Assembly (NCBI GenBank): GCA_947502305.1
Contig: CANMZA010000001.1
Coordinates: 1,612,001 to 1,676,000 of the forward strand
Reading direction: 5' to 3'
DNA: 64,000 nt
Source of the DNA: an uncultured Erythrobacter sp.
GTDB lineage: Bacteria > Pseudomonadota > Alphaproteobacteria > Sphingomonadales > Sphingomonadaceae
Shown: positions 1 through 64,000 of the stretch, one piece after another
Layout of the letters: every line of letters begins with the position of its first letter
How positions within the stretch are numbered: position 1 is the stretch's first letter
Notes under the pieces: generated by a model
The model's input: the letters and a program-made list of their open reading frames with translations, nothing else
Database searches by the model: none
What the model was told of the DNA's origin: nothing
Position numbers and translations under genes: made by a program

Positions 1-1311
1 GTCGAATTGGCGCAAAATTTGGGCCGCGCTGAATTTATGGACGGCCTCAGGGATTTTAGCGAACTAGCGGACGGCGCTGATGTCGCGCTCGTCTATTTCG
101 CCGGACACGCAGTTGAAAGCGATGGACGCAATTGGCTTTTGCCGGTGGATGCGACGCTCTCTGCTGAAAGGGATATGCCTTTTGAAGCGGTGGAGTTGGA
201 GCGCATTCTCGATGCAATTTACGGTGCCAAATTGCGGATCGCGGTGCTTGATGCGTGCCGCAACAACCCTTTCGCCAATCGCTGGGAGGGAGAAAACCGG
301 TCCGCATCGCGCGGCCTTGCGCCGTTTGAGGTGGACGACATACTGGTCATGTATGCTGCGGCCCCTGGCGCGTTTGCGTTTGACGGTGCGGATGGCAATT
401 CGCCCTTCGCATTGGCGCTGGCGCGGCGGATTGTTCAGCCCGGTCTGCCCGTGCAGATGATGGGCGGAATGGTGCGCGATGATGTGCTCGCGGCAACCGA
501 CGGGGCTCAGCGGCCATTTGTTTCTGCCTCAATGACCGGACGCCCCCTGTTTTTGGTCGATGGACCAGAAACAGAAATGGCGTGGTTGACCAGACTTTAC
601 GCGCCGGAAGGGGCTGCGGGAGAAGCCGGTGATCCTGATGCAGATGGCACGGCCGACGGCGCGGCCTCTGCCGCTGAGCTCGCAGCGGTTGATTACAGCG
701 CCCCTGTCGAAACACTCGCCGCCTCCTCCGACAGCGCAGGCGGCGACCCGAACATTTTGGACGAACGCGTCTGGGTTGAGACGCTCAAGCTCGATACGGT
801 GTCCGCCTATCGCGCCTATCTTGCGCAATTTCCCGGCGGGGCTTTCGCCCCATTTGCTGAGGCTAATATTGCCCAATTGCTCGATCCCACCGCGCTGGGC
901 GGGGAAATAGACAGCGATAAGCCGTGGATCATTTCTTTGGGAGCAGCCCTGCCAGATCGATACGGCGTGGATATTGGCCCGCGCCAACCCATTGATGGTA
1001 TTTGGCGTATTTCCACCAACGACAAACGGTTGCGGATCGAACGCGGGCGCGCCTTTGCGGTGGATGGGTGGAACCATGCTTTGCTGTTCAGAGTGGAGCC
1101 GGAGCAGGTCACAATGGTTGATATTCGCCGTGATGAAGACGGGGCCTATCTTGGCCGAGACATCTTGCTTAATGGCGACGCGAAAATGACACTGCGCGAT
1201 GATGGCAATCTTGACGTGACCGTCGGCACATTTCCCTTCCCCGTCAGCTTTGTCCTCATTCGAGAGGCGCTCGATGATGGCGACGCTGTGCTTGACCAAG
1301 CATCCCAATGA
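1..1311 (+). CDS. Caspase-like (peptidase C14) domain protein, 5' end missing
   Basis: The reading frame is already open at base 1, so the N-terminus lies outside the window. The visible start-like TTG at 7 is probably internal. The first 200 residues match the caspase/metacaspase p20 fold: a beta strand ending in YFAGHAVE supplies the catalytic His, and LRIAVLDACRNNPF supplies the catalytic Cys about 60 residues later. Both members of the His/Cys dyad are present. The family cleaves proteins after Arg, Lys or Asp and is common in alphaproteobacteria with varied C-terminal domains. Here the C-terminal half (about residues 210-434) is an acidic Ala/Gly/Asp-rich linker followed by a region I do not recognise. 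Substrate and trigger are unknown. Confidence 0.8.
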   Translation, partial: VELAQNLGRAEFMDGLRDFSELADGADVALVYFAGHAVESDGRNWLLPVDATLSAERDMPFEAVELERILDAIYGAKLRIAVLDACRNNPFANRWEGENRSASRGLAPFEVDDILVMYAAAPGAFAFDGADGNSPFALALARRIVQPGLPVQMMGGMVRDDVLAATDGAQRPFVSASMTGRPLFLVDGPETEMAWLTRLYAPEGAAGEAGDPDADGTADGAASAAELAAVDYSAPVETLAASSDSAGGDPNILDERVWVETLKLDTVSAYRAYLAQFPGGAFAPFAEANIAQLLDPTALGGEIDSDKPWIISLGAALPDRYGVDIGPRQPIDGIWRISTNDKRLRIERGRAFAVDGWNHALLFRVEPEQVTMVDIRRDEDGAYLGRDILLNGDAKMTLRDDGNLDVTVGTFPFPVSFVLIREALDDGDAVLDQASQ

Positions 1312-1410
1312 TCCCGTTCATCTCCTTGTTATCGCGGCGGATCTAAGCCAACATAGCTGCTCTGGAATCCGGCCTTGGCGGCCCATTCAAAAGGCGTGCT
1401 TACCCATATC

Positions 1411-4338
1411 ATGAAATCTTCGGCACTGATTATCACCGCTGGCCTGACGCTTGCTCTGCCAAATATTGCATTGACCAGCGCGCTCGCCGCGCAAGAGCCC
1501 GCCGCAGAGGCAGAGGCAGAGGCCGCGCCTGACGCAGAGGCAGATATAGAAACAGAACCCGTTTGGTATTTTGAACAAAGCGATGTGCCGCTCGATCCGG
1601 GCTATACATTTGGGCGGCTTGATAACGGCATGCGCTATATTTTGCGCGAAAACGCCACGCCTGAGGGGACGGCCTTGGTGCGGATGCGGATCGATTCCGG
1701 GTCGCTGGATGAAACAGAGGGCGAGCGCGGGCTGTCGCATTTCCTTGAACATATGGCGTTCAATGGTTCGGCCAATATTCCAGAGGGCGAAATGGTCGCC
1801 TTGCTGGAGCGTGAGGGGCTGGCATTTGGCGCGGATACCAATGCGTCGACCGGCCTTGATGCGATCACCTATATGCTCAACTTGCCGCGCAATGACGAGG
1901 ATTTGCTCGGCACGGCCCTGATGCTGATGCGCGAAACGGCGAGTGAGCTGACCATTGCGCAGGACGCCGTTGACCGCGAACGCGGCGTCGTACTGGCCGA
2001 ACGGCGCGATCGCCGAGGTTTTGCTCAGCGCGCGCGCGAGGACGGGATGGAGTTCACCGCGCCGGGCGCGCGGTTTATTGAGCGCCTTCCGATTGGCACG
2101 CTTGAAAGCCTGGAAACCGCCACTGCCAGCGACCTGCGCGGCCTGTATGAACGCACATACACGCCGGCCAACACGGTGTTGGTGATTGCGGGCGACATTC
2201 CGGTGGAGGTGATGGAAGCCGCCATCCGGGAACGTTTCGCCGATTGGAAAGCAGGCCCGGCCCCGGCGGACCCAGTGACCGGACCGATTGACACCGCGCG
2301 CGCTGGTTTGACCGACATCTACCTCGATCCGGCTTTGTCGGAAAGCGTGGCGATCTCTGTCTTGGGTGAGTGGAAAGACACGCCCGACACACTGGAAAAC
2401 CGCGAATTGGGGACATTGCGCAGCGTCGGTTTTCGCATCATTGGTAGGCGTTTGTCACGGCTTGCGCGCGGCGAGGATGCACCCTTTCGCGGTGCGGGGT
2501 TTGGCGGTTCCAATCTGTTCGAGGACGCCCGATCCACGACCCTGCGCGTGTCGAGCGAGGACGGAAAATGGCGCGAAGGCATGCTGGCAGCGGTGCGAGA
2601 GGTCAATCAAGCGCTGACCTACGGCTTCACTCAGGCTGAGGTGGAAGAACAGCTCGCCAATTTGCGCACATCGCTCGAAAACAGCGTCGCGGGCGCAGAG
2701 ACACGCGGGAACGGGGCGTTCGTGGGCGGGGCGTTGAGCTTGGTCGCAAGCGATGTTGTACCAACCACGCCGCAATTCCGGCTCGACCAGTTTCGCGAAT
2801 TTGAAGAACGGATCACGCCCGCATCAGTCTATGCCGCCTTGCGTGATCATGCCCTGCCGTTGGAGAGCCCGCTCATCCGGTTCCAAGGGCGCACCGCGCC
2901 GGACGGCGGCGAGGCGGCCTTGCGCGCCGCTTTTGCCGAAGGGATGGCCTTGCCTATCGCTGCGCCCGAAGAAGTCGGCGCGGCCGAATTTGCCTATAAA
3001 GATTTCGGCGCGCCGGGCGAAATCGTGTCCGACACCGCCGAAGACCGGCTCGGCTTTCGTTATATCACCTTTGGCAATGGTGTTCGGCTGACGCTGAAAC
3101 AAACGGATATTAGGGAGGACCGGATCAGCATCCGGGTGGCGGTCGATGGCGGCTCACTGCTTAACACGCCGGACGATCCGCTGCGTACTTACCTCACCGG
3201 CTCTGTCGCGGCGGGCGGGTTAGGCGCGCACAGTTCCGATGAATTGCAGACGATTTTGGCCGGGCGTAGCGTCGGTTTCAGGCTGTCGAATGGCGCGGAT
3301 AGATTCAATTTTTCAGGCGGTACCACTCCGCGCGATCTGGAATTGCAAATGCAGGTCATCGCCGCCGGCCTGATCGATCCGGGATATCGGCGCGAGGGGA
3401 TTGAACGATTCCGCCGGGGGATCGACAATTTCTTTGAGACGCTGCGTTCGACGCCGGGCCGGGCCTATTCCTCGCAAGCGGGCGCGATCCTGTCAGACAA
3501 TGATCCGCGTTTCAGCTTGCAAGCGCGCGAGGCATTTTACGCGCTCGATTTCGAAAAATGGCAGACGGCGGCAAGCGATCGTTTGGCGAGCGGCGCGATT
3601 GAAATCGCATTGGTTGGCGATTTCGATCCTGACACAGCGATTGCCGCTGTCGCCGCGACATTGGGCGCCTTGCCCGCAAGAGAGGCGGAATTCTTGCCGC
3701 GCGATGCGGCGCGTCTGCGAAGTTTCACCGAGCAGCGCGGCGAACATGTCCTGCGCCATCAGGGCGAACCGGATCAGGCGTTGATCCGCATGATTTGGCC
3801 CACCACGGACAATACCGATTTCGGCGAGGCGATCCGGGTCTCCATGCTGGCGCGGGTGTTCCAAATCGAATTGACCGACCGTTTGCGCGAAGAATTGGGC
3901 CAAGCCTATTCCCCGCGCGCCTCCAGTTCCATGAGCCGTATCTATCCCGGCTATGGCACTTTCACCGTTTCCGCATCGGTTGACGCCGCCGAAGTCGCCG
4001 CGACGCGCGCCGCGATTACGGCATTGGTGGAGGAAATCCGGTCCGCACCGCTCGATCAAGACGTCATCGACCGTGCGCGCCAACCCTTGCTTGAGGCGTA
4101 TGACAATGCGCTCAAATCATTGGGCGGCTGGATGTCGCTTGCCGCGCGCGCGCAAAGCGAAAGCGACCGATTGGATCGCTGGTTCGCCGGGCCGGAAATG
4201 CTGCGCGCGATTACGCCAGAGGAAATTCTGGCCGAGGCGCAGCAATATCTTGGTGCCGGGGATGCGGTTGAATTTGTGGTCTTACCAGAAGAAGGTGCAG
4301 CGGAGCCGGGAACCACCGAACCAGACGCGGCGGAGTAA
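1411..4338 (+). CDS. Exported M16 family zinc metallopeptidase (pitrilysin/insulinase-like)
   Basis: This is a 975-residue periplasmic protease. I chose the ATG at 1411 rather than the in-frame TTG at 1375 because residues 1-30 then form a clean Sec signal peptide (MKSSALIITAGLTLALPN, cleavage near ALAAQ). The inverted zinc motif HFLEH lies at about residues 110-114, and the third ligand is in the ERGVVLAE segment about 75 residues later. The length fits two M16 modules in tandem. The second half (from about residue 540) lacks HxxEH and is expected to be the inactive, clamshell-closing module. An acidic Ala/Glu-rich spacer follows the signal peptide, and the C-terminus is again acidic. It stands alone between the caspase-like gene and purS. 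Sphingomonads carry several such periplasmic M16 enzymes, thought to degrade peptides. Confidence 0.93.
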   Translation: MKSSALIITAGLTLALPNIALTSALAAQEPAAEAEAEAAPDAEADIETEPVWYFEQSDVPLDPGYTFGRLDNGMRYILRENATPEGTALVRMRIDSGSLDETEGERGLSHFLEHMAFNGSANIPEGEMVALLEREGLAFGADTNASTGLDAITYMLNLPRNDEDLLGTALMLMRETASELTIAQDAVDRERGVVLAERRDRRGFAQRAREDGMEFTAPGARFIERLPIGTLESLETATASDLRGLYERTYTPANTVLVIAGDIPVEVMEAAIRERFADWKAGPAPADPVTGPIDTARAGLTDIYLDPALSESVAISVLGEWKDTPDTLENRELGTLRSVGFRIIGRRLSRLARGEDAPFRGAGFGGSNLFEDARSTTLRVSSEDGKWREGMLAAVREVNQALTYGFTQAEVEEQLANLRTSLENSVAGAETRGNGAFVGGALSLVASDVVPTTPQFRLDQFREFEERITPASVYAALRDHALPLESPLIRFQGRTAPDGGEAALRAAFAEGMALPIAAPEEVGAAEFAYKDFGAPGEIVSDTAEDRLGFRYITFGNGVRLTLKQTDIREDRISIRVAVDGGSLLNTPDDPLRTYLTGSVAAGGLGAHSSDELQTILAGRSVGFRLSNGADRFNFSGGTTPRDLELQMQVIAAGLIDPGYRREGIERFRRGIDNFFETLRSTPGRAYSSQAGAILSDNDPRFSLQAREAFYALDFEKWQTAASDRLASGAIEIALVGDFDPDTAIAAVAATLGALPAREAEFLPRDAARLRSFTEQRGEHVLRHQGEPDQALIRMIWPTTDNTDFGEAIRVSMLARVFQIELTDRLREELGQAYSPRASSSMSRIYPGYGTFTVSASVDAAEVAATRAAITALVEEIRSAPLDQDVIDRARQPLLEAYDNALKSLGGWMSLAARAQSESDRLDRWFAGPEMLRAITPEEILAEAQQYLGAGDAVEFVVLPEEGAAEPGTTEPDAAE

Positions 4339-4446
4339 GGTTTTTCAAACGCAGCGGTTGATTGCGCCCCGCGCGCAATTGCACCTGCCTGCTTAAGCGT
4401 TATAGGCTGCTTGGATTACCCATATCCAACCGCAGGACATGCCGTC

Positions 4447-4698
4447 ATGAAAGTTCGCATTCTAGTTCGTCTTAAACCCGGCGTGCTCGATCCGCAGGGG
4501 CGCGCTGTGCACCATTCGCTGGGCAGCCTTGGCTTTGATGGGGTCGAAGATGTCCGCATTGGCCGGATGATCGAAATGGATGTCGCCGACGGCACCAGTG
4601 ACGAAGCGCTGAACAAAATGTGCGAACAATTGCTCGCCAATATGGTGATCGAAGATTTCGCGATTGAAAAATTGGACGGCGAAAGGGCACCTGCCTGA
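4447..4698 (+). CDS. purS: Phosphoribosylformylglycinamidine synthase subunit PurS
   Basis: PurS is an 83-residue small subunit of the three-part FGAM synthase (PurS/PurQ/PurL), step 4 of purine synthesis. It bridges the glutaminase PurQ and the synthase PurL. The ATG at 4447 gives the usual family length and starts directly with the first beta strand ([17 protein letters not shown]). A start at 4411 would add 12 residues with no family counterpart. The conserved [16 protein letters not shown] segment is present. Its stop overlaps the purQ start by one base (TGATG), so the two are translationally coupled. purL is not in the window. Confidence 0.95.
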
Positions 4699-5387
4699 TG
4701 GCTTTTAAAGCGGCTGTCATCACCTTCCCCGGCTCCAATTGTGATCGCGATATGGCGGTCGCAATCGAAGCCGTTTCCGGCGCGCCCGCGATCCGCGTTT
4801 GGCACGGCGATGCTGATTTGCCAGCGGGGCTGGATTTCATCGCCCTGCCCGGCGGTTTTTCCTATGGCGATTATTTGCGATCCGGCGCGATGGCGGCGAA
4901 AAGCCCAATCTTGCGCGCCGTCGTCGCCGCAGCTGAGCGCGGCGTGCCGGTTTTGGGCGTGTGCAATGGGTTTCAAGTTTTGACTGAGAGCGGCCTGTTG
5001 CCCGGTGCTTTGATGCGCAATGCGGGACAGACATTCGTGTGCCGCACGGTTGAATTGAAGGTCGGCAATACGTCTTCGCTGTTCACCAGCGGTTTTTCCG
5101 CCGCCGAGACACTTCGCGTTCCGGTTGCGCATCACGATGGCAATTATTTCGCTGACGCGGCGACATTGGACGAGTTGGAATCGGCGGACCGAGTGGCCTT
5201 CCGCTACAGTGATAATCCCAACGGCTCGCTGCGCGATATTGCCGGTGTACTGAGCGCCAATGGCCGGGTTCTGGGCATGATGCCGCATCCCGAACGCGCG
5301 ATAGAGCCTGCCGCGCATGCCTCAATGGGCGGCACAGATGGCCGGCGCTTGTTCGAAAATGTGATCGGGAATTTGGTCGCGGCGTAG
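4698..5387 (+). CDS. purQ: Phosphoribosylformylglycinamidine synthase subunit PurQ (glutaminase)
   Basis: This 229-residue class I glutamine amidotransferase releases ammonia from glutamine for FGAM synthesis. The nucleophile Cys sits in [11 protein letters not shown] (about residue 93), the oxyanion Gly-Gly in [11 protein letters not shown], and the His/Glu of the triad in MMPHPERA near residue 196. Length and motif spacing are those of stand-alone PurQ, not of the large single-chain PurL. The gene shares one base with purS. About 55 bp separate its stop from the convergent GGDEF/EAL gene, with no strong terminator seen. Confidence 0.96.
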
Positions 5388-5441
5388 GCGGCAAATCCAA
5401 AATTCGCGTCACGTGAATTAAGGACCGAATGTGGGGCCCGT

Positions 5442-7820
5442 TCACGCGCTCTTGCGGACCGTGCTTTCATTGAACAGCCGCAACGCTTCGTCGTTGGACA
5501 TTGGACGGCCAAAATAGAACCCTTGGATCTTGTCACAGCCAAGATTGCGGATCAATTCCGCCTCATCTGCGTCCTCGACCCCTTCCGCGGTGGTCGTCAT
5601 ATTCATGCTCTTCGCCATCGCCACAACGGCGTTGATGATGGCCAGGCTTTCATTGCTGCCCTGCCCTGCGCCTTGCACAAAACTGCGGTCCACTTTGATG
5701 GTTGAGAATTTCAGTTTGCGCAGATAGCCGAGCGATGAATAGCCCGTCCCAAAATCATCAAGCGCGATAGAGCAGCCGAGCGCCATCGCTTGTTCCAAAG
5801 CATTTCGCGCCACGCTCGCATCGCGCAAGAAGATGCTCTCGGTCACTTCGATTTCCAGCCGCTCTGGCCGCAAACCGCTGGCGGCCAAGGTGTCGATCAC
5901 TTCTTGATGGAAGCCGGGTTCGAGCAATTGTTCCGGCGACACATTGACGTTGACCTTGACATGCTCGGGCCAATTGCGCGCCTCAAAACAAGCCTGGCGC
6001 AGAACCCATTTGCCGATTGGCACGATCAGACGCGTGTCTTCTGCAAGAGGGATAAATTTGCCGGGGCTGACAAAACCATGATCGCTGCTGTTCCAGCGGA
6101 CGAGTGCTTCAAAACTCACGATTGCTTCGCTGCGCGCGTCAACGACGGGTTGATAATGGAGGACGAATTCATCGAGCCCCAGCGCTTTGCGCAAAGAAGC
6201 CTCAAGCTGGCGGCGCTCCTCTGCTGAGGCATGCAATACAGGCTCAAACCGGCAATGTTCGCCGCCGCCCAAATCCTTTGCACGGTAAAGCGCGAGATCG
6301 GCATTGCGCATCAATTCTTCGACAGTCTTACCATCGCGCGGACCAATCGCGGAGCCAACGCTGGCCCCGACATACAAAGTATGATGATCGACAAGATACG
6401 GCTCTGACAGCGCTTGGATCACGCGCCCGGCAAGCGTGCGCAGCGCGTCAGTATCGCTGGCATCGCGCATCACGATAGCAAATTCATCCCCGCCCAAACG
6501 GCCAACCATGGCGTTGTCATCCATCAGCGCCTGCAGCCGCGCGGACACTTGTGCCAACATCTTATCGCCAGTCATGTGGCCCAGCGAATCGTTGATTGCC
6601 TTAAACCGATCAAGATCCACCATCAGCAGCGCACAGCGCGTGCGCCAATGCGACGCATATTCCAGCGCGTCGCCCAATGCCTCTGTCAGCATCAACCGGT
6701 TTGGCAGCGATGTGAGCGTGTCATACCGGGCGAGGTAAGCGATCTTTTCAGAGGATTCGCGCTTTTCCGTCACATCTGACCCAACGCCGCGAAAGCCGGT
6801 GAATTTGCCGCGTTCATCGCGGATCGGCGTGCCAGACAATTCCCACCATCGCTCGGTGCCTTTGATCGACACTTGCACGATGAGGTTTGAGAAATTCTCA
6901 CGGTTGCGCAAACGCTCTGCGAGATCATGCAGGCTGGCTGGGAAGTTGCCGCTGGCCCAATTGCTGCCCGCAATCAATTCCAGCAGAGGTTGCCCTTCAA
7001 TCTTCACATCGCTTGTTCCCAGCGCAAATGCGAAACGCGGGCTGACAGAACGTACGCGCCGCTGCGGGTCGATCTCCCAAAGCCAATCCGCCTCGTTCTC
7101 TTCAAATTCGCGCAGCAAGAGCGAGACGACCTCTTCTTTCTCAGAGACCATGTCTTCGGCAATGCGCGCGGCGAGATAGGTCCGCCCGACTTCGATTGTG
7201 CCCAGCGTCGTCGCGACCATAAAGATCACGAGTCCGCCGGCCAAATACATCTGTCCGCCCATCACCGCATGCGCGACCACACCCCCGCCAGCGATGGTGG
7301 TAAAAATCAGGATGCTGATCGGGGACGTGGTGTAGAAATACACCGACCCAGCAATCAGAATAACGCTCACGACAAGCAAGGCGCTCGCTTCACTGGCCGT
7401 GCCAAGCGGGGCGAAAACCAGAATTGGCACAGTCCATAAAACGCCGGAGAAGATCGACGTCGCGGCATGATGGTAAAATTCGGCGTTGGACACTTTGCGG
7501 CGGTCCGCATCGGCCAATCGGCGATCCGCAACCGCGCCGCGAATATGCACCGCGGCCAGCACCGCAAACCAGCCGCCGACCCAATACGGTCCGGCACTGG
7601 CCAGATACATCTGAGCGACGAACAAGCCCATCAACGCATGGGCATAGGCCCGGTTGAAGGTCAATTTCGCCAGCGCGGCATATTGCAAACCGCGCAGGCG
7701 CGCCCAATCAAAATCACCCTTATTCGACAGGCCTAGCACTGCCGAAAGCGGCAGGACCGGCTGAAGGGGCTGTTCTGGAGAGGAAGCTGCGTCGTTCACA
7801 GCTGAGGCGGTTAACCCCAA
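5442..7820 (-). CDS. Membrane-bound PAS-GGDEF-EAL cyclic-di-GMP regulator
   Basis: This 792-residue protein has about six predicted N-terminal membrane helices (residues 45-235), a PAS domain (about 240-360) with a typical GFRGVGSDVTEKR tail, a GGDEF domain (about 370-530) and an EAL domain (about 545-790). The synthase motif is intact (RLGGDEF). The phosphodiesterase signature is also complete: EALVRW, the NVSPEQL segment, the VTES segment, LDDFGTGYSSL, IKVDRSF and AEGVE. The protein could therefore make or break cyclic di-GMP, and sequence alone does not say which dominates. I see no obvious RxxD inhibitory site just before GGDEF. The start is uncertain: TTG at 7820 is the longest option and GTG at 7799 is an alternative, neither with a strong ribosome site. 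It is convergent with purQ. Confidence 0.93.
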   Translation of the reverse strand: MGLTASAVNDAASSPEQPLQPVLPLSAVLGLSNKGDFDWARLRGLQYAALAKLTFNRAYAHALMGLFVAQMYLASAGPYWVGGWFAVLAAVHIRGAVADRRLADADRRKVSNAEFYHHAATSIFSGVLWTVPILVFAPLGTASEASALLVVSVILIAGSVYFYTTSPISILIFTTIAGGGVVAHAVMGGQMYLAGGLVIFMVATTLGTIEVGRTYLAARIAEDMVSEKEEVVSLLLREFEENEADWLWEIDPQRRVRSVSPRFAFALGTSDVKIEGQPLLELIAGSNWASGNFPASLHDLAERLRNRENFSNLIVQVSIKGTERWWELSGTPIRDERGKFTGFRGVGSDVTEKRESSEKIAYLARYDTLTSLPNRLMLTEALGDALEYASHWRTRCALLMVDLDRFKAINDSLGHMTGDKMLAQVSARLQALMDDNAMVGRLGGDEFAIVMRDASDTDALRTLAGRVIQALSEPYLVDHHTLYVGASVGSAIGPRDGKTVEELMRNADLALYRAKDLGGGEHCRFEPVLHASAEERRQLEASLRKALGLDEFVLHYQPVVDARSEAIVSFEALVRWNSSDHGFVSPGKFIPLAEDTRLIVPIGKWVLRQACFEARNWPEHVKVNVNVSPEQLLEPGFHQEVIDTLAASGLRPERLEIEVTESIFLRDASVARNALEQAMALGCSIALDDFGTGYSSLGYLRKLKFSTIKVDRSFVQGAGQGSNESLAIINAVVAMAKSMNMTTTAEGVEDADEAELIRNLGCDKIQGFYFGRPMSNDEALRLFNESTVRKSA

Positions 7821-7921
7821 AAGGTTAGGGCGCAGTAAAGTATCGCGCGATTTGCATGTTTTAATCTTGAAACGAAATTTGCAAAATCCGCCGACAAATT
7901 TGGTGCGTCGGCCGCGCGCAA

Positions 7922-9745
7922 TTACTCCACAGTCACCGACTTGGCGAGATTGCGGGGCTGATCAACATCCGTGCCCTTAACCACCGCAACATGATAGGCC
8001 AGCAATTGCACCGGGATCGCATAGACAAGCGGGGCAATCAGCGGATGAACCACCGGCATTTCAATTGTCGCCAGGCACCCTTCGCCTGCCTCTTCCAAAC
8101 CCTTCGCATCCGAAATCAGGACGACTTTACCGCCGCGTGCGCGGACCTCTTCCATATTAGATACGGTTTTCTCAAATAGCGGGCCTGATGGGGCGATCAC
8201 CACCACCGGCACTTCATCATCAATCAAGGCGATGGGTCCGTGCTTCATTTCTCCGCTGGCATAGCCTTCGGCGTGGATATAACTGATTTCTTTGAGTTTT
8301 AACGCGCCCTCTAGCGCAAGCGGGAAGTCCTGCCCCCGGCCCAAATAGAGCACGTCACGAGCTGGCGCGATCAGCGGCGCCATCTCTGCAATATCGTCGT
8401 CATGCGCCAATGCGGCGTTGAGCGCGGCGGGCGCTTCGAGCAGATGGCCGACAACCTCTTTTTCTTCTTCGCGAGTAAAGCGCCCTTTGGCGACCGCCAT
8501 ATGCGCCGCCAGCGCCGCCAGCACCGCCAATTGGCAAGTGAATGCTTTGGTCGAGGCCACGCCAATTTCCGGCCCCGCATGGGTCGGCAACAGCAAATCC
8601 GCCTCGCGCGCCATTGAACTGGTCGGAACGTTTACGACAACACCGATGGTCTGCCCCTCGGCCTTGCAATGGCGCAAAGCGGCCAGCGTGTCGGCGGTTT
8701 CCCCGCTTTGCGAGATGAACAGCGCCAGGCCCCCATCCTCCAGCACCGGTTCGCGGTACCGAAATTCTGACGCGACATCGATATCGACGGGTACGCGCGC
8801 AAATTGTTCAATCCAATATTTCGCAACCAAACCAGCGTAATAGGACGTGCCGCAGGCAACAATCGTGAGGCGTTTGACACCCGAAATGTCGAAATCAAAT
8901 TGCGGCAAAGCAACCGAATTATCCTCACGCCGCAAATAAGAGCTGAGCGTTTGTGCGACCACTGTGGGCTGCTCAAAAATCTCTTTCTGCATGAAGTGGC
9001 GATAATTGCCCTTCTCAACCGCCGCCGCCGACGCGCCCGATGGTTGAACAGGGCGGAAAGTCTCACGCCCTTCTTCATCAAAGATCTGCACTGCGTTACG
9101 CCGCACAATCACCCAATCGCCTTCTTCGAGATAGGTAATCCGCTGCGTCAGCGGGGCCAGCGCCAAAGCGTCTGAGCCGAGGAACATTTCATCATCGCCG
9201 TGACCGACCACAAGAGGCGATCCAAGCCGCGCGCCGATCAGCAAATCGGGGTGATCACGGAACGTAATCGCCAAAGCAAACGCGCCGCGCAACCGGGGTA
9301 AAACGGTGCGGACGGCGTCTTCGGGACTGGCGCCTTTTTCAATCTCTCGCGAAACCAGATGCGCGACCACTTCGCTGTCGGTTTCGCTTTCAAAGGTCCG
9401 ACCATCTGCGGCGAGTTCGGCTCGCAATTCTTTGAAGTTTTCGATGATACCATTGTGAACGATGGCGACATGATCGGTAGCATGCGGATGCGCATTGGCC
9501 GATGTAGGCGCGCCATGCGTGGCCCAGCGCGTATGCGCAATGCCAATCGTGCCTGCGGCCGGATCACGGTCCAGCACCCCGACAAGGTTCATCAATTTGC
9601 CCTCTGCCCGGCGGCGCACCAGCGCGCCGTCATGCAAGGTGCAAATTCCGGCACTGTCATAGCCGCGATATTCCATCCGCCGTAGGCCATCGACCAGACG
9701 ATCCGCGACGCTTTGCGAACTGACAATCCCGATAATTCCGCACAT
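7922..9745 (-). CDS. glmS: Glutamine--fructose-6-phosphate aminotransferase (isomerizing)
   Basis: GlmS (607 residues) makes glucosamine-6-phosphate, the entry step to peptidoglycan and lipopolysaccharide amino sugars. The protein begins MCGIIGIV, so Cys2 becomes the N-terminal glutaminase nucleophile after Met removal. The class II amidotransferase domain covers about residues 1-220 (HTRWATHG, HNGIIENF). Two SIS sugar-isomerase domains follow (about 280-430 and 450-600), with CGTSYYAG, SQSGETADT and the C-terminal DQPRNLAKSVTVE loop. Length is standard. The ATG at 9745 follows an AAGGGA-type site. I saw no glmS ribozyme, which is expected outside Firmicutes. Confidence 0.97.
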   Translation of the reverse strand: MCGIIGIVSSQSVADRLVDGLRRMEYRGYDSAGICTLHDGALVRRRAEGKLMNLVGVLDRDPAAGTIGIAHTRWATHGAPTSANAHPHATDHVAIVHNGIIENFKELRAELAADGRTFESETDSEVVAHLVSREIEKGASPEDAVRTVLPRLRGAFALAITFRDHPDLLIGARLGSPLVVGHGDDEMFLGSDALALAPLTQRITYLEEGDWVIVRRNAVQIFDEEGRETFRPVQPSGASAAAVEKGNYRHFMQKEIFEQPTVVAQTLSSYLRREDNSVALPQFDFDISGVKRLTIVACGTSYYAGLVAKYWIEQFARVPVDIDVASEFRYREPVLEDGGLALFISQSGETADTLAALRHCKAEGQTIGVVVNVPTSSMAREADLLLPTHAGPEIGVASTKAFTCQLAVLAALAAHMAVAKGRFTREEEKEVVGHLLEAPAALNAALAHDDDIAEMAPLIAPARDVLYLGRGQDFPLALEGALKLKEISYIHAEGYASGEMKHGPIALIDDEVPVVVIAPSGPLFEKTVSNMEEVRARGGKVVLISDAKGLEEAGEGCLATIEMPVVHPLIAPLVYAIPVQLLAYHVAVVKGTDVDQPRNLAKSVTVE

Positions 9746-9841
9746 AATTTTGAGGTGTCCCTTAAACCTGAATTGGCGCCATTAACCCTGTAAGGTTGAA
9801 TAAGACTTGAAGGAAGCCGCGCTAAGCGGTTTTAATATCCG

Positions 9842-10771
9842 CTATGGCGTTGTTTTTGTGCTTTCGCTCGGTCTGGCATCCGATTTGGCATCCGGTTTCA
9901 GGCCATCGCGCCACAGGTAAAGCCCCGCCGCGATGATCAACGCCGCGCCCAACAACGTGTAAGCGTCGGGTACATCTTCAAAAAACAGCCAGCCAATCGC
10001 AATTGCAATCAACATCTGAACATAGATCGCCGGTGCCGCCTTTGCCGCGCCCGCCCGGCTGATCCCGATATAAGCGAGCCAATGCGCGGTGCTGGCGGTG
10101 ACCGCAACAACGGCGCAGCGCGCAACCACATCCCATGCCGGCCATCCGAAATCGAGCGACGGTTCGCCCGAAAATTTGGCCGCCAGCGAAACCGCGACCA
10201 AGATCGGCACACTGAACACCGCGACAAAGACTTGCATGGAAAGCGCGCTGCCTTGCCCTGCGCTTGCCCGGTTAGTTACCATCAACAAGGCAAAAAAGAC
10301 CGCCGAAACCAGCGGCAATAAGGCGCCCCATCCCAGCAAGGCCAGATTGGGCCGTAAGATGATCGCCACCCCTGCAAGCGCGATCAAAGAAATCGCGTAA
10401 ACCTTAGGCTTTACCTCTTCACCCAGAAGCAAACCGGCGAGGATTTGAGTGAGGATTGGCGACAGAAAAGCAATCGCCATCGCTTCTGCCAAAGGCATGA
10501 TGTAAATCGCAGAAAAGAAACACACCGAGGCCAGCGCCAAACACGCGCCGCGCGCCATTTGCAAAGGCAGGTTTTGCGGGACAAACGCCGCGCGCCCTTC
10601 ACTACGCCAAAGCAAAGCCGACAATGCCAATGCGGCGATCCCAAAGCGCAAAGTCGCCACCGCATAAGGGGGCCATTCGCCCGCCATGCTTTTCACAACA
10701 GCATCGCCCAGCGACAGCGTGACAAATCCCGCCACGGCGAAGCCCAAACCGCTGCGTTCAGCCGGGGTCAT
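9842..10771 (-). CDS. EamA/DMT-family membrane transporter
   Basis: This 309-residue inner-membrane protein has ten predicted helices arranged as two EamA repeats of about 140 residues, the hallmark of the drug/metabolite transporter superfamily. The first repeat carries the typical PLAEAMAIAFLSPI helix and the LLGEEVKP turn. The second ends in a FFEDVPDAYTLLGAALIIAAG helix pair. The substrate cannot be read from the sequence. A second, distinct member lies at 19222-20148. It is transcribed divergently from the glycan locus beginning at 10999. Confidence 0.9.
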   Translation of the reverse strand: MTPAERSGLGFAVAGFVTLSLGDAVVKSMAGEWPPYAVATLRFGIAALALSALLWRSEGRAAFVPQNLPLQMARGACLALASVCFFSAIYIMPLAEAMAIAFLSPILTQILAGLLLGEEVKPKVYAISLIALAGVAIILRPNLALLGWGALLPLVSAVFFALLMVTNRASAGQGSALSMQVFVAVFSVPILVAVSLAAKFSGEPSLDFGWPAWDVVARCAVVAVTASTAHWLAYIGISRAGAAKAAPAIYVQMLIAIAIGWLFFEDVPDAYTLLGAALIIAAGLYLWRDGLKPDAKSDARPSESTKTTP

Positions 10772-10998
10772 AGCCGGTTATCCGCCAAGGAGTTTGGGTG
10801 ATTGGTCATAGGCCCCTCTGCGCCAAGGTCCCGCCAAAAACAAGCTGAAAACCCGCCGCAGTAAATTGGGCAATCCAGCCCGTTCAATTCATGGTTTACG
10901 TTTGCTTAAGCCCCGCCCGGTAACACCGCTATCAACGCGGGATTTGGGATCAAATCAAGCCTCGCACAGATGGCCAAACGGGGGGCCAAACCGATATT

Positions 10999-12021
10999 AT
11001 GACGAAGCTGATTATCCAGATACCCTGCCTTAATGAGGCAGAAGTGCTGCCCGATACTCTGGCAAAGCTGCCGCGCAGCCTGCCGGGGATCGACGCAATC
11101 GAATATCTGATCATCGATGATGGCAGTTCGGATGACACATCCGGTATCGCGCGGCGTTGGGGCGTTCATCACGTCGTGCGCCACCGCGGCAATCGCGGAT
11201 TGGCAGAAGCATTTCGCAGCGGCATCGACAAATGTCTGGCCGAAGGCGCCGATATTATCGTCAACACCGATGCAGACGGCCAATATGAAGGGGCAGACAT
11301 CGCAAAGATCGTCGCTCCAGTCGCCGCGGGCGAGGCAGACATTTGCATTGGCGACCGGTCTGTTGCGGGCAATGAGCATTTCGGCACGGGCAAACGCTTG
11401 TTGCAACGCCTCGGCAGTTATGTCGTGCGGACCTTGTCGGCGACAGATATTACAGACGCCGTCAGCGGTTTTCGCGCGATCAGCCGCGATGCAGCGCAGC
11501 GGATCAACATCACCACCGATTTCAGTTACACCACCGACATGCTGATCCAAGCGGGCCGTAAGCGGCTTGCCATAACGAGCGTACCGATCCGCACACATGC
11601 CGCCACGCGCCCGTCGCGTTTGTTCAAATCGATCCCAAAATTTATTCAGCAAACCGGCGTTACGATTGTGCGCGCCTATACGACGTTCAACTCGCTGCGT
11701 GTGTTTGTCGGGCTTGGGATGCTGGCGACTTTGGTGGGGCTGTTTCCCATCGGCCGGTTCTTGTGGTTCTTTGCCACCGGCAACGGCGATGGCCATATCC
11801 AATCGCTGGTCATTGGCGGCGCGCTGCTGACGGTTGGCGTCCTGATTTCGACGCTGGGAATATTGGCCGATTTGATCGCCACCAATCGCAAGCTGCTGGA
11901 GGCGAATATGCTCAAGCTGCGCCGGATTGAGGAGCAGCTTCGCCAGCAAGATAGCGATGAAACCGAGGCACCTGAATTGCCAGCAGCCGATATCGCTCCG
12001 GTCCGTCGCGCGGCTTCCTGA
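10999..12021 (+). CDS. Family 2 glycosyltransferase with C-terminal membrane segments (polyprenyl-phosphate sugar transferase type)
   Basis: This 340-residue protein has an N-terminal GT-A fold (about residues 1-225) with DDGSSDDT for nucleotide-sugar binding and NTDADGQYEGADI as the DxD-type metal site, as in dolichyl/undecaprenyl-phosphate mannose or glucose synthases. Two membrane helices follow (about 235-255 and 270-295), then a short charged tail predicted as coiled coil. Such enzymes load a sugar onto a lipid carrier at the inner face of the membrane for use by GT-C transferases, and the next gene looks like such a partner. The ATG at 10999 follows a GGGGGCC-containing leader. The stop is only two bases from the next ATG. 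Confidence 0.88.
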   Translation: MTKLIIQIPCLNEAEVLPDTLAKLPRSLPGIDAIEYLIIDDGSSDDTSGIARRWGVHHVVRHRGNRGLAEAFRSGIDKCLAEGADIIVNTDADGQYEGADIAKIVAPVAAGEADICIGDRSVAGNEHFGTGKRLLQRLGSYVVRTLSATDITDAVSGFRAISRDAAQRINITTDFSYTTDMLIQAGRKRLAITSVPIRTHAATRPSRLFKSIPKFIQQTGVTIVRAYTTFNSLRVFVGLGMLATLVGLFPIGRFLWFFATGNGDGHIQSLVIGGALLTVGVLISTLGILADLIATNRKLLEANMLKLRRIEEQLRQQDSDETEAPELPAADIAPVRRAAS

Positions 12022-12023
12022 TT

Positions 12024-13691
12024 ATGAGCGACCTCGCCGCCCCTGCAATACCGCGCGCTGGGCCTTCATTGCCCGCTTTTCCCGCCGTGATTTCTACGCG
12101 GTGGTTGATCGCGCTCATCGGTGTTTTGGCGCTGATGCAGCTGTCGATGGCGACGGGACGGTCAATCAATTGGGATGAATTTTGGTTCTACAGTCAGGTT
12201 GAGATCGTCGCGCGCGGCGAATTTATCCAACCGTTGCAAACGATCCATACGCGGCTGTTTTTCTGGCTGCCCGCAATGCCCGGCAGCGAGATTGATCACA
12301 TCCTGATCGCCCGCTTGTTTATGTGGGGATGCGCGCTGGTGACGGCTGGCGGTATTTATCTGCTTGCGGAAAAATTCAGCGACCGGCGCACTGCATTGCT
12401 GACGGTCGCGGTCTTTATGGGCGCGGGATATGTGCTGCAACACAGCTCCTCTTTCCGGGTCGATCCTATCGTGACCGCGCTCCTGACCAGCGCGCTTGTC
12501 ATTGCCGCGCGAACGCGGCTGGGGATCGGCTCGGTCTTTGCGCTAAGCGTCCTTATCGGGCTTGCCGGAATGGTGACGATTAAGTTTGTCCTGTGGGCGC
12601 CTGCTTTTGCTGGCATCGCGCTTTGGCGGTGGAGCGAAACGGGATATGATTGGCGTTACGCCGCGCGTTGGGCCTGTGCCGGGGCCGGAGCATTGGGCAG
12701 TTTTGCTCTGCTCTATTGGCTGCATTCGTCGGGCGCGGAACAATCAAACGATGTCGCCAGCGGTGTGCTCAGCCGTTCGGGCGGAAAGATGTTCGCGCTG
12801 CTGACTTCGCCGCATCTGCCAATGATCGGCAAAGGCGTGTTCACCGCCCTGCCCCTTACCTTGGCGATTCTGTTGGTGCCGTCTGTCGTCCTGCGGCTAA
12901 AACTGCCATTGGCGCAACGGATCGGCTTGCTGGGAATGTGGTTTCCGGTTCTCACACCGCTATTCTACCTCAATTCTCTACCCTATTTTTACCCGTTCAT
13001 TCTGCCGCCTGTTGCGGTGACATGCGCGCTGACCATACCAATTTTTGTGAAGCGTTACGGCATGGCCATTGTTGCGGGCTTTATCGGCCTCAGCGCCGCG
13101 ATGGTCTGGGCCGTCGACACGCGCGGGGTGACGGTGGAGCAACGCAAATTGGTCTCCGCCGTGCATGAGGTTTTTCCAGAGCCGGTTAATTACTTCGATT
13201 GCTGCGGCATGATCGGCACCTTTGCCAAGCAAAACGAATTCCTCACCCAATACGGCGTCCAGAAATATCTCGCCGCAGGTGAGCCCGCTTTGCTCAATGC
13301 CATGCAAGCAAAGCCGGTGCCGCTGGTGATCGACAATAATCGCCATTTTTCCGGCGTGATTGAGCGCGGGGAGACGCAGAATTTCCACCCAGATGACGCC
13401 CGCGCGTTGCAGCAGACCTATGTCCGTTTCTGGGCCGACATTTATGTTGCGGGGCGCATCGTCCAAGGCGGCTCGGCTCAGCAATGGGATGTGCTGGTTC
13501 CGGGCGATTATACAGTCGAAGGGACGCTCAGCATCGATGGTACCGATTATTTCGACGGCGATATTGTCGAACTTGATCGAGGCACCGCCGCTTTGGCAAA
13601 CACCACCGGCGAAACCGCGCGTCTGATCTGGGGCCGCAACCCTCAGCGGCCCACAACAGAGCCCGCCGGTTTCTATTGGACCGCGTGGTAA
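12024..13691 (+). CDS. Multi-spanning membrane protein, probable GT-C (ArnT/PMT-like) glycosyltransferase
   Basis: This 555-residue protein has about ten hydrophobic helices over residues 30-370 and a soluble C-terminal third. The first periplasmic loop contains NWDEFWFY, placed like the DE catalytic/metal motif of GT-C enzymes that use lipid-linked sugars. This placement and the neighbouring polyprenyl-phosphate-type GT2 are the basis for the call. I do not recognise a closer family. The C-terminal 90 residues look like a small beta-rich domain exposed to the periplasm. The gene starts two bases after the GT2 stop and is followed after nine bases by the next membrane gene, so the three form one transcription unit. 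Confidence 0.7.
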   Translation: MSDLAAPAIPRAGPSLPAFPAVISTRWLIALIGVLALMQLSMATGRSINWDEFWFYSQVEIVARGEFIQPLQTIHTRLFFWLPAMPGSEIDHILIARLFMWGCALVTAGGIYLLAEKFSDRRTALLTVAVFMGAGYVLQHSSSFRVDPIVTALLTSALVIAARTRLGIGSVFALSVLIGLAGMVTIKFVLWAPAFAGIALWRWSETGYDWRYAARWACAGAGALGSFALLYWLHSSGAEQSNDVASGVLSRSGGKMFALLTSPHLPMIGKGVFTALPLTLAILLVPSVVLRLKLPLAQRIGLLGMWFPVLTPLFYLNSLPYFYPFILPPVAVTCALTIPIFVKRYGMAIVAGFIGLSAAMVWAVDTRGVTVEQRKLVSAVHEVFPEPVNYFDCCGMIGTFAKQNEFLTQYGVQKYLAAGEPALLNAMQAKPVPLVIDNNRHFSGVIERGETQNFHPDDARALQQTYVRFWADIYVAGRIVQGGSAQQWDVLVPGDYTVEGTLSIDGTDYFDGDIVELDRGTAALANTTGETARLIWGRNPQRPTTEPAGFYWTAW

Positions 13692-13700
13692 TCCGGGTCG

Positions 13701-14645
13701 ATGGAAGGACACAGCGCCCCACCCCTTACCGAAAATACCGGCCAATCTATCGCTGAGCGAGCGTTTGGTTTCGCCCAAAGCATGCGCCGCATGTTGGGCA
13801 AATATCGCGGGCCAATTTTCGCCATTTGCGCTGTCCTTTTCCTGGCCGGTTTTTGGATTTCAGCCGGGCGGCTCGATCTCTCTTTTTCCGACCTTGCCCT
13901 CCAATACATCGCGCTGTCCGCGCTGATCTTCATCCCGATCAGCATGATTTACGGCGCGCTCAATTTCATGATCATGGCGCGCGGCGCTGGCATCAATATT
14001 CCCTTCGGAAAATCGCTAAAAATCTCCTGTGTGGCCGCTTTTGCCGAATTTCTGCCGATCCCCGGCGGCGCGCTTGTGCGCGGCGGGGCGATGATGCGCG
14101 AGGGGTCCGGCGCCGTCGATGCTGGCTTGCATGTGACGGTCAACGCGCTTCTGTGGATTTCGTGCAGCGCGGTGGCCGCCTGTTTCGCATTGGGCGGCTT
14201 TTATACCATCACGCATCCGGTCACTCTGGCCCTTGGTGCGGGCGGCGCATTGGGGGTGGCGGCGTGTTCTTGGTGGTTGATGCAAAAAGCGGGCGGAATG
14301 ATCGCCTTGGCTGCGCTTATGATGCGGATCATCGGGCTGGGCATTGCCGGTGCGCGATTGATTGCGGCGTTTTTGGCGATCGGCGTCGCTGTGCAATTCC
14401 TTGATCTTTACCCCTTCGTTTTTGCGACCATTCTGGGTTCGGCGGCATCGATCGCGCCGGGCGGCTTGGGCATTAGTGAGATCGTCGCCGCCTCAATCGC
14501 GGTGCTCTCGACCGTCCCGCCAGAAGCAGCCTTTCTCGCCGTTGGTCTGAACCGTCTGATTGGATTTGCCGTCAGCGGGATCGCCACCGCAATTATCTCA
14601 GTGATTTCGCCAGCGGAGCGCGGGGACATGAGGCCGCCAAAATGA
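13701..14645 (+). CDS. Integral membrane protein of the lysylphosphatidylglycerol synthase/UPF0104 (AglD-like) superfamily
   Basis: The 314-residue product has about eight transmembrane helices. Two family signatures are visible: FAEFLPIPGGALVRGGAMMRE in the first half (Pro and Gly-rich re-entrant stretch followed by charged residues) and SAASIAPGGLGISE in the second half. Members include flippase domains of MprF and archaeal AglD. In glycan loci they are suspected to move or modify lipid-linked intermediates. It is the third gene of the GT2/GT-C unit, and its role in lipid-linked sugar handling is inferred from that. A 106-bp gap separates it from the FkbM gene. Confidence 0.75.
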   Translation: MEGHSAPPLTENTGQSIAERAFGFAQSMRRMLGKYRGPIFAICAVLFLAGFWISAGRLDLSFSDLALQYIALSALIFIPISMIYGALNFMIMARGAGINIPFGKSLKISCVAAFAEFLPIPGGALVRGGAMMREGSGAVDAGLHVTVNALLWISCSAVAACFALGGFYTITHPVTLALGAGGALGVAACSWWLMQKAGGMIALAALMMRIIGLGIAGARLIAAFLAIGVAVQFLDLYPFVFATILGSAASIAPGGLGISEIVAASIAVLSTVPPEAAFLAVGLNRLIGFAVSGIATAIISVISPAERGDMRPPK

Positions 14646-14678
14646 TCGCATCCGGCGTTTCACTTTTGGAAAGGTTTT

Positions 14679-14686
14679 ATGGTTAA
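14679..14686 (-). promoter_or_regulatory. Candidate CtrA half-site (TTAACCAT)
   Basis: TTAACCAT reads on the minus strand, 66-73 bp before the FkbM methyltransferase ATG. This octamer is a CtrA half-site described in alphaproteobacteria. A second TTAA occurs about 8 bp further on, one base longer than the classical TTAA-N7-TTAA spacing. This is a motif match only. Confidence 0.3.
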
Positions 14687-14751
14687 CACCATCTTTAAGC
14701 GGCCATCGCGGCCATAACAGACACAGATTTCTCACGGGGACTGACGGGCAC

Positions 14752-15636
14752 ATGAAATACGCAAACGAAATCAAAGCTGCGGTGGAAATGGTACAATCGC
14801 GCGGCATTCAGCCGACATTGGAACGCACCGTAAACTTCACCCGCGCCCGCTGGGAAGATCGCGCGCGCCGCAAGGATTTCAGCCGTATGGGCCTGAAAGG
14901 TCCGCAAATTCGCACCATTCTAGGTTCGAAAATGGAATTGATGCCGGAAAAAGAAGGGCTGGACCGCGATTTGCTGCTCGACGGTATTCGTGAACCCGTT
15001 GCGACCGGCCACATCCTGTCGATCTTGCAAGAAGACGACGTCGTTCTCGAAGTCGGCGCGAACATCGGATATTACGCTTTGATGGAGGCAAGCCGGTGCC
15101 GCAAAATCTACGCGATTGAGCCGCATCCTGAAAATGTTCAGCGCCTGACGCGCAACATCGAACTCAACGGCTATGACAATATCGAAGTGCAACATGGCGG
15201 CTTTGGCGAAGAAGACGGCACGCTAAAACTTTACACCTCAGAATTGTCCAACTGGCACACGGCCAAGGAAAACCCCGGATCATCGGGCGAATTTATCGAA
15301 GTTGATTGCCACCGCATCGACACATTCGCAAAGGGCCATGAGGCGCCCACTTTCATCAAGATGGATGTCGAAGGGTTTGAATTGCAAGTCCTGCGCGGGG
15401 CCACTGAAACGCTCAAAACCGTGCGCCATTTGTTCATCGAATTGCACGGCAGTTTGCTGAGCGAAGATGAAATCCGCGAAGTTTTGGAAATGATCGAAGC
15501 CAGCGGTTTGAAACCGTCCTTGGTCATTCAATATGATCGCCCCGGCATGTCGCTGATCCGCAATCCATCCTTCCTTGAGGAAATCAAAGAAGGCGATCGC
15601 GGCACGTTTGAACTGTTTTTCTCCCGCGAGGATTGA
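14752..15636 (+). CDS. FkbM family SAM-dependent methyltransferase
   Basis: The 294-residue protein has a class I methyltransferase core of the FkbM type at about residues 80-275: motif I is VVLEVGANIGYYALM, followed by IYAIEPHPENV (acidic residue for the ribose of SAM) and IKMDVEGFELQVLRG, which is diagnostic of the family. FkbM enzymes O-methylate sugars or polyketides and are frequent in surface-polysaccharide loci. Together with the preceding transferases this suggests methylation of a surface glycan, which is inference. A strong intrinsic terminator follows at 15722-15749, inside the convergent gene. Confidence 0.88.
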   Translation: MKYANEIKAAVEMVQSRGIQPTLERTVNFTRARWEDRARRKDFSRMGLKGPQIRTILGSKMELMPEKEGLDRDLLLDGIREPVATGHILSILQEDDVVLEVGANIGYYALMEASRCRKIYAIEPHPENVQRLTRNIELNGYDNIEVQHGGFGEEDGTLKLYTSELSNWHTAKENPGSSGEFIEVDCHRIDTFAKGHEAPTFIKMDVEGFELQVLRGATETLKTVRHLFIELHGSLLSEDEIREVLEMIEASGLKPSLVIQYDRPGMSLIRNPSFLEEIKEGDRGTFELFFSRED

Positions 15637-15642
15637 TCCGCG

Positions 15643-16857
15643 TTAGCGCTCGGGCTTGTCAAAGCCTGCGAGCCTTTCGAGCAAATTGGCAACGCCCGCA
15701 TCAGGGCTGAGCTCGCGCAAGGCCGCCTCTGGCAAAGAGGCGGCTTTTTGCGTTCCAGAGGCCGCACCCGAAACCGCACTGGCAACCGCATCCGCAAGCG
15801 CTTGCGGATTATCCGCTGGCACAGTCCGCAAAGCATCGGGGAAACGCGCAGCAAGGCTATCGACCGCGGGACTGGCGCGGGTGATGACCAATTTGCCCAT
15901 CGCCGCTTGTTGAAACAATTTGTTCGGGATCACCCGCGAGGCTTTGTCCGACGCGCCAAACACGCCGAGGCAAACCGCCGCGCGCGAAATGAGCGCTGGC
16001 AGACGCTCATAATCAACCCATTCAATCCATTGAATATTGCTGTCATCTGCGCTGGCCAATTCTTCGCGCAGCATTGGCTCCAACTGACCCTTGCCCACGA
16101 TTACCCAACGCGCGTCCAGTTGCTTCGTAAGCCGCGCCGCCGCCAATATTGTCGGCAGGCCGTGGAGCGGAATAAGCTGCCCATAAAACAAGATGATCGG
16201 GCGCGGATCGTCTGGATCGAGCAGATCGGACGTGTCCGCAAGCACATCAACCGCAGCCCCATCGCCAGTGTCACCGGCAGCGCTAGGCGCAATAAGCGGC
16301 GTGAAATTCTCCTCCGCCCCAACCAGCACCGTCACAAATCGCTCCGCCGATATGGAAAATTCGCGCGCGAAATATTCGCCATGCTGATCCGTGTCGACGA
16401 GGATCACATCCGCAAGGCTCAGAGCAACCTTCTCAAACCACCAGATCGGCGCGCTCAAGACCTTACTTTTCACAAGCGCCCGATCACCCGCAATCGTATC
16501 GTAAATCGGCAAAAACGCATCGAGCACAATTTTACGCCCCATCAACCGTGCAATCGGCGCCATCAGTGTAATTTCTATGATGCCGGGATAGGGCAGGACA
16601 ATGGCCGCCCCTGTTTTGGTCCGCGACAATGCCAGCAAGGCACGCGGATAACCCAGCGCGATTTTCAGCAGCACTTTGAGAACCGCAAAGCGCGAGGGGA
16701 CGTTGGTCTGCGCGACCTCTTCCCATGCCGGGATCAGGATCTCCCCCTCCAGCGCCCCTGCCCGCCGGATCGCATCGATTAGCAGCCGCACGCGCGGTTT
16801 ACGCGTGTCATATCCCCCAAATGCAACGAGGCTTGATGAAGCAGGAGCAGTGGTCAT
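15643..16857 (-). CDS. GT-B (family 4/1-like) glycosyltransferase
   Basis: This 404-residue protein has the two Rossmann-like halves of GT-B transferases. The C-terminal half shows IILFYGQLIPLHGLPTIL, WVIVGKGQ and a VIPNKLFQQAAMGKLVITR segment, the nucleotide-sugar-binding E/K-rich region of GT4 enzymes. A Gly/Ala-rich inserted stretch near residue 200 (SAAGDTGDGAA) looks like a flexible linker. Donor and acceptor cannot be assigned. It is convergent with the FkbM gene, six bases away, and probably belongs to the same glycan pathway. The 3' coding region also encodes an intrinsic terminator for the opposite strand. Confidence 0.85.
   Translation of the reverse strand: MTTAPASSSLVAFGGYDTRKPRVRLLIDAIRRAGALEGEILIPAWEEVAQTNVPSRFAVLKVLLKIALGYPRALLALSRTKTGAAIVLPYPGIIEITLMAPIARLMGRKIVLDAFLPIYDTIAGDRALVKSKVLSAPIWWFEKVALSLADVILVDTDQHGEYFAREFSISAERFVTVLVGAEENFTPLIAPSAAGDTGDGAAVDVLADTSDLLDPDDPRPIILFYGQLIPLHGLPTILAAARLTKQLDARWVIVGKGQLEPMLREELASADDSNIQWIEWVDYERLPALISRAAVCLGVFGASDKASRVIPNKLFQQAAMGKLVITRASPAVDSLAARFPDALRTVPADNPQALADAVASAVSGAASGTQKAASLPEAALRELSPDAGVANLLERLAGFDKPER
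15722..15749 (+). terminator. Intrinsic terminator of the glycan operon, embedded in the convergent gene
   Basis: A perfect 9-bp GC-rich stem (GCCGCCTCT / AGAGGCGGC, bases 15722-15730 with 15736-15744), a five-base loop and a following run of five T make a textbook Rho-independent terminator on the plus strand. It lies 86 bp after the FkbM stop and within the 3' coding part of the convergent glycosyltransferase. Confidence 0.8.
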
Positions 16858-17211
16858 AAACGGCCGGCGATCCTCTTTGAGGAGTTGAAAGTTTTACGCC
16901 GTAAAGCCCTAGCCATGATTGCATCTGCGTTCCACCAAGCGATCACGCCTCTCCCCCGCGATGCTGCGGCGAATTAATGTTACATTTCTTTGCAAGGACC
17001 CTTTGCGCAAAACCCCCTAGGGCGGCGCTAATAAAGGTCTGATAAAAAATAACTATTTTACGGGTCAAAGCAGCCAGTTTTCCTCGAAACGAGAGCCCGG
17101 CCTTGGGGAAAAATTAAGGTTTCCAACTTATTCACCAAACTTCGAGAGGCGCCGTTCGCGATAACTAGCGAAGAGGCGTTTGGATTTTTGTGATGCCTTG
17201 GGGGCTGATTA
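16858..17211. other. Divergent intergenic region between GT4 and cpaF
   Basis: This 354-bp gap separates two divergent starts and must hold promoters for both. The middle (about 16970-17130) is clearly more AT-rich than its surroundings, with short runs such as GATAAAAAATAAC. No confident -35/-10 pair, operator or small gene could be named. A GGGGG stretch about 8 bp before the cpaF ATG is its likely ribosome site. Confidence 0.5.
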
Positions 17212-18744
17212 ATGAGCGCATTTGGCAAAAAAGGCGGCGCAGGCGGCATGAAACCGGGCGCAAAGCCCGCATTTGGCGTAGCGCGCCCGATGAAGGGCGG
17301 CAGCGGCAAAAGCGATGACAGTGATGGCGGCGAACAGTTCCCGCCGCTCCCTGGTGGCGGCGAAGACAAGCCCAAGCCTGCGCCCAAGCCAGCGACGTCC
17401 GGCAATGCCACCGCCAGCGCGATGGACCGTCTTGCCGAACGCATGAACGCGACCAACGCCGCCGAAGCAGAAGCCGGCGGGTTCGAAGCCTCAGTTCACA
17501 AGATTAAAGAGCAGGTGCTCCCGCGCCTCCTCGAACGGGTCGATCCCGAAGCCGCCGCGACGCTTTCGAAAGAAGAGCTGTCCGAAGAATTTCGCCCGAT
17601 CATCATGGAAGTGCTGGCCGAGCTGAAGGTCACATTGAACCGCCGCGAGCAATTTGCGCTTGAAAAGGTTCTGATTGATGAGCTGCTGGGCTTTGGCCCG
17701 CTGGAAGAATTGCTCAACGATCCCGACGTGTCGGACATCATGGTCAACGGCCCTGATCAAACCTACATCGAGAAAAAGGGTAAGCTGACAATCGCGCCCA
17801 TCCGTTTCCGCGATGAACAACATCTGTTCCAAATCGCTCAGCGGATTGTGAACCAAGTCGGCCGCCGCGTTGACCAAACCACGCCGCTGGCCGATGCCCG
17901 TTTGAAGGATGGTTCGCGTGTTAACGTGATTGTGCCGCCATTGTCGCTGCGCGGCACGGCGCTTTCCATTCGTAAATTCTCCGAGAAACCAATCACATTG
18001 GATATGCTCAAGGAATTTGGTTCCATGAGCGAGAAAATGTGCACCGCGCTGAAAATTGCGGGCGCATGCCGGATGAATATCGTGATTTCTGGCGGTACGG
18101 GTTCTGGTAAAACGACCATGCTCAACGCCATGTCGAAAATGATCGATCCGGGCGAACGTGTGCTGACGATTGAGGATGCCGCGGAACTTCGCTTGCAACA
18201 ACCACACTGGCTGCCGCTTGAAACGCGTCCACCTAACCTTGAGGGGCAAGGCGCGATTACGATTGGCGACCTTGTGAAAAACGCCCTGCGTATGCGTCCT
18301 GACCGGATTATTCTTGGTGAGATTCGCGGCGCGGAATGTTTCGATCTGCTCGCCGCGATGAACACGGGCCACGATGGTTCGATGTGTACGCTTCACGCAA
18401 ACAGCCCGCGCGAATGTTTGGGCCGGATGGAAAACATGATCCTGATGGGCGACATCAAGATCCCGAAAGAGGCGATTTCACGCCAGATTGCGGAATCGGT
18501 TGACCTGATCGTTCAGGTGAAACGTTTGCGCGATGGTTCACGCCGGACAACCGACATCACTGAGGTGATCGGGATGGAAGGCGACGTGATCGTGACGCAG
18601 AACTTGTTCAAATTTGAATATCTGGACGAGAGCGAGGACGGTAAGATCATGGGCGAATTCCGCGCCTCTGGCCTGCGTCCCTACACGCTTGAAAAGGCGC
18701 GGCAATATGGGTTTGATCAGGCGTATTTGGAGGCGTGTCTCTGA
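17212..18744 (+). CDS. cpaF: CpaF/TadA family secretion ATPase
   Basis: This 510-residue ATPase powers assembly of Flp/Tad-type adhesive pili or a related type II/IV secretion machine. Residues 1-95 are a low-complexity Gly/Lys/Pro-rich leader. Then come the N-terminal domain (about 100-200) and the RecA-like ATPase with Walker A GGTGSGKTTML (about residue 297), Asp box LTIEDAAELRL, Walker B RIILGEIRGAE and His box MNTGHDGSMCTLHANS, all intact. Normally cpaF sits with cpaB/C/E and tadB/C, but none of these is in the flanking 10 kb. It is either an orphan copy or a displaced member of a Tad locus elsewhere. Confidence 0.93.
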   Translation: MSAFGKKGGAGGMKPGAKPAFGVARPMKGGSGKSDDSDGGEQFPPLPGGGEDKPKPAPKPATSGNATASAMDRLAERMNATNAAEAEAGGFEASVHKIKEQVLPRLLERVDPEAAATLSKEELSEEFRPIIMEVLAELKVTLNRREQFALEKVLIDELLGFGPLEELLNDPDVSDIMVNGPDQTYIEKKGKLTIAPIRFRDEQHLFQIAQRIVNQVGRRVDQTTPLADARLKDGSRVNVIVPPLSLRGTALSIRKFSEKPITLDMLKEFGSMSEKMCTALKIAGACRMNIVISGGTGSGKTTMLNAMSKMIDPGERVLTIEDAAELRLQQPHWLPLETRPPNLEGQGAITIGDLVKNALRMRPDRIILGEIRGAECFDLLAAMNTGHDGSMCTLHANSPRECLGRMENMILMGDIKIPKEAISRQIAESVDLIVQVKRLRDGSRRTTDITEVIGMEGDVIVTQNLFKFEYLDESEDGKIMGEFRASGLRPYTLEKARQYGFDQAYLEACL

Positions 18745-18750
18745 CACGCA

Positions 18751-18774
18751 GAAACGGACCATTCGGCCCGTTTC
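18751..18774 (+). terminator. Stem-loop after cpaF, possible terminator
   Basis: GAAACGG pairs with CCGTTTC around a short inner stem, seven bases after the cpaF stop, followed by a second GC hairpin (CCGGCC/GGCCGG). There is no T-run, so termination by the intrinsic mechanism is uncertain. Confidence 0.4.
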
Positions 18775-18789
18775 CGGCCTAACCGGCCG

Positions 18790-18808
18790 GCGCGCGGTCG
18801 CGCTTGCG
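18790..18808 (+). repeat. Fragment of the dispersed structured repeat
   Basis: The 19 bases here are identical to the central hairpin and following TTGCG of the repeat copy at 56319-56445 (GCGC-GGTC-GCGC stem-loop). The rest of the element is absent. It may be a decayed copy or chance in GC-rich sequence. Confidence 0.35.
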
Positions 18809-18876
18809 GCGCAATGCCCCGAATTGTGCGACCAATTGTGCACCGATTTGGAATTATCAGCGCTGAAGCACCAAGA

Positions 18877-19131
18877 CTAAAGGCTGCCCAACACCACGGG
18901 CAGGCTCGTCGCCAGACATCCGCCGCCGATAATCGCGCTTGCCACAAACAAGTTCGTCCACGGGACCCAGCCGACCTTTTCCAATCGTTCCACCGATCGG
19001 CGGCTGCCGCGGCGACGCTCCATCACCAAACACACGCCCGCAAACACCCAGCATGCAAGACCCGCCAGCGCGAGCAGCGCAGCGTCGCTGGCAAATGCGA
19101 GTTGGGTGAGCAATTCCATAGCGAGGCCCAT
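18877..19131 (-). CDS. Small membrane protein of unknown function
   Basis: The 84-residue product is predicted to have two transmembrane helices (about residues 8-28 and 50-75) joined by a very basic loop (ERRRGSRRSVERLEK), so the loop should be cytoplasmic. ATG at 19131 and ATG at 19119 are both possible starts. I prefer these to an upstream in-frame ATG at 19170, which would add an odd Cys/Ala-rich extension. I recognise no family. It is divergent from the transporter gene at 19222. Confidence 0.5.
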   Translation of the reverse strand: MGLAMELLTQLAFASDAALLALAGLACWVFAGVCLVMERRRGSRRSVERLEKVGWVPWTNLFVASAIIGGGCLATSLPVVLGSL

Positions 19132-19221
19132 GTAGGCACGCGCAGCCACCACGCAAACCCCCGCACCCAATACACCGCGCGCGCTTGCGCAAACCGGCGG
19201 CCTGCTTAAAGCGGCAGTTCT

Positions 19222-20148
19222 ATGGATGGTTCAGTCGCTCGCCCTCGCCCGTTTCTTGCGCTGGGCCTACGTATTGCAACGGCGGCGACGTTGGCGACCA
19301 TGGCGATGCTGGTCAAATTGGCCGGAGAACGCGGCGCACATCTGGCAGAGCTGGTGTTTTGGCGGCAGGCGATCACCTTGCTATGCGTTGGCGGCTTGCT
19401 CGCGGCTTTGGGCAAACTGTCGGAACTAAAAACTCAGCGGTTCGGCGCCCATGCGCGGCGCGCGATTTACGGCATAACCGGCATGTTCTTCGTCTATGGC
19501 GCGGTGATGCTGCTACCTTTGGCAGAGGCGACCGCGATCAGTTTTACCGCACCGTTTTTTGCCGTGATGCTGTCGGTCATCCTGTTTGGTGAAAAAGTAG
19601 GCAAATATCGCTGGGGTGCGGTTTTGCTTGGTTTTGCCGGTGTGATCGTCCTGACCCAGCCTGCCTTCGGATTGGGCAGCGAAACCAGCGTGGATCCATT
19701 TGGCGCGGCCGTTGGCTTGATCGCCGCTTTTCTAGTTGCGGCCATCAGTTTTCAGATTCAGGATCTCAACAAAACAGAGGCGCCTTGGAGCATCGTTTTT
19801 TGGTTCACTGCGCTCACCACGCCGCTGATGCTGGTCGCTCTGCCCTTCGTGTTTCAACCGCATGATGGAGAGACTTGGGCGATCATCGTGGCAATGGCGC
19901 TGTGCGGGGCGCTGGCGCAAATATTGCTGACCAGCTCTTTGCGATTTGGTTCGGCTGGGGTGATTTTGCTGATGGATTACACGTCGCTTCTATGGGCGAC
20001 TTGGTATGGATTTACAATGTTTGACCGCGCGCCGCCGACCAGTCTGTGGCTGGGCGCTCCGCTTATCATTGCTGCGGGGCTGCTCATCGCATGGCGGCAA
20101 CATCGTCTGGCAAATTTGGCGCAAAAGGGCGATACTGCGCCGATCTGA
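19222..20148 (+). CDS. EamA/DMT-family membrane transporter
   Basis: This 308-residue protein has ten predicted helices in two EamA repeats. Typical elements are the MLLPLAEATAISFTAPFFAVMLS helix region and LFGEKVGKYRW in repeat one, and the matching GSAGVILLMDYTSLLWA region in repeat two. It resembles S-adenosylmethionine or amino-acid exporters of the RhaT/EamA group only in general form, so the substrate is unassigned. It is followed after 28 bp by the entericidin-like gene on the same strand. Confidence 0.9.
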   Translation: MDGSVARPRPFLALGLRIATAATLATMAMLVKLAGERGAHLAELVFWRQAITLLCVGGLLAALGKLSELKTQRFGAHARRAIYGITGMFFVYGAVMLLPLAEATAISFTAPFFAVMLSVILFGEKVGKYRWGAVLLGFAGVIVLTQPAFGLGSETSVDPFGAAVGLIAAFLVAAISFQIQDLNKTEAPWSIVFWFTALTTPLMLVALPFVFQPHDGETWAIIVAMALCGALAQILLTSSLRFGSAGVILLMDYTSLLWATWYGFTMFDRAPPTSLWLGAPLIIAAGLLIAWRQHRLANLAQKGDTAPI

Positions 20149-20176
20149 CCACACACTAAAATAGGGCACCACTGCC

Positions 20177-20308
20177 ATGATCCGCAAAACTGTACTCGCC
20201 GCCGCCCTCGCCGCGCTGACATTGACCAGCGCCGCGTGCAACACCGTTCAGGGGCTTGGCCGTGATATTGAATCGGTGGGTAACAAAGGCGAAGAAGTGA
20301 TCACCTGA
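20177..20308 (+). CDS. Entericidin A/B family small lipoprotein
   Basis: This 43-residue gene would be missed by usual length cut-offs. It has a signal peptide MIRKTVLAAALAALTLTS and a lipobox LTSAAC, giving a mature lipoprotein of only 23 residues starting CNTVQGLGRDIESVGN. That C-terminal pattern (CNT-x-GxGxDI-xxxG) is the entericidin signature. In enterobacteria EcnA/EcnB form an antidote/toxin lipoprotein pair linked to stationary-phase lysis. In alphaproteobacteria a single copy is usual and its role is unproven. Confidence 0.85.
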   Translation: MIRKTVLAAALAALTLTSAACNTVQGLGRDIESVGNKGEEVIT

Positions 20309-20336
20309 TCGCTTAAAATCCGGGCACCCAGCCGTT

Positions 20337-20936
20337 TCATTCTACGCGGTAAACCAGCATCAGATTGTTGGCCGGCATGACGTGGCGCGCCGTCCGAACA
20401 AATCCGTTTTCTTTGGCGAGCGCGTCAATATCGCTCAGCTCGCGAATGCCCCAAAGCGGGTCGCGCGCGCGCAGCCCTTCATCAAACGCGGTGTTGGACG
20501 GGGTTGTTTGCACCCCATGCTCAAAATATGGGCCATACAAAATGAGCGGCAAACCCTTGCCGCCCAAAATCTGAGCAGCCCCCTGAAACAATCCCGCCGC
20601 GGCCTCCCACGGGCTCACGTGGATCATATTGATGCACACAATTGCATCAGCGTCCTTCAGCTCCCAATTGGCCGGTGCACAGGCATTAATCACCATCGGC
20701 ATCCGCAAATTTAAGCCCTGATATTCGGCGCGGTACGCTATTATGGACGCCAGCGCCTCTCCATCAGGATCGCTGGGTTGCCATTCGATCGCGGGGAAAT
20801 GCTGCGCCAAATAGATCGCGTGTTCGCCCGACCCGCTGGCGATTTCGAGCACCAGCCCGCTATCGGGCAATTCTTCGGCCAATTTCGCCGAAATTGCCGC
20901 TCTGTTGCGAAGCGCCGCAGGCGCGTGTTTTTTCAC
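20337..20936 (-). CDS. DUF938 family SAM-dependent methyltransferase-like protein
   Basis: The 199-residue protein carries a SAM-binding motif I, LVLEIASGSGEHAIYLA, near the N-terminus, followed by WQPSDPD and the NMIHVSPWEAAAGLF region typical of DUF938. The GTG at 20936, two bases after the stop of the acyl-CoA synthetase gene, gives the normal family length. A longer frame to 21011 would run into that gene with no family-like sequence. The reaction is unknown. It is likely co-transcribed with, and coupled to, the synthetase. Confidence 0.85.
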   Translation of the reverse strand: MKKHAPAALRNRAAISAKLAEELPDSGLVLEIASGSGEHAIYLAQHFPAIEWQPSDPDGEALASIIAYRAEYQGLNLRMPMVINACAPANWELKDADAIVCINMIHVSPWEAAAGLFQGAAQILGGKGLPLILYGPYFEHGVQTTPSNTAFDEGLRARDPLWGIRELSDIDALAKENGFVRTARHVMPANNLMLVYRVE

Positions 20937-20937
20937 C

Positions 20938-22500
20938 TTAGGACACTTGCCGATCCTGCCCTTCCCAATAAGGGTCGCGCAATTGCCTGCGCAAGATTTT
21001 GCCACTGGCATTGCGCGGCATTTCGGGGATCACATCGACGCTTTTGGGCGCTTTGAAAGCGGCCAGTCTTTCGCGGGTGTAAGCGATGATTTCGCCCTCA
21101 TCCAGCTCCGCGCCCGGTTTGCAGACGACGCAGGCTTTCACTTCTTCGCCCCAGCGTTCGGACGGGATCCCGATCACAGCAACCTCCGCGACCGCCGGGT
21201 GGCCAAAGATCGCATTCTCTACCTCAGCCGGATAGACATTCTCGCCGCCAGAAATGATCATGTCCTTGATCCGGTCTTGGATATAGACATAGCCATCCGC
21301 GTCCATCACGCCCGCATCACCGGTGTGCAGCCAGCCATCGGCATCAATCGTGCTGGCGGTTGCTTCTGGTAATTTCCAATAGCCGGCGGTGTTCGAGGGT
21401 GACCGAATGCAAACCTCGCCAATTTCGCCGCGCGGCACTTCTGCATTGTTGTCGCCCCGCACTTCAATCTCCACACCCGGCACCGCTTTACCGGCCGAAC
21501 GCATACGCTCATTGCCCTCAAAAACGTGATCGTCGGGCGGCAAGAGTGAGATCGTGCCGCTGGTTTCTGTCATCCCGTATGCTTGCAGGAAATTGGCGTT
21601 GGGCATGGTCCGCACCGCCTCTTTCAGCAGTTCGAGCGGCATGGGAGCAGCGCCGTACATCAAATATCGCAGAGCGGAAAAATCAGTCTCCGCCGCGCGC
21701 GGATGTTGAACCACCATTTGCAAAGCGGCGGGCACGATAAACATATGCGTCGCGCCGTTTTCAATCGCCTCTAGCACGCCGGTGGGCGTAAATTCCGCTT
21801 GGAGGATTGAGCGAATGCCGTTGGCAACACCAATATTGATCAGGCCCGTTCCGCCAATATGCGCGCATGGCATGGCGACCAGCATGCAATCACCGTCCTC
21901 ATAATAATTCCACGGCAATTGGGCTTCATTGCCCGGATTGCGCAGGCCCAGCAGATTGCCATTGGACAGCACCGCGCCTTTAGGATTGCCGGTCGTTCCG
22001 CTGGTATACAATTGCAAAATGGGGTCATCGACATGCGGCGGTTCATATTGCGCTGGCTCCAGCTTTGCAGCCTCTCGCATTGCCTGCTCCGCTTCGATCA
22101 CGCCGGGTTTTGCGGGGACGCTGTCTGCAACTTTCGTCGCGGTTTCGACAAATTCATCGCCGGAAAACAACAATTTCGCGCCGGTATCGCTCAAAATATA
22201 GGCAATTTCTGGCGGGGCCAAACGCCAGCCAATCGGCACCATCACCGCACCCATCCGCGCCGCCGCCATATAGAGCAAGCAATAGCGATCAGAATTCTTG
22301 CCCAGCCAAGCGATCCGGTCGCCCTTGGCAATTCCCTGTGCCGCAAACAAAGCGATCAGACGCCGCGTCAGGTCATCCGTTTCGGCGTAAGAAGTGACCC
22401 GGCCATCCTGTTCAAAGGCGGGATCATTCGGGCGTTTTTCCGCCCAGAAATTCAGCATCTCGTCGAATGTGACAAAATCGTGGTGGGTGTCTTGGGTCAT
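20938..22500 (-). CDS. Class I adenylate-forming long-chain fatty acid--CoA ligase
   Basis: This 520-residue acyl-CoA synthetase activates a carboxylic acid as acyl-AMP and then thioesterifies it to CoA. Motifs: the P-loop-like LYTSGTTGNPKGAVLSN, YGMTETSGTISLL, the GWLHTGDAGVMDADGYVYIQDR hinge region, and catalytic Lys in RNASGKILRRQL near the C-terminus. The ATG at 22500 is preceded by an excellent GGGGAGAG site. An upstream ATG at 22560 has none. Chain-length preference is not readable. The fatty-acid activation role fits FadD/FadD3-like members. Confidence 0.93.
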   Translation of the reverse strand: MTQDTHHDFVTFDEMLNFWAEKRPNDPAFEQDGRVTSYAETDDLTRRLIALFAAQGIAKGDRIAWLGKNSDRYCLLYMAAARMGAVMVPIGWRLAPPEIAYILSDTGAKLLFSGDEFVETATKVADSVPAKPGVIEAEQAMREAAKLEPAQYEPPHVDDPILQLYTSGTTGNPKGAVLSNGNLLGLRNPGNEAQLPWNYYEDGDCMLVAMPCAHIGGTGLINIGVANGIRSILQAEFTPTGVLEAIENGATHMFIVPAALQMVVQHPRAAETDFSALRYLMYGAAPMPLELLKEAVRTMPNANFLQAYGMTETSGTISLLPPDDHVFEGNERMRSAGKAVPGVEIEVRGDNNAEVPRGEIGEVCIRSPSNTAGYWKLPEATASTIDADGWLHTGDAGVMDADGYVYIQDRIKDMIISGGENVYPAEVENAIFGHPAVAEVAVIGIPSERWGEEVKACVVCKPGAELDEGEIIAYTRERLAAFKAPKSVDVIPEMPRNASGKILRRQLRDPYWEGQDRQVS

Positions 22501-22589
22501 ATTCTGCTCTCTCCCCTTGCGCCCCACACAGGCGGCGCGTTTGCCGGAGAGATTAAGCATCTAAACCCGCACAGGTCCATCGCTTTGCT

Positions 22590-23042
22590 TTATTGGAAAC
22601 GGCCCTGCCTGCGCGCGGCAGGTTCACGCAGCATCAGCCAAAGGCCCAGACCAAGCGGCCCCGCCATCAATGTGGCAAACAAAATCGGTGCCTGGATAAA
22701 GCGAGAGACGCCTTTCGCGTCCGCATCGCGCGCGATCCAAAGCCCGGCAAACAGGTCAAATGCGAGGTAATGCGTCCACCCAATTGTCACGCCGCCATCG
22801 CTGGAGAAAATCGCGCGAACGCCTTCGATAGAGGAAAAATCCGCTCCGCCCTCGCCGCCGCCGGATGGGAGGAAGCCGCCCATCACACCGATTAGACTGA
22901 CCGAATAGACGAGGCACAAAATACCGACGCCCAAAAACAACACCGCCGATAGCAAAGCAGGCCATCGCGGCAGGAATACGAGCATGACCCATGCGGCTAA
23001 GGCCAACATGTTCACCGCGCTAAATACGAAATCCCAAGCCAT
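22590..23042 (-). CDS. ABA4-like (DUF4281) membrane protein
   Basis: The 150-residue product has four predicted helices. The conserved core GWTHYLAFDLFAGLWIARDA, followed by a final helix of the form PLGLGLWLMLR, matches the ABA4-like family named after a plant plastid protein of neoxanthin synthesis. Bacterial members are of unknown function. The ATG at 23042 is preceded by GAGAGGCAG. Upstream in-frame codons to 23108 do not look coding. In carotenoid-making Erythrobacteraceae a pigment link is conceivable but not shown here. Confidence 0.75.
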   Translation of the reverse strand: MAWDFVFSAVNMLALAAWVMLVFLPRWPALLSAVLFLGVGILCLVYSVSLIGVMGGFLPSGGGEGGADFSSIEGVRAIFSSDGGVTIGWTHYLAFDLFAGLWIARDADAKGVSRFIQAPILFATLMAGPLGLGLWLMLREPAARRQGRFQ

Positions 23043-23074
23043 ACTGCCTCTCGTGCCCCTGCGGTGATTGCCTT

Positions 23075-23800
23075 CTACTCGGCCATATCCGGCGCTTTGG
23101 CTCGCCATTCACGCGCGGCGCGCTTCATCGCTTCATTGCCATGTGTGAAACGCCCCGCCGCTTTGCGCAAGGCCAATCCCAAACTCGCCTCCGCCACCAA
23201 ATCGGCATCGACGGATCGGTACATTTCCCACTTTGCGGGCAGCAGCGGATCAATCAAGGGGCTGGCGATCTGAGCAATCGCTTCGACGGGGCGTAAATCT
23301 CCCTCCCGCTGACCGCGCAGCAATCCCGGTTGCAGGATATCGAGGCGTTTGAAGCCAATTTTCGACACCTCCTGCTCAATCTCCCCCTTGGTTCGCAGAT
23401 AGAGGTTTTTTGAACGCGCGTCCGATCCAGCGGCAGTGATCAGCACGAAATTGGCGATGCCAGCCTGTTTCGCCGCATGCGCGGTGGCCAGCACAAGATC
23501 ATAATCGACCGCTCTAAAGGCATCCTCGTCTCGGCCCGCTTTTTTCCAAGTTGTGCCCAGAGCGCAAATCAGTGAGCGCGGGCGCACGGCCTCCAAAACT
23601 TCGCCCCATTTTGCCGTATCCGCAACGAACATTTCCACCCGAGCGCCCTTCGGCAAATCAACTTCGCGCCGGGCAATGCCGACGATCCGCGCCTCTTCAC
23701 CAAGGCTGGAAATTTCGATCAGGCGGCGGCCAATTAGGCCGGTCGCGCCCACAAGCCCGATGCGCGTCGGGGCGCGAGCGGCGTGATCCATATCAGACAT
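23075..23800 (-). CDS. NAD(P)-binding epimerase/dehydratase-like protein (HTATIP2-type atypical SDR)
   Basis: This 241-residue Rossmann protein starts with the dinucleotide-binding motif GLVGATGLIGRRL and continues with a VDYDLVLATAHAAKQAGIANFVLITAAGSD segment and a FKRLDILQPGLLRGQR segment, as in oxidoreductases related to human HTATIP2/TIP30. There is no canonical YxxxK, so it is an atypical SDR with unclear activity. ATG 23800 has a GGGGCG site. A longer start at 23812 is possible. It precedes the ABA4-like gene by 32 bp on the same strand. Confidence 0.8.
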   Translation of the reverse strand: MSDMDHAARAPTRIGLVGATGLIGRRLIEISSLGEEARIVGIARREVDLPKGARVEMFVADTAKWGEVLEAVRPRSLICALGTTWKKAGRDEDAFRAVDYDLVLATAHAAKQAGIANFVLITAAGSDARSKNLYLRTKGEIEQEVSKIGFKRLDILQPGLLRGQREGDLRPVEAIAQIASPLIDPLLPAKWEMYRSVDADLVAEASLGLALRKAAGRFTHGNEAMKRAAREWRAKAPDMAE

Positions 23801-23820
23801 AATTCGCCCCATAGATTGCC

Positions 23821-25032
23821 CTAAACATTGGAAAGTCCCTGCGGCCGTTCGCCATAAATCTCTTCGCAGGCCTGCATGGCGAAACGGTCACTCATCCCGG
23901 CGATGAAGTCGGCGATCATGCGGCTGCGATCCGGATCATGTTCTGGCAGATTTTCCTGCCACCGCGCGGGCATTAATTTAGCGTCCTGCGAATAAGCCGC
24001 GAATAACCGCGCGATCACGTCGCGCGCGCGTGACGCGGCGCTGACTTGTTCTGGATGATAATAGAGCTTTTCGTACATGAAGGCTTTTAGCACCCGTTCG
24101 TGTTCTTGCATTTCCGGCGAAAAACCCGCCAATTGGCGCCCGGCTTCGCGCACCTCTTGGACGGAGCAGAGCCCTTTGATCTGTGCATTTGTGTGATCCA
24201 GCACATCGTTCACCATCAACCCGATCTGATCGCGGATCAGCTCGCGCAATTGGCGCTCTCGCGGGGCGGTAGGAAAGCGCTTTTCGACGGTCCGCCACTG
24301 ATCCGCGAGGAAATCCAATTCCATCAGATCATCGAGGCCCAGAAACCCCGCGCGCAGACCATCATCAATATCATGATTGTCATAGGCGATATCGTCAGAA
24401 ACCGCCGCAATCTGCGCTTCTAGCGAGGGCCAAGTGCCAAGATCGAGCGGGAACGCATCGTCCAATTGCGCAAGCGCCCAATTGGGCGCGCTGACCGGGC
24501 CGTTATGTTTGGCCAGCCCTTCGAGCAGATCCCATGTCAGGTTGAGCCCGTCATGTTCGGGATAGGGACTTTCGATCCGCATGACCGTCCGCAAGGCTTG
24601 GGCATTGTGATCAAAACCGCCGTGGCGGGCCATTGATTCTGACAAAGCAGCCTCCCCCGCATGGCCAAAAGGCGGATGGCCCAGATCATGCGCCAGACAC
24701 AAAGCCTCGGTCAGATCCTCATCCAAACGCAGCGCCCTCGCCAGCACGCGGCCAACTTGCGCGACTTCGATACTGTGGGTCAGACGGGTGCGGTAATGAT
24801 CGCCATCGGGCGCGATAAAGACCTGCGTTTTGGATTTCAGTCGCCGAAAACTCATCGAATGGATGATCCGGTCGCGGTCACGTTGGAAATCGCTGCGCGG
24901 CCCGCGTGTTTCGCCGCCGATGGCCGGCGCAGAGTTACGGCGAGCGGCAAATTCGCGCCCACCGTGATTGAGCGGGTTGGCGGCATAAGGAGCTGGCGAA
25001 AGGGGGGCATGTGTGGTCACATCCCCGCGCAT
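23821..25032 (-). CDS. dgt: Deoxyguanosinetriphosphate triphosphohydrolase-like HD protein
   Basis: This 403-residue HD-superfamily phosphohydrolase cleaves dNTPs to deoxynucleoside plus triphosphate. Metal ligands are visible as HSIEVAQV (His) and LAHDLGHPPFGHAGE (HD plus downstream His), and the later DDIAYDNHDIDDG supplies the third Asp. The preceding FRRLKSKTQVF-x-RTRLTH region is the dNTPase-family signature. Length matches the shorter type 2 dGTPase-like group of alphaproteobacteria rather than E. coli Dgt. It is 20 bp upstream of the NAD(P)-binding gene in the same direction. Confidence 0.92.
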   Translation of the reverse strand: MRGDVTTHAPLSPAPYAANPLNHGGREFAARRNSAPAIGGETRGPRSDFQRDRDRIIHSMSFRRLKSKTQVFIAPDGDHYRTRLTHSIEVAQVGRVLARALRLDEDLTEALCLAHDLGHPPFGHAGEAALSESMARHGGFDHNAQALRTVMRIESPYPEHDGLNLTWDLLEGLAKHNGPVSAPNWALAQLDDAFPLDLGTWPSLEAQIAAVSDDIAYDNHDIDDGLRAGFLGLDDLMELDFLADQWRTVEKRFPTAPRERQLRELIRDQIGLMVNDVLDHTNAQIKGLCSVQEVREAGRQLAGFSPEMQEHERVLKAFMYEKLYYHPEQVSAASRARDVIARLFAAYSQDAKLMPARWQENLPEHDPDRSRMIADFIAGMSDRFAMQACEEIYGERPQGLSNV

Positions 25033-25372
25033 AAGTCACCGCGCCATGCGGCTCAACGGGAACAGATTGGCAACCCGGCGGGATAAGCGTGGACACGGGC
25101 GAAAAGCGCGCCGGATCATGGTTTTTAGCGGAAAGGGGAGCCCCCAAAAAAATGGGACCGCCTACCGGGTGCAATGGGGGGGTGGTAAGCGGCCCCAAGA
25201 GCTTTGCGCTCTTGGGTCATCGGTGCGACCCGAAGACCCGGAACTTGCCTATTTTTTGTCGATGACAAATTCCTTCTCGCAACTAGGCGCGCGCGGCCCA
25301 ACTTGCACCCCTTACCGATAGGTCAAAGCGGTAAACCGTTTTGTGTCAGCGACAAACCGCGCTTTATCCCAG
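25033..25372. other. Intergenic region between the racemase and dGTPase genes
   Basis: This 340-bp gap carries no convincing gene. It holds a strong stem-loop (25194-25216), a smaller one (TTTGTC-GAT-GACAAA, 25255-25269) and two homopolymer-rich stretches (C5A7 near 25141 and G7 near 25176). An open frame on the plus strand (25013-25321) is low in complexity and was not accepted. Confidence 0.4.
25194..25216. other. Perfect 9-bp stem-loop in intergenic DNA
   Basis: CCCAAGAGC pairs perfectly with GCTCTTGGG around a five-base TTTGC loop. Neither flank has a T-run, so it is not a standard terminator. It could be part of a leader for the dGTPase transcript or an untranslated RNA. Confidence 0.4.
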
Positions 25373-26068
25373 CTATTCTTGTTCTAAGATCCAATTTGCT
25401 GCCGCTTCGCAATGGATTCGCGTGGAATCGAACACCGGCAGCACATTCGCATCAACATCCACGACCAAGTCCAATTCGGTGCAGGCGAGCACGATTGAAT
25501 CGGCCCCTTCTTGCGCTTTATTGGTGATGATCGTTTTCATCGCGCGCTGGGCATCGCGGGTCACTTTGCCGACCATCAATTCGTCGTAAATAATCCCGTC
25601 CAACTTTTCGACATTCGCCATATTGGGCGGCAAAAGGTCGATCCCATGCGCGACGAGGCGTTTGCGATAAAAACTCTCTGTCATCACATTGCGCGTGCCG
25701 ATGATCGCAGCCTTTTTGTAGCCCGCCTTTTTCAGCGCCGCGCCGACATAATCGGCGATGTGCAAAATCGGAATGCCGACCGCACCGGCCACGTCATCAT
25801 ACAATTTATGCATCGAATTGGCGTTGATAATCAGCGCCTGCGCCCCGGCACCTTCCAAACGCTTCGCGCTTTCGGCCAAAATACCACTGGCACGCTTCCA
25901 ATCCTTATCCTCTCGAATCGCGTAAAGCTGGCAGAAATCGAGGCTTTCGATCAGCAAAGGCGCGCTCGCCATAGGCGCGGCGCGGCGCTGAACGATCCGG
26001 TTGATCCGGTCGTAATAGATGCCCGTCGACACCCAGCTCATCCCGCCGATCATTCCCAATTTTCGCAA
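25373..26068 (-). CDS. Aspartate/glutamate racemase family protein
   Basis: The 231-residue protein belongs to the Asp/Glu/hydantoin racemase superfamily. It begins KLGMIGGMSWVST as in YgeA/RacX-type amino acid racemases. Two-base racemases normally use two Cys. Here the second, in VLACTELDL (about residue 192), is present, but the first site reads INANSMHK with Ser in place of Cys, comparable to the Thr found in YgeA-type broad-specificity enzymes. Free D-amino acid production for the cell wall is the likely role, and the substrate is not predictable. Confidence 0.87.
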   Translation of the reverse strand: MRKLGMIGGMSWVSTGIYYDRINRIVQRRAAPMASAPLLIESLDFCQLYAIREDKDWKRASGILAESAKRLEGAGAQALIINANSMHKLYDDVAGAVGIPILHIADYVGAALKKAGYKKAAIIGTRNVMTESFYRKRLVAHGIDLLPPNMANVEKLDGIIYDELMVGKVTRDAQRAMKTIITNKAQEGADSIVLACTELDLVVDVDANVLPVFDSTRIHCEAAANWILEQE

Positions 26069-26201
26069 AGTTCTTCCTCGAATCCATGACGGCGCCCATT
26101 GGCCTCAGGCCATCTGTAGCGAGGAAGCGTCGCCCGCGTCCATAGGCCGTCAATTGGGCCGGGGATTGAGAGGTTTAGATGGTAAACACCGGCTTAAGGC
26201 G

Positions 26202-27191
26202 TCACTCTTGCTCTAACTTTGTTAGCCATTCCTGGACATCTGCAATCGTGGCATCGGCGGCTTCTTCTTGCGGTAAATGGCCGATTGCGGGGTAAACAAT
26301 CAGGTCACTGCTGGGCAAAACCTGATCCAGCCACCGCCCGGCTGCGACCGGGATCAAACGGTCTTCTTCCCCCCACAGGATCAAGGCCGGCATATCCAGC
26401 GCCGCAATCTCTGCCTCAGTCATAGGTTCGTAATTGGCCGAAAACCGCGCCATCGTCGCCGCGCGGTTGCCGGGATAGCGCAGCAATTCCCAATACCGAT
26501 CGATCATGTCCTGCGTCACGATCTCTTTCACAGAAACCGATTGCTCAAGACTTTGCGCGATCAAACTGCGAGGTGTGATCTGCTCTGCAATCAGATTGAT
26601 GCCCGGCATACGGGCGATTTTGAAACCGATATTGCCGCTGTCTTTATCGTCGTCATCTTCTTGCGCGTCGGCTGGCAATTGCCCGCCGCTGCCATCGACG
26701 ATAATCATCCCATCGACCCGTTCAGGATAGGCGACCGCGAATGCCAAAGCATGTTTCCCGCCCATCGAATTGCCGCCGATGATAAAGCTGTCGAGCCCAA
26801 GCGCATCGGCCACTTCGCGGATGTCTTCGGCGTAATTGGTGCGGCTGTAATCCTGTGCCGGGTCAGCGCCGGTCAGGCCGTGACCGACTTGGTCAAAACG
26901 GATGACGCGGTGCGTTTGCGACAAGGCATCGGCCCAAGGTTGCCATGTGTGCAAATCGGCATTGGAGCCGTGAAGGAGCAGGATCGCCGGCACGTCTGCA
27001 TCGCCATCTGCCGGTCCCTCATCGCGCAAATGGACCGTGACGCCGCCGCCAATTTCAACAAATTGCGACGGCGCGCCGCCATATTTGGCGCGCATCTCCG
27101 CCGCGTCCGTGTCTGGTGTGCGAAAGATGAAAAAGGCGATTACCAAAACGGCGATCAACACGCCGACAATCCGCAAAACCCATTTCATCAT
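26202..27191 (-). CDS. Membrane-anchored alpha/beta hydrolase
   Basis: The 329-residue protein has an N-terminal membrane anchor (KWVLRIVGVLIAVLVIAFF) and an alpha/beta hydrolase fold: oxyanion region LLHGSNADLHTW, nucleophile elbow GGNSMGG (Ser), acid in LWGEEDRLIP and His in YPAIGHLPQEE. The catalytic domain should face the periplasm. Its ATG overlaps the stop of the diheme cytochrome gene (ATGATG/TGA), making it the third translationally coupled gene of that operon. An ester- or lactone-cleaving role beside an uncharacterised electron-transfer pair is possible but unproven. Confidence 0.87.
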   Translation of the reverse strand: MMKWVLRIVGVLIAVLVIAFFIFRTPDTDAAEMRAKYGGAPSQFVEIGGGVTVHLRDEGPADGDADVPAILLLHGSNADLHTWQPWADALSQTHRVIRFDQVGHGLTGADPAQDYSRTNYAEDIREVADALGLDSFIIGGNSMGGKHALAFAVAYPERVDGMIIVDGSGGQLPADAQEDDDDKDSGNIGFKIARMPGINLIAEQITPRSLIAQSLEQSVSVKEIVTQDMIDRYWELLRYPGNRAATMARFSANYEPMTEAEIAALDMPALILWGEEDRLIPVAAGRWLDQVLPSSDLIVYPAIGHLPQEEAADATIADVQEWLTKLEQE

Positions 27192-28240
27192 TGATCCATT
27201 TCCGCGATCCAATCGCGCATCACCGCCACCGCTTTATGGTCGATTGTAGAGCGGCCAAGTTCCGGCATCGCAACACCGGCTTCCGTAGAATTCATCCGGT
27301 GTACGAGGATAGAGGCATCCGGATCGCCTGGCTCAATCGACACCAGCAATCCGCCAGCACCCCGCCCCGCCGCAACCGGAGGTTTACGCACACCGTAAGC
27401 GAACGGATCAGATTGCTGCCAGCGCAGATCAAGTCCCGAATTCGACGCCCCGCCGCCCGGTTGATGGCAATGGGCGCAATTCACATCGAGATAGGCTCGC
27501 GCCAGATCATTCGTATTGGCCTGATCAGAAGCAGTGTGAGAAGCATCACCAGAAGCATGATCCCATTTGGGCAAAGCGCTACCAATGCGAGGCATCGCTG
27601 CCAAGCGGCCCTCTGCGGCAAGCAGAGCCAGCAATTCTGGCGCAAGATTGCGCGCTTTTGGCCCAATTGGCACAACCGCATCGTCAATCGAATGGCATGA
27701 TTTGCACTGGTTCTTATTGGGGATGCGGTAACTGATCTCTTCGCCGTCTGGCGTGGTAATCGGGACCCGCGCGCCCGCAAGGGCCAAGTGTGCCTCCGTC
27801 TGTTCCTCGTTCCAACGATATGGCAGCGCCGTCCAACCATCGGACCGGCGCAGCAACACGCGCGTTTCGATATAAAGCTGATCCTCGCCTTCTCCGAACG
27901 CAAAGGTCTTGATAATCGCGCTGCCGACCGGGAATTGCAGCAGCCCGCCAGTGCTGTCCGCATCGCCAATTTCGATCACGCCGCCTTCTGGCACGTAGAG
28001 ATAGCGCAATTTGTCCGCGCCATCGGACCACAGCGGCGTGTTGAGCGCATAGGGGATCAAATCACCGCTGGGCACCCGGCCCGCATCATCGGTGAAGAAC
28101 CCAAATTCGCTGAGCGAACGCGGCATCGCGTCCGTCACAATCGCGGCGTCGGACACGCTTTGCGGTGCGCTCGAATGCGCGGCAAACGACCCACCAAGCG
28201 CGAACGCCGATGCCGCCAACAGGGTGAGCGAACGTCTCAC
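27188..28240 (-). CDS. SO2930 family diheme c-type cytochrome (HNE_0200-like)
   Basis: This 350-residue exported protein has a signal peptide (MRRSLTLLAASAFALGG, cleavage near SFAAHSSA) and two haem-binding motifs, CKSCH (about residue 177) and CAHCH (about residue 256). The rest of the sequence fits the conserved family TIGR03806, which is found next to the parallel beta-helix family TIGR03805, exactly as here. Function is unknown, but covalently bound haems imply periplasmic or surface electron transfer. Start is GTG, overlapping the upstream stop as GTGA, so translation is coupled at both ends of the gene. Confidence 0.88.
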   Translation of the reverse strand: MRRSLTLLAASAFALGGSFAAHSSAPQSVSDAAIVTDAMPRSLSEFGFFTDDAGRVPSGDLIPYALNTPLWSDGADKLRYLYVPEGGVIEIGDADSTGGLLQFPVGSAIIKTFAFGEGEDQLYIETRVLLRRSDGWTALPYRWNEEQTEAHLALAGARVPITTPDGEEISYRIPNKNQCKSCHSIDDAVVPIGPKARNLAPELLALLAAEGRLAAMPRIGSALPKWDHASGDASHTASDQANTNDLARAYLDVNCAHCHQPGGGASNSGLDLRWQQSDPFAYGVRKPPVAAGRGAGGLLVSIEPGDPDASILVHRMNSTEAGVAMPELGRSTIDHKAVAVMRDWIAEMDQ

Positions 28241-29436
28241 AATATGCGCGCATCCAATTCAGCAGGGGCACCAATGCCCTCACGGTCGAAATCACCCTGC
28301 GGCACAGGCGCGGTTAGCGGGCCCGGATTTGCGCCTTCCAATCCTTTGCCTGCTTCGGGTAGATTGAGCGTCCAGCCCTGCGTGCCCTCGACAGCCGACA
28401 GGCTGCCCAGCCCATCCCACATCACCGGAGGCAAAGCGCCGCCAAAGGCCGCGACCAACATCTCTGCACCGTCCAATTGCGGATCATCACCGCCGACGCC
28501 GTAATTGTTCGCGCCAATTGTCACATTGCGGGCGAGCGGATTGTACCGTTCGTCGTCAAAACTTTGCGTGTAGGCGACCACCATAATCGGCGCGGTTGGG
28601 TTCTGCTGGAGGATATTGTCCTCAATCAAAACCTTATCATTGGCCATCACCATAATGCCCGTGCCGCGCCGCACCCCGGCGACAATATTGCCGGGAGGGG
28701 CAAAATTCGCCGTGTCATTGGCGACCACCAAATTGTTCGCCACAATCACATTGCCGCCGCCCATCACAGGCAGGCCGGGCAAGTCAAAGATCAAGATACC
28801 GCCAGTGTTGCGCGTGGCGATATTGTGTTCGACCAGAGCGTTGCGGCTGTTCTCAATCTCAATCCCGGCAACATTCGCCTCTGCGATGGAATTGCGCACA
28901 GTGATCAGATTGGATTGCCCAACATAGATGCCCGCATCTGATGCGCCGGTCACTTTGGCCCCGTCGACCAAGACGCCGGTGCTTTCGACAGGATAGATAC
29001 CGTAAGCGCCATTTTCAGGGTCCGGCCCATTCGTCCAAGTCACGCGGATGCGGTAATAGACGATATTGTCCGCACCTTTGGATTTGATGCCGTCGCCTTG
29101 CGGGTTCTCAAGCGCAAAATCGCGCAAAGTCACATTGTCGGACGTGACCAACAATCCCTCGCCCGATCCCTCTTGCGTGGTAAAATCCAGGACCGTTCCG
29201 TCCATTCCCGCGCCGCGCACCGTCACATTGTCAACGTCAAGGCTCAGCCCGTCAGTCAGCATATAATGCCCCGCCTCCAACACGATCTCATCGCCCGGTT
29301 CCGCCAGGATCAATGCCTCTTGCAACCGTTCCTGCGCGCCATCACCCGGCGTGATTGTGTGCGTTTCTGCAAAAACGGGGGCGCTGGATGCCAGCAGCAA
29401 TGCGGCGGCCAGTTTGGTATACGGCGATCTGATCAT
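28237..29436 (-). CDS. Exported parallel beta-helix protein, partner of the SO2930 cytochrome
   Basis: This 399-residue protein has a signal peptide (KLAAALLLASSAPVFA) and about ten beta-helix coils over residues 60-300, seen as repeating short strands ending in Asn/Asp ladders (DNVTLRDFALEN, NLITVRNSIAEANVAGIEIENS, NALVEHNIATRNTGGILI). It fits TIGR03805, the standard neighbour of TIGR03806. Right-handed beta-helices of this type often bind or cleave polysaccharide, but no lyase residues can be pointed to. ATG 29436 follows GAGGGAGAA. It is the first gene of a three-gene coupled operon. Confidence 0.85.
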   Translation of the reverse strand: MIRSPYTKLAAALLLASSAPVFAETHTITPGDGAQERLQEALILAEPGDEIVLEAGHYMLTDGLSLDVDNVTVRGAGMDGTVLDFTTQEGSGEGLLVTSDNVTLRDFALENPQGDGIKSKGADNIVYYRIRVTWTNGPDPENGAYGIYPVESTGVLVDGAKVTGASDAGIYVGQSNLITVRNSIAEANVAGIEIENSRNALVEHNIATRNTGGILIFDLPGLPVMGGGNVIVANNLVVANDTANFAPPGNIVAGVRRGTGIMVMANDKVLIEDNILQQNPTAPIMVVAYTQSFDDERYNPLARNVTIGANNYGVGGDDPQLDGAEMLVAAFGGALPPVMWDGLGSLSAVEGTQGWTLNLPEAGKGLEGANPGPLTAPVPQGDFDREGIGAPAELDARIL

Positions 29437-29497
29437 GATGTTCTCCCTCTTGCCCTCACTTTGAAGAAAGGTCGGGGGATTGCAAGTGGTGAGCCGC

Positions 29498-29851
29498 CTA
29501 GTTCAGGAATGACCCAATCGTGCAGCCGCCCGCCGCGCGTGCCAATTGCTCCACCGCTTCATTGTCATCGACCCGGCGCAATCGTTCCATCGCCCCGCCA
29601 AGGGATTGCGGAATGCGCGCCTCGCCATCCTGCGGGGCCAGCCGCTCCAGCTTTAGCAATTGATTGATGCTGAGCTTGTCCACCAGCCGCTCCGCCATGC
29701 AGCCCGACAATTCGCCGGGCACGCCGTTGGCGATCAAGGCTTGCTCAACGCGGGCCTCTTTCACCTGTTCGACCAAGCCATCATCGCGCAGCAAAAACCA
29801 CGCGCCGATGCCGATCGCGAACACCACAAGCAAGATGACCAGTCTGCGCAT
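29498..29851 (-). CDS. Small membrane-anchored protein of unknown function, pnt operon
   Basis: The 117-residue product has one N-terminal hydrophobic helix (RRLVILLVVFAIGIGAWFLL) and a helical, periplasm-facing domain containing two Cys (SGCMAERL and AAGGCTIGSFLN) that could form a disulfide. No known family was recognised. It starts only 11 bp after the pntB stop on the same strand, so it is probably the last gene of the transhydrogenase operon. Confidence 0.7.
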   Translation of the reverse strand: MRRLVILLVVFAIGIGAWFLLRDDGLVEQVKEARVEQALIANGVPGELSGCMAERLVDKLSINQLLKLERLAPQDGEARIPQSLGGAMERLRRVDDNEAVEQLARAAGGCTIGSFLN

Positions 29852-29862
29852 CGAACCAGACC

Positions 29863-31335
29863 CTAGTCGAGCGCCTTCACAATGCCCTCAACCATCTTCT
29901 TCGCATCCGATAGCAGCATGACCGTTTGCGGCATGTAGAACACATCATTGTCCACGCCCGCATAGCCAACGCCGCCCATGGAGCGTTTGATGAAGAACAC
30001 CTGTTTCGCCTTGTCCACGTCGAATACGGGCATGCCGTAAATGGGCGAGGTTTTGTCGGTCTTCGCCGCCGGGTTCACCACGTCATTCGCGCCGATGATA
30101 AAGGCGACATCAGCCGTGGCGAATTCGGAGTTGATATCCTCCAGCTCGAACACCTCATCATAAGGCACATTGGCTTCCGCCAGCAGCACATTCATATGGC
30201 CTGGCATCCTTCCGGCGACAGGGTGGATGGCATATTTCACCTCCACGCCTTTTTCCTTCAGAGTGTCGGCCATTTCGCGCAGCACGTGCTGAGCCTGAGC
30301 CACGGCCATGCCGTAACCCGGAATGATGATAACCTTCTCCGCCTGTTCCAGCATAAAGGCCGCATCATCCGCGCTGCCTTGCTTATACGGACGCTGCTCC
30401 CGCGGCTCTCCATCACCGCCGCCTGCGCCAGCATCTGCGCCAAAGCCGCCCGCGATCACGCTGATGAAGCTGCGGTTCATCGCCTTACACATGATGTAGG
30501 ACAGGATCGCGCCAGACGAGCCAACCAATGCCCCGGTAATGATCATCGCGCTGTTGCCCAGCGTGAAGCCCATCGCAGCGGCGGCCCAACCGGAATAGGA
30601 ATTGAGCATCGACACAACCACCGGCATATCCGCGCCGCCAATTGGGATGATGAGCAAGAATCCGATGATGAAGGCCAGCACCGTGATCGCAATGATCATC
30701 TGCCCCTCGCCAGCGCCCGCCGCATTGGACATGGCATAGGCCGCAATCAGACCAAGAATAGCCGCCAAAGTGCCCAGATTGATAACATGGCGCAGCGGTA
30801 GCAGGATCGGCGATCCGCTCATCCGGCCCGACAATTTCAAGAAGGCAATGATCGAGCCCGAGAATGTAATCGCACCAATGGCGATACCAAGGCCCAGTTC
30901 AATCCGGCTGACGACGAGGATCTGACCCGCCGCATCGGTGATGCCAAAACTGGCCGGATCAAGCCAAGCAGCTAAGCCCACAACCACTGCGGCGAGGCCG
31001 ACGAGGCTGTGAAAACCAGCAACCAGTTCCGGCATTGCCGTCATCGCGATTTTTCGCGCAACAGTCACACCGATGATCGCGCCGAGGAAAATCGCAATGG
31101 CGATCTCCACAATATTGGCGATGTCATGCGTGATCAGGGTCGTTGAGACCGCGATAATCATACCGATCACACCATTGCGGTTACCCGCACGGCTGGTCGC
31201 GGGGCTGGACAGCCCGCGCAATGCAAGAATGAAGAACACACCCGAGGCCAAATAGGCGAGCATCGCCAGTTGCGGGGCCCAAGCCGAAGTACCTGATGCG
31301 GCATCTGCCGCGCCTGCTAGAAGGGAGAAGGTCAT
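29863..31335 (-). CDS. pntB: NAD(P) transhydrogenase subunit beta
   Basis: PntB (490 residues) forms the NADP(H)-binding domain III and the larger part of the proton channel of the inner-membrane transhydrogenase, which uses proton-motive force to reduce NADP+ with NADH. Nine membrane helices span about residues 10-280. The C-terminal domain III shows IIPGYGMAVAQAQH, the HPVAGRMPGHMNVLLAEANV region and FIGANDVVNPAA, which bind NADP. An AAGGAG site precedes ATG 31335, three bases after pntAB. A Gly/Asp-rich loop (GADAGAGGGDGE) links the channel and domain III. Confidence 0.96.
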   Translation of the reverse strand: MTFSLLAGAADAASGTSAWAPQLAMLAYLASGVFFILALRGLSSPATSRAGNRNGVIGMIIAVSTTLITHDIANIVEIAIAIFLGAIIGVTVARKIAMTAMPELVAGFHSLVGLAAVVVGLAAWLDPASFGITDAAGQILVVSRIELGLGIAIGAITFSGSIIAFLKLSGRMSGSPILLPLRHVINLGTLAAILGLIAAYAMSNAAGAGEGQMIIAITVLAFIIGFLLIIPIGGADMPVVVSMLNSYSGWAAAAMGFTLGNSAMIITGALVGSSGAILSYIMCKAMNRSFISVIAGGFGADAGAGGGDGEPREQRPYKQGSADDAAFMLEQAEKVIIIPGYGMAVAQAQHVLREMADTLKEKGVEVKYAIHPVAGRMPGHMNVLLAEANVPYDEVFELEDINSEFATADVAFIIGANDVVNPAAKTDKTSPIYGMPVFDVDKAKQVFFIKRSMGGVGYAGVDNDVFYMPQTVMLLSDAKKMVEGIVKALD

Positions 31336-31338
31336 CTC

Positions 31339-31620
31339 TTACTTCTCCTTTTTCTTATACATGGCGAGCATCCGCTCCGTCACGGCGAACCCGCCGAAAA
31401 TGTTCACACTGGCAAGAACGACACCGAACAGGCCGAGATATCTGGCCGTCGGGCTGCCCGCATCCGCCGCCGCGATCAGAGCGCCGACGATAATCACCGA
31501 CGAAATCGCATTGGTCACCGCCATCAGCGGCGTGTGGAGCGCCGGGGTTACCGACCACACCACATAATAGCCGACGAAACACGCCAGCACGAAGATCGAT
31601 AGGATTGAGATAAAGTCCAT
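31339..31620 (-). CDS. pntAB: NAD(P) transhydrogenase subunit alpha part 2 (membrane domain)
   Basis: The 93-residue product is the membrane part of the alpha subunit, encoded separately as in Rhodospirillum-type three-gene transhydrogenases. Three helices are visible (about residues 5-25, 30-50, 60-85), with the SVTPALHTPLMAVTNAISS segment that is diagnostic of domain II. The ATG directly follows the stop of the upstream 51-residue gene, with a GGGGGAAG site inside that gene's end. It pairs with PntAA (32204-33325) and PntB. Confidence 0.95.
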   Translation of the reverse strand: MDFISILSIFVLACFVGYYVVWSVTPALHTPLMAVTNAISSVIIVGALIAAADAGSPTARYLGLFGVVLASVNIFGGFAVTERMLAMYKKKEK

Positions 31621-31776
31621 TTATTCGGCTTCCCCCTGCTCGGCGGCGTTGCTGCCTAAACTGTGTCCGGCATCGTAGAAAAAATTGTATGTAAGCGTGC
31701 CAATCAATGCGATCGCCAAGACGACGATGATCAGCTTAGGCCAACTCATTGTTGGATTAACGTTGCTGCGGCTCAC
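31621..31776 (-). CDS. 51-residue single-helix membrane protein inserted in the pnt operon
   Basis: This gene fills the gap before pntAB. From GTG 31776 it encodes 51 residues with one transmembrane helix (LIIVVLAIALIGTLTYNFF) and an acidic tail ending EQGEAE. The GTG shares GTGA with the stop of the upstream exported protein, with AAGGGG a few bases before it. A shorter start at ATG 31749 (42 residues) is possible. The stop touches the pntAB ATG. Unknown family. The tight coupling suggests a small accessory subunit of the transhydrogenase, which is inference. Confidence 0.65.
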   Translation of the reverse strand: MSRSNVNPTMSWPKLIIVVLAIALIGTLTYNFFYDAGHSLGSNAAEQGEAE

Positions 31777-32207
31777 CCTTGAAGCCCCTTATTACCGTCT
31801 GCATTAGCAGGCGCTAAAACCAGCAATTCCATCCGGTCCAAAACGCTGTTCACGATCGACGCATTCAAATCATCGCGCGCTTGCGTCTCTGGCGCGTCCG
31901 GGTCTGGGCATGCAATGTCAACTAGCGACATCTGATAATCAAAATCCGCCTCAACAATCGCGAGGTCAGTCTTCTGTGCCTCCGACACCAACCCCGCTTT
32001 GAACGTTTCGTACCGAACGAGCGGTTCCGCTAGCGCAGTCGGGCTGTGGCAAGGAAAATACAAAATGGACACAGCGAGCGAGGCCTCTGCCCGCAATTGC
32101 GCGCCAGCTGCCGCATCCTGCGCCGTGTAGGCGGACGCAGCCGAAGGGCCCGCCATCAGCAGCGCCCCTACAAAAGCAGAAGTCAGGATCGCCGAACGCG
32201 CTTTCAC
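31773..32207 (-). CDS. Exported 144-residue protein of unknown function inserted in the pnt operon
   Basis: The product has a Sec signal peptide (cleavage after PSAASA, about residue 26) and a mature helical domain of about 118 residues with two Cys (LYFPCHSP and VDIACPDP) that may form a disulfide in the periplasm. Start is GTG 32207, overlapping the pntAA stop as GTGA. Its stop overlaps the next gene in the same way. No known family was recognised. It sits between the soluble and membrane halves of the transhydrogenase alpha subunit, an unusual place for an unrelated periplasmic protein. Confidence 0.75.
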   Translation of the reverse strand: MKARSAILTSAFVGALLMAGPSAASAYTAQDAAAGAQLRAEASLAVSILYFPCHSPTALAEPLVRYETFKAGLVSEAQKTDLAIVEADFDYQMSLVDIACPDPDAPETQARDDLNASIVNSVLDRMELLVLAPANADGNKGLQG

Positions 32208-33325
32208 CCGTTCAGTCTCTCATTCACAATCGCGCCGTCTTTCGTCAGGCGGATCGCATCGCCAATTTCTTCGTCCAGCACCGGCGCGCCTGTTTCTGCA
32301 TCCCAGAAAGCGGAGAGGAAATTGAAATGGTTGCGCGCAAACAAGGCCGATGCATCGGCCGCCAAATGCGCAGGTGTGTTGGAGAAACCGATGATTTTCA
32401 CGCCGTGTTTCACGACGACTTCATCGGGCTTAGAACCTTCGACATTGCCGCCTTGCGCCACGGCGAGGTCGAAAATGACGCTGCCGGGTTTCATTGAGGC
32501 GATTTGTTCGTCCGTGATCAGGACCGGCGCCGCGCGTCCAGGGATCAGAGCGGTGGTGATCACAATGTCTTGTTTGGCAATGTGCTCGCTGACGAGTTTT
32601 GCCTGAGCCGCTTTGTACTCATCGCTCATCTCGGTCGCGTAGCCGCCAGAGCCTTCGCCTTCGATACCGGCGACATCTTCAACGAAGATCGCTTTCGCGC
32701 CGAGGCTTTCGATTTGTTCTTTGGTGGCCGACCGGACATCCGTCGCCGACACCTGCGCGCCCAAACGCCGCGCGGTGGCAATCGCTTGAAGGCCCGCGAC
32801 ACCGACGCCCATGATAAAGGCGCGCGCGGCCTGAACCGTGCCCGCCGCCGTCATCATCATCGGAAATGCACGGCCATAGGCATCCGCCGCTGCCAAAACC
32901 GCTTTATACCCGGCAAGGTTAGATTGGCTGGAGAGGACATCCATGCTTTGCGCGCGGGTGATGCGCGGCATGAATTCCATGCTCAACGCTTCAAAACCGC
33001 CCTTCGCATAGGCATCGACCAATTCGCCCGACTGAAACGGATCAAACAGGGCGGCAACCCATGCGCCCTTCTTTGCGCCCTTCAGCACTTTGGGATCGGG
33101 CGCCTGAATGCCCAGCACAATATCCGCGTCTTTCATGATCGCGGCCAATTTGCCGGTTGTTGCCCCGGCCGCTTCAAAAGCGGCGTCAGAAATGGAGGCA
33201 TGGTCGCCTGCGCCCCCTTCGACCGTTACTTCATTGCCAAGACCAATGAATTTTTTCACCGTTTCCGGCGTGGCGGCGACGCGGGTTTCCCCGGCGGCGC
33301 GCTCTTTCAAAACTGCGATTTTCAT
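32204..33325 (-). CDS. pntAA: NAD(P) transhydrogenase subunit alpha part 1 (NAD-binding domain I)
   Basis: The 373-residue soluble subunit binds NAD(H) and belongs to the alanine dehydrogenase/PntA fold. The start KIAVLKERAAGETRVAATP is the classic N-terminal signature. SQSNLAGYKAVLAAADAYGRAFPMM and GVGVAGLQAIATARRLGAQVSATDVR form the NAD site (Gly-rich loop, Asp for ribose). It ends before the membrane region, which is encoded separately by pntAB. Two unknown small genes intervene, each coupled by a GTGA overlap. ATG 33325 lies 16 bp after the COX-IV-like gene. Confidence 0.95.
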   Translation of the reverse strand: MKIAVLKERAAGETRVAATPETVKKFIGLGNEVTVEGGAGDHASISDAAFEAAGATTGKLAAIMKDADIVLGIQAPDPKVLKGAKKGAWVAALFDPFQSGELVDAYAKGGFEALSMEFMPRITRAQSMDVLSSQSNLAGYKAVLAAADAYGRAFPMMMTAAGTVQAARAFIMGVGVAGLQAIATARRLGAQVSATDVRSATKEQIESLGAKAIFVEDVAGIEGEGSGGYATEMSDEYKAAQAKLVSEHIAKQDIVITTALIPGRAAPVLITDEQIASMKPGSVIFDLAVAQGGNVEGSKPDEVVVKHGVKIIGFSNTPAHLAADASALFARNHFNFLSAFWDAETGAPVLDEEIGDAIRLTKDGAIVNERLNG

Positions 33326-33341
33326 GGGCCCCGGTCCGCCT

Positions 33342-33464
33342 TTATTCGGCGATAAGCATGATGATCAACAGGGTGATGATAGCCAAAACCGGCACCGCCC
33401 ATTTCAGCGTTCCCATGAAACTGTCGTAGGTTGAACGCGCTTTATCCATGTCATGAACTGCCAT
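33342..33464 (-). CDS. Small aa3-type cytochrome oxidase subunit IV-like protein
   Basis: This 40-residue protein has a short charged N-terminus (MAVHDMDKARSTYDSFMGTLKW broken by the first aromatic residues of the helix) and a single transmembrane helix VPVLAIITLLIIMLIA. This fits the bacterial aa3-type cytochrome c oxidase subunit IV family. Start may be ATG 33464 or ATG 33470, since a GAGAGG site lies just upstream of both. It is the promoter-proximal gene of the pnt operon, away from any oxidase core gene in this window, so whether it acts with an oxidase or with transhydrogenase is open. Confidence 0.75.
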   Translation of the reverse strand: MAVHDMDKARSTYDSFMGTLKWAVPVLAIITLLIIMLIAE

Positions 33465-33762
33465 GATCATAATCCTCTCATATCGTTTCAAATGCGAAAT
33501 CCGGCCAAAACTTGCCGAAAATTTCTCAGAGCTATGATGCCCCACTATCGAAGCGCACTCGCTATCTCAAGCCACCTTTATGGCTAGGGCTGCGCCTATA
33601 CCCATAGATGTGCCGATAGATGTGCCCAGCGCTGCACCGATTTGAGAGCCGGATTGCCCGCCGTCAAACTTCTGCAACAGCCTTAATCTGGTCTTTACCC
33701 GCCCGCGCTAAATCGAACCGGCGTTTCACCTTGGGACGTTTTACCGAGGCGTTGGAGAAATC

Positions 33763-35253
33763 ATGGCCAGTTCAATTTCAGAGCTAGAAACTCGCCCTGA
33801 TTCTGGCGAGGGCGCTGGTGATAACAGCGCCGAGAATGGCGCGGCGGAAATGCGCGTCGTGATGCTCATTGATGATGAGCCTGCGCAAAGCCGCCTTATC
33901 TCTGCCATCGCCGCGCGCGAAGGTTGGCGCACAATCGTGGCCAGCGACGCAGAAACCGCGATTGCGATGTTGGGCACACGCGAAGGGATGCAATTATCCG
34001 CGATCCTGCTCGACCAATGGGTTCCGGGCGACGATGCCTGTTCATTGATTGCGGAGTTAAAAGAACGCCGCCCTGCTCTACCGATTTTGATGCTCACCAC
34101 CAGCGCATCGCCGCTGCTCGCGGTTGAAGCCATGCGCGCAGGTGCCAGCGATTATCTGGTCAAACCCGTCTCGCCAGACAGGCTGATGGAGGCGCTGCGC
34201 AGTGTCACCACCCGCGAAACACCGCGCGATGAGCTCGCGCCGCTGACCGAGAAAATGTCCGCTAGCCTCGATTTCGATGCGATGATCGGCACCGCCCCAA
34301 CATTCCGCACCGCCTTGGCTCAGGCTGCGAAAGCCGCGCGCGGGCACAGCCATGCCTTGATCGAGGGTGAAAGCGGGACAGGCAAAGAAATGCTGATGCG
34401 CGCCATGCATGCCGCATCGCCGCGTTCAAAAGACCCTTTGCGCATTATCAATATCGGCAGTGTGCCGCCCAATTCGATTGAATCGGTGCTGTTCGGGCAT
34501 GAGCCCAACGCCTTCCCCGGCGCATTCGACCGTCAGATTGGCGCTTTGCAACATTGCGATGGCGGCACGTTGGTTTTGGACGAAGTCGACCGCTTGACCG
34601 TCGCAGTTCAGCACCGTCTGCGCGAAGCGTTGGAAAGCGGCATTGTCCGCCCGGTCGGCGCGACTCACGGATTCCGTGTTGATGTGCGCCTGCTTTCGGC
34701 CAGCAATATCAGCCTCGCGCAATTGGTTTCGGGCGGTGTGTTCGATGGCGGGTTGGCTCAGAAGCTGTCTGGCACACGCATCACTCTGCCGCCTTTGCGT
34801 GAACGCACGGGCGATATCCCGGCGCTTACACGGCATTTTCTTGGCCGCATCGGTGAACAGCCGGGCCTGACGCATCTCACCGCCTCAGACAGTGCCTTGG
34901 CGCTGCTTGGCGCCTATGATTGGCCGGGCAATGTCCGCCAATTGCAATCGGTCCTGTTCCGAAGCGCCGTCTATTGCGAAGGTGACACGCTGACCTCCGA
35001 CAGCTTCCCGCAATTGTCCGAAATGCTGGGCGAATTGGAAGCAGCAGGAACCGCGGCGCATGACGGCGTCGGGATCATGCTCTACACCGAAGACGGCAAT
35101 CTGCGCCCGCTTGAGGAAATTGAGGCGGATGTCATTCGCCTTGCCATCGGCCATTATCGCGGGCGGATGACAGAAGTCGCCCGGCGGCTGGGCATTGGGC
35201 GATCGACGCTCTATCGCAAGCTTTCCGACCTTGGGATCGACAACGCAGCCTAA
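33763..35253 (+). CDS. NtrC-type response regulator with degenerate GAFTGA loop
   Basis: This 496-residue regulator has three domains. The receiver (about residues 27-150) has the acidic pair in LIDDEP, phospho-acceptor Asp84 in LLDQWVPG, Thr in MLTTSAS and Lys in LVKPVS. The AAA+ domain (about 165-400) has Walker A GESGTGKE and Walker B GGTLVLDEVDRL. The C-terminal Fis-type helix-turn-helix contains VARRLGIGRSTLYRKL. The L1 loop that contacts sigma-54 normally reads GAFTGA. Here it is NAFPGA (about residue 248), with the first Gly and the key Thr lost. It may therefore not drive sigma-54 promoters. No histidine kinase is adjacent. A GGAG site precedes the ATG. Confidence 0.9.
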   Translation: MASSISELETRPDSGEGAGDNSAENGAAEMRVVMLIDDEPAQSRLISAIAAREGWRTIVASDAETAIAMLGTREGMQLSAILLDQWVPGDDACSLIAELKERRPALPILMLTTSASPLLAVEAMRAGASDYLVKPVSPDRLMEALRSVTTRETPRDELAPLTEKMSASLDFDAMIGTAPTFRTALAQAAKAARGHSHALIEGESGTGKEMLMRAMHAASPRSKDPLRIINIGSVPPNSIESVLFGHEPNAFPGAFDRQIGALQHCDGGTLVLDEVDRLTVAVQHRLREALESGIVRPVGATHGFRVDVRLLSASNISLAQLVSGGVFDGGLAQKLSGTRITLPPLRERTGDIPALTRHFLGRIGEQPGLTHLTASDSALALLGAYDWPGNVRQLQSVLFRSAVYCEGDTLTSDSFPQLSEMLGELEAAGTAAHDGVGIMLYTEDGNLRPLEEIEADVIRLAIGHYRGRMTEVARRLGIGRSTLYRKLSDLGIDNAA

Positions 35254-35392
35254 AGCGGCTAGCTAGGTCGAATCAATCAAGGAGTGGATCAGGTGATCAA
35301 GCGCATCCGCTAAGGCGGTTATCAGCAACAGTCAGGTTGGAGCCGTGTGCGCCCACCTGAAAATATCACACTGATTTTCTTGAGGTTCCCTT

Positions 35393-36172
35393 ATGTCTAG
35401 AATGAATGGCGCAGTCTGCGTCGTAACTGGCGGTGCGCGCGGCATCGGCCATGCCATTTGTGCCGCTTTCATCGCAGAAGGCGCTCGCGTTTTGCTCACC
35501 GATATTGACGCCGATGCCGGTGCCGCGGCCGCGCGAGAGCTTGGCTGCGAATTTAGGGCGCTTGATGTCCGCAGCGAAGCGGATTGGGCGGCGCTGGAAG
35601 CGCACCTGCCCGCCGCCGATGTGGTCGTCAACAATGCCGGGATCACCGGATTTGAGGAAGCAATGCGCCCTCACGATCCAGAGAATGCGTCGCTAGAGGA
35701 TTGGCGCGCGGTCCATGCCGTCAACACGGATGGCACCTTCCTTGGTTGCCGTTATGCGCTTCGGGCGATGCGGGCCGCTGGCACCGGGTCGATCATCAAC
35801 ATCTCATCGCGCTCCGGCCTTGTCGGCATCCCCGGCGCTTCGGCCTATGCCGCATCGAAAGCCGCCATCCGCAACCATTCCAAATCGGTCGCGCTTTACG
35901 CCGCGCAGCAAGGGTGGGCGGTGCGCTGTAACTCCATCCACCCCGCCGCGATCATGACCCCGATGTGGGAACCCATGCTAGGCGAAGGGCCAGAGCGAGA
36001 GGCCAATAAGGCCGCTCTCGTCGCGGACACCCCGCTCAAACGGTTCGGCACGGCTGAGGAGGTCGCCTCGCTTGCCGTGTACCTCGCCAGCGATGACAGC
36101 GCCTATATGACCGGCGGCGAGCTGACCGTTGATGGCGGCCTGCTCGCCGGATCGGCAGCTTCTCCCGGTTAA
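35393..36172 (+). CDS. Short-chain dehydrogenase/reductase
   Basis: This 259-residue classical SDR has the cofactor motif [10 protein letters not shown], Asp at the end of strand 2 ([10 protein letters not shown], favouring NAD over NADP), [12 protein letters not shown], catalytic Ser in [10 protein letters not shown] and [10 protein letters not shown] with catalytic Tyr and Lys. The C-terminal [17 protein letters not shown] segment is typical of 3-oxoacyl-ACP reductase-like and 3-alpha/beta-hydroxysteroid SDRs. The substrate is not predictable. It is separated by 139 bp from the regulator gene and is convergent with phoD. Confidence 0.92.
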
Positions 36173-36201
36173 ACGCCGGCCAAACGCAGGTTAAACGCCG
36201 C

Positions 36202-37377
36202 TCACCACCCAAATGTCTGGGCCACGTAGGTCTGGCTCTCATTGCCCATCAGGCGGAGAGTCAATTCCTGCGCGGCCCAGTCAATATCGACCATCCCGTA
36301 ATTCTCTTCGGAGATGAAGTCCGTCAGCCGCTTATCATCGGGCTCGCGCGCGGTGTTCGCTTCGGTGGAACTGAAGGAGTAGTTGAGCGACGAACTTGTC
36401 AGCTCCCAAAAGGCTTCCGTACCGCCAGCAGGCGTTTCGGAATAGACGCCGCCTGCGTGCCGGTCCCCCGACAGCATGACCATCCCGCTTTCCTCGCGCC
36501 CGGCCAGCATCGCGTAGAGACGCTCCCGTTCCAGCGGCAGGCTCTCCCACGCCTCATAATTATGCGCATCGGTCAGCACTTGGATCGAGGATACCACGAT
36601 CCGCAAATCCGCAGGCTTCGCCAATTGCGCCTCAAGCCATTCCCATTGCGCATCGCCTAGCATCGTCTTGCTGGCATCATTGCTGGGCACATAGGGGCCA
36701 AGCGGCGGGCGGGCAGCTTGATACGGAATGGCTTCGAAGTCTGAGCGGAAATAGCGGGTGTCGAGCATGATGATCTGCGTGCGCTGACCGTCGGCGCCGA
36801 ACATGCGGCTTTCGTAAATGCCAGGGCGTGATCGCACCTCATCAGTGCTGTTCCAGAATGTCTCAAAGATCGTCTCTGACCAACCACGAAAGGCGAAGTT
36901 TGCCCCGCCATCATTGAAGCCGAAATCGTGATCATCCCATGTCACCATCATCGGGATATTGGCGCGAAATTCCACCAACTCCGGCGTGTCAGCCTGCAAC
37001 TGATAGGCGCTGCGCAATGTCTCCAAACTCGCATCGCCCTTCCAATATTGATCGCCGTAATTGTTGTCCCCGATAAACAGGAACATTTGCGGGTTTTGCG
37101 CGGCGATCTGTGCCCACATATGCTGCGAACGCGATTGGTGATTGCAACTGCCAAAGGCGATCCGCGTCAGCGTCGTATCACCGGGCAATGACGGGTTTGA
37201 TCCCGCAACAGGCAGCGCCGTGCTTCGCTGCAATTCGGCATAGAACGGGGCGAGCAATTCATCAGCGGACAGCGAAACCTCTGCTGGCGTTGCAGCGGGT
37301 TCGACATGGCCGTCCGCCATCAGCGGTGCGGCGGTAAGGCTGGCGGCGGCCAGAGCGATCAGGGACAAGGTGCGCAT
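36202..37377 (-). CDS. phoD: Exported PhoD-type alkaline phosphatase
   Basis: The 391-residue protein has a signal peptide (RTLSLIALAAASLTAAPLMA) and a metallophosphoesterase core of the PhoD family: FGSCNHQ (Cys ligand region), FIGDNNYGD, WDDHDFGFND, SSIQVLTDAH and SGDRHAGG. PhoD enzymes hydrolyse phosphate mono- and diesters outside the cytoplasm, often under phosphate limitation. Unusually it lacks an obvious twin-Arg in the signal, so Sec export is more likely than Tat. No Pho box could be recognised upstream. Confidence 0.88.
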   Translation of the reverse strand: MRTLSLIALAAASLTAAPLMADGHVEPAATPAEVSLSADELLAPFYAELQRSTALPVAGSNPSLPGDTTLTRIAFGSCNHQSRSQHMWAQIAAQNPQMFLFIGDNNYGDQYWKGDASLETLRSAYQLQADTPELVEFRANIPMMVTWDDHDFGFNDGGANFAFRGWSETIFETFWNSTDEVRSRPGIYESRMFGADGQRTQIIMLDTRYFRSDFEAIPYQAARPPLGPYVPSNDASKTMLGDAQWEWLEAQLAKPADLRIVVSSIQVLTDAHNYEAWESLPLERERLYAMLAGREESGMVMLSGDRHAGGVYSETPAGGTEAFWELTSSSLNYSFSSTEANTAREPDDKRLTDFISEENYGMVDIDWAAQELTLRLMGNESQTYVAQTFGW

Positions 37378-37439
37378 GTGATGTTCTCCAAAATTCGGTT
37401 GCGCGTCTTGTGACGCGAATGAATGACAATTGTGCGACG

Positions 37440-38600
37440 TTACATCGGCGGCATCTGGCTAAAGTCAGTCAGCGCCGCATCGCGCAGCCCGCGCCACACA
37501 TTGCGCGCCTGCACCGTGGCGGCCACATCATGCACACGCACCAGATGCACGCCGGCATCCATCCCGCGCAAAGCCAGCGCCAGCGATCCGCCCAGCCGAT
37601 CATGCGCGGGCTCTTCGTTAGACAGCGCACCGATCATCCGTTTGCGGCTCGCCCCCAGCATTAACGGGCTGCCGAGAGCGTGGAACAGCGGCAAAGCGTT
37701 GAGCAAAGCGAGATTGTCCGCCAGCGATTTGCCAAAACCAATGCCCGGATCGAGGATGATCCGCTCCTCTGCAATGCCGCCTGCAATCGCGCGGGCGCGC
37801 TGCGCCTTCAGCATGTCAAACACATCGCAGACAACGTCGTCATATCCGGCATTCTCATGCAGATCCTCGCCCGGCCCTGGCGCATGCATCAACACTACCG
37901 GGCACCCAGCCTGTGCAACCAGTCCCAAACTGCGCGGGTCATAGCGCAAGGCCGACACGTCATTCGCCATATGCGCGCCGTTCCCGCCATTCGCCGCCAG
38001 CGCCGCCTCTAGCACCCCTGCGCGGCGTGTATCGACGCTGATCGCGGCGCCCATTTGCGCGCAGGCTTCGACTGCCGGGATCACACGCTCAATCTCATCC
38101 CCTTCCCACGTTGCCGCGCCGCCGGGCCGGGTGCTTTCGCCGCCAATGTCGATGATCGCCGCGCCTGCCTCCAGCATGGCGGCGGCATGGGCGCGGGCGA
38201 TGTCGGGCTTGTCCAGAAACTCGCCGCCATCGCTGAAACTGTCGGGCGTGACGTTCAGCACGCCCATGATCTGCGGCTGATCCAGGCGCACCGTGCGCTC
38301 ACCCATTTGCAATGGCGCATGCAGCAAGCGCAAATTGGCCCATTGCCGCTCAGCCTCGGATGACAGCGCGCTGCCTGCTTCGCTAAACCCCTCGGCCAAT
38401 TCGCCAATCGCCTCTGCCGCATCGTCGAGTGCGAACACCCGGCGATGCACAACGGCGCCGCCATCGCGCACGATCAAGGCAAAGCGGCTGGCATAGGCCA
38501 TGCTGCCGCCCAAGCGGATTGCGCCGGGGCCATCCCCGGTCGACTCAGCCTGCGGACCGCTGCTCAGGCCGATTGGGCGCAGATAGACGCTGGCGCTCAT
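37440..38600 (-). CDS. folP: Dihydropteroate synthase
   Basis: FolP (386 residues from ATG 38600) joins p-aminobenzoate to dihydropterin diphosphate in folate synthesis and is the sulfonamide target. Family signatures are GVLNVTPDSFSDGGEF (motif 1) and IIDIGGESTRPG (motif 2), with SVDTRRAGV and LMHAPGPGEDLHE following and GASRKRMIG near the C-terminus. The enzyme core covers about residues 110-386. The first 110 residues form an N-terminal extension not present in E. coli FolP (282 residues). An in-frame ATG at 38663 would add a Cys/Gln-rich stretch and was not chosen. Confidence 0.93.
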   Translation of the reverse strand: MSASVYLRPIGLSSGPQAESTGDGPGAIRLGGSMAYASRFALIVRDGGAVVHRRVFALDDAAEAIGELAEGFSEAGSALSSEAERQWANLRLLHAPLQMGERTVRLDQPQIMGVLNVTPDSFSDGGEFLDKPDIARAHAAAMLEAGAAIIDIGGESTRPGGAATWEGDEIERVIPAVEACAQMGAAISVDTRRAGVLEAALAANGGNGAHMANDVSALRYDPRSLGLVAQAGCPVVLMHAPGPGEDLHENAGYDDVVCDVFDMLKAQRARAIAGGIAEERIILDPGIGFGKSLADNLALLNALPLFHALGSPLMLGASRKRMIGALSNEEPAHDRLGGSLALALRGMDAGVHLVRVHDVAATVQARNVWRGLRDAALTDFSQMPPM

Positions 38601-38802
38601 GCCGGCCGCTCGCTGAGCAGGCCGGACCGGGTGCGCCTGACACCCCTGACACACCTGACACACTGTCCAGGGGGTGAAATTCTTGGCTTCTTAAGGCGGG
38701 CTTTTGTCATCGCGATCCGTGTTAGCGCGGCGCAGCGCTGTAGGACAGAGTGCACGCCGAAAATGTTCACCCGCTTTACTTTTCGCACAAAAAAGGTCGC
38801 AC

Positions 38803-38835
38803 AAAAAAAGGGCCGCGCATCGCGGCGCGGCCCTT
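38803..38835 (-). terminator. Intrinsic terminator of the outer-membrane barrel gene
   Basis: A perfect 9-bp GC stem (38810-38818 with 38825-38833) around a six-base loop is followed on the minus strand by seven T. It lies 25 bp past the stop of the gene ending at 38861. Confidence 0.85.
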
Positions 38836-38860
38836 CCTATTATTCGGGTCAGAATTCCGG

Positions 38861-39649
38861 TTATGAACCGCCAAATTTCACCCGCACACCGGCCGTGACC
38901 AGCGATTGCGCGCTTTCCACATCCAATGTCGCCGGGAGCAAGGACAGCGGAATTTCCGCATCCTCTGTCCGATCACGATAGGTGTATTGGCCAAACAATT
39001 CGAGGCTTTCGGTTACCTCGAAACTGGCGCCCGCCATCAATTGATAGGCAAATCCGCCATCGCTTTCATCCGCGACCGCAATCTCAGATGGCGCATATTC
39101 GACATCGGTCCATTGATAGCCGATCCCTGCGCCAACATAGGGTTTGAACCCGCTGCCGGTTTGCAGATCGTAAAAGACATTCCCAAACAGGCCGAAATTG
39201 GTGACATCACCTGTGCCATCGGCCAATACCGCGCCAACGGTCGGGTTTGCTGCATCGGCCGCGCCGCGTGTCAAAACGGCGCTATCCACACCGTCCAGCA
39301 CCGCGCCGCCAACCGTCAGATTGCTGTGCGTGTCGACACCGTATTCATTATACGATCCCTCCAATTCCACGCGCAGACCATTGTCAAAGGCATAGCCAAC
39401 CTGACCGCCCAGCGCGAAACCATTGTCGAATTCTGTGTCCCAAGCGACCTCTGACCCCACAGGGATTGACCCAAAATCGGGGGTCGCGGGCACTTCGGCG
39501 GTGGTTTCCCCTTCATTGGTGCTGTCTTCGGGCAAAACAATGCCGCCGCTAACGCCAACATAGGGGCCATCGGCCAAGGCAGCAGATGGGAATGCGGCGA
39601 CCGCTAAAACAGCGCCGCAACTTGCGAAAATTGAACGGGGTTTCATCAT
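38861..39649 (-). CDS. Outer-membrane beta-barrel protein (OmpA/OmpW-like porin family)
   Basis: The 262-residue protein has a signal peptide (cleavage after PSAALA, mature start DGPYVGVSGG) and alternating-hydrophobicity strands consistent with an eight-stranded barrel, e.g. GFALGGQVGYAFDNGLRVELEG and FKPYVGAGIGYQWTDVEY. The last strand is AGVRVKFGGS, without the usual terminal Phe. The variable loops are Ala/Gly/Asp-rich. It is preceded by a GAGGAAC site, an FNR-like box at 39733 and followed by a strong terminator, so it is a single-gene unit. Confidence 0.87.
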   Translation of the reverse strand: MMKPRSIFASCGAVLAVAAFPSAALADGPYVGVSGGIVLPEDSTNEGETTAEVPATPDFGSIPVGSEVAWDTEFDNGFALGGQVGYAFDNGLRVELEGSYNEYGVDTHSNLTVGGAVLDGVDSAVLTRGAADAANPTVGAVLADGTGDVTNFGLFGNVFYDLQTGSGFKPYVGAGIGYQWTDVEYAPSEIAVADESDGGFAYQLMAGASFEVTESLELFGQYTYRDRTEDAEIPLSLLPATLDVESAQSLVTAGVRVKFGGS

Positions 39650-39732
39650 GTGTTCCTCGTATAGTTAAGCCCCCAGTTGCGCGGCGAACAAGGGGGGTTT
39701 GCGAGGGATTAGATGAATGTAAGCTGCTGAAA

Positions 39733-39746
39733 TTGATCGCGATCAA
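39733..39746 (-). promoter_or_regulatory. FNR/CRP-family operator (TTGAT-N4-ATCAA)
   Basis: TTGATCGCGATCAA is a perfect 14-bp palindrome and a full match to the FNR/Anr/Dnr consensus. It lies 84-97 bp before the barrel-gene ATG. A weak -10 (TCTAAT, 39708-39713) is spaced roughly as in FNR class II activated promoters. This is the only such box noticed in the window. Confidence 0.6.
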
Positions 39747-39847
39747 ACATTGCGGGCCGGGTTGTGCGCCCTGCCCGATATGTCGTCAAAACCGTGCGAA
39801 AAATACGGTGATTGGTTGTACGAAAATCGCCCGCGGCGAAGCGGCAA

Positions 39848-41035
<1,188 letters not shown>

Positions 41036-41070
41036 TCACCGCATTGATTGCCTGAGTTATCCACAGGCAT

Positions 41071-41123
41071 GAGTCCTCATGGACTCCGCGTCAAGCACGC
41101 AGATTCTGAGAGGTTATGGTTAA
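41071..41123 (-). promoter_or_regulatory. Putative cell-cycle promoter of ccrM: three GANTC sites and a CtrA half-site
   Basis: GAGTC (41071-41075), GACTC (41082-41086) and GATTC (41102-41106) fall within 36 bp, and TTAACCAT (minus strand, 41116-41123) follows immediately. The octamer is a CtrA half-site in alphaproteobacteria. In Caulobacter the ccrM promoter is likewise CtrA-activated with GANTC sites in the leader. Function here is inferred from that parallel. Confidence 0.5.
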
Positions 41124-41231
41124 CGAATGGTAAGCGGCGCGGCACTAAAGCGGAACAAAAAGTGACCAGCACAAGATATGGAGTCGAAGCCGTTAAGCGG
41201 GGCTCCAGATAGGGTGGTGTTGCGCGGAGGA

Positions 41232-41332
41232 CTCTATTTTTTGCGCATCGGATCCGCGACGCGATTTCCTCGCGCCTGACGGCGCTGCGGGCGGCCGGTC
41301 GGCCTTGCGGTCCGCTTCGCGGGCCGTGCTCC
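41232..41332 (+). repeat. Structured dispersed repeat, copy C
   Basis: This is the first of two direct copies. It shows the family order: T-rich start, hairpin 1 with ATCC loop (here with two mismatches), GCGCC/GGCGC hairpin, GGCC-GGTC-GGCC hairpin, and last hairpin CGGTCCGC-TTC-GCGGGCCG with one G-T pair. About 70 bases are nearly identical to copy D. Confidence 0.8.
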
Positions 41333-41333
41333 G

Positions 41334-41432
41334 CGTTTTTGTTTGCGCATCGCATCCGCGACGCGATTTCCTCGCGCCTGACGGCGCTGCGGGCGGCCGG
41401 TCGGCCTTGCGACGCCTACGGCGCCGTACCAG
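41334..41432 (+). repeat. Structured dispersed repeat, copy D
   Basis: Directly follows copy C and starts with the family lead GCGTTTTTGTTTGCGC. Hairpin 1 is CGCATCGC-ATCC-GCGACGCG (one mismatch), hairpin 3 GGCC-GGTC-GGCC, and the last hairpin CGACGCC-TAC-GGCGCCG (one mismatch). Forms a tail-to-tail pair with copy E. Confidence 0.8.
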
Positions 41433-41477
41433 CGCAATCCTCGATACGCGTTTGTGTCACTGTCTTTCTTGCTGAGT

Positions 41478-41606
41478 GGCGGTCCTTGGTCGCATAGCGA
41501 CCGCAAGGGCGCCAAAGACACAAAGGCGCCCGCCCGCAGCGGGCCCGTAGCATAGCGAAGGGCGTCTAGCGAGGACGCGCCCCCGGATGGGGCCGCGAAA
41601 AACAAG
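41478..41606 (-). repeat. Structured dispersed repeat, copy E
   Basis: Read on the minus strand, it begins right at the stop of the CaCA exchanger gene (41607), so it is that transcript's 3' tail. Hairpin 1 has the ATCC loop with one mismatch, the long-type third hairpin is GGGCGCC/GGCGCCC, and the last hairpin GGTCGC-TAT-GCGACC. It contains the CTAGACGCCCTTCGCTA segment shared with copy H. Confidence 0.85.
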
Positions 41607-42530
41607 CTACGCAAACACCAGCACCACATTGGCGGCGAAACCAGCTACCAGCAGCGCGCCTAGCACTCGGCCGATGCTCTTGGCGTACCACAACAACGCC
41701 AGCAAACCCGCCGCGCTGGCTGTTAGCAAGGCCATTTGCAGGCCTGCCAATTCCGCCGGCAAAGCGAAAGGCGCGATGGTCATTGTCGTGCCGCCGATCA
41801 GCAATATGTTATAGATGTTCGATCCCACAACATTGCCCAACGCCAGCCCCGATTTGCCACGCAAGGCCGCCGCAATTGACGCCGCGAGTTCTGGCAAAGA
41901 CGTGCCCACCGCCACAACAGTCAAGCCGATCACCGTTTCAGGCACTTCGAAAATCGTCGCCAAAGTGATTGCACCCGTCACCAAGGCATCACCGCCCGCG
42001 ACCAAAATACCCAGACCCACAACGAACAAAATCCCGGCGATCACACCGTTTGATGGTGCCTCATCCAAATCATCTTCTTCCGCCGCCGCGCCAGGATTGC
42101 GGTATCGCCACACGATGTAAATCAGGATACCGGCCAGCAAAGCGATCCCGATCCAGACCCCGCCAATCTGCGCCAAGGCCAATCCCCAAAGCAGCAAAGT
42201 CGCCGCCAGAGCCACCACCGCATCGCGCCGCCCGCTGCCGCTCAGCACGATCGGGGCCACCAATGCCGACACGCCAAGGATCAACAAAGTGTTCGCCAAA
42301 TTCGATCCGACAATATTGCCCCAAGCGATCTGAGGCGATCCGGCAAGGCTGGCCTGAACGCTGGCGACCATTTCGGGCATGCTGGTGGCAAAACCGACAA
42401 TCACAAGTCCGGTAAACAGGGTCGAGACGCCCAATTTCTGGGCAATGCCCACCGCCCCGCGCACCAGCAACTCGCCGCCAATCGCAAGGCCAACAAGGCC
42501 GCCTAAACTCAGGAGAATCGCTTCAATCAT
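41607..42530 (-). CDS. CaCA-family sodium/calcium exchanger (YrbG-like)
   Basis: This 307-residue inner-membrane protein has ten predicted helices in two inverted halves. Each half carries the alpha-repeat of cation/Ca2+ exchangers: GFATSMPEMVASVQASLAGSPQIAWGN with GNIVGSN, and AVGTSLPELAASIAAALRGKSG with GNVVGSN. A central acidic loop (EEDDLDEAPSNG) separates them. It likely exports Ca2+ in exchange for Na+ or H+. Its ATG lies within the last eight bases of rnhB, so they are co-transcribed. The 3' end runs directly into repeat copy E. Confidence 0.92.
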   Translation of the reverse strand: MIEAILLSLGGLVGLAIGGELLVRGAVGIAQKLGVSTLFTGLVIVGFATSMPEMVASVQASLAGSPQIAWGNIVGSNLANTLLILGVSALVAPIVLSGSGRRDAVVALAATLLLWGLALAQIGGVWIGIALLAGILIYIVWRYRNPGAAAEEDDLDEAPSNGVIAGILFVVGLGILVAGGDALVTGAITLATIFEVPETVIGLTVVAVGTSLPELAASIAAALRGKSGLALGNVVGSNIYNILLIGGTTMTIAPFALPAELAGLQMALLTASAAGLLALLWYAKSIGRVLGALLVAGFAANVVLVFA

Positions 42531-43203
42531 CGCGGGCGTTTACGGCACTGGGCCGCGACATCAAAGCCGCTTCGGCGACGGGCCGAAAACTGCGGCGGTG
42601 CAGGGGCGCGGGGCCGTGGGTTTTGAGGGCCGCCATATGCTCTGCCGATCCATATCCCTTATTGCGCTCCCACCCGTAATGCGGATGCGCGGCGGCGGCC
42701 TCTATCATCAATCGGTCGCGCCATTCTTTGGCCACGATGGACGCGGCGCTAATGGCGGGCTCTATCCCGTCCCCGCCCACAATCGCCCGCGCTTTCCAGC
42801 GCCATTCCGCGCACCGGCGCTCTGGCGTTTGATTGCCGTCGATCAGCACAATGTCTGGTTCACCCAAACCGTTCGACGCAATCTGCGCCGCCAAATCGCG
42901 GGTGCAGCGGGTCATGGCCAACATTGTCGCTTGGAAAATATTGACCGCGTCAATCTCCTCCGGCCCCACGACGGCAACCGCCCAATGACAAGTCGCACGA
43001 ATACCCTCGTCGAGCACGGCGCGGCGTTTTGCCGAAAGTTTCTTGGAATCGTTCAGCCCGGCGGGTACGTCTTTGCCCAGAACCACAGCGGCGGCCACCA
43101 CCGGCCCTGCGAGCGGACCCCGGCCCGCCTCGTCAACACCAATCGTGAACGGAGCGGGTTTCATGCTGGCACCAAAATCAAATTCAGGAGTTACCTGAGA
43201 CAT
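42523..43203 (-). CDS. rnhB: Ribonuclease HII
   Basis: RNase HII removes ribonucleotides from DNA and RNA of RNA/DNA hybrids. Catalytic acidic residues are visible: GVDEAGRGPLAGPVVAAAV (DE), VLIDGNQTPE (Asp) and ASIVAKEWRDRLM (the downstream acidic/Lys region). From ATG 43203 the product is 226 residues. ATG 43164 (MKPAPFTIGVDEAG, 213 residues) is an alternative start. ATG 43203 overlaps, on the opposite strand, the ATG of the sugar dehydrogenase at 43202, which is unusual for divergent genes and favours the shorter start or an upstream promoter inside the neighbour. Confidence 0.93.
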   Translation of the reverse strand: MSQVTPEFDFGASMKPAPFTIGVDEAGRGPLAGPVVAAAVVLGKDVPAGLNDSKKLSAKRRAVLDEGIRATCHWAVAVVGPEEIDAVNIFQATMLAMTRCTRDLAAQIASNGLGEPDIVLIDGNQTPERRCAEWRWKARAIVGGDGIEPAISAASIVAKEWRDRLMIEAAAAHPHYGWERNKGYGSAEHMAALKTHGPAPLHRRSFRPVAEAALMSRPSAVNARDD

Positions 43204-44371
43204 GAACATTCTTTCTAACAGCTCACTCGCCCTCTCCGCCCCTCTTGCTTTGGCGGCGGTCACTCTCGCAAGCTGCGCCTATGCCGAAACGGGGGAAAGC
43301 TCCTCAAGCGCGGCGGCCACGCCCGATTTCACGATCACCGAAATGGGCGAATTTGACCGGCCATGGGCGATTGAATTCATTCCCGGTTCGCGCACATTGG
43401 CGATCACGGAAAAGGCCGGCACGCTGAAATTGATGAAGGTCGATACCGGCGAAACCATTACCGTAACCGGCGTCCCAGAGGTCGCTTATGGCGGCCAAGG
43501 CGGGTTGGGCGATGTTGCGTTTTTGAATTCAGAGGCGGAACGTGAAGATGGGCGCACAATCTATCTGAGCTGGGCCGAAATGGGCGAAGACGGCGCGCGC
43601 GGCGCAGCGGTTGGGCGCGGCACTTTGGTCTGCACCGAGGAAAGCGCCGGTTGCGCCATCGAAGGGTTGGATGTGATCTGGCGGCAATCGCCAAAAGTCG
43701 AAGGGCGCGGGCATTATTCGCACCGCATCAGTTTTTCCCCCGATGAACAATATCTGTTTATCGCCAGCGGCGACCGGCAGAAACAAACCCCTGCGCAGGA
43801 CCTGTCGAACACTTTAGGCAGCATCGTCCGCCTGAACCTCGACGGCTCGCCCGCCGCCGGTAACCCGTTCGCCGATCAGGGCGGCGTGACCGCCGAAATC
43901 TGGTCCTATGGCCACCGCAATATCCTTGGCATGGATTGGGATGCAGAGGGGCGATTGTGGGATGTGGAACACGGCCCGGCTGGCGGGGATGAGCTGAATC
44001 TGGTCGCGGCGGAGGCGAATTATGGTTGGCCCACGCGCTCTTATGGCGAAAACTACAATGGCGACCCAATCCCCGATCACACCAATGATGATGGATTTGT
44101 GAAACCCGCAATCACTTGGACCCCGGTCATCGCGCCAGGGGACATGATTTTCTACACCGGCGAAATGTTTGGCGATTGGCAGGGTGACGCCTTGATCGCG
44201 GGCCTATCCAGCCGGGCGCTGGTTCGCATCGAAATTGACAGTGACAGCGCCGTCGAGGCCGCTCGCTACGACATGGATGGCCGCATCCGGTCCGTCGAAC
44301 AAGGGCCGGATGGCGACATCTGGGTGGCCGAAGACGGCGAGGACGGACGGATTTTGCGGATCAGCATGTAA
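43202..44371 (+). CDS. PQQ-dependent aldose/glucose-sorbosone dehydrogenase, lipoprotein
   Basis: The 389-residue exported enzyme has a lipoprotein-like signal (LAAVTLASCAYAE) followed by a six-bladed propeller of the soluble PQQ glucose/sorbosone dehydrogenase family. Recognisable are DRPWAIEFIPG, GGQGGLGDVAF, the GRGHYSHRISFSPDEQYLFIASGDR region (substrate/PQQ His and calcium site), WSYGHRNILGMDWD, EHGPAGGDELNL and GLSSRALVRIEI. It oxidises sugars in the periplasm, passing electrons to the respiratory chain. A GGAG lies 11 bases before the ATG. Copy A of the dispersed repeat begins three bases after the stop. Confidence 0.92.
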   Translation: MNILSNSSLALSAPLALAAVTLASCAYAETGESSSSAAATPDFTITEMGEFDRPWAIEFIPGSRTLAITEKAGTLKLMKVDTGETITVTGVPEVAYGGQGGLGDVAFLNSEAEREDGRTIYLSWAEMGEDGARGAAVGRGTLVCTEESAGCAIEGLDVIWRQSPKVEGRGHYSHRISFSPDEQYLFIASGDRQKQTPAQDLSNTLGSIVRLNLDGSPAAGNPFADQGGVTAEIWSYGHRNILGMDWDAEGRLWDVEHGPAGGDELNLVAAEANYGWPTRSYGENYNGDPIPDHTNDDGFVKPAITWTPVIAPGDMIFYTGEMFGDWQGDALIAGLSSRALVRIEIDSDSAVEAARYDMDGRIRSVEQGPDGDIWVAEDGEDGRILRISM

Positions 44372-44374
44372 GGC

Positions 44375-44492
44375 GTTTTTGTTTGCGCACCCCATTCGGG
44401 GTGCGATGTCCTCGCGCCATTGGCGCTGCGGGCGCGCGCCTTTGTTCTTTGGCGCGCTTACGGCTGCTGCGCAGCCGAGCTCCGCCATCAAG
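44375..44492 (+). repeat. Structured dispersed repeat, copy A
   Basis: Begins immediately after the sugar dehydrogenase stop. Hairpin 1 is CGCACCCC-ATTC-GGGGTGCG (8 bp perfect), then GCGCC-ATT-GGCGC, CGCGCC/GGCGCG and CGGCTGC-TGC-GCAGCCG (7 bp perfect). It ends with the GAGCTCCGCCATCAAG tail shared with copies B and H. Confidence 0.87.
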
Positions 44493-44567
44493 TCTGCAAC
44501 AAAGCGCTAGGCCCGCTTACAACCTGATCTTGGCACTTCGAACAAAACCCCCTAACCGCCGCCCGAC

Positions 44568-45110
44568 ATGACAGACGCTTCATCAGAAACCGCCACACTT
44601 ATCCCGCTTAATGCGGTCGAACCCGCTATGATTGAGGCTTTGTTGGACCGTGCATTCGGGCCGGATCGTCAGGCGCGCACCGCCTATCGGATGCGAATGG
44701 GGATGGAATGGCTCGATGCGTTGAGCTTTGCTGTGCTGGACGCCGATGAAATGTTGGTCGGCACGATCCAATGCTATCCCATCGCGCTGACTGACCGCGA
44801 AGGGCGTCCCGTGCCGTTGGTGATGGTGGGCCCGGTCGCTGTGGTGCCAGAACGGCAAGGCGAAGGGTTTGGCCAAGGATTGATGGCCGCGATGCTCGAT
44901 GCAGAGGCGCGGCTGGCAAAAGAAGGCTCTCCGCCGTTTGCGCAGGTTTTGATCGGTGATGCGGATTACTATGGCCGCTGGGGCTTTACTGCGGCGGCGA
45001 CGGGCGGCTGGCGCTGCCCCGGCCCGTATGAGGCGGAACGCCTGCTGGCACGCGGCGCGGGTCTGGCCGCAATGCCCGCAGAAGGAATGCTGGGGCCGTG
45101 GAGCCCGTAA
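44568..45110 (+). CDS. GNAT family N-acetyltransferase (YhbS-like)
   Basis: The 180-residue protein has a GNAT fold with the acetyl-CoA-binding motif A VVPERQGEGFGQGLMAAML (Q/R-x-x-G-x-G/A) at about residue 98 and a DADYYGRWGFTAAATGG segment typical of YhbS-like acetyltransferases. The acceptor is unknown. It stands alone, 75 bp after repeat copy A and 122 bp before the DUF1285 gene. Confidence 0.9.
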   Translation: MTDASSETATLIPLNAVEPAMIEALLDRAFGPDRQARTAYRMRMGMEWLDALSFAVLDADEMLVGTIQCYPIALTDREGRPVPLVMVGPVAVVPERQGEGFGQGLMAAMLDAEARLAKEGSPPFAQVLIGDADYYGRWGFTAAATGGWRCPGPYEAERLLARGAGLAAMPAEGMLGPWSP

Positions 45111-45232
45111 TTTGGCTTCTGGCTCGGTGCAGGATTTGCTCCGCACGGACCAATCCCCTGCCCTAGCAAGGTGCAAAAAACACAACTGACCCTTTCCCGG
45201 CGGGCTGACTTCTGCCACGGGGTGCTGCAATC

Positions 45233-45802
45233 ATGCCCTATGACCCGCCGCCTTACCTTGCCGAATTGTCGCTTTCGCAGATTGCGCAGCAAGTGGCGCA
45301 GCGCAAATTGCCGCCGGTTTCAGAATGGTCGCCCGCCAAAATCGGCGAAAGCCATATGCGCATCGCCGCCGATGGCAGCTGGTATCACGAAGGCGGTTTG
45401 ATCCGCCGCCCGGCAATGGTCCGCGCCTTTTCCGGCCTGCTCACCCGTGATGATCCGGCGCAAGGCGGCGGCTATTGGCTCGTCACGCCGTTTGAGAAAT
45501 TGTCGATTGAGGTCGAAGACGCCGCTTTTATCGCCACCGATTGCCTGCAAAAAGACGGCGATTTGGTATTCCTGCTCAGCAGTGATGAAATGGTGATTGC
45601 CGGGCCCGATAACCGCCTGCGCGTGGCGGGCGATCCGGAAACTCCGGCGATTTACCTGCATGTGCGCGGCGGGTGTGAGGCGCGGCTGAACCGGTCGACC
45701 TATGTCCAATTGATCGAGATTGCTTTGGATGCGAATGACGATCATCTGGACAGCGGATTGATTGTCAGCAGCCAAGGCGCTCTGTTTGCGCTGATGCCTT
45801 AA
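45233..45802 (+). CDS. DUF1285 family protein
   Basis: This 189-residue protein matches DUF1285 by its conserved core: IAADGSWYHEGGLIRRPAMVRAFSGLL (W-x-H-x-G-x-x-I-R-R), YWLVTPFEKLSIEVEDAAF and a closing LNRSTYVQLIEIA segment. Members are typically about 180-190 residues, cytoplasmic and of unknown function, often beside a Nudix hydrolase and CCA transferase gene as seen here. It is followed by the Nudix gene after 20 bp, and the three genes run in the same direction. Confidence 0.87.
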   Translation: MPYDPPPYLAELSLSQIAQQVAQRKLPPVSEWSPAKIGESHMRIAADGSWYHEGGLIRRPAMVRAFSGLLTRDDPAQGGGYWLVTPFEKLSIEVEDAAFIATDCLQKDGDLVFLLSSDEMVIAGPDNRLRVAGDPETPAIYLHVRGGCEARLNRSTYVQLIEIALDANDDHLDSGLIVSSQGALFALMP

Positions 45803-45822
45803 TTGCCGCAATAGGCCGCCGC

Positions 45823-46428
45823 ATGAGCACCCTTTTCGATAGGCTGAGCGCGCTGTTTGAAGAAGGCCATGCGCGCAATGTGCCCGGCCTGATGACAGAC
45901 ACGCAATTTGTGGATGGCGGCGGGCAAACACCGGCGGCGGTTTTGATTGCGGTGACGGACCGGCCCGAACCCGGCGTGATCCTGACGCAGCGCCCGCGCG
46001 GCATGCGCAGCCATCCCGGCCAAGTCGCCTTTCCCGGCGGAAAACTGGACCCCGGCGAAGACGCCGTGACCGCCGCCCTGCGCGAGGCGGAGGAGGAATT
46101 GGCCTTGCCCAGAGCCGCCGTGCGCGTGATCGGGACCAGCGACCTTTACCAGACCGGCACCGGTTTTGATGTGACCCCGGTTCTTGCGGTGGTGCCGCCC
46201 GATCTCAAATTGACGCCCAATCCCGATGAAGTCGAAGCCTGGTTTGAGGCACCCTTATCGCTGCTGCTCAATCCTGACAGTTGGGATAGCAATGAGGTGT
46301 TTTGGCGCGGCGCGATGCGGCATTATCTTGAGATGGATTATGACGGCTTTCGCATCTGGGGCGTGACCGCGGCGATCCTGTCAAACCTCTCCCAACGTAT
46401 TCCTTTGGACGCCTTTCGGGATGTTTAG
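45823..46428 (+). CDS. Nudix hydrolase, CoA pyrophosphatase type
   Basis: The 201-residue enzyme carries a full Nudix box, GGKLDPGEDAVTAALREAEEEL, broken here as Gly-x5-Glu-x7-REAEEEL (about residues 68-90). The preceding LTQRPRGMRSHPGQVAFPGG is the UPF0035/CoA-diphosphatase signature. It should hydrolyse CoA or CoA esters to phosphopantetheine and 3',5'-ADP. It is the middle gene of the DUF1285-Nudix-CCA cluster. Confidence 0.92.
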   Translation: MSTLFDRLSALFEEGHARNVPGLMTDTQFVDGGGQTPAAVLIAVTDRPEPGVILTQRPRGMRSHPGQVAFPGGKLDPGEDAVTAALREAEEELALPRAAVRVIGTSDLYQTGTGFDVTPVLAVVPPDLKLTPNPDEVEAWFEAPLSLLLNPDSWDSNEVFWRGAMRHYLEMDYDGFRIWGVTAAILSNLSQRIPLDAFRDV

Positions 46429-46499
46429 AGGCGCTTAACGCACGCATCCGGCAAGGCTGGGCTTGCCCGCAATGCCGCTTTGCTATTAGCGGTGGGGCT

Positions 46500-47696
46500 G
46501 TGAACACGTCTCTTTCTTCTTCGGATTGGCACCAGGCTGCTGAATGGCCGCGCCGTGCTGGGCTGCGCGCGCTGACGGCGGCTTTGGGGGCGGATAATAT
46601 ACGCTGGGTCGGCGGCGCGGTGCGCGATACGTTGATCGGCATGGCGGTGCACGATGTCGATTGCGCGACATTGCACACGCCAGACACCGTGATCGACCTG
46701 TGCAAGGCGGCGGGCATACGCACCGTGCCAACGGGGATCGACCACGGGACGGTCACCGCCGTGCTGGATGATGGCCCGGTCGAAGTCACCACTTTGCGCC
46801 GCGATGTCGCCACCGATGGCCGCCGCGCGGTTGTCGCCTTTGCCAGCGATTGGCGCGAGGATGCGGCGCGGCGCGATTTCACCATCAATGCGCTCTATGC
46901 CCACCCCGAAACGATGGAAATTTCCGATTATTTCGGCGGCCTCGATGATCTGGCCGCGCGCCGTGTGCGGTTCATTGGCGATGCGCGTGAACGAATTGCG
47001 GAGGATCATTTGCGGATCCTGCGATATTACCGGTTTCAGGCGCGGTTCGGCGCGGATCTGGATGCGGTGGCGGAGGACGCCTGCGCTGATTTGGCGAGCA
47101 CTTTAAAAGGGCTCAGCCGTGAACGTGTGGCGTCGGAATTGCTCTCTTTGCTCGCTCTGCCTGCGCCGTATGAAACCACCGCGCGGATGCGGGATCGCGG
47201 TGTCTTGGGCGTGATTTTGCCCGAAAGCTGCGCCGTGCATGTGCGGGCGCTGGAGGCGCTGATTGCGCAAGAAACGGTGCAAGATTTCGCGCCAGACGCT
47301 CTGCTTCGCCTTGCCGCTTTATTGCCGCCATCGCCCGATGTGGCGGCAGATGTGGCCGCGCGGCTGCGTCTGTCCCGGGCACAGCGCGCACGGCTGATTT
47401 CGGCGGCGGAACGGCTGAGCACGGATGCGCAGGATGTCTATGCGCTGGCTTACCGGCTGGGCACGCAGTTCGCGAGCGATCGGTTGCTGCTGCTGGGCGA
47501 AGATGCCCGCCGGATTGCTAATTGGCCGCGCCCGGTCTTCCCGCTCAAAGGCGGCGCGATTGTGGCGCGCGGCGTCGGTGCGGGGCCCGAGGTCGCGCGG
47601 ATTATGCAAGCGGTCGAACGAAGCTGGATCGAGGAAGGTTTCCCCGGCGAAACCCGCGTCCACGAATTGTTAAACGCGCAATTGAGCGCCTCCTGA
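46500..47696 (+). CDS. cca: CCA tRNA nucleotidyltransferase
   Basis: The 398-residue class II nucleotidyltransferase adds or repairs the 3' CCA of tRNAs. The head domain shows IRWVGGAVRDTLIGM followed by HDVDCATLHTPD (the DxD metal site), then RRDFTINALYAHPE and a FIGDARERIAEDHLRILRYYRFQARFG segment, all typical. The C-terminal half has shorter, less conserved helical modules and no HD phosphohydrolase domain. Start is GTG 46500. It could alternatively act as poly(A) polymerase, but length and motif spacing favour the CCA enzyme. It lies 71 bp after the Nudix gene. Confidence 0.92.
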   Translation: MNTSLSSSDWHQAAEWPRRAGLRALTAALGADNIRWVGGAVRDTLIGMAVHDVDCATLHTPDTVIDLCKAAGIRTVPTGIDHGTVTAVLDDGPVEVTTLRRDVATDGRRAVVAFASDWREDAARRDFTINALYAHPETMEISDYFGGLDDLAARRVRFIGDARERIAEDHLRILRYYRFQARFGADLDAVAEDACADLASTLKGLSRERVASELLSLLALPAPYETTARMRDRGVLGVILPESCAVHVRALEALIAQETVQDFAPDALLRLAALLPPSPDVAADVAARLRLSRAQRARLISAAERLSTDAQDVYALAYRLGTQFASDRLLLLGEDARRIANWPRPVFPLKGGAIVARGVGAGPEVARIMQAVERSWIEEGFPGETRVHELLNAQLSAS

Positions 47697-47926
47697 GCGG
47701 GCCCAAACAGCGGCGTTAAGGCCAGCTTCACTCATTGCCGGCCATAGTCTCCTTTCACACTCACTGCTCAAAATCACCGGTCCAAGTCACTGACTTGCCA
47801 CCCCTCTTCCCCCCAATTAGGGAACCACACGCAAGGCCCATCCATTGGACCTATTGTGCACCGCCGCCGGGCATTGCTGACACCGCAAATGCCGGGCGCG
47901 AAATTTAAACTGGAGAACAAAGAATA

Positions 47927-48535
47927 ATGATGCCGACAATGAAGTTTGCAAAGATTGCCGTTTTTGCCGCCGCCCTGCCCGCCGCCATGATGGCCGCCCC
48001 GATTGCCGCAAATGCGCAGGATGTCGGCACCACCGTAATGGGCAATGACGACGCACCAATCGGCACCGTTACCGCCAATGAAGGCGGCATTGTCACCGTC
48101 GACACTGGCAAACACAGCGCACCGCTCCCCGCAAATTTGCTGGCGGAGCGTGAAGGCAATTGGACCGTCAACGCAACGCAGGCGCAAATTAACGGCATGA
48201 TGGACGCACAAGTCGCCGCCGCCAATCAGGCGCGCGATGCCGCCTTGGTCGAAGGCGCAGCCGTGGTGAGCGCCGACGGCATGCCCGCAGGCACAGTCTT
48301 CACCGTGGACACCGCAGACACGGTGATCGTGCAAAACGAAGCGGGCATTATTACGCTGACCCGCGACACTTTCGCCGTGAACGCAGAGGGCGCTTTGATG
48401 GCGCTGTATTCCGCAGAACAGCTCGCGGCGAACACCGTTGAAGTTCCAGAAGGCGCGGAAATCCTGACCCCGGCGCAATTGGCCGCGAAAGAGGCGGCTG
48501 CGGCAGCGGAAGCTGCAGCGGATGCTGGCGCGTAA
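47927..48535 (+). CDS. Exported two-repeat protein of unknown function
   Basis: The 202-residue protein has a signal peptide (KFAKIAVFAAALPAAMMAAP, cleavage near ANAQD). The mature part contains two similar modules of about 60 residues: one from DDAPIGTVTANEGGIVTVD and one from DGMPAGTVFTVDTADTVIVQ, each a beta-rich start followed by an Ala-rich helix. The order resembles a small PRC-barrel-like half but is not a confident match. The C-terminus is almost pure Ala/Glu. A GGAGAAC site precedes the ATG. Repeat copy B begins 52 bases after the stop. Confidence 0.75.
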   Translation: MMPTMKFAKIAVFAAALPAAMMAAPIAANAQDVGTTVMGNDDAPIGTVTANEGGIVTVDTGKHSAPLPANLLAEREGNWTVNATQAQINGMMDAQVAAANQARDAALVEGAAVVSADGMPAGTVFTVDTADTVIVQNEAGIITLTRDTFAVNAEGALMALYSAEQLAANTVEVPEGAEILTPAQLAAKEAAAAAEAAADAGA

Positions 48536-48587
48536 ACTTTAACGCTAGAATGATTTACAGGACGCGGCTGCTCTTTGGAGCGGCCGC

Positions 48588-48705
48588 GTTTTTGTTTGCG
48601 CACCCCATCCGGGGTGCGATTTCCTCGCGCCTTCGGCGCTGCGGGCGCGCGCCTTTGTTCTTTGGCGCGCTTGCGGTCGCTGCGCGACCGAGCTCCGCCA
48701 TCAAG
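48588..48705 (+). repeat. Structured dispersed repeat, copy B
   Basis: Nearly identical to copy A in layout. Hairpin 1 is CGCACCCC-ATCC-GGGGTGCG, then GCGCC-TTC-GGCGC, CGCGCC/GGCGCG and CGGTCGC-TGC-GCGACCG, where two stem pairs differ from copy A but still pair. Forms a tail-to-tail pair with copy F. Confidence 0.87.
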
Positions 48706-48740
48706 CAGATGAGTTAACGCCATTCCTGAGTATTAGGGAT

Positions 48741-48862
48741 GCGCTGGTTCGGCTGTGAAGCAGCCGCAAGGGCGACCGCCCGCCCGCAGGTGCACCGCAG
48801 CGAAGCGAAGGGATCAGCGCCGAGGACGATCGCCCGGATGGGCGATCGAAACACAAAGACTC
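48741..48862 (-). repeat. Structured dispersed repeat, copy F
   Basis: Minus-strand copy starting 56 bases after the parC stop. Hairpin 1 is CGATCGCCC-ATCC-GGGCGATCG (9 bp perfect, different bases from A and B), hairpin 3 GGGC-GGTC-GCCC, and the last hairpin CGGCTG/CAGCCG. Its 5' lead GAGTCTTTGTGTTTCG is shared only with copy G. Confidence 0.87.
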
Positions 48863-48918
48863 CCGGCCGCTGCCAAACTCAAACCTCAGCGTTGCAAACC
48901 CTTCAACGCCCTCGCTAA

Positions 48919-51219
48919 TCACCCAAACCGATTATCTTTCGGGAACCCTTGCGGCGGCATCCTTCCGGCGGCTCCGCGAGCGACCTTCCATTGCCAGATG
49001 TCGTTCTCTGTCCGCGTGCGCTCGCCTGATCCGCCCATTTGCCAGCTCAGCCCGTCGGCCAGCACAAATGTCGTCGCATCCGACAATCCGCCATCGCGGT
49101 ATCGTTGCAGCATAACGCCCTGGCCCCGCGCCATCACCGGCATTTCTTCAAGGTTGAACACGATCAACTTGCGGTTGTCTCCTACCGCTGCGACGTGATC
49201 ATCGCCTTGTGGCACTTCGCGGATCACTTGCAGGGCGGCATTGCCTTTCAGGTTCACGACCTGCTTGCCCTTCTTGGTCTCCGCCAACAGTTCTTTCGTC
49301 TCCGCCAAGAACCCTTTGCCATTGCTGGAAGCGAGCAGCAGTCGGCCGCCTTCCTTGTGCACCAGCATTTTTGCGATCGAGGCATCGCTTTCGAGGTCGA
49401 TCATCGTGCGGACCGGCTCCCCAAACCCGCGCGCACCGGGCAATTTGTCACAACCAAGCGTGAAGAACCGCCCATCAGAACCCGCGATCAGCAGCTTATC
49501 GGTCGTTTGCGCATGCAGGATGAAGGCCAGCGCATCGCCTTCTTTATATTTAAACTCCTGCGCCAGATCGACGTGGCCTTTCGCGGCCCTGATCCACCCT
49601 TTTTGCGACAAGATCACCGTCACCGGCTCTTTCTCGATCATCGCGTCCATCGAAAATTCGACCATCGGGGCCGCCTCTTCAATCCGCGTGCGCCGCGCGC
49701 CCAGCTTCGTTTCCTCGGCATAATCCTTACGCAGAGCGCGCAGGTCTTTCTTCAATCGTGTGCGTTGGCGCGCCGGGCTGTCGAGCAGTTTTTGCAGATC
49801 GTCTTGCTCTGCCAGCAAATCGTCCTTTTCCCCGCGCAGCTGCATCTCCTCCAGCTTGCGCAAAGACCGCAAACGCATATTGAGGATCGCTTCTGTCTGA
49901 CGGTCCGTCAGGCTAAATTCCGCCATCATCACCGTCTTTGGCTCATCCTCATATCGGATGATCTCAATCACCCTGTCGAGGTTGAGGAAGGCGATAATAT
50001 AGCCCTCCACCAGCTCCAACCGGCGGGTGATTTGATCCAGCCGGTATTGGGTGCGGCGCTGCAAAATCTCGATTTGCGCGCGCGTCCAGTTTTCCAGCAG
50101 CTCCTTCAGCCCCATCACCATCGGGGTCCGCGTCGCGTCAAGGACGTTCATATTGAGCCCAAAGCGGGTCTCCATATCCGTCAGTTTAAAGACGCTTTCC
50201 TTCAGCAATTCCGGATCAACATTGCGGCTGCGCGGGACCAGGACGATGCGAATGCTCTCATCGCTCTCATCGCGCACATCCTCAAGAATTGGCAATTTCT
50301 TATCGGCAATGGCTTGCGCGATCTGTTCGATCAGCTTGCCCTTGGCGACCTGATACGGAATTTCGGTGATCACCAATTGCCATTGACCCCCGCCCAGACG
50401 TTCAATCCCGGCCGCCACATCTTCTGGTTTCTCTGCCTCAGGCGCGTGGAACACGCCGCGCAAACGAAATGATCCGCGCCCGGTAAGATAAGCGTGCGAG
50501 ATCACCTCAGCGCTGTCGATGACTTGGCCGCCCGTGGCAAAATCGGGACCCTTCATCAGCTCCATCAACCGGTCATGTTCGACATGCGGATTATCGATCA
50601 ATTCCAGCGTCGCATCGATCACTTCTGCAACATTGTGCGATGGGATATTGGTCGCCATGCCCACCGCAATCCCGCTTGACCCATTGGCCAGCAGGTTGGG
50701 GAACAGGCCCGGCATCAATTCCGGCTCTTCTTCCTCACCATTATAGGTCGGAATGAAATCAACCGTGCCCGCATCCAGCCCTTCCATCAGGTGCATCGCG
50801 GTTTTGGTCAGGCGCGCCTCTGTATAACGATACGCCGCCGCATTATCGCCATCGACATTGCCGAAATTCCCCTGCCCCTCCACCAAAGGATAGCGCAGCG
50901 AGAAATCCTGAGCGAGCCGCACCATCGCATCATAAGCGGCGGTGTCGCCATGCGGGTGATATTTACCGATCACCTCGCCGACAACACGCGCGGATTTCTT
51001 AAATGTGTTCGACGGATCCAGCTTTAACTGACGCATGGTCCACAGCAGCCGGCGATGAACCGGTTTCAAACCATCGCGCAAATCCGGCAGCGACCGGGCG
51101 GTGATCGTGGACAGCGCATAGACCAAATACCGTTCCGACAAAGCGGCATCGAACGGCGCGTCAACGATGGCGTCGAATTCATCAGGATTGGAATCGGAAG
51201 TGTCGGTCGGATTAGCCAT
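48919..51219 (-). CDS. parC: DNA topoisomerase IV subunit A
   Basis: This 766-residue type IIA topoisomerase subunit decatenates daughter chromosomes. The N-terminal breakage-reunion domain has [30 protein letters not shown] (quinolone-resistance region) and [11 protein letters not shown] with the active-site Tyr. The C-terminal beta-pinwheel is shorter than that of GyrA and lacks a recognisable GyrA box. The length (about 766 against about 900 for alphaproteobacterial GyrA) and this absence favour ParC over GyrA. ATG 51219. Confidence 0.92.
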
Positions 51220-51402
51220 GCGGTGTGCTTAGCAATGTGGCGCGCGCTGAGGGAGAGGCGTTTCCACAGGAATAGAAGGCGGATTTGGCCCGCTAAAATG
51301 AAGGGGGTTGAATTGTGGCGCAAATGTGGCAGAAATATGGCGAGAATAAGGCGAATCCCTATAACCCGCCTCATTCTCACCCCGTATTTGAGGAGAGAAT
51401 TG

Positions 51403-52332
51403 ATGAAAAAATGGAAGTTATCAGCCGCAATTGTGTTCGCCGTCAGCACCTTGACGCTTGCCGCGTGCAGCGATGCGAGCGATGCGAGCGATCCTGCCGC
51501 GAGCTACACCGACGCTTCTGCTGATATTGGCTATGAAGCGGAAATGGCCGCCGCCGAAATGGCAGACGCGCAAACGGCAGACGCAGGCGGCTCCGCTATC
51601 CCCCAGCTTGCCGATATTGGCGTCAACGTACCCAAACTCTCCTACACTTACGAATATCGTTGGCGCATGGCGGCGGAGGAAATCGGATCTTTGCAACGTC
51701 GCCATGCCAGCCTGTGCGAACAGCAAGGCATGGGCGCCTGCCAGATTTTGGGCATGACCAAGACTGGCGAAGAGGCGGATGAGGTCCAAGGCGTGCTCGA
51801 AATGGCCGTTGCCAGCCGCCAAGCGCGCGCCTTTGGCGCATTGCTAGAGGACGAAGCGCAAGATGCAGGCGCAGAGCAAATTGCCGCAGAGATCGCGTCA
51901 GAAGAATTGTCCAAGCGCATTGTCGACACAGAAGCCCGGCTGCGCGCGCGTACAGAATTGAGGGATAGGTTGATGACAGCGTTAGCGGCGCAGCGCGGCA
52001 CAGTCGAAGAAATGGTTGAAGCGGAACGCAGTGTGGCGCGGGTCAATGAAGAAATCGACCAAGCGCGCAGCTGGCTCACCGAAATGGAGGGGCGCGTCGC
52101 CTATAGCAGGATCACAGTTCGCTATGAAACGGGCGTCCCGATTACCAATGATTTCCTGACCCCGGTTCAAAGCGCGGTTGGCGCTCTGGGTTCGATCCTT
52201 GGGTTCATGTTCGCCGGTCTGATCTTAATCGGATCCGTGGTTCTGCCAATCGGCCTGATCGTTTGGGGCATTGGCAAAGCCGGGCGCAGGATGGCTCAAG
52301 GCTCTGATCTGTCCGCAGAAACGCCAGCATAA
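51403..52332 (+). CDS. DUF4349 domain lipoprotein
   Basis: From ATG 51403 (site AGGAGAG) the product is 309 residues: lipoprotein signal with lipobox LTLAACSD, an Ala/Asp/Glu-rich spacer, then a DUF4349 domain (about residues 80-260) with a long coiled coil (RIVDTEARLRARTELRDRLM, VEEMVEAERSVARVNEEIDQAR), RVAYSRITVRYE and a final C-terminal membrane helix (FMFAGLILIGSVVLPIGLIVWG). It would be anchored at both ends in the envelope. Function is unknown. It ends 10 bp from the convergent sodium-channel gene. Confidence 0.87.
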   Translation: MKKWKLSAAIVFAVSTLTLAACSDASDASDPAASYTDASADIGYEAEMAAAEMADAQTADAGGSAIPQLADIGVNVPKLSYTYEYRWRMAAEEIGSLQRRHASLCEQQGMGACQILGMTKTGEEADEVQGVLEMAVASRQARAFGALLEDEAQDAGAEQIAAEIASEELSKRIVDTEARLRARTELRDRLMTALAAQRGTVEEMVEAERSVARVNEEIDQARSWLTEMEGRVAYSRITVRYETGVPITNDFLTPVQSAVGALGSILGFMFAGLILIGSVVLPIGLIVWGIGKAGRRMAQGSDLSAETPA

Positions 52333-52342
52333 ACTTGGGCCG

Positions 52343-53119
52343 TCAGTCGCCGCGTTCCCGCCGGAGCGCGGCGACCTCTTCCCTTAGCGCCTTTAGCTGC
52401 TCAATAATCATCTCACGCTCGCTATGCGCGTCGTCCTCGGTCGCCTCGGCCATGGCGTTCACGATCACACCGATAAACAGGTTGAGCACGATGAAACTGG
52501 TGATCAGGATGAACGGGACGAAGAACGCCCAAGCATAGGGAAACTCCTCCATCACCGGGCGGACAATCCCCATCGACCACGATTCCAGCGTCATAATCTG
52601 GAACAAAGAATAAAGCGACGCGCCCAGATTGCCGAACCATTCGGGGAATGCATCGCCGAACAATTTCGTCGCCATTACTGCGCTGATGTAAAAGAGCAGC
52701 AGCAGCATGACGATCACGGTCGCAATGCTGGGTATGGCGCTGAACAGGCCGACAATGACTTTGCGCATGCTGGGCACCACCGACACCAACCGCAATGCCC
52801 GCAAAATACGCAGAGCGCGCAGCACAGAGAATTGCGCGCCCGCAGGCAGCAGAGCCGCGCTGACGATGGCGAGGTCGAAAATGTTCCAACCGCTTTTGAA
52901 AAATGCGAGGCGATAGGCGAACAATTTGATTGCCAACTCGACCACAAAAATCGCCAAAGCAATAGTATCAAGCAGTGACACCGCCCCGCCCACCGCATCC
53001 ATCGCCGCGGGCGAAGTTTCGACCCCCAACCCGATGGCGTTGATGACAATCACCGCAATGATAAACCGTTCAAATCCAGCGGATTCGACGAGCGCTGCTG
53101 CGCGTTCTCGCAACGTCAT
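52343..53119 (-). CDS. Bacterial voltage-gated sodium channel (NaChBac/NavAb type)
   Basis: This 258-residue, six-helix channel subunit should form homotetramers. S1-S3 occupy about residues 15-90. S4 has regularly spaced Arg (VLRALRILRALRLVSVVPSMRKV). The pore has selectivity filter TLESWS (about residue 178), the same sequence as in NavAb and close to NaChBac, so Na+ selectivity is expected. S6 is VPFILITSFIVLNLFIGVIVNAMAEA broken into the usual hydrophobic run, followed by the acidic neck and a C-terminal coiled coil (EREMIIEQLKALREEVAALRRE), which assembles the tetramer. Related channels help with motility and pH homeostasis in alkaline or marine bacteria. Confidence 0.92.
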   Translation of the reverse strand: MTLRERAAALVESAGFERFIIAVIVINAIGLGVETSPAAMDAVGGAVSLLDTIALAIFVVELAIKLFAYRLAFFKSGWNIFDLAIVSAALLPAGAQFSVLRALRILRALRLVSVVPSMRKVIVGLFSAIPSIATVIVMLLLLFYISAVMATKLFGDAFPEWFGNLGASLYSLFQIMTLESWSMGIVRPVMEEFPYAWAFFVPFILITSFIVLNLFIGVIVNAMAEATEDDAHSEREMIIEQLKALREEVAALRRERGD

Positions 53120-53128
53120 AATCTGTCC

Positions 53129-53464
53129 CTAAAGCCCGCGCGCATCTGTGCTTTCGCCCGGCACGCTGACGGTCAAACCGTCCAGCTCTGGGGAAAGGTC
53201 GATCTGGCACGAAAGGCGGCTCGTCCGGCGCGCACCTGCGGCGAAATCGAGCATATCTTCTTCTTCTTCGCTGGCCTCGGTCAGCCGCGCAAACCATTCC
53301 GCCGCGACGATCACGTGGCAGGTTGAGCACGCCATTTGCCCCTCGCACGTCCCTTCGAGCGGCAATCCGGCCGCTTGGCCGAGTTTTAGCAAATTGTCGC
53401 CCGCCTCCCCTTCGGCATCAATCCGGTTGCCGCGCGGGTCGATAAATGTGACTTTTAGCCCCAC
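53129..53464 (-). CDS. 2Fe-2S ferredoxin (adrenodoxin type)
   Basis: The 111-residue ferredoxin ligates its cluster with CEGQMACSTC and a downstream Cys in SRLSCQID, the C-x5-C-x2-C...C arrangement of ISC/adrenodoxin ferredoxins. Start is GTG 53464, with AAGGAG eight bases before it. It overlaps the end of the cysteine desulfurase gene by ten bases, so the two are translated together. The pairing suggests electron supply for iron-sulfur cluster assembly. Confidence 0.92.
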   Translation of the reverse strand: MGLKVTFIDPRGNRIDAEGEAGDNLLKLGQAAGLPLEGTCEGQMACSTCHVIVAAEWFARLTEASEEEEDMLDFAAGARRTSRLSCQIDLSPELDGLTVSVPGESTDARGL

Positions 53465-54546
53465 TTTTCTTGCTCCTTAACCGCCGCATTTATTGCGCTG
53501 GCGGCCTGTTCGATATCATCCATGGTCGTATATCGGCTCCACCCCAGACGGACCGAGTTTTTGGCCTGTTTGTCGGTGAGGCCGATGGATTTCAAGACAT
53601 GGCTGGGCCGGCCTGATCCGCTGGCGCAGGCGCTGCCGGCGGAAAACATGACATTGCGGCAATCGCTCATCAAACGCGCGACATCCAATCCATCGCGCCG
53701 GATGTTGAGATTTCCATGCCACCGTGCGGAGGCGCCACCGTTTAAGTCCCAATCGGCGAACAATTCGCGCGCGCGGGTCCACAGCTTTTCGGCATGCTCT
53801 GCGTCTTGCACCATGCGTTCTGCCGCGATTTGCGCAGCCGCGCCGAAACCCGCAATCAGAGCAGGCGACAAAGTGCCGGAGCGCAAGCCCGCCTCTTGCC
53901 CGCCGCCGGTTTGCTGCTGTTTCAATTCTACGCCGTCTCGCACCCACAAGGCGCCGATGCCTTTCGGCCCGTGAAGTTTGTGCGCGCTGACAGCGATCAT
54001 ATCAGCCGGGGCGACGGGCATTTTCCCGTAAGCCTGCACCGCGTCGATCAAGAACAGGGCATTGGCCTCTTTCGCGCGGCGGTGCCAATCAGTGCTGAGT
54101 TGGATGGTGCCGATTTCGTTATTCACCTGCATGACCGCGACCAGCCGCGTGTTTGCGGGCAAGTCTTGCGCGGGGTCGCAAATGCCGTCTTTATCGACGC
54201 TGAGGATATGGTGATCACCAGCATCTTTGGCCGTGTCACCAACAGCGGAATGTTCGGTAGCAGAGAACGCGGCTGTGCCAGTTTTCCCGCCGCTCGCGCT
54301 GCCCCGGATTGCCAAATTCAACGCTTCGGTTGCGCCGCCGGTAAAGATCACCTGTCCGCCCGGCGGAAACAAAGCCGCCACCCGGTCGCGCGCCAATTCC
54401 ACCGCTGCTGCGGCCTGACGGCCCATCCGGTGCGGGGAATGGGGATTGCCAAACCCGGTGCCATCCGCCCCGTCCAGCCAGCGCAGCATCGCATCGCGGG
54501 CCTCCGGCGCGAGGGGCGTTGTCGCCTGATTATCGAGATAGATCAT
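53455..54546 (-). CDS. Cysteine desulfurase family protein (IscS/NifS-like), second copy
   Basis: This 363-residue class V aminotransferase removes sulfur from cysteine as an enzyme-bound persulfide. It starts at MIYLDNQATTPLAPEA (ATG 54546, overlapping the upstream stop as ATGA). GFGNPHSPHRMG, TGGATEALNLAI, the PLP Lys in SAHKLHGPKGIGALW and the persulfide Cys in SAGSACASGSGRPSH are all present. Longer upstream sequence in this frame is not coding-like. It is arranged in tandem with a related gene and followed by a ferredoxin. Confidence 0.92.
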   Translation of the reverse strand: MIYLDNQATTPLAPEARDAMLRWLDGADGTGFGNPHSPHRMGRQAAAAVELARDRVAALFPPGGQVIFTGGATEALNLAIRGSASGGKTGTAAFSATEHSAVGDTAKDAGDHHILSVDKDGICDPAQDLPANTRLVAVMQVNNEIGTIQLSTDWHRRAKEANALFLIDAVQAYGKMPVAPADMIAVSAHKLHGPKGIGALWVRDGVELKQQQTGGGQEAGLRSGTLSPALIAGFGAAAQIAAERMVQDAEHAEKLWTRARELFADWDLNGGASARWHGNLNIRRDGLDVARLMSDCRNVMFSAGSACASGSGRPSHVLKSIGLTDKQAKNSVRLGWSRYTTMDDIEQAASAINAAVKEQEKWG

Positions 54547-55532
54547 GTGAGAGAAGCCCAGCGGTCCGCAAATCGTTCCAATTCTTCGCGCGTGGTGCTC
54601 CAACCGATGCTGACGCGGATGGTGCGTGCGGCGACGTCGTCCGACACGCCAAACGCGTCGAGAACGCGGCTTTTTTTGAGTGTGCCGGAGGAGCATGCGC
54701 TGCCTGCGGAGACGGCGAAACCCACCGCGTCGAGGCGGATTAGAAGAGCTTGGGCAGAAAGAGTGGGGTGGGTGAGTGCGGCGATATAATCGACCTGATC
54801 CCCAATGCTTAGCGCGTCCCCCTTCACCGCGTCAGCAAACCAAGCGCGATCTTGCGGCGTGGTCTGCCAATCGCCTGCCTCCAGCGCGGCGGCCATGCCC
54901 ATCGCGCCAGGCAAATTCTCTGTGCCTTGCCGGTATCCGCGCTCATGCCCGCCAATCGGATTGAGCAAATTGAAATCGCGCACCAACAAAGCGCCCATCC
55001 CAATCGGCCCGCCAAATTTATGCGCCGACACCACCGCCATATCGGCATCCGGCAGAGCGATCTTGCCCGCGCTTTGCGAACAATCAGACAGCAAGACCGC
55101 TCCGGTTGGCTTAACGGTTTGCGCCATTTGCGCGACGGGATTGATGACGCCGGTTTCGGAATTCACATGTTGCACCGCAAAAATGGTGCGGGCGTCCAAA
55201 ACGGCGTCATCGGAGAATATCGCCGCATCTGGCGCGGCGCGAAACACCGCGTCATGTTCAACGGCGCTGACGATCCGGTGGTCAACCTTCGCGCGCTGCA
55301 ATCCAATCGCCAGAGCCTCACTCGCGCCGCTGGTGAAAATCACCTCGCCGTCCCATGAAAGCGCCGCCTTCACCCGGTCGCGCGCATCCTCAAGAGCGGA
55401 TTTCGCCTTGCGCCCTTCGCCATGCGGGCTTGACGGATTCGCCCACAGCTCAAACCCCTGCTCCATCGCGGCGCGCGCCTCTGGGCGCAGCGGCGAGGTC
55501 GCCGCGTGATCGAGATAAATTCTTGGCTTAAT
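54543..55532 (-). CDS. Cysteine desulfurase family protein (IscS/NifS-like), first copy, with unclear start
   Basis: The aligned protein is about 330 residues with the conserved N-terminus RIYLDHAATSPLRPEA, NPSSPHGEG, FTSGASEALAIGL, PLP Lys in SAHKFGGPIGMG and persulfide Cys in SAGSACSSGTLKKSR. However, there is no ATG, GTG or TTG between the in-frame stop at 55542-55544 and the first ATG at 55466, which lies after the conserved cofactor-binding N-terminus. I give the start as the ATT codon at 55530-55532. An internal ATG start would remove about 22 essential-looking residues. A 12-codon frame MSVTQFIVSRSH ends at TAA within CATTAAG here, so a frameshift or leader-coupled start is also possible. 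Confidence 0.8.
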   Translation of the reverse strand: MKPRIYLDHAATSPLRPEARAAMEQGFELWANPSSPHGEGRKAKSALEDARDRVKAALSWDGEVIFTSGASEALAIGLQRAKVDHRIVSAVEHDAVFRAAPDAAIFSDDAVLDARTIFAVQHVNSETGVINPVAQMAQTVKPTGAVLLSDCSQSAGKIALPDADMAVVSAHKFGGPIGMGALLVRDFNLLNPIGGHERGYRQGTENLPGAMGMAAALEAGDWQTTPQDRAWFADAVKGDALSIGDQVDYIAALTHPTLSAQALLIRLDAVGFAVSAGSACSSGTLKKSRVLDAFGVSDDVAARTIRVSIGWSTTREELERFADRWASLT

Positions 55533-55551
55533 GCGAACGACTCACAATAAA

Positions 55552-55580
55552 TTGCGTAACTGACATAGTCCCTATATAGA
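55552..55580 (+). promoter_or_regulatory. Candidate sigma-70-type promoter for the alpha/beta hydrolase gene
   Basis: TTGCGT (55552-55557) and TATAGA (55575-55580) are separated by 17 bp, 60 bp before the ATG at 55640. The same AT-rich stretch reads CTATAT on the other strand and could serve the divergent desulfurase unit. Confidence 0.4.
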
Positions 55581-55639
55581 GCGCGCATTCTTGCTTGCCA
55601 CCCGGCTTGCACCGCTCTTATCTCAGCAAGGTTTCCACG

Positions 55640-56296
55640 ATGCCATCAGTCATCTTTCCCGGTCCAGAGGGCCGTCTCGAAGGTCGTTTTTCACCTCCAC
55701 CCCGCCCGCGCGCGCCGGTTGCCATGATCCTGCACCCGCACCCAGAGGGCGGCGGCACGATGAATGACCGGATCGTGCAACGGATGTATAAGACATTTGC
55801 TGATCGCGGTTTTGCGGTTTTGCGGTTCAACTTTCGCGGCGTGGGCCGCAGCCAAGGCAGCTTTGATAGCGGCATTGGCGAATTGTCAGACGCGGCCAGC
55901 GCGCTTGATTGGGTGCAAAGCATCCACCCAGAGGCGCAAACGACATGGGTTGCGGGATATTCCTTTGGCGCGCTGATCGGCATGCAATTGTTGATGCGCC
56001 GTCCAGAAGTGCGCGGATTTATCTCCATCGCGCCGCCTGCCAATATGTATGATTTCAGCTTCCTCGCGCCCTGCCCCGCCAGCGGTATTTTCGTGCAAGG
56101 CGCCGCCGATACCGTGGTCCAGCCGGGCGCGGTGCAGAAATTAGTCGATAAGCTGCGTACGCAAAAACACATCACCATCCACCACGACGAAATCCCGCGC
56201 GCCAACCACTTCTTCGAAAACGAAACCGAAGAAATGATGGCATCGGTCGACAATTACCTAGATTTCCGCCTGTCGCCAGATTGTCCGATCAAATAA
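55640..56296 (+). CDS. Small alpha/beta hydrolase (DUF/YmfD-like cytoplasmic esterase fold)
   Basis: This 218-residue alpha/beta hydrolase starts MPSVIFPGPEGRLEGRF. It has the conserved ILHPHPEGGGTMNDR segment, LRFNFRGVGRSQGSFD, nucleophile elbow AGYSFGALIG with Ser, and a late ANHFFEN that supplies the His. The acidic residue is likely in QGAADTVVQP. This pattern is widespread in alphaproteobacteria and the substrate is unknown. I chose ATG 55640 (AAGG upstream) over ATG 55595. A hairpin terminator overlaps its stop. Confidence 0.9.
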   Translation: MPSVIFPGPEGRLEGRFSPPPRPRAPVAMILHPHPEGGGTMNDRIVQRMYKTFADRGFAVLRFNFRGVGRSQGSFDSGIGELSDAASALDWVQSIHPEAQTTWVAGYSFGALIGMQLLMRRPEVRGFISIAPPANMYDFSFLAPCPASGIFVQGAADTVVQPGAVQKLVDKLRTQKHITIHHDEIPRANHFFENETEEMMASVDNYLDFRLSPDCPIK

Positions 56297-56331
56297 TCCC
56301 TTCGGGCTATTTGATCTGAGTCTTTGTGTTT
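56287..56331 (+). terminator. Terminator-like hairpin overlapping the hydrolase stop
   Basis: GATCAAATA (56287-56295) pairs perfectly with TATTTGATC (56308-56316), enclosing CCC-TTC-GGG. The stop codon lies in the left arm. It runs directly into the T-rich lead of repeat copy G. Confidence 0.5.
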
Positions 56332-56445
56332 CGCCGCCCCATCCGGGGCGGCGTCCTCGGTGCGATTCGCTTCACTTCGTTACGCGGCACCTGCGGGCGC
56401 GCGGTCGCGCTTGCGACGCCGTTGGCGTCGATGCTGCGCGGGCCC
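56319..56445 (+). repeat. Structured dispersed repeat, copy G
   Basis: Starts three bases after the hydrolase-gene hairpin. Hairpin 1 is CGCCGCCCC-ATCC-GGGGCGGCG (9 bp perfect), hairpin 3 GCGC-GGTC-GCGC and the last hairpin CGACGCC-GTT-GGCGTCG (7 bp perfect), all with bases different from copies A, B and F but still complementary. Tail-to-tail with copy H. Confidence 0.87.
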
Positions 56446-56475
56446 AGTAACCTTCTGCCTTCACCGCACTCTGTG

Positions 56476-56604
56476 GCTTGATGGCGGAGCTCGGTCGCAC
56501 AGCGACCGCAAGGGCGACCGCCCGCCCGCAGCGGGCCCGTAGCGTAGCGAAGGGCGTCTAGCGAGGACGCGGCCCCGGATGGGGGCGCGAAAAACAAAAA
56601 CGCA
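56476..56604 (-). repeat. Structured dispersed repeat, copy H
   Basis: Minus-strand copy facing copy G. Hairpin 1 has the ATCC loop with one mismatch, then GGGC-GGTC-GCCC and CGGTCGC-TGT-GCGACCG, ending in the GAGCTCCGCCATCAAG tail. Unlike the others it is not at the 3' end of a same-strand gene. Confidence 0.85.
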
Positions 56605-56731
56605 ACAAAATTACAAAATCAACATCAGTTTCACAGTGCAACCCGTCCCAAAGCGCAACTCGATAGTTCTTGATTGCTTAATGTTATGTTGTAACATTCA
56701 TAGCACATCAACTGTGAGAGGAGATGTGAAC

Positions 56732-57421
56732 GTGACATATGCAACCACCAACAACCGGATAAACCCCGCCGCAATTCTTGGCGCTTTGGGCGTGCCCGGC
56801 GGCATGGCCGCCCTGCTCGTGACAGGCCTTGCCATCACCGTCGTAATCGATCCGGAGCCGGACAACCCCATCGCCGTGCAGGTCGAAGTTCCCATAATTG
56901 AGCCTATTGTTGAGCCGCTCCCGCCGACTGACGACAAGGTGGTACCAACGCAAACCCCGGATACAAAAACCCCCGAAATTGTGCCCACGCGCCCCGATAG
57001 CGAGATCAAAGTGGGCCTCGGCCCGACCGCGCCGATCACTGGCCTGCCGCCGCTGGGCCCCGGTGTGGATGGGCCGATCACGCCCATCACTTTGCCCCCT
57101 GTCACGCCGCCCGGCCCAGCTTTTAGCCCGGTCGGCGCGACCCCGCGCGGCAATGTTGGCGGATGGATTACGGATAGCGATTACCGCACCAGCTGGATCA
57201 ACCGCGATTATTCCGGCGTGGCTGGATTTTCGCTGTCGGTTGATGCGCGCGGACGGGTGACGAATTGTTCGATCACTCAGTCCACCGGGCATGCGGCCTT
57301 GGATGAGGCAACATGCCGATTGCTTGCGCGCAGGGCCCGGTTTGAACCGGCCACTGATAGCAGCGGCAACACAGTGGCGGGCACGTTCAGCAGCTCGGTT
57401 AACTGGAAAATCCCGGAGTAA
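56732..57421 (+). CDS. TonB family protein
   Basis: From GTG 56732 (GAGAGGAG eight bases upstream) the product is 229 residues: one N-terminal membrane helix (AILGALGVPGGMAALLVTG), a long Pro-rich periplasmic spacer (PVIEPIVEPLPPTDD, then many Pro/Thr/Gly) and a C-terminal TonB domain with FSLSVDARGRVTNCSITQSTGHAALDEATCRLL broken only by loops, ending VNWKIPE. It transmits proton-motive force to outer-membrane receptors. No exbB/exbD is adjacent. An open frame back to an ATG at 56579 runs into repeat copy H and is not accepted. Confidence 0.9.
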   Translation: MTYATTNNRINPAAILGALGVPGGMAALLVTGLAITVVIDPEPDNPIAVQVEVPIIEPIVEPLPPTDDKVVPTQTPDTKTPEIVPTRPDSEIKVGLGPTAPITGLPPLGPGVDGPITPITLPPVTPPGPAFSPVGATPRGNVGGWITDSDYRTSWINRDYSGVAGFSLSVDARGRVTNCSITQSTGHAALDEATCRLLARRARFEPATDSSGNTVAGTFSSSVNWKIPE

Positions 57422-57460
57422 AATCTGGTAACATCCGTACAGACTAAGCCAGCAATCAAG

Positions 57461-57488
57461 CGGCCGGGACGTTAGCGCGTCTCGGCCG
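57461..57488. terminator. Bidirectional stem-loop between tonB-like gene and small membrane gene
   Basis: CGGCCGGGACG pairs with CGTCTCGGCCG (11 bp with one G-T), 40 bases after the TonB stop, covering the stop of the convergent gene. It is followed by TTT on the plus strand only. Confidence 0.5.
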
Positions 57489-57741
57489 TTTCGCTGCCAT
57501 CTGCCTCAATACCGTCAATCGGCGCAGACCCGCCCTCAGTCGGAATGGTAAGGATCAGCACATTTCCGACCGCGATAATCGCCAACACAACCATCAGAAT
57601 CGGCTGCTTCAACTCGCCCGTCCGGCGGTACAAAACGGCGGCCCCGATCACCAAAGCCAGCGCCGCCAGCATAACCAATGCCATCACCCCGCTCACTTGC
57701 GTGGTGAAAAATTCCGTCACTGCTGCCCACATAGTATTCAT
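57472..57741 (-). CDS. Small two-helix membrane protein of unknown function
   Basis: The 89-residue product has two membrane helices (about residues 18-38 and 47-67) separated by RRTGELKQ, and an acidic C-terminal tail (IDGIEADGSETAE). No family was recognised. The start could be ATG 57741 or ATG 57732 (MWAAV). It stands between the TonB gene and the DUF3597 gene and is transcribed opposite to both. Confidence 0.6.
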   Translation of the reverse strand: MNTMWAAVTEFFTTQVSGVMALVMLAALALVIGAAVLYRRTGELKQPILMVVLAIIAVGNVLILTIPTEGGSAPIDGIEADGSETAETR

Positions 57742-57838
57742 GAGTTTACAATTCAGCCCCGTTCAATGCTGTCATAGCTCTGGAACATCCTGATCGGGGC
57801 GTCTAGGGTGCCCCCAACATTTGATAAGGGAGAATATC

Positions 57839-58198
57839 ATGGGAATTTTTAGCTCAATCTCAAACGCGATCTTTGGCGATGACGAAGAAGAAGCAGCGCC
57901 AGCCGCAGCCGCCGCGCCAGCCGAGGCGCCAAAGCGTAAAGCCATTCAAGGCGTCGACGTGGAACAGCGCATTGGCAGCATCCCCGGTTCTGACAAATTG
58001 AATTGGAAAACATCGATCGTCGATCTGATGAAACTGGTTCAAATCGACCCAAGCTATGCCAACCGCAAGGAATTGGCGCAGGAATTGGGCAATGCCGATT
58101 ATTCCGGCACGGCAGAAGACAACATTGCCCTGCACAAGGCGGTGATGAACAAAATCGCAGCAGCAGGCGGTATCGTTCCGGCTGATCTGAAGGACTGA
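57839..58198 (+). CDS. DUF3597 family protein
   Basis: The 119-residue protein starts MGIFSSISNAIFGDD (ATG 57839 after GGGAGAA), then a flexible Ala/Glu-rich linker, then the DUF3597 domain (about residues 45-119) with DVEQRIGSIPGSDKLNWKTS, VDLMKLVQIDPSYANRKELA and a helical end. The domain resembles the C-terminal part of small LysM-linked proteins in the family. No function is established. Confidence 0.88.
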   Translation: MGIFSSISNAIFGDDEEEAAPAAAAAPAEAPKRKAIQGVDVEQRIGSIPGSDKLNWKTSIVDLMKLVQIDPSYANRKELAQELGNADYSGTAEDNIALHKAVMNKIAAAGGIVPADLKD

Positions 58199-58247
58199 TC
58201 GCAGCCACCGATTGACAGGGCCTATCCTCGGTCTAACAATCGGGGAT

Positions 58248-60140
58248 ATGACAGACACAAACAACAGCTTCACACGCCGCCAAGCTCTCAACGGGCTTGG
58301 CGGCGTTTCTGCATTGGCACTTACTGGCACGCTCACGGCTGGTTGCGTTTCGACGCGCGGCGCGGATGGCGCACCGGGGCAAGCGGGCGCTTCTGCTGGA
58401 TCGCCAATGCCGGTGATGGGGCCGGACGCGAAACTTGATGAAATCGCCTATACGATGCTGAGGCATGAGCCGGGCCGGGCGACGGGTCTGGGCGTGGATA
58501 CTGGCGATTACGCCGATTGGCGCGGCACATTCGGCGCAGCGGGACGCGAAGGGCGCGATGCTTATAAGGCGACGCTGACCGAATTGCTCGAAGACGCGCG
58601 CACCTATCCCAAGGAAGGCCTGACCCCGGATCAATTGACCGGATTTGAAGTGGTCGAAAGCGCCTTTTCCAAAGCGGTCGAGGGGATGGAGTTGCCTTAT
58701 GGTGATGTGGCCGTCGGATCGTGGCGCAATGCGCCATATCTGGTGATCCAGAATGTCGGCGGTTACATTGATTTCCCCCGGCATTTCGGCGCGACGCAGC
58801 CTTTGCGTAGTGCTCAAGATGTTGAATATTACATGGGCCGCCTTGGCGAAGTGAGCACCGTTCTGGATGGCGAAACCGACCGAATTGCAGAAGCGCGCGG
58901 CATGGGCGTTGTACCGCCCGATTTCTTGCTCGACAAAACCATCGCGCAGATGGAAGCGAATATTGCCGATGCAGCGAACAATGGCGGGGCCTATGCGGCG
59001 CCGCTGGCAGGTTCCGAATTGGGCGCGGCGAATATGGCTTCGGGTCCAGCCATGGCGATTGTCGGCGGGCGGCTTTTGCCGGCCCTCCAACGCCAACTCG
59101 CCGAACTCAAAACTCAGCGCGCGATCGCCAAATCCGACGCCGGTATCTGGGCGCAGCCCGATGGCGAAGCGTGGTATTCCTGGTCCACCAGCGCATCGAC
59201 CACCACATCGCTCAGCCCCGATGAAATCCACGAACAGGGCCTTGATGAACTCGCGACTTTACACGGGCGGATGGATCCGATCCTGCGCGATATTGGCTAC
59301 ACCCAAGGCACCGTCGGCGAACGGATGCAGGCGCTGGGCGATGATCCGCGTTATAAATTTGCGGAAGGCGATCCGGGGCGCGAGGAAATCTTCGCCTTTA
59401 TCGATGAACGGATTGAATGGATCAAAGGGCAAATGCCGCGCGCGTTCAACCAATTGGTCAATCCCAATATGGAAGTCCGCCGCATCCCGATCAACGAAGA
59501 AGCAGGCGCACCGGGTGCTTACGGCGGCGCGGGCAGCAAGGATGGCAGCATTCCGGGCCGGTTCTGGATTAATCTGCGCAGCACCGATCTGCACCGCAAA
59601 TATGACCTGCCGGATCTGACATTCCACGAAAGCATTCCGGGCCATGTGTGGGAGGGGGAATATTCCAACCGCCTGCCGCTGATCCGCTCCATCCTCGCCT
59701 TTGGTGCCTTCAGTGAAGGCTGGGCGCTCTATGGAGAACAGCTCGCCGATGAGCTGGGCGCCTATGATGATTTTGCGGTCGGACGGCTGGGCTATTTGCA
59801 AAGTCTCGCCTTTCGCGCGTGCCGGCTTGTGGTGGACACCGGGCTGCATTCCAAACGCTGGACACGGCAGCAGGCCAACGCATTCTTCGTCGACCGCAAC
59901 GGTTCCAAACCGCAAGAAGTCGCGGGCGAAGTTGACCGGTATTGCAGCTGGCCGGGTCAGGCATGCTCTTACAAAATCGGCCATAGCGAAATCGTCCGCC
60001 AACGCGCGCGGGCGCAGGCAGAAATGGGCGATGCCTATGATTTCAAAGCGTTCAACACCGCCGTCATCCTCGGCGGAAACGCGCCGCTGGATGTGGTGGG
60101 CAAAACGGTTGGCCGGTATATCGCCGGGGCGACTGCATAG
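58248..60140 (+). CDS. Exported DUF885 family lipoprotein (putative metallopeptidase-like)
   Basis: From ATG 58248 the product is 630 residues. The N-terminus combines a twin-arginine-like FTRRQALNGLGGVSALALTG and a lipobox LTAGCVS, suggesting Tat export and lipid anchoring. The DUF885 domain (about 70-625) contains LTFHESIPGHVWEGEYSN, whose H-E-x-x-P-G-H residues resemble a zinc site, and AFSEGWALYGEQLADE. The family is annotated as of unknown function. Peptidase activity is inferred from these His/Glu motifs only. Confidence 0.88.
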   Translation: MTDTNNSFTRRQALNGLGGVSALALTGTLTAGCVSTRGADGAPGQAGASAGSPMPVMGPDAKLDEIAYTMLRHEPGRATGLGVDTGDYADWRGTFGAAGREGRDAYKATLTELLEDARTYPKEGLTPDQLTGFEVVESAFSKAVEGMELPYGDVAVGSWRNAPYLVIQNVGGYIDFPRHFGATQPLRSAQDVEYYMGRLGEVSTVLDGETDRIAEARGMGVVPPDFLLDKTIAQMEANIADAANNGGAYAAPLAGSELGAANMASGPAMAIVGGRLLPALQRQLAELKTQRAIAKSDAGIWAQPDGEAWYSWSTSASTTTSLSPDEIHEQGLDELATLHGRMDPILRDIGYTQGTVGERMQALGDDPRYKFAEGDPGREEIFAFIDERIEWIKGQMPRAFNQLVNPNMEVRRIPINEEAGAPGAYGGAGSKDGSIPGRFWINLRSTDLHRKYDLPDLTFHESIPGHVWEGEYSNRLPLIRSILAFGAFSEGWALYGEQLADELGAYDDFAVGRLGYLQSLAFRACRLVVDTGLHSKRWTRQQANAFFVDRNGSKPQEVAGEVDRYCSWPGQACSYKIGHSEIVRQRARAQAEMGDAYDFKAFNTAVILGGNAPLDVVGKTVGRYIAGATA

Positions 60141-60246
60141 AGGCAGTGCGCCGCACCAATTGAACCGCGCATAACCCGCCGCCTGTGGAATTGCCCCGCG
60201 CGCGCCCTATCTAGTGGCGGCAACGTCACTCGCAGGAGACACTTAC

Positions 60247-61884
60247 GTGGAACAGCTTGGCCCCGATCTTGATACGATGAAGCGCGTGCCTTTGGCGCAG
60301 GCGCATATCGATGCAATCTGCGAAATCGGTGCGGAGCGGAGCTATGGAGCTGGCGAAATCGTCACTGAAATTGGCGATGTGATGGACACATTCGTCTATG
60401 TTCTCGACGGCGAAATTGAGGTTGTGAACCCCTATACTGGCGAGCGGATGCTGGAGGCGAGCCTTGGCCCTGCGCAATTTATGGGCGAAATCGGCTTCCT
60501 CAACCAGGGCACGCATTACCTGAAAATGCGCGCCGTAGTGGACACCAAAGTGATCGAAGCCCCGCGTGAGGGCATCCTTGATCTGATGAACCGCATTCCG
60601 GAACTCAGCGATCACCTCATCACCGTGTTTGCCGCGCGCCGGCGTAAACAATTTGAAATGTCCAACGGATCGGTCAAAGTCATCGGCGCAGACCGCGATC
60701 CTCAGGTTCAAGCGGTCGAGCGATTTCTATCGCGCAACCGCATTCCGTTTCAAAGTTTTGATATGGATGCGCGCGATCCCGAAACCAGCGCCGTGTGCGA
60801 CCTGAGCGGCCATGAACCCTCTGTCATTCTTGGCACCGATACGAAGCTGGAGGATCCGACCCCGCGCAAAGTGGCCCGGTTCCTAAACCTTGATTTGGGC
60901 ATTTGTTCGCGCCGCGATTTTGATCTGTTGATTGTGGGCGGCGGGCCAGCGGGCGTCGCGGCGGCGGTCTATGCTGGATCAGAAGGGCTGGATGCGCTGG
61001 TCGTGGAAGATATGGCGATTGGCGGGCAAGCGGGCACGTCGAGCCGCATTGAAAATTACATGGGTTTCCCAACCGGGATCAGCGGGACGGACTTAACCTA
61101 TCGCGGCCAAATTCAGGCACTCAAATTCGGCACTCGGTTCGTCATGCCGCGCCGGGTGGAGGCTCTCACCCGCCGCGAAGACGGAACCTATTGCGCGATA
61201 TTGGATGGAGACGGCGAAGAGGGCGATGAAATTTGCGCCAAGACCGTGTTGGTCAGCACCGGCGTACAATATAGCCGCCTGCCGCTGGACAATCTGCGCG
61301 AATTGGAAGGGGCCGGGATATTCTACTCCGCCACCGAAATGGAAGCACGCTTTTGCTCCAAGACCGAGGCCGTCATCATCGGCGGCGGCAATTCGGCGGG
61401 CCAAGCGGCGATGTACCTTTCCCGCAGCGCGGCACATGTCCATTTGATCGTCCGTTCCGGCAGCTTGGCGGCGTCCATGTCGAGCTATCTCTCCCAGCGT
61501 TTGGAAGCCGATCCGCGCATCACCATTCACTACGACACGACAGTCACCCGGTTGCACGGCGATGATTGGTTGGACGCAGTAACTCTCAATACAGGCGGCA
61601 AAGAGAAACGCTTGGACACGCGCGCGCTGTTCATCATGATCGGTGCCGCGCCTAACACCGCATGGCTATCGGGATTGGTGGAAACGGATGACAAAGGCTT
61701 TGTCTGCACCGGCGCATCGGTTGGGCGCGAAACCCCGTTTGAAACCGGCACTGACGGTATTTTTGCGGTCGGCGATGTCCGCTCCGGCTCCGTCAAACGG
61801 GTCGCCAGCGCCGTTGGCGAAGGGTCCGTCGTGGTCAGCCGCATTTGGGAATATCTCGATCAATTGCGCACCACTGAGGGCTAG
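60247..61884 (+). CDS. Cyclic-nucleotide-domain fused thioredoxin-reductase-like flavoprotein without CxxC
   Basis: The 545-residue protein begins at GTG 60247 (CAGGAG eight bases before it). Order: cyclic-nucleotide-binding domain (about residues 10-130, with GEIGFLNQGTHYLKM, though the phosphate-binding Arg of the usual GExxLLxxxxRxA motif is not evident), a thioredoxin/glutaredoxin-like segment (about 145-220), and a two-domain FAD/NADPH oxidoreductase (about 230-545) with LLIVGGGPAGVAAAVYA, GGQAGTSSRIENYMGFP, VIIGGGNSAGQAA and GIFAVGDVRSGS. The redox-active CxxC of classical TrxB is absent. It belongs to a known but functionally unclear family. Confidence 0.9.
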   Translation: MEQLGPDLDTMKRVPLAQAHIDAICEIGAERSYGAGEIVTEIGDVMDTFVYVLDGEIEVVNPYTGERMLEASLGPAQFMGEIGFLNQGTHYLKMRAVVDTKVIEAPREGILDLMNRIPELSDHLITVFAARRRKQFEMSNGSVKVIGADRDPQVQAVERFLSRNRIPFQSFDMDARDPETSAVCDLSGHEPSVILGTDTKLEDPTPRKVARFLNLDLGICSRRDFDLLIVGGGPAGVAAAVYAGSEGLDALVVEDMAIGGQAGTSSRIENYMGFPTGISGTDLTYRGQIQALKFGTRFVMPRRVEALTRREDGTYCAILDGDGEEGDEICAKTVLVSTGVQYSRLPLDNLRELEGAGIFYSATEMEARFCSKTEAVIIGGGNSAGQAAMYLSRSAAHVHLIVRSGSLAASMSSYLSQRLEADPRITIHYDTTVTRLHGDDWLDAVTLNTGGKEKRLDTRALFIMIGAAPNTAWLSGLVETDDKGFVCTGASVGRETPFETGTDGIFAVGDVRSGSVKRVASAVGEGSVVVSRIWEYLDQLRTTEG

Positions 61885-61987
61885 AATTCCGGCTGGTAAA
61901 GACGGCAATCTTTAGTATAGTTTTTCGTGACTTAATTGTCAGCGGCCCCAATATTGCCGGGCGGCTGACAACAAACGGGGGCGCGGA

Positions 61988-63673
61988 ATGACTATTGCTC
62001 GATATTGTATGGGGGTGATCGCCGCTTTTATTGCCGTACTTGCCGCGCCGGCTGCAAATGCCGCGTGGTACGAAGCGCAAAGCGACAATTTCGTCATCTA
62101 CGCCGATGATAGCGAGCGTGATATTCGGCGATTTTCCGAAAACCTTGAACGGTATCACCGAGCGATGGAGATCATCACCGGGCGCACCGTTGCCCCGCCC
62201 AGCCCGTCAAACCGGGTCGTCATCTTTGTCGTCGGCAATCAGCGCCAATTGCGCCGTGTTCTGGACACAAGAAGCCGGTCCATCGGCGGCATGTATATTC
62301 CGCGCGCCGGGGCCAGCCGCGCTTATGTCCAAGACATCCGCAATCGCAGCGGCGGCTATCCGCATTTCTCTACAGTCATTCTCCTACACGAATATGCGCA
62401 CCATTTCCTGATCTCGACCTCCCGCTTTGCGATGCCGCGTTGGATGAGCGAAGGGGCGGCGGAGTTTTTTGCTTCGGCAATATTCAACCGCGACGGCAGC
62501 ATCTCCATCGGCTTGCCCGCGCAGCACCGCGCGAATGAATTGTATTTTGCCGACCCGGTCAGCGTGCACGAATTGTTCGATCCAGAACTTTACGAAGCGA
62601 GACGCGGGCGCGGCTATGATGCGTTTTATGGACGCAGCTGGCTGCTCTATCACTTTTTGCAATTCACCCCGTCACGCACCGGTCAAATGAATGAATATTG
62701 GAACAAGGTGCGCGCCGGAGAAAACGGGCTGGAGGCTGCCGAAGAGGTTTTTGGCGATCTCGATGTGTTGCAGCTGGAGGTGGAAAATTACATGCGCAGC
62801 CGCGGTCTGCAAAACTTTGGAATTTCCGCGGAAAACCTGCCCATTGGTGAGGTGACATTGCGCCGCCTGTCTCGCGGAGAGGCGGAAATGATGCCGATCC
62901 GCATGGCATCGCAGCGCGGCGTCACGCGCGAAAGGGCGCTCGAATTACTAGAAGATGCGCGCGACGTGGCACGCGAATATCCGAGCGATGCCGGTGTCCT
63001 CGCCGCCTTGGCCGAATCCGAATATGATGCAGGCAATGATGCAGAAGCGATAGCCGCCGCAGATGCCGCAATGGCGATCGATCCGGCGCGCACCAACCCC
63101 TATGTGCAAAAAGGCTTCGCCCTGTTTCGCATGGCAGCAGAGGCGGACGATCCAGATGCTGCCTATGCCGCCGCGATGGGCCCAATGCAGGATTTGAACG
63201 CGCGGGAAAATGACCATCCGATCCCGCTAATCTATTTCTATCGCAGCTATATTGAGCGCGGCGAGGAGCCCAGCGACAATGCCCGCGCGGCGCTGGAGCG
63301 GGCAGCGGTGCTCGCGCCGTTTGACCAAAATTTGTGGTTACAAGTGGCGATCATGCAAGCGGGGGAAGGCAAGATCGACATTGCCCGCGCCAGTCTGGAA
63401 CCGCTCACCGCGAACCCGCATGGCGGGCGAACCGCAATTATCGCCAGCGCGATGGTGGAAGCGCTAGAGGATGTGGCGGAAGGAGAGCAATTTGCGCTTG
63501 GCGATCTGCAATCGGCATTGATCGCGAGCATTGCGGAGATGGCTGGCGATGATGAGGAAGAGGGCGAGAAGGAAGGCGGCGAAAAAGGGGCCGATGACAG
63601 CGAGGATGCTGACACCGACCCGGATTCCGAACCCTCTAACCTTGAACCGTTAGAGCCTGACGAGATAGGCTAA
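61988..63673 (+). CDS. Exported HExxH zinc peptidase (MA-clan like) with TPR region
   Basis: The 561-residue protein has a signal peptide (cleavage near ANAAWYEA, residue 24), an N-terminal domain, a zinc-peptidase core with ILLHEYAHHFL (HExxH, about residue 134) and the downstream SEGAAEFFA Glu expected for a gluzincin, then TPR-like helical pairs (about 310-500) and a Glu/Asp-rich tail (about 510-561). This resembles the MA-like peptidases associated with TPRs in Sphingomonadales. The proteolytic target is unknown, and activity is inferred from the intact HExxH and the third ligand. Confidence 0.85.
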   Translation: MTIARYCMGVIAAFIAVLAAPAANAAWYEAQSDNFVIYADDSERDIRRFSENLERYHRAMEIITGRTVAPPSPSNRVVIFVVGNQRQLRRVLDTRSRSIGGMYIPRAGASRAYVQDIRNRSGGYPHFSTVILLHEYAHHFLISTSRFAMPRWMSEGAAEFFASAIFNRDGSISIGLPAQHRANELYFADPVSVHELFDPELYEARRGRGYDAFYGRSWLLYHFLQFTPSRTGQMNEYWNKVRAGENGLEAAEEVFGDLDVLQLEVENYMRSRGLQNFGISAENLPIGEVTLRRLSRGEAEMMPIRMASQRGVTRERALELLEDARDVAREYPSDAGVLAALAESEYDAGNDAEAIAAADAAMAIDPARTNPYVQKGFALFRMAAEADDPDAAYAAAMGPMQDLNARENDHPIPLIYFYRSYIERGEEPSDNARAALERAAVLAPFDQNLWLQVAIMQAGEGKIDIARASLEPLTANPHGGRTAIIASAMVEALEDVAEGEQFALGDLQSALIASIAEMAGDDEEEGEKEGGEKGADDSEDADTDPDSEPSNLEPLEPDEIG

Positions 63674-63712
63674 CGCGGCAGAATTAAGCGGCTGGCAAAG
63701 CAGCGAAGCGTC

Positions 63713-64000
63713 TCAGCGCGACATCATCCCGCCGACGATTGAGCCAAGGATGCCGCCAAGCGGTCCTCCACCTTGCGCGCCGCCTTGGGCCGAACCGCCA
63801 GTGGCTTCTTTGGCCATATAACCAGCCACTGCCATTGCCAGGATCGGCAACATTTTCTTGATCATGCCTTCATCTAGGCCAGTCAAAGACGCAACTTCGC
63901 CTGCGACAGAACGGCTCACATCCTTGCTGCCGAAAATGTTGCCGAGAATGTCATTGCCGGGCGCGGTTGGCGTTGGGCTGCTGCCCAAAACCGCATCGAG
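63713..64000 (-). CDS. DUF937 family protein, 5' end missing
   Basis: The minus-strand frame remains open to the right edge (reading LDAVLGSSPTPTAPGNDILG), so the N-terminus is outside the window. The visible 96 residues show the DUF937/YidB-like pattern: DILGNIFGSKDVSRSVAGEVASLTGLDEGMIKKMLPILAMAVAGYM broken by loops, then a Gly-rich end (GGAQGGGPLGGILGSIVGG). Function is unknown. Convergent with the zinc peptidase. Confidence 0.85.
   Translation of the reverse strand, partial: LDAVLGSSPTPTAPGNDILGNIFGSKDVSRSVAGEVASLTGLDEGMIKKMLPILAMAVAGYMAKEATGGSAQGGAQGGGPLGGILGSIVGGMMSR

Follow-up and report, generated by a model that had tools for sequence, protein, structure and literature searches.

An intergenic family of four-hairpin repeats in Erythrobacter with strongly covarying stems that look paired at the DNA level

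Rhizobium-specific intergenic mosaic elements (RIMEs) are alphaproteobacterial repeats of ~100 bp that lie between genes and contain large palindromes. Other short palindromic repeats are described in the literature. GTAG- and CGTC-tagged REPs are hairpins of 20–40 bp in which the GTAG or CGTC tag is unpaired; they are intergenic, many occur in Alphaproteobacteria, and they form inverted dimers with spacers of mostly 20–100 bp, most families preferring heterodimers (PMC3733652). CGTC REP stems nearly always have A-T in the first two positions and a TGTC variant of the tag is allowed; these repeats are said to be without a dedicated transposase, and the question of their mobiliser is left open (PMC3733652). 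REPINs are tied to RAYT genes, with the doublet as the likely unit (PMC3116915). For enterobacteria, the name BIME is in use (PMC2817692) and RU-type, MITE-like repeats of ~100–170 bp are described (PMC2759123). E. cryptus is listed in a count table (PMC12306157).

We analysed a 64 kb stretch of DNA from an uncultured Erythrobacter (the window), for which a preliminary description had reported eight copies of a hairpin repeat. All eight positions were borne out: a covariance model scored the copies at 44–104 bits (E ≤ 2.7e-7), four of them above 90 bits (those with hits at 41342, 44382, 48595 and 41240). The model was built from 11 rows, and the 41342 copy is the only one of the eight among them. 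The T-rich lead claimed for the family precedes each copy, and the quoted stem words are found in the copies under the letters A (44375), B (48588), C (41232), D (41334), E (41478), F (48741), G (56319) and H (56476), which do not follow coordinate order.

The unit is ~95–130 bp long and consists of a T-rich lead followed by four hairpins (H1–H4). H1 has 8–9 bp and the loop ATCC; TCCTCG and H2, as a short, medium or long module, come after it. Next stand CTGCGGGC, H3 (4 bp with the loop GGTC, or a longer-loop version), CTTGCG and H4 (6–8 bp, three-base loop), and the tail is often GCTCCGC, able to pair back to GCGG. Among the best 110 rows, the hinges are 0.95–1.0 conserved at most positions and the stems are variable, the hinge values being somewhat favoured by the search since relatives' copies were taken from the best model hits. 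Stems can be imperfect: H1 has 1–2 mismatches in the copies at 41240, 41342, 41471 and 56476.

Three of the eight window copies lie on the minus strand, and convergent groups are formed. Copy 1 (short type; 41235–41335, model hit 41240–41340, plus strand, 91 bits) has a T-rich lead, an imperfect H1 with loop ATCC, TCCTCG, H2, CTGCGGGC, H3 (GGCC/GGCC, loop GGTC), CTTGCG, H4 and a GTGCTCCGC tail. Copy 2 (short type; 41333–41443, model hit 41342–41443, plus strand, 104 bits) stands head-to-tail with it; H1–H3 are nearly identical in the two, and H4 with the tail is another module. Copy 3 (long type; 41471–41606, model hit 41471–41601, minus strand, 44 bits) faces copies 1 and 2, with 5 nt between it and the stop of a Na/Ca exchanger gene (41607–42530, minus strand). 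Copy 4 (short type with long-loop H3; 44372–44493, model hit 44382–44493, plus strand, 91 bits) has a lead that starts straight after the TAA of a glucose/sorbosone dehydrogenase gene (43202–44371). Copy 5, of the same type (48586–48706, model hit 48595–48706, plus strand, 97 bits), adjoins the T-run of a terminator-like hairpin behind a gene at 47927–48535 (plus strand). It is convergent, across a 26-nt spacer, with copy 6 (long type; 48733–48864, model hit 48733–48851, minus strand, 65 bits), which is downstream of parC (48919–51219, minus strand). Copy 7 (long type; 56319–56447, model hit 56329–56447, plus strand, 54 bits) is preceded by a hairpin and a T-rich stretch behind an alpha/beta hydrolase gene (55595–56296, plus strand). 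Copy 8 (long type, CTAGACGCCC variant; 56476–56608, model hit 56476–56593, minus strand, 65 bits) is convergent with copy 7 and upstream of a TonB_C gene. A ninth, diverged copy was found at 18749–18837 (plus strand, 29.7 bits, E 2e-4), 4 nt behind a sense stop codon; the orthologous site in the related genome G030 (L283) also holds an element.

The search of this genome and of other Sphingomonadales that had been called for was run. Model R2, on which the covariation and context counts below are also based, found 34 copies in the window's own genome, where the exact core pattern occurred 20 times and the reversed control pattern not once. R2 matches were present in 37/37 genomes of the genus (1 to 43 per genome) and in 0/24 genomes from other families of the order. 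At the family level at least 69 of 199 sampled genomes had a match, and 4 of 385 genomes sampled across the class had the exact core pattern; in the searches of the family and of relatives, filters were stricter and only 20 or 67 candidates were scored per genome, so that their counts are lower bounds. The core pattern also occurred in 42 stretches of IMG/VR, which possibly represent host sequence within proviral contigs; no plasmid record matched. The repeat is almost confined to intergenic DNA (134 of 140 unique copies; two overlap a called gene and four could not be evaluated).

Comparison of orthologous sites, at which the relatives' copies are not mutually independent, revealed presence/absence variation. 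Copies 1–3 form an insertion block of ~370 bp (41235–41606) in the gap between ccrM and the Na/Ca exchanger gene; the block is absent from G030, and the 10 other comparable relatives have no R2 match there. The copy-4 site is empty in G030 and gave no R2 match in 17/17 relatives, nor did the copy-5/6 site in 13/13, one of which retains an H1-like remnant. The copy-7/8 site is occupied in 2/10 relatives. G030, which is without copies 1–3 and copy 4, carries elements at the other two sites. Even G030 differs by ~20% in DNA, and because of this a target duplication or an exact junction could not be defined. At the copy-8 site the window has a long-type unit whereas the G030 and G009 partners are of the short type, which suggests replacement. 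Copies at shared sites (n = 12) were not more decayed than the others (n = 29, including one duplicate row in the unshared group, L062:1501 being the same copy as L039:887; P 0.5). Equal decay is not what a simple insert-then-decay model predicts.

Units are solitary, head-to-tail or in convergent pairs, the last being the commonest layout among units with a neighbour: 43 neighbour pairs within 200 nt comprised 26 convergent, 14 tandem and 3 divergent ones. The convergent spacers measured 24–38 nt in 14 of 26 cases and were often ~28 nt. Convergent partners usually differ in type: short-short combinations made up 1/14 typed convergent pairs versus 8/11 typed tandem pairs (P 0.002, with the 12 pairs that had an untyped partner left out).

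Taken together, these results suggest that the family is non-autonomous and that its short intergenic DNA repeats are of the BIME/REP-dimer kind, though of a new make, a reading to which we give a probability of about 0.6. The REP/BIME-like and mobile-element readings proposed earlier are supported because the sites are polymorphic, the convergent pairs unlike, the arrays head-to-tail and the copies restricted to intergenic DNA; the third proposal, a 3'-UTR RNA module, is not favoured, as G-U pairs are about as rare as A-C mismatches (see below). Inverted dimers of often unlike units, many copies and extragenic location are all features that the family shares with BIMEs and REP dimers. A MITE would have terminal inverted repeats, a target-site duplication and a related autonomous transposon; here inverted pairs are present, no autonomous partner was found by the Y1_Tnp search or among genes at array loci, and there was no close empty site in which to read a duplication.

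The T-rich end of the repeat has a preferred place. A sense stop codon lay no more than 20 nt from it in 40 of 78 cases against 18.9 expected; in the window's own genome it was at sense stop codons in 11/20 against 2.7 expected (P 3e-6). These expectations treat placement in the present gap as uniform and independent and use genes from a hexamer caller. For the other three neighbour classes there was no excess. A function in 3' UTRs would also give sense placement at stop codons: the repeat might be a structured RNA module acting in the mRNA after the stop, for example in stability, termination or sRNA release. However, 19 of 39 copies in the own genome have no sense gene end upstream, and sites are often empty in relatives. 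Nor did the catalogue comparison that had been asked for reveal a known RNA: Rfam gave 0 matches at the gathering score over the whole 64 kb and, relaxed to E 10 over 41000–57000, three chance-level matches (best E 3.1), all far below it.

Strong covariation and nearly invariant loops and hinges also speak for such an RNA. In the 11-copy alignment there were 34 double-change cells versus 12.5 after shuffling and 0–7 with the partners slid. Among 140 distinct copies the count rose to 610 versus 194.8 shuffled (sd 9.2) and 29–111 slid, and 24 of 27 pairs showed double changes; by these counts the refuting outcome, a lack of significant pairs, was not seen. At orthologous sites, where partners were chosen by hand, 64 of 92 changed pairs were altered on both sides and still Watson-Crick. 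The quality of the pairs points elsewhere. Over 2564 cells of H1, H3 and H4 we counted 2426 Watson-Crick pairs, 33 G-U, 59 A-C (32 of them at one pair, 27 elsewhere) and 46 others. By comparison, the stems of 15 tRNAs from the same loci (318 cells, defined by ARAGORN and partly selected for pairing) had 293 Watson-Crick pairs, 25 G-U and no A-C. G-U thus makes up ~1.3% of repeat cells versus 7.9% in tRNAs and, with the one pair set aside, is about as frequent as A-C (33 vs 27). The rare imperfect pairs showed no clear strand preference. G-U coevolution in RNA is described as stronger than that of G-T in single-stranded DNA (PMC6993869). As G-U is about as rare as A-C, unlike in tRNA stems, the pairing looks as if it is kept at the DNA level and not in RNA; scarce G-U could also stem in part from selection for very stable GC stems. 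We therefore consider the 3'-UTR RNA module unlikely. Strong RNA-style covariation can arise from an apparent DNA repeat, and the G-U versus A-C count offers a cheap way of separating DNA from RNA, which is relevant to screens that name covarying intergenic motifs as new RNAs.

The preliminary description took the paired changes as strong evidence of selection. The covariation itself is strong, but that inference goes too far because whole hairpin modules appear to be exchanged between copies, which can also create paired changes: the 41240 and 41342 copies are alike through three hairpins and unlike in H4 and the tail. The paired changes could even be mostly mutational or recombinational, through module exchange or template switching in hairpins, with no selection on structure. 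The type difference at the copy-8 site fits this possibility, as does the limited set of recurring perfect stem words (30 for H1, 6 for H3 and 27 for H4). However, hinges and loops differ at only 30/433 positions (6.9%) between orthologous sites versus 22.9% per stem side, which indicates that the non-stem sequence is constrained or homogenised. Moreover, the inner pairs of H3 alternate freely between G-C and C-G (76 and 55; 76 and 53) with almost no A-T, where pure template copying would be expected to yield transitions first. A mainly mutational or recombinational origin is improbable, about as much so as the RNA module.

How do the repeats relate to known palindromic families? Like CGTC and GTAG REPs, they are intergenic and palindromic and form inverted dimers often of unlike units; unlike them, the Erythrobacter unit has four hairpins and GC-rich stems and, in 140 copies, no tag at the four positions examined. 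The proposed comparison with REPs was made in part, through published descriptions and an end-tag test: GTAG, CGTC and their complements were found in 0/140 copies in the four nucleotides flanking H1 or H4 on each side, and TGTC, the CGTC variant, precedes H1 in 5/140. With REPINs (PMC3116915) the repeats share inverted doublets, hairpins, arrays and intergenic location and, as with the BIMEs of enterobacteria, alternating orientation, clusters, a mosaic make-up and presumed mobility in trans. That a RAYT (a Y1 HUH transposase) moves them as members of a REPIN/REP family is nevertheless very doubtful. Y1_Tnp (PF01797) has no match in the own genome by a search that finds it in E. coli and Caulobacter, and it occurs in only 3 of the 37 genus genomes although all 37 carry the repeat. 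The tags are missing, the architecture is multi-hairpin, and the unit length exceeds the 20–40 bp of REPs several-fold (PMC3733652).

RU repeats (PMC2759123), compared by description, are similar in length, intergenic site and non-autonomy and reside in different hosts. RIMEs, likewise compared by their description, resemble the family in length, intergenic location and palindromes. In the open-licence literature we found no published description of this repeat family; one may exist elsewhere. Structure kept more than stem sequence, the existence of tandem arrays and a pairing that looks DNA-level would also suit a site that a tyrosine recombinase recognises in folded single-stranded DNA, as with integron attC sites. 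But the repeat has several separate hairpins and not one imperfect long hairpin, and at the loci that we read the copies sit beside ordinary genes in all orientations and not in one cassette array, which makes this the least probable of the alternatives.

If the family is a BIME/REP-dimer-like DNA repeat, an enzyme working in trans would recognise its hairpins at the DNA level, probably as single strands or cruciforms. Insertion beside T-rich tracts, such as gene ends and terminator T-runs, would explain why gene ends are favoured. Exchange of modules among copies would let stems diversify and yet stay matched, and unlike arms may be retained since the host would clear perfect inverted pairs. 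We propose more tentatively, as a possibility that is on balance doubtful, that the family is steered to T-rich gene-end tracts with its T-rich end supplying the host's last codon and stop, that its moving form is an inverted dimer with unlike arms, mobilised by a non-RAYT enzyme, and that it has crossed between Erythrobacteraceae and Maricaulales. Were gene-end targeting true, the repeats would rewrite the final codons of host genes and provide a natural system for seeking a non-RAYT mobiliser of palindromic repeats.

No transposase or recombinase was found among the genes given to Pfam, 20 of the 29 called at eight loci with arrays or pairs. A DPBB_1 (lytic transglycolase) gene stands beside arrays at two loci, probably one orthologous site, and LysR regulators are array neighbours at two loci.

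All eight repeat copies of the preliminary description were present at the places it gave, five on the plus strand (copies 1, 2, 4, 5, and 7, at 41240, 41342, 44382, 48595, and 56329) and three on the minus strand (copy 3, 41471-41601; copy 6, 48733-48851; copy 8, 56476-56593). An unfiltered covariance search scored all eight at 44-104 bits and returned a ninth, diverged copy on the plus strand (18749-18837). The unit starts with a T-rich lead, often G[AC]GT[CT]TTTGTTT (by eye), followed by hairpin H1 (8-9 bp stem, loop ATCC) and the hinge TCCTCG. H2 comes in three forms, short (GCGCC/GGCGC or GGCCC/GGGCC), medium, and long, and CTGCGGGC separates it from H3, which has either 4 bp with the loop GGTC or a version with a longer loop. 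CTTGCG, H4 with its three-base loop, and a tail complete the unit; the tail is often GCTCCGCCATCAAG, and its CCGC is able to pair back with GCGG. A comparison with Rfam had been proposed: no family reached its gathering score for the window sequence, leaving the repeats without an Rfam match at that score. In some copies (e.g., at the fetched loci L294, L304, and L308), ACCAAG...CTTGGT, with ~20 nt between, is a possible extra hairpin 3' of the tail. L293, L294, L299, and L039 (1375-1468) hold units of a third type, marked by CGGGCGC..ATCC.., TTGGCT, and an H2 resembling GCCGCATAAGCGGC (in L039, GCCGCAGGGGCGGC); in several instances such a unit is paired convergently with a short one.

For the covariation counts, 85 loci were run through a covariance model built from 11 copies, which yielded 140 distinct copies. 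Double changes occurred at 24 of the 27 pairs, with 93.2% of cells paired, and double-change cells numbered 610, versus 194.8 (sd 9.2) after shuffling and 29-111 with the partner slid. The paired changes noted earlier are thus above chance. Arms were perfectly complementary in 71/139 (H1), 120/137 (H3), and 87/137 (H4) copies, versus 8, 32, and 9 after arm shuffling, and the perfect stems comprised 30, 6, and 27 distinct words, respectively. In the 110 best rows, conservation was 0.95-1.0 at most positions of loops and hinges and 0.53-0.77 at inner stem positions. At orthologous sites (19 copy comparisons, 351 pairs), both sides had changed in 64 pairs that were still Watson-Crick and in 5 that were unpaired, and a single side had changed in 23; independent change predicts 18 double and 124 single changes. 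Stem sides diverged by 22.9% at these sites versus 6.9% for hinges (30/433 positions).

A strand selected as RNA should tolerate G-U but not A-C. The H1, H3, and H4 cells held 2426 Watson-Crick, 33 G-U, 59 A-C (32 at a single pair), and 46 other combinations, whereas 15 control tRNAs from the same loci held 293 Watson-Crick, 25 G-U, and no A-C or other. A passage of PMC6993869 reports an equivalent difference between RNA and single-stranded DNA. The outer GCG/CGC pairs differ from these stems (34 G-U, 8 A-C, 28 other) but are little informative because their left side is nearly invariant. Judged against the tRNAs, stem pairing looks to be kept at the DNA level, and the RNA reading of the preliminary description is not favoured. 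DNA-level pairing, taken alone, is no demonstration of selection. The covariation that had been taken as strong evidence of selection is real but not proof by itself: the 41240 and 41342 copies closely resemble each other across three hairpins yet carry different H4 modules and tails, and the unit type at the copy-8 site varies among genomes, so module exchange or replacement among copies probably contributes to the paired changes.

Neighbours no more than 200 nt apart formed 43 pairs: 26 convergent, 14 tandem, and 3 divergent. Convergent spacers measured 24-38 nt in 14/26; tandem spacers were zero in seven. Convergent pairs mostly joined unlike types: among the 14 with both partners typed, 1 was short-short and 2 were long-long, against 8 short-short among the 11 fully typed tandem pairs (P = 0.002); 12 convergent and 3 tandem pairs, each having an untyped partner, were excluded. 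A section of PMC3733652 reports that most REP families favour heterodimers and proposes a shielding effect against palindrome clearance by the host. At L302 of the genus genome G030, four gapless head-to-tail units (1631-2013) are flanked by genes for ZapA and 5-formyl-THF cyclo-ligase. Many bacteria have 6S RNA in this interval.

Among the 140 unique copies, 134 were intergenic with both neighbours called, 2 overlapped a called gene, and 4 were without a neighbour. The T-rich end had a sense stop codon within 20 nt in 40/78 cases (18.9 expected), and the opposite end had a stop nearby in 21/71 (19.8 expected); unit ends were near starts in 8/56 (8.0 expected) and 4/63 (7.2 expected). In the window's own genome alone, the T-rich end was at a sense stop in 11/20 (2.7 expected, P = 3e-6) and the opposite end at a stop in 4/21 (3.8 expected); orientation was unbiased overall, the upstream gene presenting its sense end in 20/39 copies and a start in 19/39. 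Of genes lying no more than 5 nt away, 19/28 had a last codon ending in T, versus 91/471 controls (P = 1e-7). Gene end and T-rich tract thus seem to overlap, with the stop codon inside the tract. Terminator T-runs are already there at empty copy-5 sites of relatives, and the empty copy-4 site of G030 carries the T-rich GTTTTTGTTTGCGC. Some empty sites are already T-rich in this way, and we infer insertion next to such tracts; GTTTTTGTTTGCGC could instead be a scar. GAGTC, one form of the CcrM site GANTC, occurred in 16/140 leads (e.g., at window positions 48851-48864 and 56319-56328) versus 7/1393 control windows. The ccrM gene adjoins copies 1-3, with several GAGTC/GACTC sites upstream.

Seventeen genus relatives share synteny in the region anchored on parC. 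No match to the 11-copy model was found at the ccrM/Na-Ca exchanger site (copies 1-3) in 10/10 comparable relatives, at the copy-4 site in 17/17, or at the copy-5/6 site in 13/13, one of which has an H1-like remnant; the copy-7/8 site was occupied in 2/10. G030, 77-83% identical to the window in DNA over long blocks of the region, has neither the copy 1-3 block nor copy 4 but carries elements at the copy-5/6 and copy-7/8 sites. Genome-wide, 19/40 copies matched, by at least one flank, a relative's locus with an element nearby (12 by both flanks), a lower bound given that the comparison covered already retrieved loci only. Shared copies were no more decayed than the rest, which counts against plain insertion and decay. 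The same gaps in relatives hold other dispersed inverted repeats: GTCATTGCGAG...CTCGCAATGAC in the hypothetical gene-parC gap (L254 of genome G021), and, in the alpha/beta hydrolase-tonB gap, CGGGTCAAGCCCGGG-like repeats (L264 and L270) and TCGTCCTGAGCCTGTCGAAGG (L265). The GTCATTGCGAG...CTCGCAATGAC repeat may be a CGTC-tagged REP; its matches in the window itself were no more than chance.

The preliminary description had suggested a REP/BIME-like or mobile element. The dimer-like arrangement and the polymorphic sites speak for it. Y1_Tnp (the RAYT family) is absent from the own genome and present in 3/37 genus genomes, and the tested unit ends carry no GTAG or CGTC tag. Eight array or pair loci had 29 called genes; among the 20 of these given to Pfam, none was a transposase or recombinase. 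Our best reading is a BIME/REP-dimer-like mobile DNA family of new make, with multi-hairpin units, mostly unlike-armed convergent dimers, and gene-end preference, and with neither a GTAG or CGTC tag at the tested ends nor a RAYT.

At a threshold of E 0.001 or better, the model gave 34 matches in the own genome. Every one of the 37 genus genomes searched, the own among them, had matches (1 to 43 each), as did 69/199 sampled genomes of the family; none of 24 from other families of the order did. Of 385 class genomes sampled, 4 had the exact core pattern, and these 4 belong to the window's family. A scan of named genomes gave at least 117 stretches with the repeat; among the 80 listed, the majority are Erythrobacter, Porphyrobacter, Altererythrobacter, Croceibacterium, Qipengyuania, and relatives, together with Woodsholea, Oceanicaulis, and Glycocaulis and a few MAGs named Novosphingobium, Rhodobacterales, or just Alphaproteobacteria. 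Run on 44 of these 80 loci, the model gave 68 matches. Woodsholea maritima (Maricaulales) and Oceanicaulis have a reduced unit, without H1 and with the hinge, CTGCGGGC, H3, and H4 retained. Croceibacterium xixiisoli has eight core-pattern matches in ~2.3 kb (L131, 2386-4700), with runs of adjacent copies; six of the eight units lack H1 (by eye), and two lie directly behind stop codons. The core pattern was also seen in 42 contig stretches of the viral collection IMG/VR (L311-L352), which may be phage or host DNA.
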